Source: Bacteroidetes bacterium GWF2_40_14 (GTDB lineage Bacteria; Bacteroidota; Bacteroidia; Bacteroidales; UBA932). From it: DNA of 46,602 nucleotides. The translations under genes were made by a program, and so were the position numbers. The notes under the pieces are model-generated. The model made no database searches and was not told the DNA's origin. It worked only from the letters and a program-made list of their open reading frames with translations. The stretch spans positions 16,647 through 63,248 of the forward strand of contig MEOK01000041.1 of assembly GCA_001769195.1 (NCBI GenBank), in the 5' to 3' direction. Positions 1 to 46,602 of the stretch are shown piece after piece (the stretch's first letter is position 1; each line of letters begins with the position of its first letter).

Positions 1-41
1 GTAAAGCCGGGACACGTATCGGAAAATCCCCCACCTTACCC

Positions 42-97
42 ATTAGCACATTAACCCATTAGCACATTAGCAAATTAGCACATTAGCACATTAACCC
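42..97. repeat. Octamer tandem array (ATTAGCAC/ATTAACCC), copy 1
   Basis: Seven consecutive 8-bp units, each ATTAGCAC, ATTAGCAA or ATTAACCC, lie just upstream of the ABC binding-protein gene. The same two alternating octamers form a 14-unit array at 30557-30668. There is no spacer diversity, so this is a simple tandem repeat and not CRISPR. The first 41 bases of the window hold nothing recognisable. Confidence 0.9.
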
Positions 98-123
98 ACC
101 CACCCAATTGAAATATTTTTTTG

Positions 124-131
124 TACATTTG
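124..131 (+). promoter_or_regulatory. Possible -7 box of the ABC importer operon
   Basis: TACATTTG matches the Bacteroidota -7 consensus TAnnTTTG and lies 32 bases before the start codon at 164. No -33 TTTG box lies at the usual 19-21 base distance (the nearest TTG, at 108-110, is too close), so this is a weak call. Confidence 0.35.
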
Positions 132-163
132 ATAACCTAAAAATTTCGCTTAAACTGCTTCAA

Positions 164-1165
164 ATGAAAACTTCTGTAAAAACATTACTTAGGGTGGTCG
201 TTCTGATTGCCATTGCTATTTCTCTCCTCCTCATTATTGACAAAACATCTCAAAAAGATTCAGAAGGAAAACTACAACTAGTTCTCATACAGTATAATGA
301 CTCACCTTTATCTGAGCTGTCACAAAGCGGGATCGAAGATGGGTTGTCGCAGATTGGATTAAAGGCAGGCAAGGATTATGACCTCACAGTAAACAATGCT
401 CAAGGTGATATGGCAACGCTTAACCTCATGATAGATGCAGTAGCCGGCAGCAAACCGGACCTAATTTTTGTCACCTCCACCCCCACTTTGCAGGTTGCGG
501 CCAATAAAATCAAGGATATTCCTGTAGTTTTTTCAGTTGTAGCGGACCCTATAGTGGCAGGAGCAGGAACAAGTTTCACAGAGCATCTGCCAAATGTCAC
601 AGGAATTTCCACCCTTGGTGATTATGAAGGTATGGTAAAATGGATAGTTCTGATACGTCCGGGCACAATAAAGATAGGAACCATCTACTCCCCCGCAGAG
701 GCAAACTCAGTTAAAAACATGAGCGAACTTAAGAAGTACTCAGAACTTGCAGGAATTGAACTTGTGACAGTTCCGGTAAATTCCACAACAGAAGTTACAG
801 ACGCAGCACTGTCACTCATAGAAAGCAGGCCAGAAATCGTTTGTCAGATAGTAGATAATCTAACATCTTCATCAATTGCCAGTATTATAAAGGTCTGCCA
901 AAGCAACAAGGTTCCAATGTTCGGATTCGTGAGTGACCAGTCAAAAAAAGGGGCAGTTCTGGTTGTTTCCAGAGACTATCACCAGGCAGGTGTAGACGCA
1001 GTTAATCTGGCAAAAAAAATATTTGACGGAGCAAAACCGGCAGATATACCTTTTGAATTTGTAAGCAAAACAAATATCCTTATAAATCTCAAGGCAGCAG
1101 CTCAATACGGCATTGTTTTCCCGGATGAGCTTCTTAAACGAGAGGGAGTAATAATCTCAGAATAA
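164..1165 (+). CDS. ABC transporter substrate-binding protein (ABC_sub_bind / TrpX-like)
   Basis: This 333-residue protein has an N-terminal hydrophobic segment (about residues 9-26) that would act as signal peptide or membrane anchor; no lipobox Cys follows it. The rest reads as a two-lobed type I periplasmic binding protein of the ABC_sub_bind family, with the typical stretches PDLIFVTSTPTLQ, IPVVFSVVADP and GYEGMVKW-like NVTGISTLGDYEGM. Homologues with this permease/ATPase partnership bind small organic solutes such as aromatic amino acids, but the ligand cannot be read from the sequence. It is first in a four-gene operon: the STAS gene starts 8 bases later, followed by permease and ATPase. 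Family assignment is solid; substrate is unknown. Confidence 0.85.
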   Translation: MKTSVKTLLRVVVLIAIAISLLLIIDKTSQKDSEGKLQLVLIQYNDSPLSELSQSGIEDGLSQIGLKAGKDYDLTVNNAQGDMATLNLMIDAVAGSKPDLIFVTSTPTLQVAANKIKDIPVVFSVVADPIVAGAGTSFTEHLPNVTGISTLGDYEGMVKWIVLIRPGTIKIGTIYSPAEANSVKNMSELKKYSELAGIELVTVPVNSTTEVTDAALSLIESRPEIVCQIVDNLTSSSIASIIKVCQSNKVPMFGFVSDQSKKGAVLVVSRDYHQAGVDAVNLAKKIFDGAKPADIPFEFVSKTNILINLKAAAQYGIVFPDELLKREGVIISE

Positions 1166-1173
1166 AGACAACT

Positions 1174-2436
1174 ATGGACGAAAAACTGGTCATTACCAAT
1201 GAGCCCAAACAAGGCTACCTTTTGTTGCACGTAAGCGGAAGGGTAGACGGATACTGGTCCAAAATGCTGGACGAGGCCCTGGATGCTGCCATACGCGCAG
1301 GAGACCAGAACATAGCGCTCGATCTCGAAGAGGTAGATTATCTGAGTTCTCTGGGGATAAGAGTATTCGTAAAGTACGTAAAGCTCTTCAAGAGTATCGA
1401 CGGGTCATTCGGCATTACAAAAGCCTCTCAGAATGTTCATTCAATACTTGACATGGTTGGATTGGATTCGATGCTTAAATGGCAGGAACCATCAGTCACA
1501 GTAACAGAAACAGAAAATCCTTCTGCCTGCAAGGTTGAGAATGAAGGTTTCTGCTTCAAGTCGCAATCATTGTCAGAAAAACCGGCAGAAAATCTGGAAG
1601 AGAAACTACTCAAATGCACATTAGTTGGACATCCTGAAAAGTTGTTCAACAGCAGTTTTACCGAAAATGACCTTAAGAGTGTAAAATTCGGAAAGGGAAA
1701 GTATGGATTGGGACTGGGGGCATTTGGTACAGGGTACAAGGATTGTGAGGGTCGGTTCGGAGAGTTTGTTGCAGCTGGCGAAGCAGTGGCCTACATGCCG
1801 TCTGGGAAGATCAACAGCCCTGATTATCTGGTAACAGCGGGCACTTTGATTCCCGAGATCAATCTCCTTTATGGTATCCTGTTCGAGGGAGAGTTCAGCA
1901 GGTTTATCAGATTCACACCTCTTACCCCGGGAAAAAGATTGCCTTTTAGCTCAATAATTAATACAATATCCTCTCTAACAGGATATGAATCGTTTGCCAT
2001 GATTATGGTCGGCGAGAGTGCGGGAATTGTAGGAGCCTCTCTTCATAAATCCCCTGCGCTCTCAAAAACCGGAGAGAATCCGCTTGGCTATCCCGAGGTT
2101 AAGGAGAGTGTCAACTTTACAACAGAACCTGAGTTCAGAGGTAGTGTTGCGCTGACCACGGGTATAGTGACAAAAAAGGAGGGTGGCGACATTGCCCGGT
2201 TCACAAGGCCTTCAGCAGAGGGTGGAGAGCTTCGTCAGCATATGCACTCAGCCATTTTCAGCTACTTCCCTTTAAGTAAGTCTGATCAGGATTTAGATAA
2301 AACAGTATTTTCTCTTTTCGAAGATGACAAGATTGACAGCGTAATGCATCTTCTCAACGATCAGCGGGAGGCTGTGGGTATAGGAGAGAGTGAATTTTAT
2401 CAGGGAATTTGCTGGGTGGGTCCTTTGGATTTATAA
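1174..2436 (+). CDS. STAS-domain protein with a large uncharacterised C-terminal region, inside an ABC operon
   Basis: This 420-residue protein opens with a STAS domain (about residues 1-110), recognisable from the anti-anti-sigma-like pattern IALDLEEVDYLSSLGIRVF, where the Ser-Ser pair sits where such proteins are phosphorylated. The remaining ~300 residues (about 115-420) carry no motif I can name; they include Gly-rich stretches (FGKGKYGLGLGAFGTG, MIMVGESAGIVGASL) and end in a segment with QHMHSAIF and FYQGICWVGPL. No signal peptide or membrane segment is evident, so it is probably cytoplasmic. It lies 8 bases after the binding-protein gene and 23 before the permease gene. STAS domains usually regulate partner proteins or transporters, so a role in controlling this importer is a reasonable inference but unproven. 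Confidence 0.7.
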   Translation: MDEKLVITNEPKQGYLLLHVSGRVDGYWSKMLDEALDAAIRAGDQNIALDLEEVDYLSSLGIRVFVKYVKLFKSIDGSFGITKASQNVHSILDMVGLDSMLKWQEPSVTVTETENPSACKVENEGFCFKSQSLSEKPAENLEEKLLKCTLVGHPEKLFNSSFTENDLKSVKFGKGKYGLGLGAFGTGYKDCEGRFGEFVAAGEAVAYMPSGKINSPDYLVTAGTLIPEINLLYGILFEGEFSRFIRFTPLTPGKRLPFSSIINTISSLTGYESFAMIMVGESAGIVGASLHKSPALSKTGENPLGYPEVKESVNFTTEPEFRGSVALTTGIVTKKEGGDIARFTRPSAEGGELRQHMHSAIFSYFPLSKSDQDLDKTVFSLFEDDKIDSVMHLLNDQREAVGIGESEFYQGICWVGPLDL

Positions 2437-2459
2437 TATGAACTTAAATTGACAAAAAT

Positions 2460-3347
2460 ATGTCTTTACTAGTTGGGGCAATCACAATAGGCTTGATATT
2501 AGCTCTGTTGGCATTGGGAATCTTTATCAGTTTCAAGATTTTCAACTTTGCAGATATCACTGCAGAGGGTTCAATAACTCTGGGAGCATCAATTGCAGCG
2601 GCACTTATAGTAGCAGGGGTCGATCCGGTGACAGCTACAATAATTGCAATGTTTGGCGGTTTTATAGCAGGTGCATTAACGGGCATAATCCATACTAAAT
2701 TCAACATCAATGGCTTATTGTCAGGAATTTTAGTAATGACCGCCCTCTATTCAATAAATCTGCATATCATGGGAAAGAGCAACCTCCCCCTACTGTCGGA
2801 GGATACCATAATTACACAGATCGAATCTCTCAATCTTATGGCAAACAAGGAGATGACCATCCTGCTCTCGACTCTTTTGATTGTATCGGTTTTTGGAATT
2901 GTCCTCTATCTGTTTTTGAAGACAAATCTTGGGACAGCAATGCGGGCAACAGGAAACAACCCTCAAATGATAAGAGCCTTAGGGGTAAATACAAACCACA
3001 TGATAATTCTGGGTCTGGCTATTGCTAATGCTCTTATTGCTCTATCGGGGGCCATACTTGCACAATTTCAGGGGTTTGCCGACGTCCAGATGGGTATCGG
3101 GATGTTGGTCTGGGGTCTGGCAAGTGTAATTATCGGGGAGGCAGTCATTGGAGACAAATCCATCGGTTCACTAATTGTTGGTGCAGTTTTAGGTTCTTTG
3201 ATATTCAGGTTATTAGTTGCCATAGCTCTTCGCTGGGGCATGAATCCTAACGACCTTAAGCTCATTACTGCCATATTTGTATTCATAGCCCTTGTCCTGC
3301 CGGGTTTGTCTAAAAAATTTAAAAAGAGAGGAGTGACAGTAAAATGA
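2460..3347 (+). CDS. ABC transporter permease (BPD_transp_2 / LivH-like)
   Basis: This 295-residue protein is almost entirely hydrophobic, with about eight to nine predicted membrane segments, and belongs to the branched-chain-amino-acid-type permease family that pairs with ABC_sub_bind binding proteins. Family landmarks are FADITAEGSITLGASI near residue 25, the cytoplasmic coupling stretch GTAMRATGNNPQMIRALGV near 160-178, and the Gly-rich GMLVWGLASVIIGEAV. The stop codon overlaps the start of the ATPase gene by 4 bases, indicating translational coupling. Only one permease gene is present, so the membrane channel is probably a homodimer. It works with the flanking binding protein and ATPase. 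Confidence 0.9.
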   Translation: MSLLVGAITIGLILALLALGIFISFKIFNFADITAEGSITLGASIAAALIVAGVDPVTATIIAMFGGFIAGALTGIIHTKFNINGLLSGILVMTALYSINLHIMGKSNLPLLSEDTIITQIESLNLMANKEMTILLSTLLIVSVFGIVLYLFLKTNLGTAMRATGNNPQMIRALGVNTNHMIILGLAIANALIALSGAILAQFQGFADVQMGIGMLVWGLASVIIGEAVIGDKSIGSLIVGAVLGSLIFRLLVAIALRWGMNPNDLKLITAIFVFIALVLPGLSKKFKKRGVTVK

Positions 3348-4156
3348 TAACAATTACCAACTTATCAAAAACCTTCAATGCCGGCACCCCAAACGAGGTT
3401 TGTGCCCTTGACAATGTAAGCTGTACAATAGACAAGGGAAGTTTCGTTGTTCTTCTTGGTACAAACGGGTCGGGAAAGTCCACACTCCTGAATGCGGTTG
3501 CAGGAAACTTTTTCCCTGATAGTGGAAAGATCCTTCTGGATGGTTCGGATATTACAAATCTGCAGGAACACAAAAGAGCAAAATATATTGGCAGGGTTTT
3601 CCAGAACCCTTTCAGCGGAACCGCTCCCGACATGACAATTGCAGAGAACATTACCCTTGCTGTAAGGAGGGGCAGAAGCAGAGGATTAGGATGGGCCCTT
3701 CCCCTGAGTTCTGTTGATGAATTCAAGAAACGGGTCAAATCGTTGAACATGGGCCTTGAAGAGAGGCTCGACTCTCCAATAGGAAAACTTTCTGGAGGTC
3801 AAAGACAGGCGCTTACACTATTAATGGCTACATGGCTAAAGCCTAAACTCTTACTTCTTGACGAGCACACGGCAGCATTGGACCCAAAGACAGCAAACAA
3901 AGTCATTCAGCTTACCGAGGAGGTTGTAAGCAAAGACAACCTTACCACAATGATGGTGACACATTCCATGCAACAGGCGGTAAATATGGGTGACCGAATA
4001 TTGATGCTTAACAACGGTAAGATTGTCTATGACATTAAGGGAGAGGAGAAGAAGCGGATCAAGACTCACGACCTGCTTGCTCTCTTTGATGAGATTCGCA
4101 AAAGGGAACAGGTAGACCCTACAACTGCAGAGATGCTTATCAGTAATTACGTCTGA
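3344..4156 (+). CDS. ABC transporter ATP-binding protein
   Basis: This 270-residue nucleotide-binding subunit powers the importer. The Walker A motif GTNGSGKST is at residues 39-47, the signature motif LSGGQRQ precedes Walker B LLLLDEHTAALDP, and the switch histidine is in MVTHSMQQ. The order and spacing are canonical, so it should be catalytically competent. It overlaps the permease gene by 4 bases and closes the operon. The gene is followed directly by the large dispersed repeat at about 4240-4700, in the same orientation; no classic U-tract terminator was seen before the repeat, so transcripts may run into it. Confidence 0.93.
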   Translation: MITITNLSKTFNAGTPNEVCALDNVSCTIDKGSFVVLLGTNGSGKSTLLNAVAGNFFPDSGKILLDGSDITNLQEHKRAKYIGRVFQNPFSGTAPDMTIAENITLAVRRGRSRGLGWALPLSSVDEFKKRVKSLNMGLEERLDSPIGKLSGGQRQALTLLMATWLKPKLLLLDEHTAALDPKTANKVIQLTEEVVSKDNLTTMMVTHSMQQAVNMGDRILMLNNGKIVYDIKGEEKKRIKTHDLLALFDEIRKREQVDPTTAEMLISNYV

Positions 4157-4239
4157 CAAAACTGCCAGAATCTTTCTACCGTTTTACTACTACGGACATT
4201 GATTACAATCTAATGTCTGCTCTTTTCTGACAGCCGCTC

Positions 4240-4700
4240 TGCCACAATCTCTGCTGCCACAATCTCTGCCAGAGGTTTTAGTACTTCATTAGAAATGAGA
4301 AACATGCATATTCATCTGCTAATCACCAATTTACCAACTACTCTGCCAAAGCTGTTAGCAGTTGTCAAATAATCAGCTAATTATATATTTGTTTGATTTT
4401 CAGACCATTTCGCAAGTATTTGTAAGTCATACATATGCTACACCCTCTGGCAGAGACTCTGCCAGAGGGTGTAGCACTTCTCTGAAAATGAGAGGCATAC
4501 GTATTCGCCTGCTAATCTATCATTTACTAACGGCTCTGACAGAGCTGTTAGTAAATACCTAATTTGTAGCTGAATATAAAACCATGTGGAGGCAAATCTT
4601 GCCGACACATACCTTCTTGAGCTAAATTTCGCATTACTCAGTGCCCTTTGCAGTTTTCATATGATTTTGCTGGACATCTGGAAAACTTTAAAAGCAGAAA
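4240..4700 (+). repeat. Large dispersed multi-hairpin repeat, copy A
   Basis: This gene-free stretch after the ABC ATPase gene is shared at length with 16965-17460 and in part with 26817-27030 and 46355-46540 (both minus). Two related modules each run CTCTGCCAGAGG, then a TTAG-AC-TTC-AAATGAGA stretch, then TTCRYCTGCTAATC, then a stem. Hairpins: a perfect palindrome at 4436-4476 (20-base arms around one A); a 17-base stem at 4522-4556 with one G-U pair (ATTTACTAAC...GTTAGTAAAT); and the terminal CATGTGGAGGCAA-ATC-TTGCCGACACATACC structure near 4582-4610. The tail CATTACTCAGTG-CCTTTGCAG-TTTT-CATGATTTTGC near 4632-4680 recurs in copies B and D. No protein-coding content was found. Borders are approximate. 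Confidence 0.8.
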
Positions 4701-4748
4701 TAGCAGTTCTGATATGTTTGATGCAAATGATGCAAGTAATCATACGAT

Positions 4749-4777
4749 GGGTACACTTGCCACGTCCCCATGTACCC
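4749..4777 (+). repeat. 29-bp palindromic element (P1), intergenic copy
   Basis: Arms GGGTACA and TGTACCC enclose a core containing CGTCCCC; the whole is 29 bp. It is the only one of six copies in this window that lies outside a gene. It is followed by further ATGTACCC/TATACCC half-repeats up to about 4801. Confidence 0.8.
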
Positions 4778-4846
4778 ACCCATGTACCCACATATATACC
4801 CACAAATACTCACCCCTCGTACATAAAATATATTTTCCATTGGAAA

Positions 4847-4877
4847 TTTGTTTTTATGGAAAATGTATTTATCTTTG
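4847..4877 (+). promoter_or_regulatory. Bacteroidota-type promoter for the DUF6132-methyltransferase genes
   Basis: TTTG at 4847-4850 and TATCTTTG at 4870-4877 are 19 bases apart, matching the TTTG-N19-TAnnTTTG consensus of the Bacteroidota housekeeping sigma factor. The start codon at 4904 is 26 bases downstream. Confidence 0.75.
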
Positions 4878-4903
4878 CACTGTATTTCTTAAAGAAAAAA
4901 CTG

Positions 4904-5116
4904 ATGGAAAGATTACTTAATTATATAAAGATTAACTGGCTCATTTTTGCGGGATTAGGAACAGGTGCCATTGCAGGCTACCTCTACTGGTACTTTATCG
5001 GCTGTCAAAGCGGTACTTGCCCCATAACCTCATCACCTCTCAACAGTACAATCTATGGTACAATTATGGGAGGACTATTTTTCAGTATGTTTAAAAAAGA
5101 GAAAAAGAAAAATTAG
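4904..5116 (+). CDS. DUF6132-type small membrane protein
   Basis: This 70-residue protein has two hydrophobic segments (about residues 11-27 and 46-62) separated by a short loop with Cys residues and the stretch CQSGTCPITSSP, followed by a Lys-rich tail. This matches the DUF6132 family of tiny Bacteroidota inner-membrane proteins, often found beside thioredoxin- or rhodanese-like genes. The start at 4904 was chosen because the reading frame upstream runs through repeat sequence and because the promoter at 4847-4877 lies between. The methyltransferase gene starts 2 bases after its stop. The molecular role is unknown; the two Cys and the neighbouring thioredoxin hint at thiol chemistry, which is inference. 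Confidence 0.8.
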   Translation: MERLLNYIKINWLIFAGLGTGAIAGYLYWYFIGCQSGTCPITSSPLNSTIYGTIMGGLFFSMFKKEKKKN

Positions 5117-5118
5117 TT

Positions 5119-5736
5119 ATGACTGATTATTTTAAGAATAAAGCATCAGATTGGGACTCTCCTATGAAGGTTGATATGTCCGGACGATTTGTAGAAGAGA
5201 TGGTCAGTAACGTAAAATTCAACAAATCTGTAAAGGCAATGGATTTGGGCTGTGGAACAGGTCTTGTGGGATTGAGCATAGTCAATGAGATAAAGTCACT
5301 CATCATGGTAGATAACTCTAAGGCAATGATTGACAAGTTAAAAGAGAAACTTGAAGAAATTGAGCAAAACAGCAAAACCGCTCTTAAAGAAAAAGTAAAA
5401 ATCATAAATGGATCTGTAGACAAATATACAACTAAGGACCTGGATGTAGTTTTTTCTCTTATGGCAATTCACCATATAGATAATATTGATGCTCTTTTAG
5501 AACATATTTCAAAAATTCTCAAACCTGGAGGAGTTCTGATAATAGGTGATTTGTGCGAAGAAGACGGATCATTTCATGGTGAAGAGAGTGTCCCACATAA
5601 CGGATTTAATATCGAATCCCTCTCCAAACAAATGGAAGAGTGCGATTTAGACATTGTTACCACATATACATACAATACAATTAAAAAGAATAACCGTGAC
5701 TATGACCAATTTATCATAATCGCAAAAAAAATATAA
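5119..5736 (+). CDS. Class I SAM-dependent methyltransferase
   Basis: This 205-residue cytoplasmic enzyme has the SAM-binding motif I MDLGCGTGLVGLSI at residues 41-54, an acidic motif II (MVDNSKAMID), and the motif IV/post-motif region VFSLMAIHHIDNID followed by LKPGGVLIIGDL. The fold is a compact methyltransferase of the Methyltransf_11/12 type; it has no accessory domain that would name the substrate. It begins 2 bases after the DUF6132 gene and is 22 bases before thioredoxin, so the three are likely co-transcribed. Substrate unknown; a small-molecule or metalloid/thiol substrate is only a possibility suggested by the neighbours. Confidence 0.88.
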   Translation: MTDYFKNKASDWDSPMKVDMSGRFVEEMVSNVKFNKSVKAMDLGCGTGLVGLSIVNEIKSLIMVDNSKAMIDKLKEKLEEIEQNSKTALKEKVKIINGSVDKYTTKDLDVVFSLMAIHHIDNIDALLEHISKILKPGGVLIIGDLCEEDGSFHGEESVPHNGFNIESLSKQMEECDLDIVTTYTYNTIKKNNRDYDQFIIIAKKI

Positions 5737-5758
5737 AAACAGAAAAAATATTTTAATC

Positions 5759-6118
5759 ATGAAAACAATACACTTAACAAAAAATGAGTTTTTAGCAAAA
5801 GTTGCTAATTATGAAACCGATCCCACAGAATGGAAATATCTTGGTGACAAGCCAGCAATTATTGACTTCTATGCAGACTGGTGCGGCCCGTGCAAGACTA
5901 TCGCCCCCGTATTGGAGGAACTTGCTGCTGAGTACGAAGGCAAAATATATGTTTATAAGGTTAATACAGAACAAGAACAAGAACTTGCCGGAACATTTGG
6001 TATCCGCAGTATCCCATCACTATTGTTTGTACCTATGTCCGGCCCGCCACAAATGGCCCAGGGAGCACTGCCTAAGGCTTCTTTCAAAGAGGCCATAGAA
6101 AACGTTCTGTTGAAATAA
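5759..6118 (+). CDS. trxA: Thioredoxin
   Basis: This 119-residue protein has the active site WCGPC with cysteines at residues 42 and 45, the preceding IIDFYADWCGPC strand-helix junction, and the cis-proline loop IRSIPSLLFV. Length and motif are those of a classical cytoplasmic thioredoxin, with an N-terminal extension of about ten residues and no signal peptide. It reduces protein disulfides using electrons from thioredoxin reductase, which is not in this window. It follows the methyltransferase by 22 bases and precedes the Cys-rich exported protein gene by about 70. Bacteroidota often carry several thioredoxins, so the symbol denotes the family, not proven orthology. Confidence 0.9.
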   Translation: MKTIHLTKNEFLAKVANYETDPTEWKYLGDKPAIIDFYADWCGPCKTIAPVLEELAAEYEGKIYVYKVNTEQEQELAGTFGIRSIPSLLFVPMSGPPQMAQGALPKASFKEAIENVLLK

Positions 6119-6189
6119 TTATTAAAGTTGGCTCGAAAATTGCGGCGATCATTTCCGACAATTTGAGTAAATACTTTAATAATAAAAAA

Positions 6190-6672
6190 ATGAAATCTAA
6201 ACTAACACTAATTGCACTGGCACTTATTGCCACTGTAAGCATTGCATCTGCACAGAACACACAAACAAAAGAGGTTAAATCAACTAAAGAAAAAGCATGT
6301 TGCCCACAAACTGAACAAAAGGCATGCTGCCCACAAACAGAACAAAAGGCAACTGCAGATAAAAAGGATGGCAAAACCGTTGCATGCCCATGCTCTGCTA
6401 AAACTACTGAAAAAGTAGCTGAAAAGAAGCAAGAATGCACAGGTAATTGCACAGGCAATTGCGAGAAAAAAGAGGTGAAAGCTGTAAAGAAAGATGAGTG
6501 CTCAGGTAATTGCTCAGACTGTGATAAGGATAAGAAGGAAGTAAAAAAATCTGCTTGTTGTGAGGAGCAAAAGGCAGCACCAAAAAGCTGTTGTGAAGGA
6601 GCTGACAAGAGTGTTAAACCAGCTAAACCGGCAGAACCAGCAAAAGCAGTGAAAGCTGCAAAAGTAAAATAG
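6190..6672 (+). CDS. Exported Cys/Lys-rich repeat protein, possible metal binder
   Basis: The 160-residue product starts at 6190 with a signal peptide ending in a SIASAQ-type cleavage site (about residue 21). The mature part is built from short Cys motifs separated by Lys/Glu-rich linkers: KACCPQTEQ twice, ACPCS, ECTGNCTGNC, ECSGNCSDC, SACCEE and SCCEG, about sixteen cysteines in all. Its tail is an Ala/Pro/Lys repeat. CC and CxxC pairs of this kind bind soft metals in metallothionein-like proteins, but no named family was recognised. The signal peptide closely resembles that of the EF-hand protein at 8300-8677, suggesting shared ancestry of the two leaders. A strong terminator follows at 6713. 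Metal sequestration in the envelope is an inference from composition and neighbours. Confidence 0.75.
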   Translation: MKSKLTLIALALIATVSIASAQNTQTKEVKSTKEKACCPQTEQKACCPQTEQKATADKKDGKTVACPCSAKTTEKVAEKKQECTGNCTGNCEKKEVKAVKKDECSGNCSDCDKDKKEVKKSACCEEQKAAPKSCCEGADKSVKPAKPAEPAKAVKAAKVK

Positions 6673-6712
6673 TTAAGTAGTTACTTCTATTTGGGTCTCA
6701 TTTACTCCATTT

Positions 6713-6745
6713 AATCTCACAGATTCTTCTGTGAGATTTTTTTTT
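6713..6745 (+). terminator. Rho-independent terminator after the Cys-rich protein gene
   Basis: A perfect 11-bp stem (AATCTCACAGA / TCTGTGAGATT) with a 4-base loop is followed by an uninterrupted T tract to 6745. It separates the thioredoxin/Cys-rich unit from the ECF sigma unit. Confidence 0.93.
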
Positions 6746-6749
6746 ACCG

Positions 6750-6779
6750 TAGGTTTTTGAACATATTGGTGTCTAAATA
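6750..6779 (+). promoter_or_regulatory. Candidate ECF-sigma promoter upstream of the sigma gene
   Basis: TAGG at 6750-6753 and TGTCTAAATA at 6770-6779 occur with exactly the same spacing at 7365-7394, just before the next gene. A two-box element repeated at one spacing before both genes suggests autoregulation by the encoded sigma factor. No known consensus was matched. Confidence 0.45.
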
Positions 6780-6796
6780 CTATCAAAAGAGAATTA

Positions 6797-7360
6797 ATGA
6801 CTAATCCCGAGGAGATAAAAAATATAATTTCTGATATTCTAGCTGGTGAGAGAGAGAAATTCAGCCTAATTGTCAACCTGTACAAAGAGAGTGTTTTCAG
6901 GATTGCAATTGGATACATGCACACGAAAGATGATGCAGAAGATATTGTTCAGGAGGTATTCATCAAGACGTACCAATCACTTTCCGGATTTAAGGGAAAG
7001 TCGGAATTTTCTACATGGCTGTATAGAATCACAGTAAACACATGTCTGAATGCAATTGAGAAGAAACAGAGATATTCATTTTTTCAAAAAGCAGAGGATA
7101 CTGTAACTCGTATTTTTAACATTAGGTCCGACGACAAAAATCCAGAAGAAAAGTTACTCTCCCGGGAGAAGGAAAAAGCAGTCCAGGATGCAATCGACTC
7201 TCTTCCTAAACAACAAAGAACAGCCTTTACATTAAAAAGGTACGAGGACCTATCTCAGCAGGATATCTCAAAAATAATGAATTTATCAGAAGGTGCCGTT
7301 GAACAATTGCTACAGAGAGCAAAGGTAAATCTCACTAATAAATTAAAAAAAATAAAATAA
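6797..7360 (+). CDS. ECF-type RNA polymerase sigma factor
   Basis: This 187-residue protein has sigma region 2 at about residues 22-90 (core-binding and -10 recognition stretch DDAEDIVQEVFIKTYQSL followed by FSTWLYRITVN) and region 4 at about 128-180, with the helix-turn-helix LSQQDISKIMNLSEGAVEQ. Regions 1 and 3 are missing, as expected of an extracytoplasmic-function sigma factor. The next gene encodes a small single-pass membrane protein that could be its anti-sigma, and the one after a Spy/CnrX-like periplasmic protein, an arrangement like sensor modules for envelope or metal stress. A repeated upstream element at 6750-6779 suggests it drives its own gene. Confidence 0.92.
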   Translation: MTNPEEIKNIISDILAGEREKFSLIVNLYKESVFRIAIGYMHTKDDAEDIVQEVFIKTYQSLSGFKGKSEFSTWLYRITVNTCLNAIEKKQRYSFFQKAEDTVTRIFNIRSDDKNPEEKLLSREKEKAVQDAIDSLPKQQRTAFTLKRYEDLSQQDISKIMNLSEGAVEQLLQRAKVNLTNKLKKIK

Positions 7361-7364
7361 TTCA

Positions 7365-7394
7365 TAGGATTTCTAATAAACACCTGTCTAAATA
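7365..7394 (+). promoter_or_regulatory. Candidate ECF-sigma promoter, second copy
   Basis: TAGG at 7365-7368 and TGTCTAAATA at 7385-7394 mirror the element at 6750-6779. The annotated ATG at 7398 lies only 3 bases after the box, so a transcript from here would be leaderless or the true start is further in. Confidence 0.35.
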
Positions 7395-7397
7395 AGT

Positions 7398-7700
7398 ATG
7401 AAAACAGAAAAGAGCATAACTGATTTTATAGACTCAAAATTAAAGATTGAACCTAATCCATATCTTACAACTCAGATAATGGCAAAACTTGAGTCGTTGG
7501 AACATAATGAACCATATAAATTATCTTCTCTGCAAAAAGCAGTTGTAGCATTTAGCATAACGATAGTAGTACTATTGGGAATTTCACTCGGGACACTCTA
7601 TAACAAGGAAACGACAGACTCATATGCACTCAATATAAATGATTCACAGATAGAAAATTTACAAATATTCTCAGACCCTAATGTTAACACAGAAGATTAA
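7398..7700 (+). CDS. Small single-pass membrane protein, possible anti-sigma factor
   Basis: This 100-residue protein has a soluble N-terminal half (about 1-44), one membrane segment (about 45-66, AVVAFSITIVVLLGISLGTL) and a short external tail. Size, topology and position directly after an ECF sigma gene fit a minimal anti-sigma factor whose N-terminal part would hold the sigma factor at the membrane. No zinc-type HxxxCxxC anti-sigma motif is present, so assignment to a named family is not possible. Its stop codon precedes the next start by a single base, making a coupled pair with the periplasmic sensor-like protein. The anti-sigma role is inferred from context. Confidence 0.6.
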   Translation: MKTEKSITDFIDSKLKIEPNPYLTTQIMAKLESLEHNEPYKLSSLQKAVVAFSITIVVLLGISLGTLYNKETTDSYALNINDSQIENLQIFSDPNVNTED

Positions 7701-7701
7701 A

Positions 7702-8250
7702 ATGAAAACTGAAAGAATAAATAAAGTGCTTTTTTGGACAGTAATCCTTCTGGCAATTCTGAATATCACAACCCTCACTACAATTTTTTATGGGAAATAC
7801 CATAAGACCACGGAGGACGAATCAATAGTGATTAATTCAGAAAATTCTCCGCTTAATGGAAGGATGTTCAGAGAGAATTTAAATTTTGACAACGAACAGA
7901 TGAATAAGTTCCGGGAACAAAGCCGCGATTTCAGATATAAAGCAAATGAAATAATCGGGAACATGAATAGATTAAAGGGAAGTCTGTTTAATGAATTGCA
8001 GAGGCCCCATCCCGATAGGAAAAGAACCCGTGAAATATCTGACAGCATTGGAATCGCCCATGCCAATCTCAAAGAGGCTTCTGTTGACTTTTATCTGAAA
8101 CTCAAAGAGTGCTGCAATCAAGATCAGAATGAGCTTTTAAAGAACATGTTTTCTCCCCTTTTTGAAGAAAGAGGCCATCAGAATATGGGTGGAAGAGGAG
8201 GAAATGGCCACAAAAATGGAAATGGGAATGGAAATAGAAATAGAAATTAA
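7702..8250 (+). CDS. Spy/CpxP/CnrX-like periplasmic sensor or chaperone
   Basis: The 182-residue product has an N-terminal membrane anchor (about 9-30) and then a mostly helical periplasmic domain with the pattern LNFDNEQMNKFREQSRDF and paired long helices that include RPHPDRKRTREISDSI. This resembles the LTxxQ/heavy-metal-resistance superfamily of Spy, CpxP, ZraP and CnrX. The C-terminal tail (about 160-182) is a Gly/Asn/Arg/His low-complexity repeat. Start 7702 was chosen over an upstream ATG at 7681 that overlaps the preceding gene and lacks the anchor register. Spy-type proteins either chaperone unfolded periplasmic proteins or bind metal to signal through an anti-sigma; the latter fits the neighbours but is inference. 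Confidence 0.7.
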   Translation: MKTERINKVLFWTVILLAILNITTLTTIFYGKYHKTTEDESIVINSENSPLNGRMFRENLNFDNEQMNKFREQSRDFRYKANEIIGNMNRLKGSLFNELQRPHPDRKRTREISDSIGIAHANLKEASVDFYLKLKECCNQDQNELLKNMFSPLFEERGHQNMGGRGGNGHKNGNGNGNRNRN

Positions 8251-8299
8251 TTCTAGAATTTATATATCAATTTACTAACAATCAATTAAAATTAAAAAA

Positions 8300-8677
8300 A
8301 TGAAAACAAAAGTAACCCTCATAGCATTGGCTTTGGTAGCATCAATTGCAGTTATGTCTGCACAAGATAAAAAAACAGAAGTTCAAAAAAATGACTCAAG
8401 GACATGTTATGTAGATGCAAACAAGAATGGTGTATGCGACAGTTATGAAGATAAGAGCTGCACAACCGGCAACGGAAAAGGACTGATGGACGGATCCGGA
8501 AGAGGTAATGGTCTCCACAATGGATCAGGAAATGGATTGCATGACGGTTCAGGCAGAGGTCTTCGTGATGGTTCAGGCAGAGGCCTTCGTGACGGTTCCG
8601 GCAGAACATCTCATAATGGATCTGGTAACAGGGGACATTACAACACCGTTGGCAAACACCTTTACAGAATTTTCTAA
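8300..8677 (+). CDS. Exported EF-hand protein with Gly-Ser octapeptide repeats
   Basis: This 125-residue protein has a signal peptide (about 1-21, ending MSAQ) nearly matching that of the Cys-rich protein at 6190. It is followed by one complete 12-residue EF-hand loop, DANKNGVCDSYE (about residues 39-50), flanked by two Cys. The rest is five imperfect 8-residue repeats of the form G-L-(H/R)-(D/N)-G-S-G-(R/N). The single EF-hand loop predicts Ca2+ binding outside the cytoplasm; the repeats look like a flexible or secreted low-complexity segment. No family was recognised. It is the last gene of the stress cluster and is closed by the terminator at 8700-8738. Confidence 0.65.
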   Translation: MKTKVTLIALALVASIAVMSAQDKKTEVQKNDSRTCYVDANKNGVCDSYEDKSCTTGNGKGLMDGSGRGNGLHNGSGNGLHDGSGRGLRDGSGRGLRDGSGRTSHNGSGNRGHYNTVGKHLYRIF

Positions 8678-8695
8678 AAAAGTTAATACATTTTC

Positions 8696-11650
8696 TTAGG
8701 CACTCGATTTAGCTTCAGCTGTTTCGGGTGCTTTTTTTAATGCCTCATAAAGAAGTTCCACAGGATGCTTTGCAACTCTTCCTGTGCCGTCCTTGATCTG
8801 CTGACGGCAGGATGTTCCGGGAGCTGAGATTGCAACATCGGCAGGTGCCGACCTTACTATCGGGAACAGAGTTTGCTCACCAATACTCATGGAAATATCG
8901 AAGTGCTCCTTTTCATAGCCAAACGAACCTGCCATTCCACAGCAACCTGTTGGCATAACCTCTACACTGTAGTTAACCGGCAAAGAGAGCATATCCTTAG
9001 ATAAAGCAACTGATGCAAGGGATTTTTGATGACAGTGTCCGTGAAGCTTTATATTCAGATACTTATCAGTAAATAATTCTGACCTTATCCTTCCGGCAGC
9101 CACTTCTTTCATAATGAATTCGTCATACAACAGACAATTTTTTGCCAGCTTCAATGCTTCATCCTTTAACTCTTTGCCCACCAGATCCGGATACTCGTCC
9201 CTGAACGATAGTATGCAGGATGGCTCGATTCCCACCAAAGGGGACTCTTCAGATATGATATCTTTTAATGCATGCACATTCTTTATAGCAAGCCTCCGTG
9301 CCCTCTTTAGCATACCTTTGGAAAATGCTGCCCTCCCACTCTCAGAATGAGCAGGGACAATAACCCGGTAACCTAAATTTTCAAGAAGTTTGACAAACTT
9401 CATTCCAACTTCGGCATCGTTGTAATTTGTAAACTCGTCAGCAAATACATACACCGGGCGGGTATATGGGGACGCACATTGTGTACCCACAGAGTTGCTA
9501 GTATTTGGATTTGTACCGGGTACACAATGTGCGTCCCCATATACCCATTTACGGAAAGTGACGCGGGAGATTGATGGTATCTCTCTATTAGAGGAAAACT
9601 TAAGTATGCCTTTTATTACCTTAGAAGTAAGCCTATTGGCCGCGAAAAAATTGTATATCGGTGTAAACCAAGAGCCTATTTGCTGTATATCGGCCATTCT
9701 TGAGACCATAAACGCCCTGAATGTCGGTGAGGTCAAGTCATAATGGTGTTGAAGGAATTCTGCCTTGTACCTTGCCATGTCTACATTCGAAGGACATTCG
9801 CTTTTACAAGCCTTGCAAGATATGCAAAGTTCAAGAGCATCCATTATCTCCTTCTGGTCAAATACTTTTGCAGTGGACGGTCTGGTCAGTAACTCTCTCA
9901 GAATATTTGCACGTCCTCGTGTAACATCTTTTTCATCTCCCGTAGCCCTGAAACTCGGACACATGGTGTCTCCGAACTGGCTGGCTTTACGGCAATCTCC
10001 CGAACCATTACACTGCTCAATGGCCCTTATCCATCCACCTTGAGCAGAAAAATCAAAGTAGGTATTGAATTCCGGAACAACTGCACCTGGCTGATACCTC
10101 AACGAGGAGTTCATTGGAGGAGTGTCTACGATTTTATTGTTATTGAACAGGTTGAACGGATCAAAAACCTCCTTTACCCTCTTCATAATTCCGTAAATGT
10201 AATCTCCAAACATCAATGGTATGAATTCTCCTCTCAACCTTCCGTCCCCATGTTCACCGGAAAGAGAGCCACGATACTTCTTTACAAGTAAAGCAGTCTC
10301 TCTTGCAACGGTCCTGAAAAGTTCCACGTCTCCTGAATCCTTAAGGTTGAGTATTGGTCTGAGGTGTAGCTCACCGGTTCCAATGTGGGCATGATAGACA
10401 CACGAAAGATCATATTTGCTGAGCATCGCTGCAAATTCTTTCATATATTCGGGGAGTCTTGCCGGGGCAACAGCTGTATCTTCTGTAACCGATACCGGCT
10501 TTGCATCACCCTTCATTAATGTGAGAAGTCCCAACCCCGATTTTCTAAGTTCCCAGACTCTGGAAATATCGGCACCGTAAACCCTTGAACAATAATATAT
10601 CAACCCGGAGGAGATAAGATCCGACTCAATTGCCGAAACTACATTATCTAGCTCCTCCTTGCTCTCATTTGCTATCTCAATAATTAGAATCGCAGCAGGA
10701 TCGCCCTTAATGAAAAATCTGTTTTTATTTTGTGATATGTTGCTTTTACTAAGTTCCAGAATTGTGGAGTCCATCATTTCCACTGCTACAGGAGAGTGTC
10801 TAAGGGCAATAAGGTTTGCCTTGAAAATATCTTCAAATGATGCTGAATGCGCACAAACAACTGCTCTCTCCTTAGGCGGGATTGGTACAAGATTCAGTTT
10901 GATTTCCGAAATAAATGCCAGAGTACCTTCCGACCCGGCCAGCAACGGGCAAAGATTAATATAGTGTTCATCCGATCTGCAAGAGTGAACAAGCTCATCC
11001 AAGGCATATCCTGTGTTTCTCCTGCGGATTACAGGGTCCGGGAAGTTCTCCTCTATCTCAGAAAGTGCCCTTTTATTCTCTAGAAGGTCGGCAACAAAAC
11101 CATATATCTTTGCTTCAAGAGTGTCACCTAAAAGTTTTTCTTCAAACTCTTTCTTGGTAAGATCTTTGCAAACTATAATCGAACCATCCGACAATATTAC
11201 TTCTGCCTCCGGAAGATGATCACGAGTACTGCCATAAACCAATGAATGTGAACCACATGAATTATTGCCAACCATACCGGCCATGCAACATCTGTTTGAG
11301 GTAGATGTCTCCGGACCAAAGAAGAGTCCATGAACTCCGGCAGCAATATTAAGATCGTCAAGCACAACCCCGGGCTCAACCCGTGCCCATCTCTCCTCAG
11401 GATTTATTTCCAGTATTTTATTAAGGTATTTAGACACATCTACAACCAAACCGCTGCCCACCACCTGACCGGCAAGGGAAGTTCCTGCTCCTCTTGGAAT
11501 AATTGAGATTCCCTTCTCTCTTGCAAACATTACAATATCGGAGAGATCTTTCTTACTCTCGGGAAAGAAAACTCCCGATGGCATTTCCCTATATGCAGAG
11601 GCATCTGTAGAATAGATTATTCTGTGCAGAAGATCTCTTTTTATATCCAT
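8696..11650 (-). CDS. ydiJ: YdiJ-type FAD-linked oxidoreductase with Fe-S and CCG domains
   Basis: This ~984-residue protein begins with a FAD-binding PCMH-type domain (IPRGAGTSLAGQ early, GNNSCGSHSL, then GSEGTLAFISEI), followed by the FAD-oxidase C domain (HIGTGELHLRP, SGEHGDGRLRGEF). A ferredoxin-like region comes next with CISCKACKSECPSNVDMARYK, and the C-terminal part is a heterodisulfide-reductase/GlpC-like half ending GCCGMAGSFGYEKEHF. This is the architecture and length of YdiJ, which oxidises D-2-hydroxyglutarate-like 2-hydroxyacids and passes electrons onward. Start 11650 (MDIKRDLL) was chosen because upstream sequence belongs to the neighbouring gene. An 87-bp palindromic insertion at 9460-9546 adds 29 in-frame residues in the linker before the C-terminal domain. 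Confidence 0.88.
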   Translation of the reverse strand: MDIKRDLLHRIIYSTDASAYREMPSGVFFPESKKDLSDIVMFAREKGISIIPRGAGTSLAGQVVGSGLVVDVSKYLNKILEINPEERWARVEPGVVLDDLNIAAGVHGLFFGPETSTSNRCCMAGMVGNNSCGSHSLVYGSTRDHLPEAEVILSDGSIIVCKDLTKKEFEEKLLGDTLEAKIYGFVADLLENKRALSEIEENFPDPVIRRRNTGYALDELVHSCRSDEHYINLCPLLAGSEGTLAFISEIKLNLVPIPPKERAVVCAHSASFEDIFKANLIALRHSPVAVEMMDSTILELSKSNISQNKNRFFIKGDPAAILIIEIANESKEELDNVVSAIESDLISSGLIYYCSRVYGADISRVWELRKSGLGLLTLMKGDAKPVSVTEDTAVAPARLPEYMKEFAAMLSKYDLSCVYHAHIGTGELHLRPILNLKDSGDVELFRTVARETALLVKKYRGSLSGEHGDGRLRGEFIPLMFGDYIYGIMKRVKEVFDPFNLFNNNKIVDTPPMNSSLRYQPGAVVPEFNTYFDFSAQGGWIRAIEQCNGSGDCRKASQFGDTMCPSFRATGDEKDVTRGRANILRELLTRPSTAKVFDQKEIMDALELCISCKACKSECPSNVDMARYKAEFLQHHYDLTSPTFRAFMVSRMADIQQIGSWFTPIYNFFAANRLTSKVIKGILKFSSNREIPSISRVTFRKWVYGDAHCVPGTNPNTSNSVGTQCASPYTRPVYVFADEFTNYNDAEVGMKFVKLLENLGYRVIVPAHSESGRAAFSKGMLKRARRLAIKNVHALKDIISEESPLVGIEPSCILSFRDEYPDLVGKELKDEALKLAKNCLLYDEFIMKEVAAGRIRSELFTDKYLNIKLHGHCHQKSLASVALSKDMLSLPVNYSVEVMPTGCCGMAGSFGYEKEHFDISMSIGEQTLFPIVRSAPADVAISAPGTSCRQQIKDGTGRVAKHPVELLYEALKKAPETAEAKSSA
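8700..8738 (+). terminator. Rho-independent terminator lying inside the convergent gene's 3' end
   Basis: An 8-bp stem (GCACTCGA / TCGGGTGC, one G-U) is followed by seven T on the plus strand. It closes the EF-hand gene and lies wholly within the last codons of the minus-strand dehydrogenase gene that ends at 8696. Confidence 0.75.
9460..9546. repeat. Two inverted copies of the 29-bp palindromic element (P2a/P2b) inside the ydiJ-like gene
   Basis: Positions 9460-9488 and 9518-9546 are perfect reverse complements of each other over all 29 bases (arms GGGTATA or ATATACCC, core GCGTCCCC), with a 29-base spacer. The total of 87 bp is exactly 29 codons, so the frame of the host gene is kept. The inserted residues include YGDAHCVPG and its near mirror VGTQCASPYT. 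Confidence 0.9.
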
Positions 11651-11669
11651 CAATTTTGAAATTAGCAGA

Positions 11670-12254
11670 TTATCCCTTTGTAACCTTTCCTTCTTGCAGA
11701 AAATAATTCTGTTTGCTTTCCGGACAGGTTGCCCTCCCATTGGAATCAAACACCAGTTTGTGGCCATATTCGCTCATCCAACCAACCTGACGGGCAGGGT
11801 TTCCTACAACCAGGGCATATGGAAGAACACCTTTTGTGACAACAGCTCCTGCACCGATAAATGCAAACTCACCAATATCGTGTCCGCATACAATTGTAGA
11901 ATTGGCGCCAATAGTGGCCCCTTTACCAACATGGGTCCTTTCATAAAGACTTTTCCTGTTCACGGCACTACGCGGATTGGTTATGTTTGTGAAGACACAG
12001 GAAGGTCCAAGAAAGACATCATCGTCACAAATAACACCGGTATAAATGGAGACATTGTTCTGAACTTTCACATTACGCCCCAGAACAACACCCGGAGAGA
12101 TTACAACATTCTGCCCTATATTGCACTCCTCGCCAATGACAGAGTCGCTCATAACATGGGAGAAGTGCCATATCTTAGTACCTTTCCCTATTGCACAACC
12201 TTGGTCTATTATAGCCGTTTCATGTGCATAAAAGTCTTTTTCTGAATTTTCCAT
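11670..12254 (-). CDS. wbpD: WbpD/WlbB-type sugar N-acetyltransferase (left-handed beta helix)
   Basis: This 194-residue enzyme is built of hexapeptide repeats (isoleucine-rich patterns such as AIIDQGCAIGKGTKIWHF, VVISPGVVLGRNVKVQNN) that fold into a left-handed beta helix and trimerise. The stretches VFTNITNPRSAVNRK, GANSTIVCGHDIGEFAFIGAGAVVTK and GNPARQVGWMSEYG are characteristic of the acetyltransferase making UDP-2,3-diacetamido-2,3-dideoxy-glucuronate from its 3-amino precursor for O-antigen or capsule. Start 12254 was chosen as the ATG matching the family N terminus. It stands alone here, 19 bases upstream of the ydiJ-like gene; a WbpI-like epimerase of the same pathway lies at 39314-40507. 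Confidence 0.82.
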   Translation of the reverse strand: MENSEKDFYAHETAIIDQGCAIGKGTKIWHFSHVMSDSVIGEECNIGQNVVISPGVVLGRNVKVQNNVSIYTGVICDDDVFLGPSCVFTNITNPRSAVNRKSLYERTHVGKGATIGANSTIVCGHDIGEFAFIGAGAVVTKGVLPYALVVGNPARQVGWMSEYGHKLVFDSNGRATCPESKQNYFLQEGKVTKG

Positions 12255-12305
12255 AGCTACAAATTTAGATAAAATCTTCACATGCAGCTATGAAAAATAA
12301 TAAAA

Positions 12306-13490
12306 TCAGAACTGTGCAGCTGACACAGGGTTCACACCCGCCAAACCAAAGTAAGAAGCTACCAATGTGCCCTTAAGATACACTCTCCTCCCCAGATTGG
12401 AAGGTGTGGTATTTAGGTTAAGCAAGTCTCTTATAGTACCTGCCGGAAGAGCAACTGATGCACATTTGATACGCTCCCTCACCGTAGGCGAGTCGGCAAT
12501 AGCAATATTTGTTGCAGATCCAAAAGGAGCATCAAAATTTATCCCCGATGCCGTAAGGTCGCCTCCGACAATATATCCGGTAACCCAGACATCCTTTGCT
12601 CCTACATTCTGAGCAATCTGCTCTACCTTGAACGCACTCTCCTTGGTCATGCCATCGCCACCCCCTCCTATTACAATGTTTTCAAAAACCCAGTTAGAAG
12701 AAGTATCTATTACAATTCCCGATTTTGACGAAGAGGGATCATCGGGATTTGCATGAAGATTAATCGTAAGCATATCCCTTGCTGCTACAATACGGTCAAG
12801 AATGGGAATCAACTCCGGAGTGGCCGTTGAACCTTCCGGCAAAACCTCTTTTAACCTCACAGAAATGTTCCCTGGGTTGAGATAGACAAATCTTGTCTCA
12901 GTATAGGGATAGAGAATGGATCCCTTGATATCCAGAACCTCCGGCTTATACTTGACAAACCGGTTTATGAATTCCGGGGTAAAGCATAATCTTAACCCCA
13001 CATTGGATTGTCTGCAGACTAGTGACAGAAGGTATGTTTTACCAGACTGTATCACAACTGTCTTGTTATCTGAATAACAAACCGATTCAAAAGCAGGAGT
13101 GACAAACATCTTTGAATAGATGCTAATATCGTAACTGCCTGCATCAAGCTGCATGTTTGTTGGTCTTGAGCCATACTTACCGTTGTAAATCACGGAACCG
13201 CTACTGCTCTTTATTGACAGTGTAAACTGGTTGCTGTCAGGAAATTCACGAACAACTGCCTTTGTAATACTCTCAGGAGTAAATACAATTTTTAGTACAC
13301 CTTTGGTGTCATCTTCAAAGGTTAGTCCATTACAGGAATGCAGCCCGGCAACGGACATAATAATGACACCAACAGCACATAACAACACTCCTGCAGACAA
13401 GAAAAGTCTTACTGCATGTGTAAACCCGATAAGCATGGACCATTCCTTGAATAGTTTCAGCTTTGCCCCAAATGAAAAAAATCCCCTCAT
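12306..13490 (-). CDS. Bacteroidota surface lipoprotein-like protein (DUF4493-like plus DUF6359-like)
   Basis: This 394-residue protein has a long hydrophobic N terminus (about residues 27-50) ending in LHSC, a plausible but atypical lipobox with Cys about 53. The middle (about 60-250) resembles DUF4493-type beta-rich domains of Bacteroidota lipoproteins, and the C-terminal third carries the DUF6359-like pattern AFKVEQIAQNVGAKDVWVTGYIVGG, an OB-like fold. Such proteins are usually anchored in the outer membrane; function is unknown. It is divergent from the large dehydrogenase gene at 13638 and 52 bases upstream of wbpD on the same strand. An internal start nearer the lipobox is possible. Confidence 0.6.
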   Translation of the reverse strand: MRGFFSFGAKLKLFKEWSMLIGFTHAVRLFLSAGVLLCAVGVIIMSVAGLHSCNGLTFEDDTKGVLKIVFTPESITKAVVREFPDSNQFTLSIKSSSGSVIYNGKYGSRPTNMQLDAGSYDISIYSKMFVTPAFESVCYSDNKTVVIQSGKTYLLSLVCRQSNVGLRLCFTPEFINRFVKYKPEVLDIKGSILYPYTETRFVYLNPGNISVRLKEVLPEGSTATPELIPILDRIVAARDMLTINLHANPDDPSSSKSGIVIDTSSNWVFENIVIGGGGDGMTKESAFKVEQIAQNVGAKDVWVTGYIVGGDLTASGINFDAPFGSATNIAIADSPTVRERIKCASVALPAGTIRDLLNLNTTPSNLGRRVYLKGTLVASYFGLAGVNPVSAAQF

Positions 13491-13611
13491 ACCTCACAAT
13501 TTTAATTGGTTAATAGTTCTCGAATTTATAACAAACCTCTATCAATATGTAACAGAATCGTACAAAAGACAAAATATATTTAATTTTAAAATTATGATTT
13601 CGGATTTTTAT

Positions 13612-13619
13612 TAATTTTG
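13612..13619 (+). promoter_or_regulatory. -7 box for the HcnABC-like fusion gene
   Basis: TAATTTTG matches TAnnTTTG and lies 18 bases before the ATG at 13638. A clear -33 box was not found. Confidence 0.5.
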
Positions 13620-13637
13620 TCCAAATTTAAAATTACG

Positions 13638-16600
13638 ATGTATAGAATAACTGAACATCCTATTCTCCCAATTCCGCAGGAAGATAGAGTAGAATTCATT
13701 TTTGAAGGAAATAAAGTGGCTGGACAGAGAGGTTTTACAATTGCTGCGGCACTTCATCAGTCTGGGTTAGTTGTGCACAAGCACAGTCTGGCGAACAGGG
13801 AACGCACCCTCGAATGTGGAATTGGCAAGTGTGGTGCATGCGAAATGTTGGTCGACGGAAAAGTACGCCGTATCTGCATCACCAAGGTTGACGATGTAAA
13901 AAACGTCAGAAGGATAGATGAGTCGTACCTTCCTGATTTGGAAATACCTGCCGTTGGTGAAAAAATCAAGGCATCTGACCTTAAGCATGATATCAAGGTA
14001 TATAAGACAACTGTTGCTATTGTAGGAGCTGGTCCCGCAGGTCTTGCAGTAAGGGAAGAACTCAACAAAGTAGGAGTTCACAATCTGGTAATAGATAACA
14101 ACAGCAAGATTGGTGGTCAGTTTTTAATGCAGACACACCAGTTTTTCTTCTTTGAGAAGGTGAAGAGGTTCGGAGGGCTTAGAGGATTTGATATTGCCTC
14201 CTCTCTGGCAGGCGACGACCATTCGGGAATTCTTCTGGACTCTGTGGTCTGGGATATTCTTGAGGGAAAAAGGCTCGTTGTAAAAAACATAGCATCGCAA
14301 GAGATTTTTTATGTAGATGCAGACCAGATAGTTGTAGCCACCGGCGCCGTTCCTTTCATGCCAGCATTCAAAAATGACGACCTTCCGGGCGTTTATACTG
14401 CAGCTGTTGTGCAGCGTATGATGAACAACGAACTTACTCTTCTTGGCAAAAATATTTTGACCGTCGGCGCCGGCAACATTGGTTACTTAACATCATATCA
14501 GGCTATGCAGGCCGGGGCAAGTGTAAAGGTTATCATAGAGGCTATGCCGCGCGAGGGTGGTTTTCCGGTACAGGCAAACAGAGTCAGAAGACTGGGCATT
14601 CCTATACTAACATCCCATATTTTACTTGAAGCAATCCCTAATGAAGAGAGGACCGGAGTAGTAGGTGCAATAATTGCGAAGTGTGAAGATTTCAAACCTA
14701 TTCCAGGAACAGAAATGAGAATTGACGGTATAGACTGCATAAACATCTGCACAGGTCTTATCCCCGATAATCAACTGTTCCGCAAGGGTATAGAGGTGTT
14801 TGGAAGAAAGTGTCACGGGGTAGGCGATTCTGTAAAAATCGGAGAGGGTACATCTGCTGTGCTGCGAGGCAAACAATGTGCGTATGAAATTATGCAGGAT
14901 CTGGGAATCAGGTATGATTATGACAGCTATTTGTCAGTTTCAAAAGAGTACATAGACTCTCAGCAACATCCTGAACTTATCCTGGACAAGCCGTTTGTGC
15001 CAACATCGGAACGTATGAATGCAAAAGGATTTGTACAGATTGACTGCCTTTATGGCTTTGCATGTAACCCTTGTGCATTTGCATGCAAATACGGAGCAAT
15101 TACAAAGACCTCCACATCTACAGTTCCACAAATAGATTTCGACAAATGTACAGGTTGCATGCAATGTGTTAATCAATGCCCGGGTCTTGCAATTTTCGGA
15201 TATCAGTTCAACAAAAACTGGCTCTTCCTTCCAATTGAATATAAGGCATCGGAGGGATCGGAAGTATTTCTGATAAATAACAACGGAGAAATACTTGGAG
15301 AGGGAACCATTGAGAAAATTCTGAAAAACAACAATAAAACCAATACCGCAAGAGTTAAGGCAACTACATTGGAGGGTGAGGCCCTTCTTGCAGTAAGAGG
15401 CTTCATAATCAAAGAGAAATATCCTCAGAAACTAGAACTCACTCCCCTGAAAGAGCCACACGATGCAAAGACATATATATGTCATTGCGAAGATGTTACA
15501 GTAGAGAAATTGATTGAGGTTATAGGAGACAGGAAAGTAATATCTTCTGACGAACTTAAACATATATCACGTCTGGGAATGGGTGCCTGCAGAGGGAGCC
15601 GTTGCGTTCCACGGGCAAAGACCCTGCTTGGGTCATATGGGATAACCGTCGTAGGAGAGCCTACACCTCGTGGCCCAATGTCCAATCTGGTTAATCTTGG
15701 TGAACTGGTGAGGGCCGACAAAAAAGAAGAGATAATTTTACCAACTGTAAAAGGACAAACAGAAAATGGCCGTTCAGTAAAAAAAGTATCTGCAATAATC
15801 GCCGGTGGAGGTGCTGCAGGTTCTTCTTTGTTCAGGTATCTTTCTGAGGCCGGCTACAAACCATTGCTGGTAAATGACGGTCTTGGAAGTTCTTGGAGAA
15901 ACATAGCAGGCGGACGTCCGGCGTTTTCACTTCCTGCCCTTGCCGACATAGCTGCACACAATCTTGAAATATTCAAGGAGTTGCACAAAAAAAGAGACAT
16001 CGACTTCAGGTTAACAAGATACGTCAGCTTTGCACATGACCAGGAGACATACCGCGCCCTTGATGCCTCTAAGGGTTGGTCCGACGCTTATATGGTAGAT
16101 AAAAAAGATTTCCAAAAGGAAGTATCTCCATTCTTCAACAAAAATCTTGACATCTACTCTCACGCTCTAATTACAAATGACTGCTGGCAGGCAAATCCGG
16201 GCCTGACAATTGACGCGATCAGAAACATTGGCAGGGAAAACGGAGGAAACATTCTCGAAAATACAAAGCTTGTAGATGTTTACAAAATTGATAAGGAGTA
16301 CAGGGTGATCCTTCAGAATGCCAATAACGAATACATTGAATATCAGACTGAAATTTTCATAAATGCACTTGGTAGCGAGGCAGATAAATTTGCTAAGAAA
16401 CTTGGGATTGACACAGGTTTATACCCTGTCAAACATCAGGCATTTATAACAAAACGTCTTCCAATGCTAGGCAAGAACGGATCAAGTCTGGATATGCTTA
16501 TTGACAGACGGAAATACAAGGGTTTTTCAGCTGTATACGGACAACAGCTGTTCGAAACAGGCCAGATTATAGGATGTGTCTCACCGACAATCGATGCCCG

Positions 16601-16910
16601 GGAGACCGACAAAAACCTTAAGGTTACAACTCAGGATTTCCTCGAAGTGGCAACTGAGATATTCACAAACTGGATTCCTCAACTTTCAGGCATAGGCTTC
16701 CAGGCTGTCTGGTCGGGATACTACATAGAGCCAAGATACATTGTAGATCCTCAGCAGGGACTCTTTGTAGGGCTACGCGGCCATGGCTTCATGCTCTCTC
16801 AGTATATCGCAAAACTATATGTAGACTCACTTCTGGGAAAAGAGGTTCCGGATTATTTCCATGACCTCAAACTCACAGGCAAAGGTCTGAGCGAGCAAGC
16901 ATTTAAGTAG
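13638..16910 (+). CDS. Single-chain HcnA-HcnB-HcnC-like multi-cofactor amine/imino-acid dehydrogenase
   Basis: The ~1090-residue product strings together modules usually found as separate subunits. Residues ~20-85: a [2Fe-2S] ferredoxin-like domain with Cys 60, 65, 68 and 80 (HcnA-like). ~122-450: a pyridine-nucleotide-disulfide-oxidoreductase-type FAD domain with VAIVGAGPAGLAV (HcnB / sarcosine oxidase alpha-like). ~470-525: two four-Cys clusters, including CTGCMQCVNQCPG, suggesting two [4Fe-4S] centres. ~610-680: a BFD-like [2Fe-2S] domain, YICHCEDV and GACRGSRC. ~715-1080: a DAO-type FAD domain opening IIAGGGAAGSS (HcnC / glycine oxidase-like). Relatives oxidise glycine, sarcosine, proline or D-hydroxyproline; the substrate here is unknown. 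The gene is alone, divergent from a lipoprotein gene and followed by dispersed repeat copy B. Confidence 0.85.
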   Translation: MYRITEHPILPIPQEDRVEFIFEGNKVAGQRGFTIAAALHQSGLVVHKHSLANRERTLECGIGKCGACEMLVDGKVRRICITKVDDVKNVRRIDESYLPDLEIPAVGEKIKASDLKHDIKVYKTTVAIVGAGPAGLAVREELNKVGVHNLVIDNNSKIGGQFLMQTHQFFFFEKVKRFGGLRGFDIASSLAGDDHSGILLDSVVWDILEGKRLVVKNIASQEIFYVDADQIVVATGAVPFMPAFKNDDLPGVYTAAVVQRMMNNELTLLGKNILTVGAGNIGYLTSYQAMQAGASVKVIIEAMPREGGFPVQANRVRRLGIPILTSHILLEAIPNEERTGVVGAIIAKCEDFKPIPGTEMRIDGIDCINICTGLIPDNQLFRKGIEVFGRKCHGVGDSVKIGEGTSAVLRGKQCAYEIMQDLGIRYDYDSYLSVSKEYIDSQQHPELILDKPFVPTSERMNAKGFVQIDCLYGFACNPCAFACKYGAITKTSTSTVPQIDFDKCTGCMQCVNQCPGLAIFGYQFNKNWLFLPIEYKASEGSEVFLINNNGEILGEGTIEKILKNNNKTNTARVKATTLEGEALLAVRGFIIKEKYPQKLELTPLKEPHDAKTYICHCEDVTVEKLIEVIGDRKVISSDELKHISRLGMGACRGSRCVPRAKTLLGSYGITVVGEPTPRGPMSNLVNLGELVRADKKEEIILPTVKGQTENGRSVKKVSAIIAGGGAAGSSLFRYLSEAGYKPLLVNDGLGSSWRNIAGGRPAFSLPALADIAAHNLEIFKELHKKRDIDFRLTRYVSFAHDQETYRALDASKGWSDAYMVDKKDFQKEVSPFFNKNLDIYSHALITNDCWQANPGLTIDAIRNIGRENGGNILENTKLVDVYKIDKEYRVILQNANNEYIEYQTEIFINALGSEADKFAKKLGIDTGLYPVKHQAFITKRLPMLGKNGSSLDMLIDRRKYKGFSAVYGQQLFETGQIIGCVSPTIDARETDKNLKVTTQDFLEVATEIFTNWIPQLSGIGFQAVWSGYYIEPRYIVDPQQGLFVGLRGHGFMLSQYIAKLYVDSLLGKEVPDYFHDLKLTGKGLSEQAFK

Positions 16911-16964
16911 AGATTCTGGAGGAGCAGTCAGCTCTGCGCAATCAGCTCTGCCAAAGGGATTCCC

Positions 16965-17460
16965 AGTCAGCTCTGCCAAAGGGGTTAGCAGTTCTTTGGA
17001 AATGAGAGGTATACATATTCGTCTGCTAATCTATTATTTGCTAACTGCTTTGGCAAAGCGGTTAGTAGTTATCAGATAATCAATTAACTACGTATTTGCT
17101 TGATTCTCAGACCATTTTGCAAGTATTTGTAAATCACACATGTGCTAATCACTCTGCCAGAGTCTTTGCCAGAGAGGTTAGCACTTCGCTGGGAATGAGA
17201 GGTATACGTATTCGTCTGCTAATCTATTATTTGCTAACTGCTTTGGCAAAGCGGTTAGTAAATACCTAATTTGCAGCTAAATATATAACCATGTGGAGGC
17301 AAATCTTGCCGACACATACCTTCTTGAGCTCTTTGAATCCTAATCAAAGCCAAATTTCAACACTGTTTTAGTAAATTTCTCATTACTCAGTAGCTGTTAC
17401 TCAGTGTCCTTTGCAGTTTTCACATGATTTTGCCGGACATGTGGGAAACTTCAAAAAACT
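16965..17460 (+). repeat. Large dispersed multi-hairpin repeat, copy B
   Basis: This begins about 55 bases after the dehydrogenase stop codon, in the same orientation, and parallels copy A over most of its length. The GTTAG-C-TTC, AATGAGAGGTATAC and TTCGTCTGCTAATC module is present twice (about 16975-17070 and 17180-17265). The stem TTTGCTAACTGCTTTG / CAAAGCGGTTAGTAAA differs from copy A at paired positions (CTTTG/CAAAG here, CTCTG/CAGAG there), so pairing is preserved. The terminal GGCAAATCTTGCCGACACATACC and the CATTACTCAGT...CATGATTTTGCCGGACATG tail are also shared. No gene was found in this stretch. Confidence 0.82.
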
Positions 17461-17495
17461 TCAAGGGAGTTTTCTTGCACCCCCTAAAAACTTCA

Positions 17496-17526
17496 TGGGG
17501 TCTTATCTCTAAGAGATAAAACCCCA
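17496..17526. repeat. Strong 15-bp hairpin between convergent genes
   Basis: TGGGGTCTTATCTCT and AGAGATAAAACCCCA form a 15-bp stem with one mismatch around a single base. There is no T tract directly after it on the plus strand, so a simple terminator role is doubtful. The rest of 17527-17681 is AT-rich and shows nothing recognisable. Confidence 0.6.
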
Positions 17527-17681
17527 TTACTTAACCTAAACTTAAACTATGAAAAACTTCATCTCATATAGTAACAAACTATGTGCCACAAATTAAAATT
17601 AAGAAAATATTTTTTATCATTTAAGTTATGTATCTGTTTTATTGCATATTAATTTATTTATGCAAATTCTGAATAATCTCT

Positions 17682-20237
17682 TTAATCTTCAACTACCCTC
17701 AGTTTTGCAAATTTTAATAGCAATGTCTTCTTTCCACTCCCCTCAAAATCTACAATTGCCTTTGCGTTCAGCTGGTCACCATCCAGATTTAACAATAATC
17801 CAAAACCGAATCTGTCATGCTCTACCCTCTGACCTGCCTTAAGCTTCGATACCGGATCTGCACAAAAATTGGGATCGGGAGCCTTATGAGGAAAAGAAGG
17901 CAGAGGTCTGGGTGAGGATGAGGACGACGAAGAGGACGATGAAGAGGACGACGATAACGATGAGTTTGCTGATCTCTGAGGCACCTCCGTAGATTGCCGC
18001 CTTTCCTGTGAGTGTCTTTCTTGTCCGGCAATTCTCGTGCCATCATTTCTGTAATTTCCCGATTGCCAGGCAGGCCTCGAAGGCTTCGACTCCGAAATTC
18101 TCTCCCAACTACCCGTCTGTTGCATACTATCGCTCTCAAGATCTGGCCAGTCCAGAAACTTGCGGTCAATCTCTTTAAGAAAACGACTTGGCGGATAATT
18201 CACATGTGAGCCCCACCTGAAGCGGGACTGTGCATAGGATAATGTAACAGTTAACTTTGCCCTCGTGATTGCTACATAAAAAAGGCGCCGTTCCTCCTCA
18301 AGTTCACTTTCGCTGCTGGAGCTATTCATAGAAGGGAAAAGGTTCTCTTCCATCCCAATTATATAGATATATGGAAACTCGAGACCTTTTGCAGAATGAG
18401 CCGTCATCAGACTTATCTTGTTTGAGTCCTCTTCGCCATTATTCTCATCTACCGCACTCATCAATGTTATGTTCTCCAGATAATTGGGCAACAAAATTAG
18501 GGGATTTCCGATGATTATCGGCAGAGCGGTTTCTTCTGTTTGTTCATCCGGTTCTAACCCGACAGTGTCAGGGTTATTCCCCGGGTACACATGGTGCGTC
18601 CCCATGTCCCCCCCCATGTCTCCCGTTTCCTCTTCACCCTCTTCTACAAATGCTTTTATGCTGTTCATAAGCTCTTCGGCATTGTCTACCCGTGCCTGCC
18701 CCTCTACTGAGGTGTCAATGCGCAGAAACTCCATATAGCCCGATTTTATGAACACCTCCATTGCCAGATCATACGCATTTGCACTCTCCACTTTCTGACT
18801 CATATCTGTAATAAGTGAGGTGAATTCGAATAGACGGGCGGCGGTGGCTGGTTTGATACCCATTACTGCCAGATCCCCGCTATGAAGAGCCTCCCATATA
18901 GAAAGACCAGCAGAGTTAGCCCCCGCCGCCAGACGCCCGATTGTGGTCTCACCAATACCGCGCGGAGGAACATTTACAACTCTTTTGAATGCTTCGTCAT
19001 CTTTTTTATTGGTAAGCAACCTCAGGTAAGACATTATATCCTTAACCTCCGCCCTCTCATAAAAAGAGTGGCCACCATAGATTTTGTATGGCAATGATCT
19101 CTTTCTGAGCGCCTCCTCAACAGCACGAGACTGAGCATTAGTCCTGTACAAAACAGCAAAATCACTATACGGAGCTTTGGTGGAATATATTTTAGACAAT
19201 ACCGACGAAGCCAAAAGGAAAGCCTCCTCCTGATCTGTATATGCTTTTACAACTTCGATCTTCTCCCCTACGGAAGCAGCTGAGAAGCACTCCTTCTTAA
19301 GCTGCATGGAATTCCTGGCAATAAGACTGTTGGCCGCATTGACAATAGTTTGTGTGGAACGATAATTTTGCTCCAGTTTGAACTCTTTTGCCTCGGGATA
19401 GTCCTTTTTGAAATTCAGAATGTTCTCAATGCGTGCCCCGCGAAAAGAGTATATACTCTGGGCATCGTCACCCACAACACATATATTTTTGTGAACTGCA
19501 GACAATTTCTTGACAATAAGGTATTGCGAAAAGTTTGTATCCTGATACTCATCCACTAGTATATATGAGAATCTTGCACGTAGTTTATCCAAAACCTGAG
19601 GAAAATCTCGCAGAAGAATATTTGTATAAACCAGAATATCGTCAAAATCCATGGCCCCTGCCTGTTTGCATTTCTTTTCATAAAGTGCATAAATATCACA
19701 GATTCTGGGTTTGCGCGAAGCAACATCGTTCTGGATAAGGTTTACATTTGAAAAATAGGCCGCCGAAGTAACCAGATTATTCTTTGCCATTGAGATTCTG
19801 GAGAGTACCTCATTTGTTTTGTATAGCTTTTCATCCAGACACAACTCCTTTATGCAACTTCGTATGGCGCTTTTTGAATCAGATGTGTCATATATTGTAA
19901 AACTCTTTGGAAAGCCCAGTAATTCAGCATCTTCCCTAAGAAACCTGACAAAAACAGAGTGAAAGGTTCCCATCCAGAGATACCTCGACCTCTCAAGACC
20001 AACCAAAGCTGATATCCTGTCTTTCATTTCCTTAGAAGCTTTGTTAGTAAATGTCAGAGCCAGAATTGAGCCTGCTTTGTTGCCATTGCTCAGTATATTG
20101 GCTATTCTGCAAGTAAGTACCTTTGTTTTTCCCGACCCTGCTCCCGCAACAATCAAAGATGGGCCCTCAAATTGTTCAACTGCTTGCTTTTGAACAGGAT
20201 TTAGGCCTTCAAATATCGACGAAATTTGTGTGTTCAT
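17682..20237 (-). CDS. uvrD: UvrD/PcrA-family DNA helicase (superfamily 1A)
   Basis: This ~851-residue ATP-dependent 3'-5' DNA helicase starts at MNTQISSIFEGLNPVQKQAV (Q motif), with Walker A GAGSGKTKVLTCRIA at about residue 37, motif II VDEYQDTN, motif III GDDAQSIYSFRGA, motif IV EQNYRST, and motifs V/VI MTAHSAKGLEF and RRLFYVAITRAK. It serves nucleotide-excision and mismatch repair and clears proteins from DNA. Two oddities lie in linkers: a palindromic-element insertion (18583-18611) adds residues around GTHHVYPGNNP in domain 2B, and the C-terminal tail has a run of about fourteen Ser before the terminal PcrA-type Tudor-like region (VEHDRFGFG). It is divergent from nqrA with overlapping promoters. 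Confidence 0.92.
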   Translation of the reverse strand: MNTQISSIFEGLNPVQKQAVEQFEGPSLIVAGAGSGKTKVLTCRIANILSNGNKAGSILALTFTNKASKEMKDRISALVGLERSRYLWMGTFHSVFVRFLREDAELLGFPKSFTIYDTSDSKSAIRSCIKELCLDEKLYKTNEVLSRISMAKNNLVTSAAYFSNVNLIQNDVASRKPRICDIYALYEKKCKQAGAMDFDDILVYTNILLRDFPQVLDKLRARFSYILVDEYQDTNFSQYLIVKKLSAVHKNICVVGDDAQSIYSFRGARIENILNFKKDYPEAKEFKLEQNYRSTQTIVNAANSLIARNSMQLKKECFSAASVGEKIEVVKAYTDQEEAFLLASSVLSKIYSTKAPYSDFAVLYRTNAQSRAVEEALRKRSLPYKIYGGHSFYERAEVKDIMSYLRLLTNKKDDEAFKRVVNVPPRGIGETTIGRLAAGANSAGLSIWEALHSGDLAVMGIKPATAARLFEFTSLITDMSQKVESANAYDLAMEVFIKSGYMEFLRIDTSVEGQARVDNAEELMNSIKAFVEEGEEETGDMGGDMGTHHVYPGNNPDTVGLEPDEQTEETALPIIIGNPLILLPNYLENITLMSAVDENNGEEDSNKISLMTAHSAKGLEFPYIYIIGMEENLFPSMNSSSSESELEEERRLFYVAITRAKLTVTLSYAQSRFRWGSHVNYPPSRFLKEIDRKFLDWPDLESDSMQQTGSWERISESKPSRPAWQSGNYRNDGTRIAGQERHSQERRQSTEVPQRSANSSLSSSSSSSSSSSSSSPRPLPSFPHKAPDPNFCADPVSKLKAGQRVEHDRFGFGLLLNLDGDQLNAKAIVDFEGSGKKTLLLKFAKLRVVED
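18583..18611 (-). repeat. 29-bp palindromic element (P3) inside uvrD
   Basis: GGGTACA arm, GCGTCCCC core and a decayed right arm (TGTCCC instead of TGTACCC). It is translated as part of an acidic, low-conservation loop of the helicase. Confidence 0.82.
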
Positions 20238-20271
20238 TGGCGACAAAAATAACAAATAATGTGTATCTTTG
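20236..20271. promoter_or_regulatory. Overlapping divergent promoters of nqrA and uvrD
   Basis: Plus strand: TATCTTTG at 20264-20271, 20 bases before the nqrA ATG at 20292, with a TTG at 20237-20239 as a loosely spaced -33. Minus strand: TATTTTTG read from 20251 to 20244, only a few bases before the uvrD ATG at 20237, implying a very short leader. The two units share about 35 bp of control DNA. Confidence 0.6.
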
Positions 20272-20291
20272 CCGCAAAATTTTTCATAATA

Positions 20292-21668
20292 ATGTCAAAC
20301 CATATTCGATTACGCAGAGGTTTAAATATTCCATTAAAAGGCAATGCATTAAACCAAATAACAAAGACCATATCATCGGATATTCTTGCGGTAAAACCGG
20401 CAGACTTTAAGTCGCTGAACCCAAAACTACTTGTAAAAGAGGGCGATGCAGTTAAAGCCGGCACTCCGGTTATGGCAGACAAGAAAAACCTGGAGATTGT
20501 ATTTTGTTCACCAACAAGCGGTATAGTAACTCAAATTTTTCGAGGGGAAAAACGCAAACTACTTGAAATCCGAATTCAGTCGGACAATTTAAACGAGTAT
20601 CGCCATATCCCAACTCCAAATTTTCGCTCCGCATCAAGAAAAGAACTCATAGATACATTATTAACAAGCGGACTCTGGCCCACAATCAAACAGAGGCCCT
20701 ACGGCATAATTCCAAATCCTGAAATAGAACCCAAGGCAATATTCATATCCGGATTCGATTCATCACCACTTGCCCCTGACATAGATTTTGCCCTTAAAGC
20801 GGAATACGAAACGGTGCAGATTGGTATAGATATCCTGAATATGCTCACAAAAGGAGGAATACATCTAAGCCTTCATGCCCAGAACTATGCCAGCAGTCCA
20901 TTTCACAAACTGGAAAAGGTTATAAATCATTCATTTGATGGCCCTCATCCAGCTGGAAACGTAGGTGTGCAGATTCATAATATTGACCCTGTTAACAAAG
21001 GCGAGGTTATCTGGACCGTAGATCTCTATTCTGTTGCAGCAATAGGAAAGCTTTTCACAAAAGGAATATACGATGTCAGGAAGCTAATAGCTATAACAGG
21101 TCCAAGGGTAAAAAGACCAAGCTATGTAGAATGTCTCCCCGGGATGTGCATGACAGACATTAAAGAGTATGCCCTTATAAAAGGAGAGACCAAAATTGAG
21201 AAAATGCCAATAAGATACGTGAGTGGTAACGTTCTCACCGGTGACAATGTAGGCCCCCATGGTTATCTTGGTTTTTATCATAACCAGGTTACCCTCCTTT
21301 CAGAGGGAAATTATCACGAAATGTTCGGTTGGATCAAGCCTTTAAGACATAACAAATTCAGTTTCTCACGCTCTTATTTTTCATGGTTATCACCAAATAA
21401 GAGATATTCCATGGATACAAACCTGAATGGAGGAGAGAGAGCGTTTGTAATGACAGGAGTTTATGAAAAGGTCCTTCCGATGGATATTTATCCGATGCAC
21501 CTGTTTAAGGCAATTCTTGCAGAAGACATCGATAAGATGGAGGCTCTGGGAATCTATGAAATTATTGAGGAGGATGTGGCTCTTTGTGAGTATGTGTGTC
21601 CTTCAAAAACAGATATCCAGGAGATTATCTCTAAAGGAATTGAACTGATGATTAAAGAAATGTCTTAA
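20292..21668 (+). CDS. nqrA: Na+-translocating NADH:quinone reductase subunit A
   Basis: This 458-residue peripheral subunit of the Na+-NQR complex starts at MSNHIRLRRGLNIPLKG, matching the family N terminus; an upstream in-frame codon at 20259 would add non-homologous residues and lies within the promoter. Family landmarks include EGDAVKAGTPVMADKK, PSYVECLPGMCM and DIYPMHLFKAILAEDIDKMEALGIYEI, followed by ALCEYVCPSKTDIQEII. NqrA helps form the quinone site on the cytoplasmic side. It is first in a complete operon nqrABCDEF, with nqrB 10 bases downstream, and is transcribed from the promoter at 20264. Confidence 0.96.
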   Translation: MSNHIRLRRGLNIPLKGNALNQITKTISSDILAVKPADFKSLNPKLLVKEGDAVKAGTPVMADKKNLEIVFCSPTSGIVTQIFRGEKRKLLEIRIQSDNLNEYRHIPTPNFRSASRKELIDTLLTSGLWPTIKQRPYGIIPNPEIEPKAIFISGFDSSPLAPDIDFALKAEYETVQIGIDILNMLTKGGIHLSLHAQNYASSPFHKLEKVINHSFDGPHPAGNVGVQIHNIDPVNKGEVIWTVDLYSVAAIGKLFTKGIYDVRKLIAITGPRVKRPSYVECLPGMCMTDIKEYALIKGETKIEKMPIRYVSGNVLTGDNVGPHGYLGFYHNQVTLLSEGNYHEMFGWIKPLRHNKFSFSRSYFSWLSPNKRYSMDTNLNGGERAFVMTGVYEKVLPMDIYPMHLFKAILAEDIDKMEALGIYEIIEEDVALCEYVCPSKTDIQEIISKGIELMIKEMS

Positions 21669-21678
21669 AAGATTAGAG

Positions 21679-22839
21679 ATGAAAGCCATACGAAATTTAT
21701 TAGATAATATTAAACCTACATTCAGCAATGGAGGAAAGCTAAGCTTTCTCCACTCAGCCTTTGATGCATTCGAATCTTTCCTGTATGTTCCAAATACTGT
21801 AACCAGGAAGGGAGTTCATGTAAGGGATTCAATAGATCTAAAACGATCTATGATGTTTGTAATAATCGCTCTTGTTCCTACAATTATATTTGGAATGTGG
21901 AACGCCGGGTATCAGCATAACCTTTCAGTCGGCGGCACACTTGATCTCTGGGGAATGTTCTGGTTCGGATTTTTAAAGGTATTGCCACTGATTATTGTTT
22001 CATATGTTGTAGGTCTTGGAATAGAGATAGCAGCAGCACAGATAAGGGGTCACGAAGTTAACGAAGGATTTTTTGTTTCCGGAATACTCATACCACTTAT
22101 AATGCCGGTCGATGTTCCGCTATGGATACTTGCTCTCGCAGTAGCTTTTGCAGTTATAGTTGGCAAAGAGGTATTCGGAGGAACTGGGATGAATATCTGG
22201 AACCCTGCACTACTGGCGCGTGCCTTCGTATTCTTTGCATATCCTTCAAAAATATCTGGAGATACCGTTTGGATTGCAGGACTGACTAAAGGTGAGGGTA
22301 TTATTGATGGTTTTTCAGGAGCCACTGCTCTTGCAAATGCAAAAGCAGGCACCGCAATACCTTCATTTTCAGACATGTTTTTCGGTTTCGAACCCGGGTC
22401 AGTGGGAGAGACATCTACACTGGCTATACTTATAGGTGCAGCACTCCTTTTATATACGGGCATCGCAAGCTGGAAAATAATGTTCTCTACATTTGCCGGC
22501 GGATTTCTGGTTGCATTGCTTCTCAATGCGCTCTCACCAGGTCCTGATTCTTATATGTCAATGCCTGCCTGGAACCATATGGTTATGGGCGGTTTTGCGT
22601 TTGGTGCCGTATTCATGGCAACCGATCCGGTTACAGGGTCGCAGACTGAGAGGGGAAAATGGATATATGGATTTCTGATTGGAGCCATGGCTATAATAAT
22701 AAGGGTTTTCAACCCCGGATATCCGGAGGGTATGATGCTCTCCATTCTTTTGCTTAATACTTTTGCACCTCTTATTGACCATTACATCGTGGAAGCAAAC
22801 ATCAAACGCAGGCTTAAGAGAGCTGTGAATAACAAATAA
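21679..22839 (+). CDS. nqrB: Na+-NQR subunit B
   Basis: This 386-residue integral membrane subunit has around ten hydrophobic segments. The flavinylation site DGFSGAT puts covalent FMN on Thr 216. Other landmarks are GGTGMNIWNPALLARAFVFFAYP and MATDPVTGSQTERGKW. NqrB carries the Na+ channel together with FMN, and can also bind riboflavin and quinone. Spacing to nqrC is 5 bases with an AAGGAG ribosome-binding site overlapping the nqrB stop. Length and motifs are normal. Confidence 0.97.
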   Translation: MKAIRNLLDNIKPTFSNGGKLSFLHSAFDAFESFLYVPNTVTRKGVHVRDSIDLKRSMMFVIIALVPTIIFGMWNAGYQHNLSVGGTLDLWGMFWFGFLKVLPLIIVSYVVGLGIEIAAAQIRGHEVNEGFFVSGILIPLIMPVDVPLWILALAVAFAVIVGKEVFGGTGMNIWNPALLARAFVFFAYPSKISGDTVWIAGLTKGEGIIDGFSGATALANAKAGTAIPSFSDMFFGFEPGSVGETSTLAILIGAALLLYTGIASWKIMFSTFAGGFLVALLLNALSPGPDSYMSMPAWNHMVMGGFAFGAVFMATDPVTGSQTERGKWIYGFLIGAMAIIIRVFNPGYPEGMMLSILLLNTFAPLIDHYIVEANIKRRLKRAVNNK

Positions 22840-22844
22840 GGAGA

Positions 22845-23585
22845 ATGAAAATGGACACAAATAAAAACTTATACACCATAGTCTATTCTACAATTCTTGT
22901 TGTAGTTGTAGCAGTAATTCTGGCTCTTGCCTCATACCTGCTTAAAGACAGACAACAGAGAAACGTAGCAATCGAGACTAAAATGATGATACTCAAATCT
23001 GTCAACCTTGCAAAGGATGCTTCCAAAGCAGATGACAAGCCAACTTACATTGAGCAGGAGTATTCAAAGTACATCACTGACTCTTCAATTACAGAGGGTA
23101 ACAAGACTTTCCCCCTTTATATCTGCAGGCTGGAAAATCAGGATAAGTACTACATTGTCAAGCTTCACGGAGCCGGACTATGGGGGCCAATCTGGGGTTA
23201 CATCTCATTTAAAAGTGACTTAAGCACAATATACGGAGCAGTGTTTGCCCATAAGGGAGAGACTCCCGGTCTTGGAGCAGAAATTTCTACTGACCATTTT
23301 TCTGGTCAGTTTATTGATAAAACCATATTTGAAGGAGAAAATTTTGTTTCTGTTTTGGTTGTAAAAGGTGGCGGAGCAAAGGGAAACCATGAGGTCGATG
23401 CCATATCGGGAGGTACAATAACCAGCAAGGCTGTTGAAGCAATGTTGAAAAGCTGCATTGGCGATTATCTCAACTTCTTTAAAGCAAACCTTAATAAAGC
23501 AACGGCTCCTCTTTACGATTCTACTATGGTTAATCCGTCGGACAGCACCATGTTGATTAATCAGATTGACACTACTAAAAACTAG
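22845..23585 (+). CDS. nqrC: Na+-NQR subunit C
   Basis: This 246-residue protein has one N-terminal membrane segment (about 10-31) and a periplasmic FMN-binding domain. The flavinylation motif is DAISGGT with Thr 191 as predicted acceptor; Gly replaces the usual Ala before that Thr, a mild variation of the SGAT consensus. The [10 protein letters not shown] stretch is typical. The tail (about 215-246) is Ser/Thr/Asp-rich. Start 22845 is used; an ATG two codons downstream at 22851 is equally possible. The FMN transferase ApbE needed for flavinylation is not in this window. Confidence 0.96.
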
Positions 23586-23590
23586 CAGAC

Positions 23591-24211
23591 ATGGACAAAA
23601 AGATATTTATAGAACCAATATTTCTAAAGAACCCAATTACCGTACTGGTACTGGGTATATGTTCTGCCCTGGCAGTAACAACAAAACTTGAACCCGCCAT
23701 AGTTATGGCTCTATCCGTAACAATAGTGACAGGATTCTCAAGTTTCATAATATCACTTATCAGAAACACCATTCCAAACAGGATACGTATTATAGTCCAG
23801 CTTGTTGTTGTAGCAATGCTCGTAATTCTCGTGGACCAGATTCTTCAGGCATACGCCTATGAAGTAAGCAAGCAGCTGTCGGTATTTGTGGGGCTGATAA
23901 TTACTAACTGTATAATAATGGGCCGGATAGAGGCATACGCCCTTGGCAATAAACCTATTCCTTCACTTGTTGACGGGCTTGCAAATGGGTTTGGATACGG
24001 GCTCATTCTTGTAGCTCTCGCATTTGTACGTGAACTTTTTGGATCTGGAACACTATACGGGATTCAGGTAATTCCGTTAAGCTGGTACTCTGTCAATGGG
24101 GGGTTTTACGAAAACAACGGCTTCATGATTCTTCCACCTGCTGCCCTCATTCTTGTGGGGTTGATTATCTGGATACAAAGAAGCTTTACAAAGGAATTAA
24201 TTGAAAAATAA
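23591..24211 (+). CDS. nqrD: Na+-NQR subunit D
   Basis: This 206-residue membrane protein has six hydrophobic segments and belongs to the NqrD/RnfE family. Landmarks are [31 protein letters not shown] (with the Cys that, with its NqrE partner, binds the intramembrane iron-sulfur centre), and [26 protein letters not shown]. It forms the pseudo-symmetric electron-transfer core with NqrE. The spacing of 5 bases to nqrC and 15 to nqrE is consistent with a single transcript. Confidence 0.97.
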
Positions 24212-24226
24212 TAAACACATACCAAT

Positions 24227-24844
24227 ATGCAAGATTTAGTTAATTTGTTCGTCAAATCCATATTCGTAGAGAATATGGTGTTTGCCTATTTTTTGGGGAT
24301 GTGTTCTTTCCTGGCGGTTTCCAAAAGTGTCAAGACAGCCACAGGCCTGGGTATAGCAGTAATTTTTGTTCTTGTGGTCACCCTTCCTGTCAACTATCTT
24401 ATTTATAAATATGTCCTTACAGCAGGTGCATTAGCGTGGTTAGACCCCAGCTTTGCCGACCTCGACCTGAACTTTTTAAGCTTCATAATATTTATAGCTG
24501 TTGTTGCCTCTATAGTTCAGTTAGTGGAGATGATTGTAGAAAAGTTCTCGCCATCGCTTTACAATTCTCTTGGGATATTCCTTCCACTTATTGCCGTGAA
24601 CTGTGCAATACTTGGCGGTTCACTTTTCATGCAGGAGAGAGGCTACGAAACACTTGGTCAGGCAACCACCTACGCATTAGGTTCGGGTATCGGCTGGGCT
24701 TTGGCAATTGTCTCACTGGCTGCCATACGTGAAAAACTCAAATATTCAAATATACCGGCACCTTTACGTGGTTTAGGTATCACATTTATTGTAGTAGGAC
24801 TCATGGGCATCGCCTTTATGAGCTTTATGGGTATTAAACTATAA
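24227..24844 (+). CDS. nqrE: Na+-NQR subunit E
   Basis: This 205-residue membrane protein with six hydrophobic segments is the NqrE/RnfA-type partner of NqrD. Landmarks are [41 protein letters not shown] and [22 protein letters not shown]; the Cys residues in the first and second of these correspond to iron-sulfur ligands in the family. Length is normal. It lies between nqrD and nqrF with 13 bases before the latter. Confidence 0.97.
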
Positions 24845-24857
24845 GAGAAAGAAAATC

Positions 24858-26105
24858 ATGAATTTAACAACAATATTAACTGTAGCAATAGTATCGTTCC
24901 TTATTGTAACACTCCTTCTTGTAATTATGTTGCTTTATGCAAAAGCTAAGCTGACACCGTCCGGGAAGGTTAAACTAACCATAAACGAGGAGAAGGAACT
25001 AATAGTTGACCCGGGTTCGACTGTACTTACAACACTTTCAAACGAAAAGATATTTCTTCCTTCGGCATGCGGTGGAGGTGGAACCTGCGGAATGTGCAAA
25101 TGCCGGGTGACAAAGGGTGGAGGAGAGATTCTCCCAACAGAGGTTGACTTTTTTACCAGAAAGCAACAGCACAGCAATTGGAGACTAGGTTGTCAGGTTA
25201 AAGTGAGGGAAGACATTGAGATTGAGATTCCTGAAGAGGTTCTTGGTATCAAGAAATGGGAATGTGAAGTAGTAAGTAACCACAACGTTGCAACTTTCAT
25301 AAAAGAATTTGTAGTAAGATTGCCTGAAGGCGAGCACCTGAAGTTCAAATCGGGTGGGTATATCCAGATTGATATCCCTGTATGTGAGGTTGACTACAAG
25401 ACCGAAGTTGATGTAGAACCTGAATACCGTGAGGACTGGGACAAAATGAATATCTGGGACCTCAAAATGAAGAACACTGAACCTACTTTCCGTGCCTACT
25501 CTATGGCTAACCACCCTGCAGAAGGCAACATAATCATGCTCAACATTCGTATAGCAACTCCACCATGGGACAGAAGCAGAGGAACATTCATGAACGTTAA
25601 CCCCGGTATTTGCTCATCATACATATTCTCTCGCAAGCCGGGCGACAAGGTTACAATTTCCGGCCCTTACGGTGAGTTCTTCATAAAAGAGACTCAGAAT
25701 GAGATTATATTCGTTGGAGGTGGAGCAGGAATGGCGCCAATGCGTTCGCACATTTTCCATCTTTTCAAGACAGAAAAGACAACTCGCAAGGTAAGCTTCT
25801 GGTACGGAGCAAGATCTGTCCGCGAGGTATTCTACGAAAAGGAGTTTGAAGAGATTGCAGCAGAATTCCCTAACTTCCAGTTTAATATCGCTTTGAGCGA
25901 ACCTAAACCAGAAGACAACTGGAAAGGCTATACCGGTTTCATACATCAGGTTCTGTACGACAACTACCTGAGCAAACACGAGACCCCTGAGGATATTGAA
26001 TATTACCTTTGCGGCCCTCCAATCATGAACAGCTCAGTAACCACAATGCTCGACAATCTTGGAGTACCACCGGAAAACATTGCCTTCGACGATTTCGGCG
26101 GCTAG
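24858..26105 (+). CDS. nqrF: Na+-NQR subunit F (NADH dehydrogenase)
   Basis: This 415-residue protein is the NADH-oxidising entry point. One N-terminal membrane helix (about 3-27) is followed by a [2Fe-2S] domain with Cys 71, 77, 80 and 112, an FAD domain with the flavin motif RAYSMANHP, and a C-terminal NADH domain ([23 protein letters not shown]). It takes hydride from NADH to FAD and passes single electrons through the Fe-S centre into NqrB-E. It ends the nqr genes, but the SRAP gene starts 3 bases after its stop codon, so the transcript very likely continues. Confidence 0.97.
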
Positions 26106-26108
26106 ATC

Positions 26109-26813
26109 ATGTGTTTTTACAGCAAATTATCTCAAGACGCTTTAGCGATTGCAAAGAGATTTAAGGCAACTTATCCCTCTGCCGGCAACTATGTACCAAA
26201 AGATATTATAAACGCATACAGTTACCCTTCAACGCCTGTTGTGACTGACATGGCCCCTTCGGTAATACAGAATTTCAACTGGGGACTGGTTCCTTATTGG
26301 CGCCTGGCCCCTGAGAATTCCGGTGTAATTGCCGATAAATATAGAATTGCCGACCTGTCTATAAGAAAATACACACTTAATGCGCGCATAGAAACCGTAA
26401 GGAGTACAAAGTCATTCAAAGATTCTGTGAATAACAGATGTCTTGTTATTGCAGACGGCTTTTATGAATGGCAACATCTATTTGAAAAGGATGTAAGTTC
26501 GATAAGTTCTACACGAAACGGCAAGATCCAAAAGAAAAAATTCCTTATAACCCTTCCGGACGAAGAGATTTTTTCCTTTGCCGGCCTGTACTCCTCGTGG
26601 ACAAACCCCATTACAGGTGAAATCTACAATACATATACCGTTTTGACCACAGAAGCCAACGAATTAATGTCGCAAATACATAATTCCAAAAAAAGAATGC
26701 CTGTCATATTAAGGGCAGAAGATGAAGACAGGTGGCTGGAACATTGTGATCTTGAAGAGTTCGCATACCCTTACTGCGTACAACTCCGAGCGAAAGCACA
26801 AAATACTCTGTGA
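26109..26813 (+). CDS. SRAP-domain protein (YedK/HMCES type)
   Basis: This 234-residue protein has all SRAP catalytic residues: Cys2 exposed after Met removal, Asn91 in NARIET, Glu120 in DGFYEW, and His191 in IHNSKKRMPVIL. The family forms a thiazolidine crosslink with abasic sites in single-stranded DNA, protecting them from cleavage. Insertions around residues 124-142 enlarge a loop relative to E. coli YedK. It lies 3 bases after nqrF and is probably expressed with the respiratory operon, an unusual partnership. The region downstream (26814-27045) is repeat copy D. Confidence 0.93.
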   Translation: MCFYSKLSQDALAIAKRFKATYPSAGNYVPKDIINAYSYPSTPVVTDMAPSVIQNFNWGLVPYWRLAPENSGVIADKYRIADLSIRKYTLNARIETVRSTKSFKDSVNNRCLVIADGFYEWQHLFEKDVSSISSTRNGKIQKKKFLITLPDEEIFSFAGLYSSWTNPITGEIYNTYTVLTTEANELMSQIHNSKKRMPVILRAEDEDRWLEHCDLEEFAYPYCVQLRAKAQNTL

Positions 26814-26816
26814 AAG

Positions 26817-27030
26817 TTTCCACATGTCCACAAAATCATGTAAAACAGCAAAGGGTACTGAATAATGCGAAGTTTACAAAAAAACAGTATTGAAAATTGG
26901 TAATTGGTGATGAGGAGGATTCTATGCTGATTACTCTGGCAGAGCTTTTAGCATATCTTTGATTAACAGGCAAATATGCATACCTCTCATTTACAATTAA
27001 CTGCTACTCGCAGAGTAAGATGTTTGGAAA
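26817..27030 (-). repeat. Large dispersed multi-hairpin repeat, copy D (degenerate)
   Basis: Read on the minus strand, this begins just after the rsmF-like stop codon and runs TAGCAGTT, AAATGAGAGGTATGCATATT, CTGTTAATC, then a stem (ATGCTAAAAGCTCTG / CAGAGTAATCAGCAT). It then continues with GAATCC, CAATACTGTTTT, CGCATTATTCAGTACCCTTT and CATGATTTTGTGGACATGTG, matching the tail of copies A and B. The terminal GGCAA-TTGCC hairpin seen in A, B and C is missing. Borders are approximate. Confidence 0.7.
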
Positions 27031-27045
27031 ACCTCAACAGAGTTA

Positions 27046-28392
27046 CTACACATCCATACGGATACGCCAGTTCATTGGCAAAAGATTGTTTGCACGACTC
27101 CCCACGTTTTTTACAAAACCAAGGCCAAGACCATTATAAGTAACCCGCAAATAGCCCATAGGGGCACCCTCTAATCGTAAGGCGTTACGCGAAAGATACT
27201 TTAAAGCATCCTCCTTGCTCAACTCAACAGAAGGCCACTCCCCCTTATAATTTATTGAAAGCGCGTACTCATGATCCGGCTGCCCATTGCCCATTGCCAA
27301 TTGCCTATTGCCCACTGCCTGTTGCCCATTGCCTATTGCCCATTGCCTATTGCCCGGTTTCTTCAACAGTGCAAAGAAAAACCCCTCCCCCTCAGCCAAC
27401 CCGGGAAAAAACTGGAAACCACCCTCTTTCGTTGGTCTTATTCCCCATTCATTTACCAATTTCCTATTGAATTTATCCTCTATCGAGTTTGATCGGTAGA
27501 ATTCATACAAGTCAAAGATTTCTGCACCAAATTCTGCCTTGAGCCAAGAAATGTTTCTGTCGTTTTCATATAAATTGAATGTACAAGTAGAGTAAGCCAG
27601 AAGTCCACCTGGTTTTAACGAGGTCCATATATCGGCAAGAATTCTTTTCTGACGCGCAGCGCACATTTTCACACTCTCTTCTGACCATTCGACAATTGCA
27701 GATGGGTCCTTGCGAAACATACCTTCACCCGAACACGGAGCATCAACCAAAATGAAATCAAAAGGACTTATATGGCAGCCAGCCGATTTATCAACAGAAA
27801 AAAAGGCAACCTCAGATGAGTCTTGTCTTTTTGAACCACTCTTTTTTGCATGCGTGCCCTGCTCACCTTTATTAATTTGTTTGGAAAAACCATCCGGATC
27901 CATATTTGTGACCACAACTGTATGGTCACCCCATTTAATGACATTCTCTTTAAGAGTAGCAACTCTCGTTCTTATCACCTCATTTGCAATTAGTTGTGCC
28001 CCACGAGGCATCATAGAGATCAGATGAGTTGTTTTTCCTCCGGGTGAAGCACAGAGATCCAGCAAGTTCCTACAGTTTAAAATATTCAGCACCGGTTCCA
28101 GTACCGCCAGAAACATAGACGATGGCTCCTGAACATAATACCCACCAGCATGCAGAGCAGGATCGAGCGTAAACACCGGCCTTACTGAGAGATATAGACC
28201 ATCTTTGCACCAGGGGATTGGTGTTGTGGGTACACCTGATGCGTCCCCATGTACCCCCATAGACATAACCTTAAGAGGATTAATTCTCACAGACACCTTT
28301 GGCTTTGTGTTTTGGATTGCGTCCAGAATCACCGGTGTATCTGAAACACCTGCCGCCTCTGTAAGATACTCAATAAATTTCTCTGGTAACAT
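27046..28392 (-). CDS. rsmF: RsmF/NOL1-NOP2-Sun type rRNA (cytosine-C5) methyltransferase
   Basis: This 448-residue enzyme methylates cytosine in rRNA. It shows the RINPLK N-terminal stretch, [14 protein letters not shown], motif [14 protein letters not shown], motif [15 protein letters not shown] with a catalytic Cys, and motif VI YSTCTFN with the second Cys. The C-terminal ~100 residues form a PUA-like RNA-binding part ([10 protein letters not shown]...PMGYLRV). Two repeat insertions sit in linkers: the palindromic element at 28228-28256 (residues around [10 protein letters not shown] between INPLK and IPWC) and a heptamer array at 27284-27353, translated as three near-copies of a 7-residue repeat ([21 protein letters not shown]). 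Whether the product is active is not known, but all motifs are intact. Confidence 0.9.
27284..27353 (-). repeat. Heptamer tandem array inside rsmF (10 units)
   Basis: Ten 7-bp units of CCATTGC, CTATTGC and close variants. Because 21 bp is seven codons, the array encodes a 7-residue repeat in any frame and leaves long open frames on the other strand. On the minus strand the unit reads GCAATGG/GCAATAG, the same family as 43404-43445. Confidence 0.93.
28228..28256 (-). repeat. 29-bp palindromic element (P4) inside rsmF
   Basis: Perfect GGGTACA and TGTACCC arms with a GCGTCCCC core. Located between two conserved stretches of the N-terminal domain. Confidence 0.88.
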
Positions 28393-28406
28393 TATGTCTG
28401 TAATGA

Positions 28407-30122
28407 CTATCTTGAATAACCTCCCGATTTAAAGACTTCTGTGGAGTAATTTGTTCCCCACATATCATAACGGTTAAACTGGTCAATAAGCTTAAGCTGA
28501 AATTTCGGCCAGTTCTTGTGTCTGCGTTGGGACCAATAAACCTCTGCAATAGCTGAGAGTCTTGGAAAAACACCATATTCAAGAGCTTTTACATTAGAAA
28601 AGTATTCTGTCCACATACATCCCTGGCCACCAAGAATATTTGCAGAAGCCGATTCAGATACACTCTCCGGAAGAGGCTCAAACAGATATACAGAGTCAAC
28701 CGGTACATACCAGTTTTTATGACAAAGAGAGTCTTCGTTATGCTTTTGTGCAATATTAAAGTAGCTGCGCAAAATTGGAGTCAGAATTGCCTTGTGTCCC
28801 ATTGCGGCAGCCTTCCAACCATGTTCGGCATCGCGCCAGCTCATAACTATGGCACCATCTACCAAACCTCCCTCCATAATCTCGTCCCAACCCACCATCT
28901 GACGGCCGCGAGCCGTAACCACCGCTGCAATTCTCTTCACAAAATAACTTTGCAACTCATCCTCGTCCTTTAGCCCATATCTTTTCATAAAGTTTTGAGT
29001 TTCGGGCGATTCTTTCCACCACTTCTTTGAACACTCGTCGGCCCCTATATGAATGTAAGGTCCGGGAAATACATCCATCAGTTCATCAAAAACATCTTTC
29101 AGAAATGTAAAGACCTCCTCAGAAGGAGCCAGTACATTATTCTGACGGTTAAAGATGCCCCAGGTTATTGCCGGTTGTTTAGGAATATCAGGTGTGGTAC
29201 TGTATTGCGGATAAGATGCTATAATAGCCATAGAATGTCCGGGAACATCAATTTCAGGAACAACTGTGATATATCTTTCTGCTGCATATTTGACAATCTC
29301 CTTCATCTGATCAATTGTATAGAAACCACCATAACGGGTATTGTCAACCCCTGTTCCCGGGAAAATGCCGATAATGGTTCCGGCTCTCCATGATCCAATC
29401 TCGTTCAGCTTAGGGTACTTCATACTCTCCATCCTCCATGCCTGATCATCTGTAAGGTGCCAGTGAAAGTAGTTCATCTTGTGCAAAGCAAGATAATCAA
29501 TATATTTTTTTATGTATTCCACTGAATATATATGCCTTACAACATCCAGATGCATTCCCCTGTACATAAAACGTGGGTAATCCACAACTTCAATTGCCTG
29601 AACAGGAAGAGTGGCACTTTTTGAGTTCAATACAGAAACAGGTTTTGATGTAGGAAGCAGTTGAATGAATGTCTGTACGGCATAGAAAAGACCTTGAGGA
29701 TTTGAACCTGACAGATTTGCAGTTCCATTCTTAATCGAAACCGAGTATGCTCCCTCCCTTTTAAGATCAGAGGGACTAAACCCTGCGTGCGAATAGGCTA
29801 TATCGGTGATAGCAAGATTTATATATTGCAGCGTTTTTTGTTTTTTTGATTTATTCTTAGGTTTTTCTGCTACAACCTTAAGATTGAACTCGTAGTACCT
29901 GGACAAATAACTATTTAAAAAAGCAGCAGATTTTAACTGGTCGGCATCGCGCGCTACAATTAAAGTGTTATCATTAATCTCAAATGATGAATCCCCGGAA
30001 ACAACCTTAACAGGTTCGGGGATAATTGAAGTTTTAAGAAACTTGCTGTTTGGTGTCATTGCTAAAGAATTATCGGACGATAACAGAAAAAAAGCCGCAA
30101 TTGCAAAAAGTAGATTTTTCAT
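28407..30122 (-). CDS. Beta-N-acetylhexosaminidase, GH20
   Basis: This 571-residue exported enzyme has a signal peptide (about 1-21) with no lipobox. A GH20b-type N-terminal domain (about 30-180) precedes the GH20 catalytic barrel beginning YPRFMYRGMHLDVVRH. The catalytic pair is Asp362-Glu363 in HIGADE, and NYFHWHLTDDQAWR, VVPEIDVPGHS and the late WSQRRH complete the active-site surroundings. It removes terminal GlcNAc/GalNAc from glycans by substrate-assisted catalysis. It begins 2 bases from the SRPBCC gene upstream on the same strand and is 14 bases before rsmF. Length is normal; there is no accessory binding module. Confidence 0.95.
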   Translation of the reverse strand: MKNLLFAIAAFFLLSSDNSLAMTPNSKFLKTSIIPEPVKVVSGDSSFEINDNTLIVARDADQLKSAAFLNSYLSRYYEFNLKVVAEKPKNKSKKQKTLQYINLAITDIAYSHAGFSPSDLKREGAYSVSIKNGTANLSGSNPQGLFYAVQTFIQLLPTSKPVSVLNSKSATLPVQAIEVVDYPRFMYRGMHLDVVRHIYSVEYIKKYIDYLALHKMNYFHWHLTDDQAWRMESMKYPKLNEIGSWRAGTIIGIFPGTGVDNTRYGGFYTIDQMKEIVKYAAERYITVVPEIDVPGHSMAIIASYPQYSTTPDIPKQPAITWGIFNRQNNVLAPSEEVFTFLKDVFDELMDVFPGPYIHIGADECSKKWWKESPETQNFMKRYGLKDEDELQSYFVKRIAAVVTARGRQMVGWDEIMEGGLVDGAIVMSWRDAEHGWKAAAMGHKAILTPILRSYFNIAQKHNEDSLCHKNWYVPVDSVYLFEPLPESVSESASANILGGQGCMWTEYFSNVKALEYGVFPRLSAIAEVYWSQRRHKNWPKFQLKLIDQFNRYDMWGTNYSTEVFKSGGYSR

Positions 30123-30124
30123 TG

Positions 30125-30553
30125 CTAATATTTTATTACACCGTTGAACCCTTTCTCAAGTTCGTCAGTAACTTTATCAATGGCTCCCTGGAGTTTCGAC
30201 CCAAGCATCATCTTAAAAAAGCCGGACAACGCTGCATCAAGTTCCAGATGAAATTCAGTTTCAGCTTCATTAATCGGATTTAACAATACCTTAAAGACAA
30301 ATGCTATAGGACTCTTTCCGTACTGGACATATTTAATTGAACTGTATGGCGTTCTCTCATCTACCTTCAATCCCATCTCAAAACCCTGAACTTTTGCCAA
30401 AAGAGTATCTGCTGTCGATTTAATTTCCGATTTTTCCTGAATACCATCAGGCAAGTTCCGCGTGAAATTGTTCAAATCTAAAAAAAGTTCAAACAACACA
30501 TTTAACGGTTGCCGAACAACTACCTTCCTTCCCTTTACCTGAGTCACACCCAT
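30125..30553 (-). CDS. SRPBCC/polyketide-cyclase-like small protein
   Basis: This 142-residue protein shows the START-like pattern of an initial beta strand, a helix pair (PLNVLFELFLDLNNFTRNLPD), a long antiparallel sheet, and a C-terminal helix (FFKMMLGSKLQGAIDKVTDELEKGF). No catalytic residues can be named, and it has no signal peptide. Such folds bind hydrophobic ligands. Its start codon lies immediately beside the octamer array at 30557-30668 that separates it from pyrE, and its stop is 2 bases before the hexosaminidase start, so translation of the two may be linked. Confidence 0.7.
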   Translation of the reverse strand: MGVTQVKGRKVVVRQPLNVLFELFLDLNNFTRNLPDGIQEKSEIKSTADTLLAKVQGFEMGLKVDERTPYSSIKYVQYGKSPIAFVFKVLLNPINEAETEFHLELDAALSGFFKMMLGSKLQGAIDKVTDELEKGFNGVIKY

Positions 30554-30556
30554 ATA

Positions 30557-30668
30557 ATTAGCATATTAGCACATTAACCCATTAGCACATTAACCCATTA
30601 GCACATTAACCCATTAGCACATTAACCCATTAGCACATTAGCACATTAACCCATTAGCACATTAACCC
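30557..30668. repeat. Octamer tandem array (ATTAGCAC/ATTAACCC), copy 2
   Basis: Fourteen consecutive 8-bp units, mostly alternating ATTAGCAC and ATTAACCC, fill the gap between pyrE and the SRPBCC gene. The final unit overlaps the pyrE 3' end and contributes its stop codon (30662-30664). Confidence 0.95.
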
Positions 30669-31300
30669 TCCCGGCCCCATACTTCCGGACGATACCTCCA
30701 CTCGCGCAATGTATCAACTTCGTTTTGTGCAATATATTCACAAGCAAGCGCCTGATCTATAAGTGCATCGTAATTAGTCAAAGTTCTCAATTCGCAATTT
30801 GCATATTCAAATGCCCTGCGCGATTTATCAAAGTTATAAGAGAAGATTGCTACCATTCCCAATACATTTGCTCCTGCTTTAGAGAGACAATCCACTGCAG
30901 ATAGCGAACTGCCACCGGTAGATATAAGGTCCTCTACAACAACTACATTTGCTCCAATCGGTAACTCACCTTCTATCTGAGCACCAGTACCATGATCTTT
31001 TGGTTGAGGGCGAACATATATAAATGGTTTGTTAAGTTCTTCTGCTACCAGAACGCCCCATGCTATAGCTCCGGTTGCAACTCCTGCTATAACCTCCACT
31101 TTCTCATAATTCTGCTCAATGATACGTGCTAAATTTTTGCTAACAATAGCCCTGGACCTCGGATATGACAAAATCTTGCGATTGTCGCAATATATAGGTG
31201 ATTTCCAGCCCGATGCCCACGTAAATGGCTTGTCGACACTCAATCTTACAGCCTTTAAATCCAAAAGTTGTTTTGCAATTATTTTTTCTATAGATTCCAT
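30662..31300 (-). CDS. pyrE: Orotate phosphoribosyltransferase
   Basis: This 212-residue cytoplasmic enzyme converts orotate and PRPP to OMP in pyrimidine synthesis. The PRPP-binding loop is VVVVEDLISTGGSS, and FTWASGWKSPIYCDNRKILS at the N terminus, GVATGAIAWG and the flexible-loop region RPQPKDHGTGAQIEG are all present. Start 31300 (MESIEKII) was chosen because it fits the family N terminus and the palindromic promoter at 31308-31325 lies just upstream. The last codons and stop fall in or at the edge of the octamer array. It is divergent from the Nudix gene. Confidence 0.95.
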   Translation of the reverse strand: MESIEKIIAKQLLDLKAVRLSVDKPFTWASGWKSPIYCDNRKILSYPRSRAIVSKNLARIIEQNYEKVEVIAGVATGAIAWGVLVAEELNKPFIYVRPQPKDHGTGAQIEGELPIGANVVVVEDLISTGGSSLSAVDCLSKAGANVLGMVAIFSYNFDKSRRAFEYANCELRTLTNYDALIDQALACEYIAQNEVDTLREWRYRPEVWGREG

Positions 31301-31307
31301 AAAAAAG

Positions 31308-31325
31308 TATCTTTGTACAAAGATA
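31308..31325. promoter_or_regulatory. Perfectly palindromic divergent -7 box (pyrE / Nudix)
   Basis: The 18-base palindrome TATCTTTGTACAAAGATA contains a TAnnTTTG box on each strand, sharing a TA centre. Plus strand serves the Nudix gene at 31345, minus strand pyrE at 31300. No well-spaced -33 boxes were found. Confidence 0.6.
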
Positions 31326-31344
31326 GTAAAACAATCCAAAATTA

Positions 31345-32040
31345 ATGTACAGCATATACTTCAACAATCGCTGTCTTGCGGTTTGCTCAAGCTCCGAGCA
31401 TCTTCTCAACGACACCGATGCCGTTATATTTAGTCCATCTTCAACTAATGTGAAATCTTGCAAAAAAGACAAAGCTGTAACTCCTTCTATTCAGCTTACT
31501 GCTCCTCCAATCCAGCTAAGCCAGATGGATCTGTCAGACCTCCCTGTACTTTTCCAGAATACTCCCAATATAAAAAAGCTTTACATACCCACTCATCAGG
31601 AATCAGTCACCTTCAAGCGCCTTTGCACAAAACTGACATCTATTCAGGCGGGCGGCGGTTTGGTAACTAACTGCAAGGGGGAATACCTTCTGATATTCAG
31701 ACACGGAGTGTGGGATCTTCCTAAAGGCAAACAAGAACCTAACGAAGACATCCGCAAGGCCGCCCTCCGCGAAGTAGAAGAGGAGTGCGGTGTTCACGAT
31801 CTTGAGATAAAAGAGCATCTCTGCGACACTTATCATACCTACGAAATGAATGGAAAGTTCATGCTAAAGTGCACACACTGGTACAAAATGGAATATCTTG
31901 GAAGCTGTCCATACACAAAACCACAGACAGAAGAGAGCATTGAACGCGCAATCTGGGTAGCTCCAAATGAGCTCCCTGAATACCTTTCACATACCTACCC
32001 ATCCATACAAGAAGTTTTCCGCGTACATCGTGGGTTGTAG
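31345..32040 (+). CDS. Nudix hydrolase with N-terminal extension
   Basis: This 231-residue protein carries the Nudix box starting GKQEPNED and ending REVEEECGV (about residues 134-156), preceded by GVWDLPKG. The first ~100 residues are an additional domain without a recognised motif. Substrates in this family are nucleoside diphosphates linked to another group; none can be chosen from sequence. It is divergent from pyrE through a shared palindromic -7 box and convergent with the LolA-like gene, whose end is 32 bases away. Confidence 0.88.
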   Translation: MYSIYFNNRCLAVCSSSEHLLNDTDAVIFSPSSTNVKSCKKDKAVTPSIQLTAPPIQLSQMDLSDLPVLFQNTPNIKKLYIPTHQESVTFKRLCTKLTSIQAGGGLVTNCKGEYLLIFRHGVWDLPKGKQEPNEDIRKAALREVEEECGVHDLEIKEHLCDTYHTYEMNGKFMLKCTHWYKMEYLGSCPYTKPQTEESIERAIWVAPNELPEYLSHTYPSIQEVFRVHRGL

Positions 32041-32072
32041 TAAGAGCCTCTAATATATTAATAGAGATAATT

Positions 32073-32801
32073 CTACCGGAGGTCGGTAACAGACAAACCG
32101 TTCATCCGTGATTCCGGAAAGGAGAAGTAGCTTAGCGGCCAAGGCCTTTTTCCCAGGAAGTAGGAAATCCTGGCGACATGTTTTGTGCCATTTTTAGCAA
32201 GGTATTCCACAGCGAGAGGTTTCAGGGAACTCTTCTCGACAAGCAGAGTTATAGAAGTATAAGCCAGCTTTTTGTTGACAGTTTTCAGTTCAATTTTCCA
32301 TGCAGCTTTACCAGATTCAGTTGTCGAAACAGGCTTTTCGTTGTATGAGTAACCCTTTTCCAGAGAGGTTAGGAAAGCCATCGGATTCTCCGTAAGGTCA
32401 GTCTGAGAAGGATCATTTCCTGTTATCGTAATTTCTTTGTTATCAATATTATATATCCACTTTGTGGTACCGTTGCAGTAAAGTTCCAGCTGGGAGTTTG
32501 TCAGCCTGAAAGATTCGCCCTGTGATTGTACAACACCCTCAAATTCAGAGCCATCAACAACCATAGAAAACTTCATCTCAAAAGCCGGATAGGATTTTAG
32601 CTTAGCGGTAAACTGACCTAGAATCTCCGAATTAGTAGACAGATTATTTAATGTTTGCAACTGCTTGTTTGAAGTTTGTTGCTGCTGATTAGGAAAAAGA
32701 GGAGAAGAAGAGACCAAAAGGAAGAAGAGCAAGAATGACCTTGCCACAGTTTTTGGCAACTTATTGAAAGACTGAGATATACGAAATGCATTTCTAGGCA
32801 T
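32073..32801 (-). CDS. LolA-like outer-membrane lipoprotein carrier
   Basis: This 242-residue protein has a basic N terminus and hydrophobic segment (about 18-33) acting as signal peptide, then a beta-rich domain with FTAKLKSYPAFEMKFSMVV, LYCNGTTKWIYN and AWKIELKTVN that fits the LolA/DUF4292 fold, which shuttles lipoproteins across the periplasm. It lies downstream of ftsK, with 82 bases between. The start codon lies in a set of three 10-bp repeats that also creates two ATG-codon-stop mini-frames just upstream, and codons 14-20 (around KLPKTVAR) are one arm of a perfect 23-bp inverted repeat with the ftsK stop region. Confidence 0.75.
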   Translation of the reverse strand: MPRNAFRISQSFNKLPKTVARSFLLFFLLVSSSPLFPNQQQQTSNKQLQTLNNLSTNSEILGQFTAKLKSYPAFEMKFSMVVDGSEFEGVVQSQGESFRLTNSQLELYCNGTTKWIYNIDNKEITITGNDPSQTDLTENPMAFLTSLEKGYSYNEKPVSTTESGKAAWKIELKTVNKKLAYTSITLLVEKSSLKPLAVEYLAKNGTKHVARISYFLGKRPWPLSYFSFPESRMNGLSVTDLR

Positions 32802-32884
32802 TTTAAGGCATTTTAAGACATTTGAAAATATTCAACTTATAACAAGCTATCTAAGAGCTCTTTGCCAAAAACTGTGGCAAGGTC
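32737..32884. repeat. 23-bp perfect inverted repeat bracketing the lolA-like start
   Basis: The segment 32737-32759 (GACCTTGCCACAG...GGCAA) is the exact reverse complement of 32862-32884, over all 23 bases, with 102 bases between. One arm is coding sequence of the LolA-like gene, the other reaches the ftsK stop codon. In the minus-strand transcript the loop would contain the lolA ribosome-binding region and start. Confidence 0.9.
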
Positions 32885-35403
32885 TACTCCAGCGACGCCA
32901 GTATGCGGTCCAACGAGTTGAAGTCTGTAATCAGAACCTGACGCGCCTTGCTCCCTTCGAAAGGGCCCACAATACCGGCAGCTTCAAGCTGGTCCATTAT
33001 ACGTCCGGCACGGTTATAACCAAGATTCATCCTGCGTTGAATGAGCGAAGTGGAACCCTGCTGGAACTGAACCACCAACTTAGCAGCCTCATCAAAAAGC
33101 TTGTCCCTCTTACCAAGATCAATTTCACCAGCTCCCGACATTTCACCCTCCTCGCCAACATATTCAGGCAAGAAATGTGCCGTAGAATAACCACGCTGAG
33201 AACCAATAAACTCACAAATCCTCTCAACTTCCGGAGTATCAATGAATGCACATTGAACACGAGTAAGCTCACCACTATTAGAGAAGAGCATATCCCCACG
33301 ACCGATAAGCTGATTGGCGCCCGTAGTATCAAGAATTGTACGAGAATCAATATTTGAAATTACCCGGAAAGCAATACGAGCAGGGAAATTGGCCTTAATC
33401 AAACCCGTAATGATATTTGTTGTAGGTCTTTGAGTAGCAATAACAAGGTGAATTCCAATTGCACGAGCCAACTGAGCAAGACGCGCGATAGGCTCCTCAA
33501 CTTCACGGCCGGCAGTCATCAGAAGATCTGCAAACTCATCAATGATAACAACAATAAAAGGCATGTACCGGTGTCCCTTGTTGGGGTTAAGCCGGCGCGA
33601 CAAGAATTTCTCGTTGTACTCCTTAATATTACGGACATGGGCAATCTTGAGAAGATCATAACGAGAGTCCATCTCAATGGTAAGCGACTTTAAGGTATAT
33701 ACAACCTTTTGAGTATCAGTAATTATAGCATCATCAGAATCAGGCAGTTTTGCCAGAAAATGCCGCTCAAGTTTAGAGTATAGAGAAAGTTCAACCTTTT
33801 TAGGGTCAACCAGAACAAACTTAAGCTCAGAAGGATGTTTAGTATATAGTAACGATGTAATCACAGCATTCAGACCCACAGACTTACCCTGACCGGTCGC
33901 CCCTGCAACAAGAAGATGGGGCATCTTAGCAAGGTCAAATGTAAGGGCTTCATTGGAAATTGTCCTTCCCAATACCACAGGCAAATCATAATTGGAATTC
34001 TTGAACTTAGGATCCTCAAGCACAGAACGCATAGGCACAATGCTCGGCTTGTCGTTAGCCACCTCAATACCAACAGCATTAGTCCCGGGAATAGGAGCAA
34101 TAATCCTGACACCACGGGCTGCCAGAGAAAGAGCAATATCATCTTCAAGCCTCTTAATCTGAGAAATCCTCACACCGGCAGCCGGAACAATCTCATAAAG
34201 AGTGACTGTAGGACCTGTTCGTGCAAAAATCCTTTCAATAGCTATTTTATAATCCCCCAAAGTCTTTACAATCTTACGATTGTTTTTTTCAAGCTCATCA
34301 TGAGGAACCTTGTAAATCTTATCCTTATAATCGTCCAGAAGGTTCAGCGGAGGAATCTGGTAATCCGATAAATCCAGACGAGGATCAAAAAGCGTGTCTA
34401 AGGACCCTTTAGGAAAATCCTTAAGAAAGTCCTCATCATCATTTTCAACCTCAGCAACATCATCATCTTCATCCAGCTCAATCTCACCCATTTCAAAACC
34501 TTCCGGTTGTGTATTTCTGTTTGCACCAGCAGCGGATACACCTTTGGCAGCTATCCCTGAAGCTGCGGCAACATCATTAACAGACAAGTAATCTGCCCCC
34601 TCTACTTCAAAAACTACATCCCTGTTTATGGAATTTGAACCGGATATTACGAAAGAACCCGGAACATCAGGAGAAGCAGAAATATTAGGAGAACCAGATT
34701 CAGCAGAAGCCGATTCCGACGCAAGAGCAGCAGCTGCAGCAAGAGCGGCTGCTTTCTCAGACTTACTCTCTTTTGGTTCCTTCAGCTCTCTCGGTTTTCT
34801 ATGGAAAATACCGGCAATAAGAGCATTGAACCAAACAACAATCTTGTAGTTCAGCAGCACGAGCCAAAGCATAAGCAGGACAGCAACCACAGCACCAGCA
34901 CCCATTGGCCCCAGCATGGATATAAGCCACTCATTTACATAGTAGCCGTAAGACCCACCAACCCCGTTTCCGAACCAAGTGTCAAACTTTGTAAATCCAA
35001 AAACATATGAGAAAAATACCGACAAAATAATTGCCCCGAAAGCCGACAGGAAGAAAACCCGCAATAACCTGACTTTTCTAATTTTAAGCGAATAAATAGA
35101 TATGCCCAAAAAGAAAAAAGGAATAATGAACGCTCCCAGACCAAACAATTGTGAAAGTAGAAGGTTAGCCCAAAAGAAACCAACCTTGCCACCACCATTC
35201 TCAACCGGAACCATATTGCTCCACACGTCTGTCCGCGATAGCAGTGACTGATCCTCGGCCCATGTAAAAAGGTAAGAAGCAAGCGCAACAAAAGTGTAAA
35301 TAGCTAAAGCGGCAAAAAACAAGCCGTTAATAAGACGAAACGCCTCTTTCCCCTGAGGAGGAGGAGCAATTTCGCCATTTGTAGAACTTTTCTTCTTAGC
35401 CAT
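32884..35403 (-). CDS. ftsK: FtsK/SpoIIIE-family DNA translocase
   Basis: This 839-residue protein has four membrane segments in the first ~200 residues, an Ala/Ser/Glu/Asp-rich linker (about 205-330), and a motor. The alpha-beta motor has Walker A GATGQGKS at residues 501-508 and Walker B VVIIDEFADLL. The C-terminal gamma winged-helix domain (about 770-839, LIQRRMNLGYNRAGRIMDQLE) recognises polar DNA sequences. The protein couples chromosome segregation to division. It is followed on the minus strand by the LolA-like gene and preceded by murA, 52 bases away. Confidence 0.95.
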   Translation of the reverse strand: MAKKKSSTNGEIAPPPQGKEAFRLINGLFFAALAIYTFVALASYLFTWAEDQSLLSRTDVWSNMVPVENGGGKVGFFWANLLLSQLFGLGAFIIPFFFLGISIYSLKIRKVRLLRVFFLSAFGAIILSVFFSYVFGFTKFDTWFGNGVGGSYGYYVNEWLISMLGPMGAGAVVAVLLMLWLVLLNYKIVVWFNALIAGIFHRKPRELKEPKESKSEKAAALAAAAALASESASAESGSPNISASPDVPGSFVISGSNSINRDVVFEVEGADYLSVNDVAAASGIAAKGVSAAGANRNTQPEGFEMGEIELDEDDDVAEVENDDEDFLKDFPKGSLDTLFDPRLDLSDYQIPPLNLLDDYKDKIYKVPHDELEKNNRKIVKTLGDYKIAIERIFARTGPTVTLYEIVPAAGVRISQIKRLEDDIALSLAARGVRIIAPIPGTNAVGIEVANDKPSIVPMRSVLEDPKFKNSNYDLPVVLGRTISNEALTFDLAKMPHLLVAGATGQGKSVGLNAVITSLLYTKHPSELKFVLVDPKKVELSLYSKLERHFLAKLPDSDDAIITDTQKVVYTLKSLTIEMDSRYDLLKIAHVRNIKEYNEKFLSRRLNPNKGHRYMPFIVVIIDEFADLLMTAGREVEEPIARLAQLARAIGIHLVIATQRPTTNIITGLIKANFPARIAFRVISNIDSRTILDTTGANQLIGRGDMLFSNSGELTRVQCAFIDTPEVERICEFIGSQRGYSTAHFLPEYVGEEGEMSGAGEIDLGKRDKLFDEAAKLVVQFQQGSTSLIQRRMNLGYNRAGRIMDQLEAAGIVGPFEGSKARQVLITDFNSLDRILASLE

Positions 35404-35455
35404 ATATAAAACCTATTATACTCTAAATAAATTATACTCTTAATATCAAAATACC

Positions 35456-36778
35456 TTACACCCTTTCAATTCTGGCACCAATAGCATTGAGACGACCATC
35501 GATGTTCTGATAACCCCTGTCAATCTGCTCAATATTTTCTATTATGCTGGTACCCTTTGCACTCATAGCCGCAATCAGCAATGCTATTCCAGCCCTAATA
35601 TCCGGCGAAGCCATGCGGGTACCCTTAAGGCAAAACGCACGGTCGTGTCCAATAATAGTAGCCCTGTGAGGGTCACATAAAATAATCTGGGCACCCATGT
35701 CAATAAGCTTGTCCACAAAGAAAAGCCTGCTTTCGAACATCTTCTGATGAATAAGCACAGAACCCTTTGCCTGAACAGCAGTAACAAGAAAAACGCTCAA
35801 CAGGTCAGGTGTAAGACCCGGCCACGGAGCATCTGCAATAGTCATAATTGATCCATCCAGGAAACTCTCAATCTCGTAGTGATCATGCACAGGAATAAAA
35901 ATATCATCACCTCTGCGGTCAACGGTAATGCCCAGTCTTCTGAACTGAGCCGGAATAATTCCCAACTCATCATAAGCCACATCCTTAATGGTAATTTCGC
36001 TGGCTGTCATGGCGGCAAGGCCAATAAAACTACCAACCTCAATCATATCCGGCAGAATAGTGTGCACACAGCCTCCGAGAGATGAAACTCCTTCAATGGT
36101 AAGCAGATTGGAACCAATACCGGAGATTTTTGCCCCCATTCGGTTGAGCATCTTACATAACTGCTGCAAGTAAGGTTCGCACGCAGCATTGTAGATAGTG
36201 GTAACCCCTTGGGCCAGGACCGCTGCCATTACAATATTTGCAGTACCAGTTACAGAGGCCTCATCAAGAAGCATATAGCAACCCTTAAGACCTTTGGTAC
36301 GCAACTCAAAAAAAGAACCGCTGCTTTCAAAATTAAGCTCCGCTCCAAGCTTTTCAAATCCAATAAGGTGAGTATCAAGGCGCCTTCTGCCAATCTTGTC
36401 TCCACCGGGTTTAGGCATATATGCAAATCCAAAACGAGCCAGGAGCGGACCAACCAGCATGACAGAACCCCTCAGTGCGGCTGATTTCCTGCAGAACTCA
36501 GCAGACCGCACAAAATCAAGGTTAATGTTTTTTGCGCAGAATGTGAATGCCGGGGGTACATGGGGACGCACATTGTGTACCCGTTCCACCTCAACCCCCA
36601 GATCAACCAGAAGCTCTATTAGCTTGTTTACATCAAGAATATCTGGAAGATTATGAATTGTCACCTTTCCATCTGTAAGCAAAACAGCAGAAAGAATTTG
36701 GAGGGCCTCATTTTTAGCCCCTTGCGGAATAAGCTCGCCTTTAAGACGGTGCCCACCCTCAACCTTAAAAACAGCCAT
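35456..36778 (-). CDS. murA: UDP-N-acetylglucosamine 1-carboxyvinyltransferase
   Basis: This 440-residue enzyme makes the first committed step of peptidoglycan synthesis, transferring enolpyruvate to UDP-GlcNAc. It shows [13 protein letters not shown] at the N terminus, [16 protein letters not shown], and [14 protein letters not shown], in which Asp127 occupies the place of the usual active-site Cys. Asp variants, known for example in mycobacteria, are active and insensitive to fosfomycin. A palindromic-element insertion (36554-36582) replaces a short linker at residues ~66-76 with [12 protein letters not shown]. Upstream on the same strand lie DUF4290 and the UpxY-like gene; downstream is ftsK. 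Confidence 0.95.
36554..36582 (-). repeat. 29-bp palindromic element (P5) inside murA
   Basis: Full-length copy with GGGTACA and TGTACCC arms, plus-strand core GGGGACGC. It is translated in a variable loop ahead of the conserved active-site region. Confidence 0.88.
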
Positions 36779-36792
36779 TGATATTTAATTTT

Positions 36793-37446
36793 TTATTTTC
36801 TCTTGGTAATCTTCTTTTTCCCCGGGCGGAAGCTGTTACTCTTGTTGTGACCACCTGAATGACTGGTAAAACCAGTATTGTAGGAAGATGAGTTGCTCAC
36901 AGAAGGTACAAAAGCAGAGAGATGAAGATCTTCAGGAACCGTTATCCTGCCTTCCGACAGAATATTAATATCTTTAAAGATAGTCTCTTCCGAAACAGTG
37001 TCCTTGTTCCAGATAAGGTACTGCTGACGCATGTAGTTGGCCAGAATCTGAATCATGTTCCTGCGAACCTCATCCTCCGGTTTATTGGCAACCATATCAA
37101 TCATATTCTGTATGTTGCGCCCGTAATGGGCAGCCTTGAGAGGAGACTTTTCCAGAGGAATAGGGTCAGGCCTGGTGGCGAATGTAGCCGGCGTAGGAGT
37201 CGGATATGGTGAGTCAATGTCGATTTCAAAATCCGAGATAATCTGAACATGGTCCCACAACTTATGTCTGAAATCACTTATATCTCTTAGTGCAGGATTA
37301 AGAATACCCATTGTACCCACAACCGCACGGATCTGCTCATTACGCTTTTCTCTGTCCGGAATATCCTTCACGTACTTTATCATCTTCTGTACATGCCTAC
37401 CATACTCAGGCATAATGAGTTTAATTCTTTGAGTATTGTAATCCAT
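36793..37446 (-). CDS. DUF4290 family protein
   Basis: This 217-residue protein starts MDYNTQRIKLIMPEYGRHVQKMI, typical of the Bacteroidota-restricted DUF4290 family. It is largely helical to about residue 175, with Tyr/Arg/His-rich positions repeated in HYGRNIQNMI, suggesting an internal duplication of the YGR(H/N)(V/I)Q motif. The C-terminal ~40 residues are Ser/Asn/Gly/Lys-rich and likely disordered. No enzymatic motif was seen. It lies 14 bases before murA, so the two are probably co-transcribed, as is common in the phylum; function is unknown. Confidence 0.85.
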   Translation of the reverse strand: MDYNTQRIKLIMPEYGRHVQKMIKYVKDIPDREKRNEQIRAVVGTMGILNPALRDISDFRHKLWDHVQIISDFEIDIDSPYPTPTPATFATRPDPIPLEKSPLKAAHYGRNIQNMIDMVANKPEDEVRRNMIQILANYMRQQYLIWNKDTVSEETIFKDINILSEGRITVPEDLHLSAFVPSVSNSSSYNTGFTSHSGGHNKSNSFRPGKKKITKRK

Positions 37447-37458
37447 TATAACGATTTG

Positions 37459-37926
37459 TTAAATTTTATTAACATGAGACAAAGATACATAAATTTTGGC
37501 ACCCAACTCCTCTAAATAGAGAGTAACAAGTTTGTCTTCCACTTTAAGCACCTCTCCCTTCTTATTCTCCATAACACCGCCCAAAATCTGAACCCTGTCG
37601 CCGGCAGAAATAATCTCCCTGTTCTCTGCAATAGTCAGAAATTCCTTTATCGCATCAATTTCGACATCCCTTACAACAGCCGGCCGGCCCAGATAGAAGA
37701 GTATCCTTGAAACACCATAGACCTGCAGAAGATCTCTGAGTTTGTGCTCCGGGAGCCGTACAAAAACATAGGAGTTAAAAAGAGGCATTTCCACCTCCTT
37801 TACCCTGTCGCTCCATTTTCGCTTAGACTTGTGAAGAGGCAAATAGACATCTACACCCACATCCCTCAAACGATCAGCTACTCTCTTTTCTGCCCTGGCA
37901 GAGGTATACAACACAAACCAACTCAT
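37459..37926 (-). CDS. UpxY/NusG-like transcription antiterminator
   Basis: This 155-residue protein has an N-terminal NGN domain (WFVLYTSARAEKRVADRL, PLFNSYVFVRL) and a C-terminal KOW domain with GDRVQILGGVMENKKGEV. It resembles the UpxY class, specialised NusG paralogues that promote read-through of long capsule or exopolysaccharide operons in Bacteroidota. It lies 12 bases upstream of DUF4290 and is itself downstream of two unknown genes and a WbpI-like epimerase. Its target operon cannot be told; a general NusG role is less likely because housekeeping NusG is usually beside secE and ribosomal genes. Confidence 0.85.
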   Translation of the reverse strand: MSWFVLYTSARAEKRVADRLRDVGVDVYLPLHKSKRKWSDRVKEVEMPLFNSYVFVRLPEHKLRDLLQVYGVSRILFYLGRPAVVRDVEIDAIKEFLTIAENREIISAGDRVQILGGVMENKKGEVLKVEDKLVTLYLEELGAKIYVSLSHVNKI

Positions 37927-37969
37927 AAAACCACAGATTTAACACCACACAAATATAATAAGAGTTCCC

Positions 37970-38317
37970 TTAAAATTCTCTATTCACACGCCGTGCAATG
38001 TCTATAATTTCTAAAATTACCAAAGAGATTTTGTCCAAGCTTTTGGGGAGCCTGGAGAGCTTCTCGGTACGAGCCTTAATTCTTTTGGATAAATCCGACA
38101 ATGAAACCGCCGATGCCTTAATCTGAGCGGCTATTTCTTCACCAATCAGGGAAATAACCACACGTTCCCTCTCCCTAAGCTCCACAGAAGCTCTCTCCAG
38201 ACGGGTCAGTTCAGCCTCAGAAACACCCTTATTAAAACGTAACCTTTCAATCTCTCCAAGAGCAAGGCGAAGCTCACCAAGCTCCTTCGTTATTGTATTT
38301 TGTTTTGCCTTTGCCAT
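37970..38317 (-). CDS. Small helical/coiled-coil protein of unknown function
   Basis: This 115-residue protein has no signal peptide or membrane segment. Almost the whole length is predicted helical, with heptad-like Leu/Ile/Val spacing and many charged residues (KELGELRLALGEIERL, ELRERERVV, ISLVILEIIDIARRV). I do not recognise a family. It lies 23 bases after the lipoprotein gene and 43 before the UpxY-like gene, on the same strand, so it may act with the lipoprotein. Composition is that of a dimerising or scaffold protein, which is inference only. Confidence 0.55.
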   Translation of the reverse strand: MAKAKQNTITKELGELRLALGEIERLRFNKGVSEAELTRLERASVELRERERVVISLIGEEIAAQIKASAVSLSDLSKRIKARTEKLSRLPKSLDKISLVILEIIDIARRVNREF

Positions 38318-38340
38318 ATGTAATAATTCAAAAATCTACT

Positions 38341-39303
38341 CTACAGATTCATCTTCTTTACTGCCAACCTTAAGGCATACAGTTCATCGTCCAGTTTTTC
38401 AATTTCAGGATACAACTCCTTGATTTTCTTCCGCTTTACAACCTCAGTCGCGATCTTGCCATGCGCCTTTGCCAGAGCCTTGGCAGCAGACACACAGCTG
38501 GAGCGAATTACAGACAATTTGTTGACTCTGTCCAGCAACATCAGATACTCCCTATCTCCTGAAAAATCCCTGCCGGAAAAGTTATTCCCGCCAACATTTC
38601 TGCTCCCTTCTCCCGACTTTAGATATGACAGGTAATTCGCATCCAATCCTTTAGCCTCATTATCAATAAGTTCACCAACAGATTTAGAAGAGAGGATTTT
38701 GACAATATCGGCAGAAACAGCCCCAACCAATGAATCCCCTGCAACCACATACTCCCGCACCGCTTTTGTCTGTACACTTCTCACCCAAAGCTCTGCCCCA
38801 TAACCGACAATTCTGCCGAGAGCCTTGCCAACACCCAGAGGCAAAGGGTCAGAGATATCTATGAGATTATATCTGTTTATAAGAGAATCCAGGTTCCTGC
38901 CAAGCGACCTGAACTCCCTTCCAGTATTGTTGTATCGGTCCGTATGAGAGAGCGACTTTAGGACCCTTTGGTATGAGACAAGAATTTCGAGAGAAATGTC
39001 CATCTTTTTAGCCAGCTCAAGATCTGCAGCAAGAGCTTTGCTAAGGGAGTTCAACTCCTTTATTCTTAAAAGCGGGTCGCTCAAAGAGGCAGTATAGAAA
39101 CAACCCCTGTCGGCCCGAATTTTGGCCATCTCTGTAAAAAGTATACTCGGATACTTTGCAAAACTGTCGCAGGAGTTTGAGAAACTCGCCACTGTACCCA
39201 TCTGGCTCTTAGAAAGTGAAGCACACCCTGGGAGAAATATCACTGTAAATAAAGTTATTACTGCAATTACAGAAATCTGTAATATCAGAAATTGCTTTTT
39301 CAT
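38341..39303 (-). CDS. Lipoprotein of unknown function
   Basis: This 320-residue protein has a signal sequence with lipobox LPGCASL (Cys about 27), so it is a lipoprotein. The mature region is mostly alpha-helical with repeated Leu-rich segments and no recognised enzymatic motif. Positions ~232-250 are Gly/Ser/Asn-rich, a probable hinge, and the C terminus ends in a helical Lys-rich stretch (KIKELYPEIEKLDDELYALRL). It follows the epimerase gene by 10 bases and precedes the coiled-coil gene by 23. I cannot name a family; association with surface glycan work is suggested only by the neighbours. Confidence 0.6.
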   Translation of the reverse strand: MKKQFLILQISVIAVITLFTVIFLPGCASLSKSQMGTVASFSNSCDSFAKYPSILFTEMAKIRADRGCFYTASLSDPLLRIKELNSLSKALAADLELAKKMDISLEILVSYQRVLKSLSHTDRYNNTGREFRSLGRNLDSLINRYNLIDISDPLPLGVGKALGRIVGYGAELWVRSVQTKAVREYVVAGDSLVGAVSADIVKILSSKSVGELIDNEAKGLDANYLSYLKSGEGSRNVGGNNFSGRDFSGDREYLMLLDRVNKLSVIRSSCVSAAKALAKAHGKIATEVVKRKKIKELYPEIEKLDDELYALRLAVKKMNL

Positions 39304-39313
39304 ATAGCTGAAA

Positions 39314-40507
39314 TTAATAATTCAAAATAATATCCAGAATAGCCTCAGAGGCATGCCCGTCACCAAAAATAGACGGAAAATGCAACTGCCGGCCAAGCAA
39401 AGAATCGTAACCTAAAATAATTTTATCATAATCTGCATCAACAAGCAGAGCAGAGCCACACTCGACTATCTCCACCCACTCAGTCTGAGGACGAAGTATG
39501 AGAGAGGGCTTGCGGAAGAAGAAAGCCTCCTTCTGTACACCACCTGAATCTGTGATAATCATTTTTGCCCCCTTTTCCAGAGTAATCATCTCAAAAAATG
39601 AGACAGGAGAGGTAAGGACAATTTCCGGGGAGTTGGTAACCCTGTCGTAAAGCTCAACACTCAACGACTGTTTAAGCATCTTGGAAGTCCTCGGATGAAG
39701 AGGTAATACCACCACAATTCCTTTATTTTCTGCAATATCAACCAACGCCCTAAAAATATTGCTGAGCCTTTCACTATCGTCAGTATTGTTGTTTCTGTGA
39801 ATTGTTGCCAGTATGAACTTCCCGGGCTCGAGCGTAATGTGACTATATTTCTCATCCGACGAGAAAACCTCATTGAGAGGAGCTACACTGTGAGCCACCT
39901 CAGCAAAGAAAAGAGAGTTGTCGAACATGACATCTCCGGTATGAAAAACACCCGGATTATCAATACTATATGGCCCTTTTGCATCCATATCAAACCCCTC
40001 GCGCGCCAGATTTTTCATACCCGCAACTGTGGGAGTAAAAAGGAAAGTAGATGAATGGTCGCACATGATGCGATTTATCTCTTCAGGCATAGCTTTGTTG
40101 AAAGAGCGCAACCCAGCCTCAATATGTGCCACAGGTATATGCAACTTGGAAGCAGCAACAGCACCCGCAAGAGTGGAATTAGTATCACCATAAAGGACAA
40201 CCGCATCCGGCTTCTCCTTTAGTAAAACCTCCTCAATACCACTTATCATAGCCGCCGTCTGAACCCCATGCGATCCGGAACCTACATTAAGATTGTAGTC
40301 CGGTTTTGGAACCCCAAGCTCATCAAAGAATATATCCGACATATTAGCGTCATAATGCTGACCGGTATGAAGAATTATCTCCCTTACCGACTTTTCACAC
40401 TTATCAGCATCTACACATTCACAATGATTTCTGATTGCACGGGATAGAGCCGCCGCCTTGATTATCTGCGGACGAGCACCAACTATGGTTAGGATTCGCT
40501 TTGACAA
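39314..40507 (-). CDS. wbpI: UDP-sugar 2-epimerase, WecB/WbpI type
   Basis: This ~397-residue non-hydrolysing UDP-GlcNAc 2-epimerase-fold enzyme starts near ILTIVGARPQIIKAAALSRAI and has IILHTGQHYDANMSD, VVLYGDTNSTLAGAVAA, HIEAGLRSFN and MPEEINRIMCDH. The late stretch DSGGVQKEAFFF...TEWVEIVE is closer to WbpI, which epimerises UDP-2,3-diacetamido-glucuronate, than to WecB. There is no in-frame ATG at the right place; TTG at 40507 gives a normal N terminus and another TTG at 40561 would add 18 residues. Substrate preference between WecB and WbpI type is inferred from that motif and from the WbpD-like gene at 11670-12254. Confidence 0.75.
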   Translation of the reverse strand: MSKRILTIVGARPQIIKAAALSRAIRNHCECVDADKCEKSVREIILHTGQHYDANMSDIFFDELGVPKPDYNLNVGSGSHGVQTAAMISGIEEVLLKEKPDAVVLYGDTNSTLAGAVAASKLHIPVAHIEAGLRSFNKAMPEEINRIMCDHSSTFLFTPTVAGMKNLAREGFDMDAKGPYSIDNPGVFHTGDVMFDNSLFFAEVAHSVAPLNEVFSSDEKYSHITLEPGKFILATIHRNNNTDDSERLSNIFRALVDIAENKGIVVVLPLHPRTSKMLKQSLSVELYDRVTNSPEIVLTSPVSFFEMITLEKGAKMIITDSGGVQKEAFFFRKPSLILRPQTEWVEIVECGSALLVDADYDKIILGYDSLLGRQLHFPSIFGDGHASEAILDIILNY

Positions 40508-40571
40508 AGTTTCTAGTATTATATTCTTTATCAAAGGTATAGAAAAAAGAAGTATTTCCAAGAAATTTTAA

Positions 40572-40602
40572 CAAAAAAAAGAAGACCCCAAAAGATCTTC
40601 TT
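40572..40602 (-). terminator. Rho-independent terminator after rpmA
   Basis: On the minus strand, AAGAAGA and TCTTCTT form a 7-bp stem around a 10-base loop, followed by a run of T. It separates the L21-L27 unit from the epimerase gene. It lies about 70 bases after the rpmA stop. Confidence 0.75.
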
Positions 40603-40673
40603 TTTTATAACTTGTTCAACCCGGTTAAACGTTCTCTCCAAAGTGGGTCAAACGAAACCTGAGTGCGATTTGT

Positions 40674-41021
40674 TTACGCTTCTGCTACAACTTTGGGAGC
40701 CTTGGCAGCCCTTGGAGCTTTAGCCGGTTTTGCTTCAGGAGCAACCACTTTAGGTATTTCTACCACAGGTTTAGGCAAAACAGATACAAATGATTTGTTG
40801 TTAGCTTTCTTACGGAAAAACACAACACCGTCAATTAATGCATAAAGTGTATGGTCCTTGCCAATTCCTACGTTGTCACCAGGACAGTGTACTGTTCCTC
40901 TCTGGCGGATAAGGATATTTCCAGCTTTGGCGACTTGTCCACCGAACAATTTAACGCCTAATCTCTTACTGTGTGATTCGCGGCCGTTCTTTGAACTACC
41001 GACACCTTTTTTATGAGCCAT
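40674..41021 (-). CDS. rpmA: Ribosomal protein L27 with Ala/Pro/Lys-rich tail
   Basis: This 115-residue protein is a bona fide L27 over residues 1-85 ([44 protein letters not shown]). The typical L27 length is about 85-90, so about 25 residues of [20 protein letters not shown]-type sequence are extra and likely disordered. Unlike Firmicutes L27, it has no cleavable N-terminal extension. It follows rplU by 25 bases and ends before a terminator. Confidence 0.96.
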
Positions 41022-41046
41022 AATCTAAAAATTTTTCTTTTAATAA

Positions 41047-41355
41047 TTAAGCAATCTCTTCAATCTTGATTTGTGTCAAATATTGACGGTGACCATTTTT
41101 CTTGTCGAAACCCTTGCGGCGAATCTTCTTGAAAACAATTACCTTTTCACCTTTAAGATGCTGAAGAACTGTTGCTTTAACAGTTGCACCGGCAACATAA
41201 GGAGACCCGATCTTTACAGATCCATCTTCGTCAATAAGTAAAACTTTGTCAAAACTTAGAGAAGCACCCTCCTCTGCCTTAAGGCGGTTTACAAAAATTT
41301 TCCTATCCTTCTCAACTTTGAATTGCTGTCCTGCAATATCTACAATTGCGTACAT
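41047..41355 (-). CDS. rplU: Ribosomal protein L21
   Basis: This 102-residue protein matches L21 from MYAIVDIAGQQFKVEKDRK to YLTQIKIEEI. The start at 41355 was chosen as the ATG matching the family N terminus; an in-frame codon 33 positions upstream would add unrelated residues. The well-formed promoter at 41452-41482 predicts a leader of roughly 90 bases. L21 binds 23S rRNA in the large subunit; rpmA follows in the same operon as is usual. Confidence 0.96.
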   Translation of the reverse strand: MYAIVDIAGQQFKVEKDRKIFVNRLKAEEGASLSFDKVLLIDEDGSVKIGSPYVAGATVKATVLQHLKGEKVIVFKKIRRKGFDKKNGHRQYLTQIKIEEIA

Positions 41356-41451
41356 AAATAAATATAATTTATAATTTTGACTGCAAGCGGTTACCAATAA
41401 GTAACTCTTTATCAATAGCTTAACAATCTTCTTCCTTTCAATTTGGGAAGG

Positions 41452-41482
41452 CAAATATATAATTAATTCTTTATTCTACAAA
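41452..41482 (-). promoter_or_regulatory. Promoter of rplU-rpmA
   Basis: On the minus strand, TTTG (41482-41479) and TATATTTG (41459-41452) are 19 bases apart, a canonical Bacteroidota promoter. It implies a 5' leader of about 90 bases before rplU. Confidence 0.75.
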
Positions 41483-41490
41483 ACTTTCTT

Positions 41491-41498
41491 TATTTTTG
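41491..41498 (+). promoter_or_regulatory. -7 box for the AAA protein gene
   Basis: TATTTTTG matches TAnnTTTG and lies 51 bases before the ATG at 41550. It is divergent from the rplU promoter a few tens of bases away. No -33 box was seen. Confidence 0.5.
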
Positions 41499-41549
41499 TG
41501 TTGCTCTGTTTCATATTTATCACGCATTTTAAATTTTGAAAAACTCCCC

Positions 41550-42623
41550 ATGGACTCACCATTTATATTCAATAAGTACGTCACAGGACTCAACTACATA
41601 CCAAGAGCAAATGAGCTGACAACTCTGGAAGAACGAATAAAGAAAAGAGAACACTCCCTGGTATACGAACCACCCAAAAGCGGCAAACGCTCCCTCATCC
41701 AACAACTTTTCTCCAAGCTCCGTCAGGATGCCTATAATTTTAGAATATGCAAAATAGACCTCTTTAATGTCCGCACAGAAGAGGACCTTCTTATGAGCAT
41801 AAGAACCGCGCTGGTAAACGGTTTTGCAAGTACACAGGTAGAAAAGGAGATGCTGGAGGAAGATCTCATGCTAGACCACGTAAGGGAGATGACTGAGTAC
41901 CGCGACCTTGTTCTCAACCTCTCTGAGGCTCTCGCAGCCAAATTCGACACAAACGTAGTAGTATACTTCCAGGAGTTCCAGGAGCTGCTTAACTTCGAGA
42001 ATCCGGAGGAGACTCTGGCACTGCTCGAGCGGGTATGGCGCACCCACACAGGAACAACCTACCTAATAACAGGTTCCTGCGTAAACGCAATGAAGGAGAT
42101 ATTTGTAAACCACAAAAACTTCTACCGATTTGCAGCCAGGGTAAAGCTCGAGCCAATTGAAGAACGACTGTTCACAGAATTCATAATAAAGAACTTCCTA
42201 AAAGCAGGACGCGTGGTTTCCAGAGAGCTCGTAACACAAATGTACAACTTTACAGAAGGACAACCATTTTACACACAACAACTTGCAGAAATTGCGTTCA
42301 ACCACACCCGTGGATTTCTAACCGAAGTCCTGCTTCACGATGCCTTCGACGATCTAATAGAGCTGCACTCATATCTTTTCCGGCAAACCACAAGCCGCCT
42401 GAGCTACCACCAGATGAACTTCCTAAAAGCAGTCCTGGACGGCGTAACCAAATTCAGCGCAAACGATGTACTCAAGCAATATCAATTCAACTCATCGGCA
42501 AATGTCGTCCGCCTAAAGGACGCCCTTCAGAAAAAAGAGATACTGGAACAAGAGGGCGACAAATGGCTCTTCCTCGACCCCATCTTCAAAGTCTGGCTTA
42601 AACGCGTTTACTGGGGCAAGTAA
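41550..42623 (+). CDS. AAA-type ATPase-like protein with degenerate nucleotide motifs
   Basis: This 357-residue cytoplasmic protein has the layout of the archaeal-type ATPase_2/AAA group found in many Bacteroidota: phosphate-binding loop near residues 40-49, Walker B-like strand near 135-145, and a winged-helix C-terminal part (about 270-357, ending LFLDPIFKVWLKR). The loop reads EPPKSGKRSL, with Arg where Ser/Thr would bind Mg2+ and Glu for the first Gly. The second motif reads VVVYFQEFQE, lacking the usual Asp-Glu pair. It may bind nucleotide without hydrolysing it, or not at all. Start 41550 was preferred over an upstream non-ATG codon. It precedes the small gene and ubiX. Confidence 0.75.
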   Translation: MDSPFIFNKYVTGLNYIPRANELTTLEERIKKREHSLVYEPPKSGKRSLIQQLFSKLRQDAYNFRICKIDLFNVRTEEDLLMSIRTALVNGFASTQVEKEMLEEDLMLDHVREMTEYRDLVLNLSEALAAKFDTNVVVYFQEFQELLNFENPEETLALLERVWRTHTGTTYLITGSCVNAMKEIFVNHKNFYRFAARVKLEPIEERLFTEFIIKNFLKAGRVVSRELVTQMYNFTEGQPFYTQQLAEIAFNHTRGFLTEVLLHDAFDDLIELHSYLFRQTTSRLSYHQMNFLKAVLDGVTKFSANDVLKQYQFNSSANVVRLKDALQKKEILEQEGDKWLFLDPIFKVWLKRVYWGK

Positions 42624-42652
42624 ATTTTTCGGCAACATTAGAATGTAAAATA

Positions 42653-42829
42653 ATGACCCCACTTTCCACAAATACATATTCATCGGGTTTTAGCGAAAAC
42701 GCTGAAATGTCTTCATCAAAAAGTTTATTTTTTGAGAAAAGGCTACATATAGAATCACAATTGGTTCAGCAGGATTCTTTAGATGTTCTTCATGATTTTG
42801 AACAGATTGATCTGATAATTAAGGAATAA
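42653..42829 (+). CDS. Small ORF (58 codons) directly upstream of ubiX
   Basis: Starts ATG ACC CCA and ends at a TAA one base before the ubiX ATG at 42831, so it would be translationally coupled. The predicted product is hydrophilic, Ser-rich in the first half (STNTYSSGFSENAEMSSSKS) and acidic at the end (DVLHDFEQIDLIIKE). No family was recognised. Position and coupling suggest a real gene; absence of any motif keeps confidence modest. Confidence 0.45.
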   Translation: MTPLSTNTYSSGFSENAEMSSSKSLFFEKRLHIESQLVQQDSLDVLHDFEQIDLIIKE

Positions 42830-42830
42830 T

Positions 42831-43403
42831 ATGAAACGAATAGTGATAGCCGTAACGGGCGCCAGTGGACAGATTTATGCAAAGAAGATTATCGGACGAA
42901 TTTGCTCTACGGATGGAGGCATATCGGAATACACAGGCAGTATCCTGACAGATGTCATTTTCACCGATACCGCCAGGAGCGTCTACCTCGATGAAATTGG
43001 CGAAGAACCGCCCCAACCCCTAATCGACAACAACAACTACTACAACCGCAACGCATCCGGTTCCAACGCCGCCGACGTAATGATAATAATCCCATGCACA
43101 ATGGGCACAATCGGACGAATCGCGAGCGGTGCAACAACCGACCTCATATCCCGCATTGCCGAGGTGCAGCTCAAAGAGCGAAAAACACTCATAATAGTAC
43201 CCCGCGAAACCCCCTACTCCCTAATCCACCTCCGCAACCTGACAACACTAACAGAAGCCGGGGCAATCATAGCACCAGCCTCACCATCGTTCTATATGCA
43301 CCCCGCCAACCTTGATGAACTAGTCGACAATTTTGTCAGCCGGATCCTGGACCTGGCCGGCATAGCACAACTGCCGGCGAACTACCGTTGGGGGGGGAAG
43401 TAG
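42831..43403 (+). CDS. ubiX: UbiX-family flavin prenyltransferase
   Basis: This 190-residue enzyme makes prenylated FMN, the cofactor of UbiD-type decarboxylases. It starts MKRIVIAVTGASGQIYAKK (FMN-binding GASG), and carries MIIIPCTMGTIGRIASGATTDLISR and LIIVPRETPYSLIHLRNL, both UbiX hallmarks, plus the late ASPSFYMHPANLDELV. No ubiD lies in this window. The stop codon at 43401-43403 abuts a heptamer array. Length is normal. Confidence 0.95.
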   Translation: MKRIVIAVTGASGQIYAKKIIGRICSTDGGISEYTGSILTDVIFTDTARSVYLDEIGEEPPQPLIDNNNYYNRNASGSNAADVMIIIPCTMGTIGRIASGATTDLISRIAEVQLKERKTLIIVPRETPYSLIHLRNLTTLTEAGAIIAPASPSFYMHPANLDELVDNFVSRILDLAGIAQLPANYRWGGK

Positions 43404-43445
43404 GCATTAGGCATTAGGCAATGGGCATTAGGCAATGGGCAATGA
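43404..43445 (+). repeat. Heptamer tandem array after ubiX (6 units)
   Basis: Six 7-bp units, GCATTAG or GCAATGG, begin at the base after the ubiX stop codon. Same family as the array inside rsmF (27284-27353). Confidence 0.9.
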
Positions 43446-43513
43446 TTTGGCGGAGCTGTTAGCGGATATTTGAGATGATTTTATTAACTTTGATAATTGA
43501 ATCCATTAAAAAC

Positions 43514-43798
43514 ATGAAGAACTCTCGTGAAATAAAAGAATTTATCTCTCAGAATAGTAATCTCTTTTGGTACATTCCTGAAGATAAAAAAACAGAGATA
43601 AGTCATGAGTTTCTGGTTGAGACCATTTTAAACTATGGTGATATGGATTCAGTTGTTCAACTATTTCATATACTAGGAATTAACAAAGTTGCAGAAATAT
43701 TTTTCAACTCAATTAATTTAAGTGAACGGAGAAAAGGCAACTATCACGAAATTACCATAAACTACTTCACTCAAGTATTTAAAAAATATGCGCATTGA
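43514..43798 (+). CDS. DUF6922-type antitoxin-like small protein
   Basis: This 94-residue protein reads as a DUF6922 member: an N-terminal FWYIPEDKK segment, then HEFLVETILNYGDMDSVVQLFHILG. In Bacteroidota such genes commonly precede a nucleotidyltransferase (AbiEii-like) toxin gene and are presumed antitoxins. Here the downstream gene overlaps it by 11 bases but is broken. Start 43514 (MKNSREIK) fits the family. Whether the orphan is still expressed is unknown. Confidence 0.65.
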   Translation: MKNSREIKEFISQNSNLFWYIPEDKKTEISHEFLVETILNYGDMDSVVQLFHILGINKVAEIFFNSINLSERRKGNYHEITINYFTQVFKKYAH

Positions 43799-44221
43799 TT
43801 CAAAAAGCATGCACAAAGAGATTTTAACAGGCAAACAGGTTGAAGATAAAATCAACACTTCATCAAGTTTCTTTTAATCAGTTGCCAATTTTTGAAGATT
43901 ACGACCAACTACATCTGCTTATCAATCAGGTAAAAGTTACTTTCACTGGCAGCAATGAAGGCATTTGCTCTCGGGCGAAGGGCAAAATGGAAAGACTATG
44001 TAGATTTGTATTTCATTTTGCGCGACTATTACTCTATTGCAGAAATATGCACAGAGGCTAAGAAAATTTTCGGTCAGCAATTTTCAGAGAAATTATTTCG
44101 CGAACAATTGGCGTTTCATAACGATATAGACTACACAGAACCTGTCGAGTACCTCGCGCAGGCAGTTGCCGATGATGATATCAAAAATTTTCTCACTAAC
44201 TCCGCAACTGATATTTGGTAG
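43788..44221 (+). pseudogene. Decayed AbiEii-like nucleotidyltransferase toxin
   Basis: Fragments of the family are seen in order but in different frames. MHKEILTGKQVE from 43809 resembles the family N terminus (the ATG at 43788 overlaps the upstream stop). EDYDQLHLLINQVKVTF near 43893-43950 follows in frame 1. AAMKAFALGRRAKWKDYVDLYF and the C-terminal IFGQQFSEKLFREQLAFHNDIDY follow in frame 2, to 44221. The catalytic GGTA...DFD region expected after the first fragment is missing, and a second deletion and frameshift separates the last two. The family is about 230 residues; about 145 remain. It was an active partner of the DUF6922 gene before decay. Confidence 0.75.
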
Positions 44222-44256
44222 AAGACTTTGTTTAAAGGTCACATTTTGAATATTCC

Positions 44257-44616
44257 ATGAAAGAACTAAAAATTATTATAGAAAAAAGCGTCGATTTTTA
44301 TGATGCATATGCAATAAATTGCCCTGGTGTTTATGGTGCTGGTGACACTGTTGATACAGCAAAAGAAAATGTTTTGGAAGGCTTAAAACTTTTTATCGAA
44401 ACAAAACAAAAAGATGATTTGCCTGAGATTTAAAGTTTCCTTAATTATTATGATAACATTTTCAGCAAAGTAGCTCTTGAACACATGACTGGCATTAATC
44501 AAAAGCAATTACATCACTACGCTTCCGGGCTTAAAAAACCCCGTCAGGAACAAAGGAAAAAAATTGAAACAGCACTTCATAAACTAGGAGAAGAGTTATT
44601 AGCAATAGAATTGTAA
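44257..44616 (+). pseudogene. hicB: HicB-like antitoxin with an in-frame stop
   Basis: The 5' part (58 codons, MKELKIIIEKSVDFYDAYAI) is a HicB RNase-H-like antitoxin fold ending in TAA at 44431. The same frame continues for another 61 codons with a helix-turn-helix DNA-binding end (GINQKQLHHYASGLKKPRQEQ, ...KIETALHKLGEELLAI) to the stop at 44614. A single nonsense change therefore separates the two halves. No hicA toxin gene lies alongside. The first half alone could still be made, but without the DNA-binding domain. Confidence 0.75.
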
Positions 44617-44618
44617 GA

Positions 44619-44637
44619 AGGTATATGTCGGCAAGTT
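44619..44637 (-). repeat. Terminal fragment of the large dispersed repeat beside the RAYT gene
   Basis: AGGTATATGTCGGCAAG matches the end of the large repeat (minus copy C reads GGTATGTGTCGGCAAG), here 35 bases downstream of the RAYT stop codon. Confidence 0.6.
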
Positions 44638-44671
44638 CGTCAGATCTTTAGCTTGGGTTTGCAGATCGGCA

Positions 44672-45445
44672 CTACTTTTTACAGATTTTCCTTACTGTAT
44701 CATAATGCTCATGAGTTATCGATGCGATTTGTCGGAATGAAGCATTGGTTTCTTTATATAGAAATTGTATAAGTTCTGTGAGCTCCTCTTGATTGAGTTT
44801 GTATATATTTGTTCCATTGGTAAATTTATCTACCAACAATATAAGTTCATCATAGGTTATTCTCATCGGTTTCTCCGTTTCGAATTCTGCTACTTCAGAT
44901 TCCTTCACTTTGTCGTTAATTATAGCATTATCAAGATTATATCTATTTTCATAATGGCTGTCCATAAATGAGGTGTCGATTGTTATGTATTTTCTTAACG
45001 GTGAATGACCCCCGAAATGGAATCCATAGGAGCTCCATTTGAAGTCGGATGGGTGATTGCAGATTTTCGCATTTAGTGGATTTTGCAGGATATACAACAT
45101 ACTTTTTATTATCCAGGGCTCAGTAAATTTGCAGGCACTCTGGAATGGCGTGCTGAAAAGCTTGTCTTTGCTTCCTTTCCTGATATTGTACTTTTGAACG
45201 TAGCTTATCAGCAAACTTTTCATGAAGTTTGTGACTTGATTTGTTATAACTTGAATGTGCACATGATTGTTCATCAATGCAAACTCCAGGATTTTAGTGC
45301 CATTTAGCTTGGCCGCATAATCACATCGTCTTAAAAAATCAATCTTGTCATTATCGTCATAAAATACATTATTCTGGTTATTTCCACTGAAATAAACATG
45401 GATGTTGCCCTGCTGAATCCTCAATTTGTTATCAATCTCCCACAT
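44672..45445 (-). CDS. REP-associated tyrosine transposase (RAYT), Y1/IS200-like
   Basis: This 257-residue protein has the Y1 transposase HUH pair in NNHVHIQ (His 61, His 63) and a catalytic Tyr candidate at 82 in SYVQKYN, followed by WSSYGFH typical of the family. The C-terminal ~60 residues hold a helix-turn-helix (FRQIASITHEHYDTVRKI) characteristic of RAYTs. RAYTs act on palindromic REP sequences flanked by a short recognition tetranucleotide. A fragment of the large dispersed repeat lies just downstream, and a long hairpin lies upstream at 45562-45600. No insertion-sequence ends or target duplications were found, so it is probably a domesticated single-copy gene. Confidence 0.88.
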   Translation of the reverse strand: MWEIDNKLRIQQGNIHVYFSGNNQNNVFYDDNDKIDFLRRCDYAAKLNGTKILEFALMNNHVHIQVITNQVTNFMKSLLISYVQKYNIRKGSKDKLFSTPFQSACKFTEPWIIKSMLYILQNPLNAKICNHPSDFKWSSYGFHFGGHSPLRKYITIDTSFMDSHYENRYNLDNAIINDKVKESEVAEFETEKPMRITYDELILLVDKFTNGTNIYKLNQEELTELIQFLYKETNASFRQIASITHEHYDTVRKICKK

Positions 45446-45561
45446 AGCTTTTTCTCTTATTGATTATTATGCTAATATAAGTTTCGATCCATTTTAATGT
45501 GTTTTAAATAGTACATTAATTTTTTAAAATTGAATAATCTAGTACTTGCACAATATCCTAA

Positions 45562-45600
45562 CGCTAAAATTTCTACTTTGCAACCTGTAGAAATTTAGCG
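45562..45600. repeat. Long hairpin between RAYT and mntA
   Basis: CGCTAAAATTTCTAC and GTAGAAATTTAGCG pair over 14 bp with one bulged A around a 10-base loop. It lies 117 bases upstream of the RAYT start and carries GTAG at the loop side of one arm. It could be a transposase recognition hairpin or a transcription signal; the rest of 45446-45654 holds nothing else recognised. Confidence 0.6.
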
Positions 45601-45642
45601 AGAGCCTTTATATATCCGCTCAGCATCTTAATAAAAAATTCT

Positions 45643-45650
45643 TATATTTG
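45643..45650 (+). promoter_or_regulatory. -7 box for mntA-hepT, near-leaderless
   Basis: TATATTTG matches TAnnTTTG and ends 4 bases before the mntA ATG at 45655. Transcripts would start at or next to the initiation codon. Confidence 0.55.
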
Positions 45651-45654
45651 TTAC

Positions 45655-45990
45655 ATGGTTATTAGAGATGAAATATCTAAGCACTCAACTGAGTTTAAAT
45701 ATTTGTGTAAAACACATAATGTAAAATCATTATATGCATTCGGCTCTGCTACTACAGCTAACTTCGATTATAATAACAGCGATATCGATCTACTTGTAGA
45801 AATTGATGTCCCAGACCCAATTGAACGAGGAGAAAAGCTGATATCTTTATGGGATACATTTGAAATTCTTTTTCAAAGGAAAGTGGATTTGCTAACCAAC
45901 TCATCGCTTCGCAATCCGTATTTAATAAAGGATATTGAATCTACAAAAATACTCATTTATGATGGACAGGGGTCAAAAGTACTTATCTGA
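45655..45990 (+). CDS. mntA: MntA-type minimal nucleotidyltransferase antitoxin
   Basis: This 111-residue protein has the minimal nucleotidyltransferase signature FGS (residues 29-31) followed by the acidic pair Asp43-x-Asp45 in NNSDIDLLVEI. In MntA/HepT systems the antitoxin AMPylates and silences the HEPN toxin. The hepT frame starts inside the last codons of this gene. No disruption was seen, so unlike its neighbours this pair looks functional. Confidence 0.85.
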   Translation: MVIRDEISKHSTEFKYLCKTHNVKSLYAFGSATTANFDYNNSDIDLLVEIDVPDPIERGEKLISLWDTFEILFQRKVDLLTNSSLRNPYLIKDIESTKILIYDGQGSKVLI

Positions 45991-46291
45991 TATACTTCAG
46001 GCTATTGAACTTATTGAAGACTTTACTGAATCAATTTCAAATTATAATGAATTCGATGAGGACTTCAAAACGCAAAGCGCCGTAGAAAGACAACTTGGAA
46101 TAATCGGAGAAGCGGTAAATAAGTTTGACCAATTATTCCCAGAGAACAGCCTAGAAAATGCTAAAAAAATTGTAGGACTTCGCAACAGGTTGATTCATGC
46201 ATATGATGCTATTGATTCTTCAATGGTATGGGCTATAGTCAAAAAGCATTTGATCCCACTAAAACAAGAAGTTAAACATCGGATGCTTTAA
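45959..46291 (+). CDS. hepT: HepT-like HEPN toxin (DUF86)
   Basis: This ~110-residue helical HEPN protein has the catalytic RNase motif R-x4-H in RNRLIHAY, with the Tyr that MntA modifies in this family next to it. Start 45959 or the adjacent ATG at 45962 gives the normal N terminus (MDRGQKYLSDILQAIELIEDF); it overlaps mntA by about 30 bases in another frame. The predicted activity is RNA cleavage when freed from MntA. It is the last gene in the window and is followed by dispersed repeat copy C. Confidence 0.85.
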   Translation: MMDRGQKYLSDILQAIELIEDFTESISNYNEFDEDFKTQSAVERQLGIIGEAVNKFDQLFPENSLENAKKIVGLRNRLIHAYDAIDSSMVWAIVKKHLIPLKQEVKHRML

Positions 46292-46354
46292 TTTCTTAAA
46301 ATCTGTCTGCAAACTACTCATCCCAATAAAAAATACTTTTTCAGAATGGTAGAG

Positions 46355-46540
46355 GCTCAAGAAGGTATGTGTCGGCAAGATTTGCCGACACATGGTTTTT
46401 CTATTTAGCTGCAGATTAGATATTTACTAAGTGCTTTGCCAGAGCAGTTAGTAAATATCTAATCTGCAGGCTAATACGTAAGCTTCTCATTTCCAATGAA
46501 GTACTAATGGCTCTGGCAGAGTCTCGGTAACCGTTCATTG
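46355..46540 (-). repeat. Large dispersed multi-hairpin repeat, copy C
   Basis: Read on the minus strand, this runs GAGACTCTGCCAGAGCCATTAG, TTCATTGGAAATGAGAAGC, then the stem ATTTACTAACTGCTCTG / CAAAGCACTTAGTAAAT. It ends with a perfect 12-bp hairpin ATGTGTCGGCAA-ATC-TTGCCGACACAT (46367-46393). It is a single module, unlike the doubled modules of copies A and B, and carries the only perfect form of the terminal hairpin. The remaining 46541-46602 holds nothing recognised. Confidence 0.82.
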
Positions 46541-46602
46541 AGCCCCGCCTTTTTATATGTATTTGTGATCCTTAATTTTGCGTTTAAAATAAAAGGATAT
46601 GA

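Follow-up and report, generated by a model that had tools for sequence, protein, structure and literature searches.

The genome of Bacteroidetes bacterium GWF2_40_14 probably harbours a species-specific, moderately abundant palindrome family of the REP/BIME type (~41 core sites), and copies of it on contig C41 lie in frame in hypervariable loops of four genes. The unit is an imperfect hairpin of ~29 nt with the core GGGGACGCAYAWTGTG, whose loop (15 nt, shorter with G-U pairs) is conserved and non-palindromic. It is found singly, as REPIN-like inverted doublets or capping both ends of an older covarying hairpin, the latter giving a composite of ~270 nt. The host repeat is a new family within the REP-like palindromes, a kind of element that is already known. 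The features of the window (the whole stretch of 46,602 nt that was analysed) are listed here, the strand of a 29-mer being the one that reads GGGTACATGGGGACG.

1..40, no strand: right-hand end of a composite palindromic element, left end outside the window
4749..4777, minus strand: 29-mer copy, 6 mismatches to the consensus, upstream of a DUF6132 match
8696..11767, minus strand: FAD-linked oxidase / 4Fe-4S protein gene (PF02913, PF01565, PF13534), called ydiJ-like in the sequence-only reading
9460..9546, no strand: 87-nt inverted doublet in the oxidoreductase gene, two identical 29-mers separated by 29 nt
17682..20255, minus strand: uvrD/pcrA helicase gene (ORF, Pfam and solved-structure alignment)
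18583..18611, minus strand: 29-mer in uvrD with 3 mismatches and in sense orientation, located in a variable linker inside the UvrD_C match
27046..28392, minus strand: rsmF rRNA methyltransferase gene (ORF, Pfam and solved-structure alignment)
28228..28256, minus strand: 29-mer in rsmF with 4 mismatches and in sense orientation, located in an N-terminal domain loop
32738..32883, no strand: inverted doublet of a different family (REPIN-like) with CCTTGCCACAGTTTTTGGCAA arms
35456..36778, minus strand: murA (ORF, Pfam and solved-structure alignment)
36554..36582, plus strand: 29-mer in murA, exact consensus copy, antisense to the gene
44672-45445, minus strand: Y1/RAYT-like gene with a Y1_Tnp match, proposed as candidate mover in the sequence-only reading

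A two-arm search of the window (≤3 mismatches) gave six matches against 0.83 expected, and none of 100 shuffles reached six. Three of the six copies have exact arms and three have one mismatch there, and over the whole 29-nt consensus they carry 0, 1, 1, 3, 4 and 6 mismatches. The sequence-only reading had described six near-identical 29-bp copies; all are found where it placed them but “near-identical” is generous for a divergence of up to 6/29. In the host genome the 29-mer was found at 19 sites (≤3 mismatches; control 0) and the 16-nt core at 41 (≤2 mismatches; control 1), 18 of the latter being exact. As these counts exceed shuffles and controls in both window and genome, a chance origin of the copies is rejected and genome-wide over-representation is borne out. 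Contig C41 (63 kb, 1.9% of the genome) holds eight of the 41 core sites. The copy at 4749 shows ACGTCCCC where GCGTCCCC is expected, sits in the N-terminal portion of a mechanical ORF with GTG start and has partial tandem units CATGTACCCAC after it on the plus strand. Octamer arrays and tandem GTACATGG units were also seen adjoining the repeat. By-eye reading of the copy flanks revealed neither a target duplication nor a conserved target, and Rfam returned no match at the gathering threshold for the window and five loci.

A 24-nt pattern has 29 matches in the host, none in 24 congener genomes (some of them only 73-90% complete) and occurs once in five of 173 other relatives. Searches for the exact 25-mer in viral contigs and for the exact gapped 29-mer in genome contigs gave no match, although both may omit records of the host itself or very near ones. 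Among the literature matches listed, none is by its title a publication on this palindrome family. As a sequence family it can be called unnamed, as had been claimed, but not as a kind, since translated REPs inside genes were already described in 2013 (PMC3733652).

Five of the six window copies lie in frame within four long ORFs that stay open and retain their Pfam domains, in agreement with the sequence-only reading. The loops that carry them were located in MurA, UvrD and RsmF by alignment to solved structures. In relatives (18 congener murA, 9 rsmF, 4 uvrD and 17 oxidoreductase sequences) the codons at all four sites are different, and with other residues found there the explanation by ordinary conserved codons, for which a comparison with relatives had been suggested, is rejected. 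In murA, rsmF and the oxidoreductase gene the copy occupies a hypervariable loop that has lost native codons. The relatives gave no clean empty site for any of the gene copies, and their loops vary in length and sequence; the closest of them, among the congeners compared, have MurA 83-87% identical. The earlier wording “inserted” is doubtful: no such empty site was found, and three of the four sites have lost native loop codons. This loss speaks for a non-conservative process rather than for clean insertion. All copies inside long genes, i.e. the four loci, are confined to C41. They are probably translated and appear to be near-neutral. In two other genomes (G003 and G016) the murA loop contains a GC-rich hairpin, which was considered as the REP of another species and rejected, because it is found in one place per genome and is therefore not a repeat.

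The two copies of the oxidoreductase doublet (9460 and 9518), one of which is antisense to the gene, are 100% complementary and fold as a 29-bp hairpin (z -11.55). Among the core sites there are eight inverted doublets, all plus then minus and 55 to 431 bp apart; the genome list of 41 core sites contains no minus-then-plus pair within 500 bp and one pair in the same orientation (on C34, 132 bp apart). Some doublets enclose a covarying hairpin, which results in the composite of ~270 nt with a core of A-tract, stem and T-tract. Two-sided compensatory changes occur at 11 of its 30 pairs, a level reached in 0/500 shuffles. The left end of the composite at the window start carries a degenerate 29-mer with 5 mismatches just upstream (C41:16473). 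Across 60 genomes, the host has 30 composite matches, three congeners have 10 between them and the other 56 have none, and the nearest congeners carry the composite hairpin with other tips.

Outside of genes, the copies occur immediately 3' of stop codons more often than expected. Of 39 rows, 12 were scored inside ORFs, mechanical ORFs included, and 13 of the 27 intergenic ones lie between -3 and +12 nt from a stop codon on the same strand, compared with 355 of 10400 (3.4%) when copies were placed at random on C41. A further copy (L002:658), counted as in-ORF and hence outside the 13, lies by hand inspection 9 nt past the stop of an aminotransferase-like gene. None of the 27 adjoins an opposite-strand stop, and 14 are away from stops. 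The RNA fold energies of the two strands are -11.4 vs -7.8 kcal/mol, and it is the better-folding strand that is found in mRNA.

Published REPs are palindromes of 20-40 bp that form head-to-head dimers, often lie less than 20 bp from ORF 3' ends with stop codons touching the repeat, are in some units translated inside genes (e.g., UvrD/Rep helicase) and in some families are species-specific, according to Di Nocera et al. (2013, PMC3733652). The host repeat resembles REP/REPIN (BIME) sequences as a palindrome of 20-40 nt with many copies per genome, inverted doublets and a preference for sites just 3' of coding regions. It differs in that GT[AG]G is absent from the hairpin foot (by eye, the consensus starts GGGTACATGGGG and the flanks are variable), a flanking cognate RAYT was found at 0/3 Y1 loci, the loop is longer and the long-gene copies are limited to one contig. 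CGTC-tagged REPs, to which R. conorii CGTC-1 and CGTC-4 (RPE-6 and RPE-4) belong, are described in the same source with a terminal unpaired CGTC, a stem of 8-9 bp, a loop of 4-5 nt and a CCA tail (PMC3733652). The host repeat shares with them intragenic copies, a CGTC in the element and that no dedicated transposase was found, but its CGTC is in the loop and not at the foot, and the 8-9 bp stem, the 4-5 nt loop and the CCA tail are absent. With the TIR families of TIRYT genes (motif GGGGWSAS; PMC3733652, section 16), as outlined there, it has in common the occurrence of single and dimeric repeats; unlike these TIRs it bounds no Y1 gene in the genome. Its core GGGGACGC agrees with the motif at 7/8 positions. 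In-frame REPs are reported for tnpA-REP genes of subclass 2.4, a subclass that abounds in Cyanobacteria and Bacteroidetes (PMC6006769). There, too, a REP-type sequence lies in a gene with unbroken frame, but that gene is the transposase, whereas here housekeeping genes are concerned.

Rickettsia palindromic elements are likewise palindromic repeats in frame inside open genes. They have clean empty sites in relatives, in contrast with the sites of the host repeat, which show none. RPE-1 is longer, and for decorated R. conorii proteins expression is reported (PMC3733652), whereas the host-repeat proteins are known here from sequence.

The sequence-only reading had named the RAYT at 44672-45445 as possible mover. 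The gene product is a Y1_Tnp protein, several congeners have Y1 genes bracketed by repeated palindromes, and of the three Y1 genes of the host this is the sole one without a recognised cognate palindrome, the other two being flanked on both sides by other, different palindromes (the CCTTGCCACAGTTTTTGGCAA arms of the 32738..32883 doublet are also found around the Y1 gene at C17:1504). However, no 29-mer at ≤11 mismatches is present in the ~3-kb loci of any of the three, the nearest lies 8.1 kb from the gene in question, and of the 20 congeners with a murA match, 11 have a Y1 match ≤~12 kb from that gene, with the 29-mer found in none of them. Specific mobilisation by this RAYT thus appears rather doubtful, and an unseen cognate Y1 gene is possible because the assembly is 97.5% complete. 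Spread without a dedicated enzyme, by hairpin- or microhomology-mediated template switching at forks or in repair that patches short host stretches, can be entertained tentatively. The missing loop codons of murA, rsmF and the oxidoreductase gene, the identical doublet arms, the covarying composite arms, the clustering on C41 and the GTACATGG units and octamer arrays beside the repeat are consistent with it; yet insertion plus deletion, or in murA an insertion where the loop was short beforehand, would leave the same picture, and exact cores at 18 of 41 sites are many for undirected copying.

Selection for a functional 3'-UTR hairpin or terminator at gene ends, with accidental copies in genes, would account for where the copies lie and how they are oriented with respect to stop codons, for the better folding of the mRNA strand and for the A-tract, stem and T-tract of the composite core. 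It is nevertheless unlikely, with the repeat not found in 24 congeners, the murA copy and one oxidoreductase copy antisense, and only 13 of 27 intergenic copies close to stops. Protein-binding chromosomal sites of the parS/matS/operator type are expected to be common to a genus. That the palindromic, contig-clustered repeat represents such a site rather than a mobile repeat is highly improbable given its conserved, non-palindromic loop, its absence from the 24 congeners searched and the presence of doublets and composites.

The REP/BIME-type family that we favour would move most likely by hairpin-mediated copying via single-stranded DNA, either with a Y1/HUH enzyme acting in trans (that of the window or one that the assembly lacks) or through switching of the template at replication forks. 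Genome-wide mobilisation in trans does not predict that the long-gene copies all lie on one 63-kb contig. The confinement of the four long-gene loci and of 8/41 core sites to C41, together with the native codons missing at 3/4 sites, leads to a more speculative and rather improbable reading, in which the repeat would spread locally and enzyme-light by overwriting host codons with a hairpin-derived patch instead of inserting, so that palindromes become protein sequence.

With the host repeat, a Bacteroidota-type genus joins the cases of REP-like palindromes read as protein in housekeeping genes. As several species of this genus have Y1 genes with different flanking palindromes, it is a good place to study REP turnover, and it is also suited to asking whether palindromes without a dedicated transposase owe their spread to an enzyme or to errors in copying.

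The six copies of the 29-bp palindromic repeat (29-mer) reported by the sequence-only reading (4749, 9460, 9518, 18583, 28228 and 36554) are correctly placed and exceed chance expectation. The over-representation extends to the whole host genome (3.36 Mb in 42 contigs; the window runs from base 16,647 to the end of contig C41, which has 63,248 bases). There, 19 sites match the 29-mer with up to three mismatches (control 0), and its best conserved stretch, the core GGGGACGCAYAWTGTG, occurs at 41 sites with up to two mismatches against 1 for the control; 18 of these sites are exact. The copies at 9460 and 9518 form a perfect inverted doublet of 87 nt with a 29-nt spacer; the copy at 4749 is diverged and sits upstream of a DUF6132 match.

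A 24-nt pattern finds 29 matches in the host and none in any of the 24 congener genomes (completeness 73–99%). Five of 173 other relatives have a single match each with two mismatches, taken as chance because the reversed control matches 9 genomes. Among the genomes searched, the family is accordingly private to the host species. Among the matches listed, named public-genome MurA relatives are at most 74% identical to the host protein (80 kept of 590; nearer records are possibly absent); the 80 are Bacteroidota of several orders with a few odd labels, the first six being Alistipes or other Rikenellaceae.

Most copies are intergenic: 27 of 39 matches with up to eight mismatches fall outside called ORFs. 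Thirteen of these 27 start between -3 and +12 nt from the stop codon of a same-strand gene and none lies beside an opposite-strand stop, while random intergenic placement predicts 3.4% (355/10400), with simple longest-ORF calls and a baseline from C41 only. The RNA hairpin is stronger in the stop-proximal orientation (-11.4 vs -7.8 kcal/mol). Four further copies (two in locus L004, one each in L136 and L137) overlap the last gene codons in the same orientation, two of them with 7–8 mismatches.

The 29-mer is also part of larger structures. Eight core-site pairs are oriented plus then minus, spaced 55 to 431 bp, and the list of 41 host core sites holds no minus-then-plus pair within 500 bp; a single same-orientation pair lies on C34, 132 bp apart. 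Several pairs enclose a palindromic element, giving a composite of ~270 nt with 29-mers at both tips; its core of ~130 nt has the order A-tract, stem, T-tract, and several copies of the element lie at contig ends. The following repeats and the RAYT-like gene are found in the window:

1–40: composite hairpin element, one end only inside the window
38–101 and 30553–30672: octamer arrays (ATTAGCAC/ATTAACCC)
4264–4622, 16971–17362 and 46355–46525: separate repeat family (CTCTGCCAGAG and TGTCGGCAAGATTTGCCGACA palindromes)
32738–32883: doublet of CCTTGCCACAGTTTTTGGCAA palindromes
44672–45445, minus strand: RAYT-like Y1_Tnp gene

Elsewhere in the genome such octamer arrays start at the composite hairpin or, in L133 and L139, directly at a 29-mer, and several copies carry tandem GTACATGG-type units on one side and CTAATGTG octamers on the opposite one. 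The CTCTGCCAGAG/TGTCGGCAAGATTTGCCGACA family is possibly a MITE; a transposase-like ORF near such palindromes in L016 is presumably of IS66 type.

The consensus of ten aligned composite cores, chosen by a regular expression on both ends and thus biased to complete copies, has 30 pairs, 11 of them with pair-keeping changes on both sides; 95.7% of the cells are paired. The covariation score was reached by 0 of 500 shuffles, the structure being derived from the same alignment. No Rfam match at the gathering threshold was obtained in the loci tried. Under stricter filters the covariance model finds 30 matches in the host, five in congener G017, four in G014 and one in G013, while the remaining 56 of 60 genomes have no match. 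In the four congener copies that were readable (L205, L208 and L211 of G017; L206 of G013), inspection by eye shows outer tips of other sequence in place of the 29-mer, which therefore looks like a younger tip on an older hairpin core.

Although C41 makes up 1.9% of the genome, 8 of the 41 core sites lie on it, where 0.77 would be expected; when sites less than 500 bp apart are merged, it has 6 of 32 loci (P about 3e-5). All four long-gene loci lie on it too (P about 4e-4). These P values are flattering because the window had been picked for these very copies. The copies in long genes found in the host genome are the window's five (two in the FAD/Fe-S oxidoreductase gene, one each in uvrD, rsmF and murA), and some further ones fall within shorter mechanical ORFs of about 80–220 aa. 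In the uvrD, rsmF and first oxidoreductase copies the coding strand carries GGGGACG (sense), whereas the murA and second oxidoreductase copies are antisense.

All four gene sites are variable loops. Between conserved flanks the murA loop has 12 residues in the host and 13 to 60 in 18 congeners; in more distant genomes (best 80 of 590) it has 6 in 76 of 80 and 7 or 9 in the other four, and 3v4t_A, the best solved MurA, lacks 8 residues at precisely this place. Compared with distant genomes this loop has grown. In six congeners (L037, L038, L039, L040, L041, L042) it reaches 35–60 residues, and most of them have simple or GC-rich repeats in it, so this is a general expansion site in the host's genus. 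The rsmF loop comprises 18 residues in the host (about 8 would remain minus the 29-mer), 15 to 31 in nine congeners and 17 in the solved Thermus rRNA methylase 3m6u_A. For the oxidoreductase the values are 30 in the host and 11 to 27 in 17 congeners, one further locus being without the region; the uvrD linker has about 50 residues vs about 7 in PcrA and is variable in four congeners. Since loop lengths vary between host and relatives, the clean empty sites anticipated by the sequence-only reading did not emerge at murA, rsmF, uvrD or the oxidoreductase, and inspection of the copy flanks by eye revealed no short target duplications. Native codons are missing at murA, rsmF and the oxidoreductase. 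Both insertion followed by deletion and patch copying, i.e. hairpin-derived overwriting of host sequence, fit these observations.

The same reading had proposed the window's RAYT as a possible mover. The host genome has three Y1_Tnp matches (E <= 0.001), and no 29-mer with up to 11 mismatches occurs in the ~3-kb locus of any of them, the proposed mover included; no Y1 gene flanking the family was found in the host genome. The C25 gene is bounded on both sides by a CAGCCCTATGCTTTCATGGCCA doublet and the C17 gene by CCTTGCCACAGTTTTTGGCAA palindromes; for the window's gene no cognate repeat was recognised. The absence of Y1 genes beside the 29-mer is informative because several congener Y1 genes have species-specific repeated palindromes on both sides (L149, L150, L151, L156, L165, L168, L171); action in trans is compatible with it. 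In eleven congeners, murA has Y1 matches no more than ~12 kb away. In the Y1 tree, built from the 23 of 32 loci with usable protein, resolution is poor near the window's gene.

Di Nocera et al. 2013 (PMC3733652) describe REPs near ORF 3' ends, also as dimers, REPs translated inside genes including a UvrD/Rep helicase, CGTC REPs without transposase, and TIR repeats with the motif GGGGWSAS. PMC6006769 reports REPs lying in frame within the tnpA-REP genes of one subclass, which abounds in Cyanobacteria and Bacteroidetes. The 29-mer family behaves like such REPs; it lacks the tag of GTAG-tagged REPs and has CGTC, known from CGTC REPs, in the hairpin loop. In the tests made it matched the definition of no single REP-type family. 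The 29-mer is therefore classed as a REP-like palindrome family that is new.
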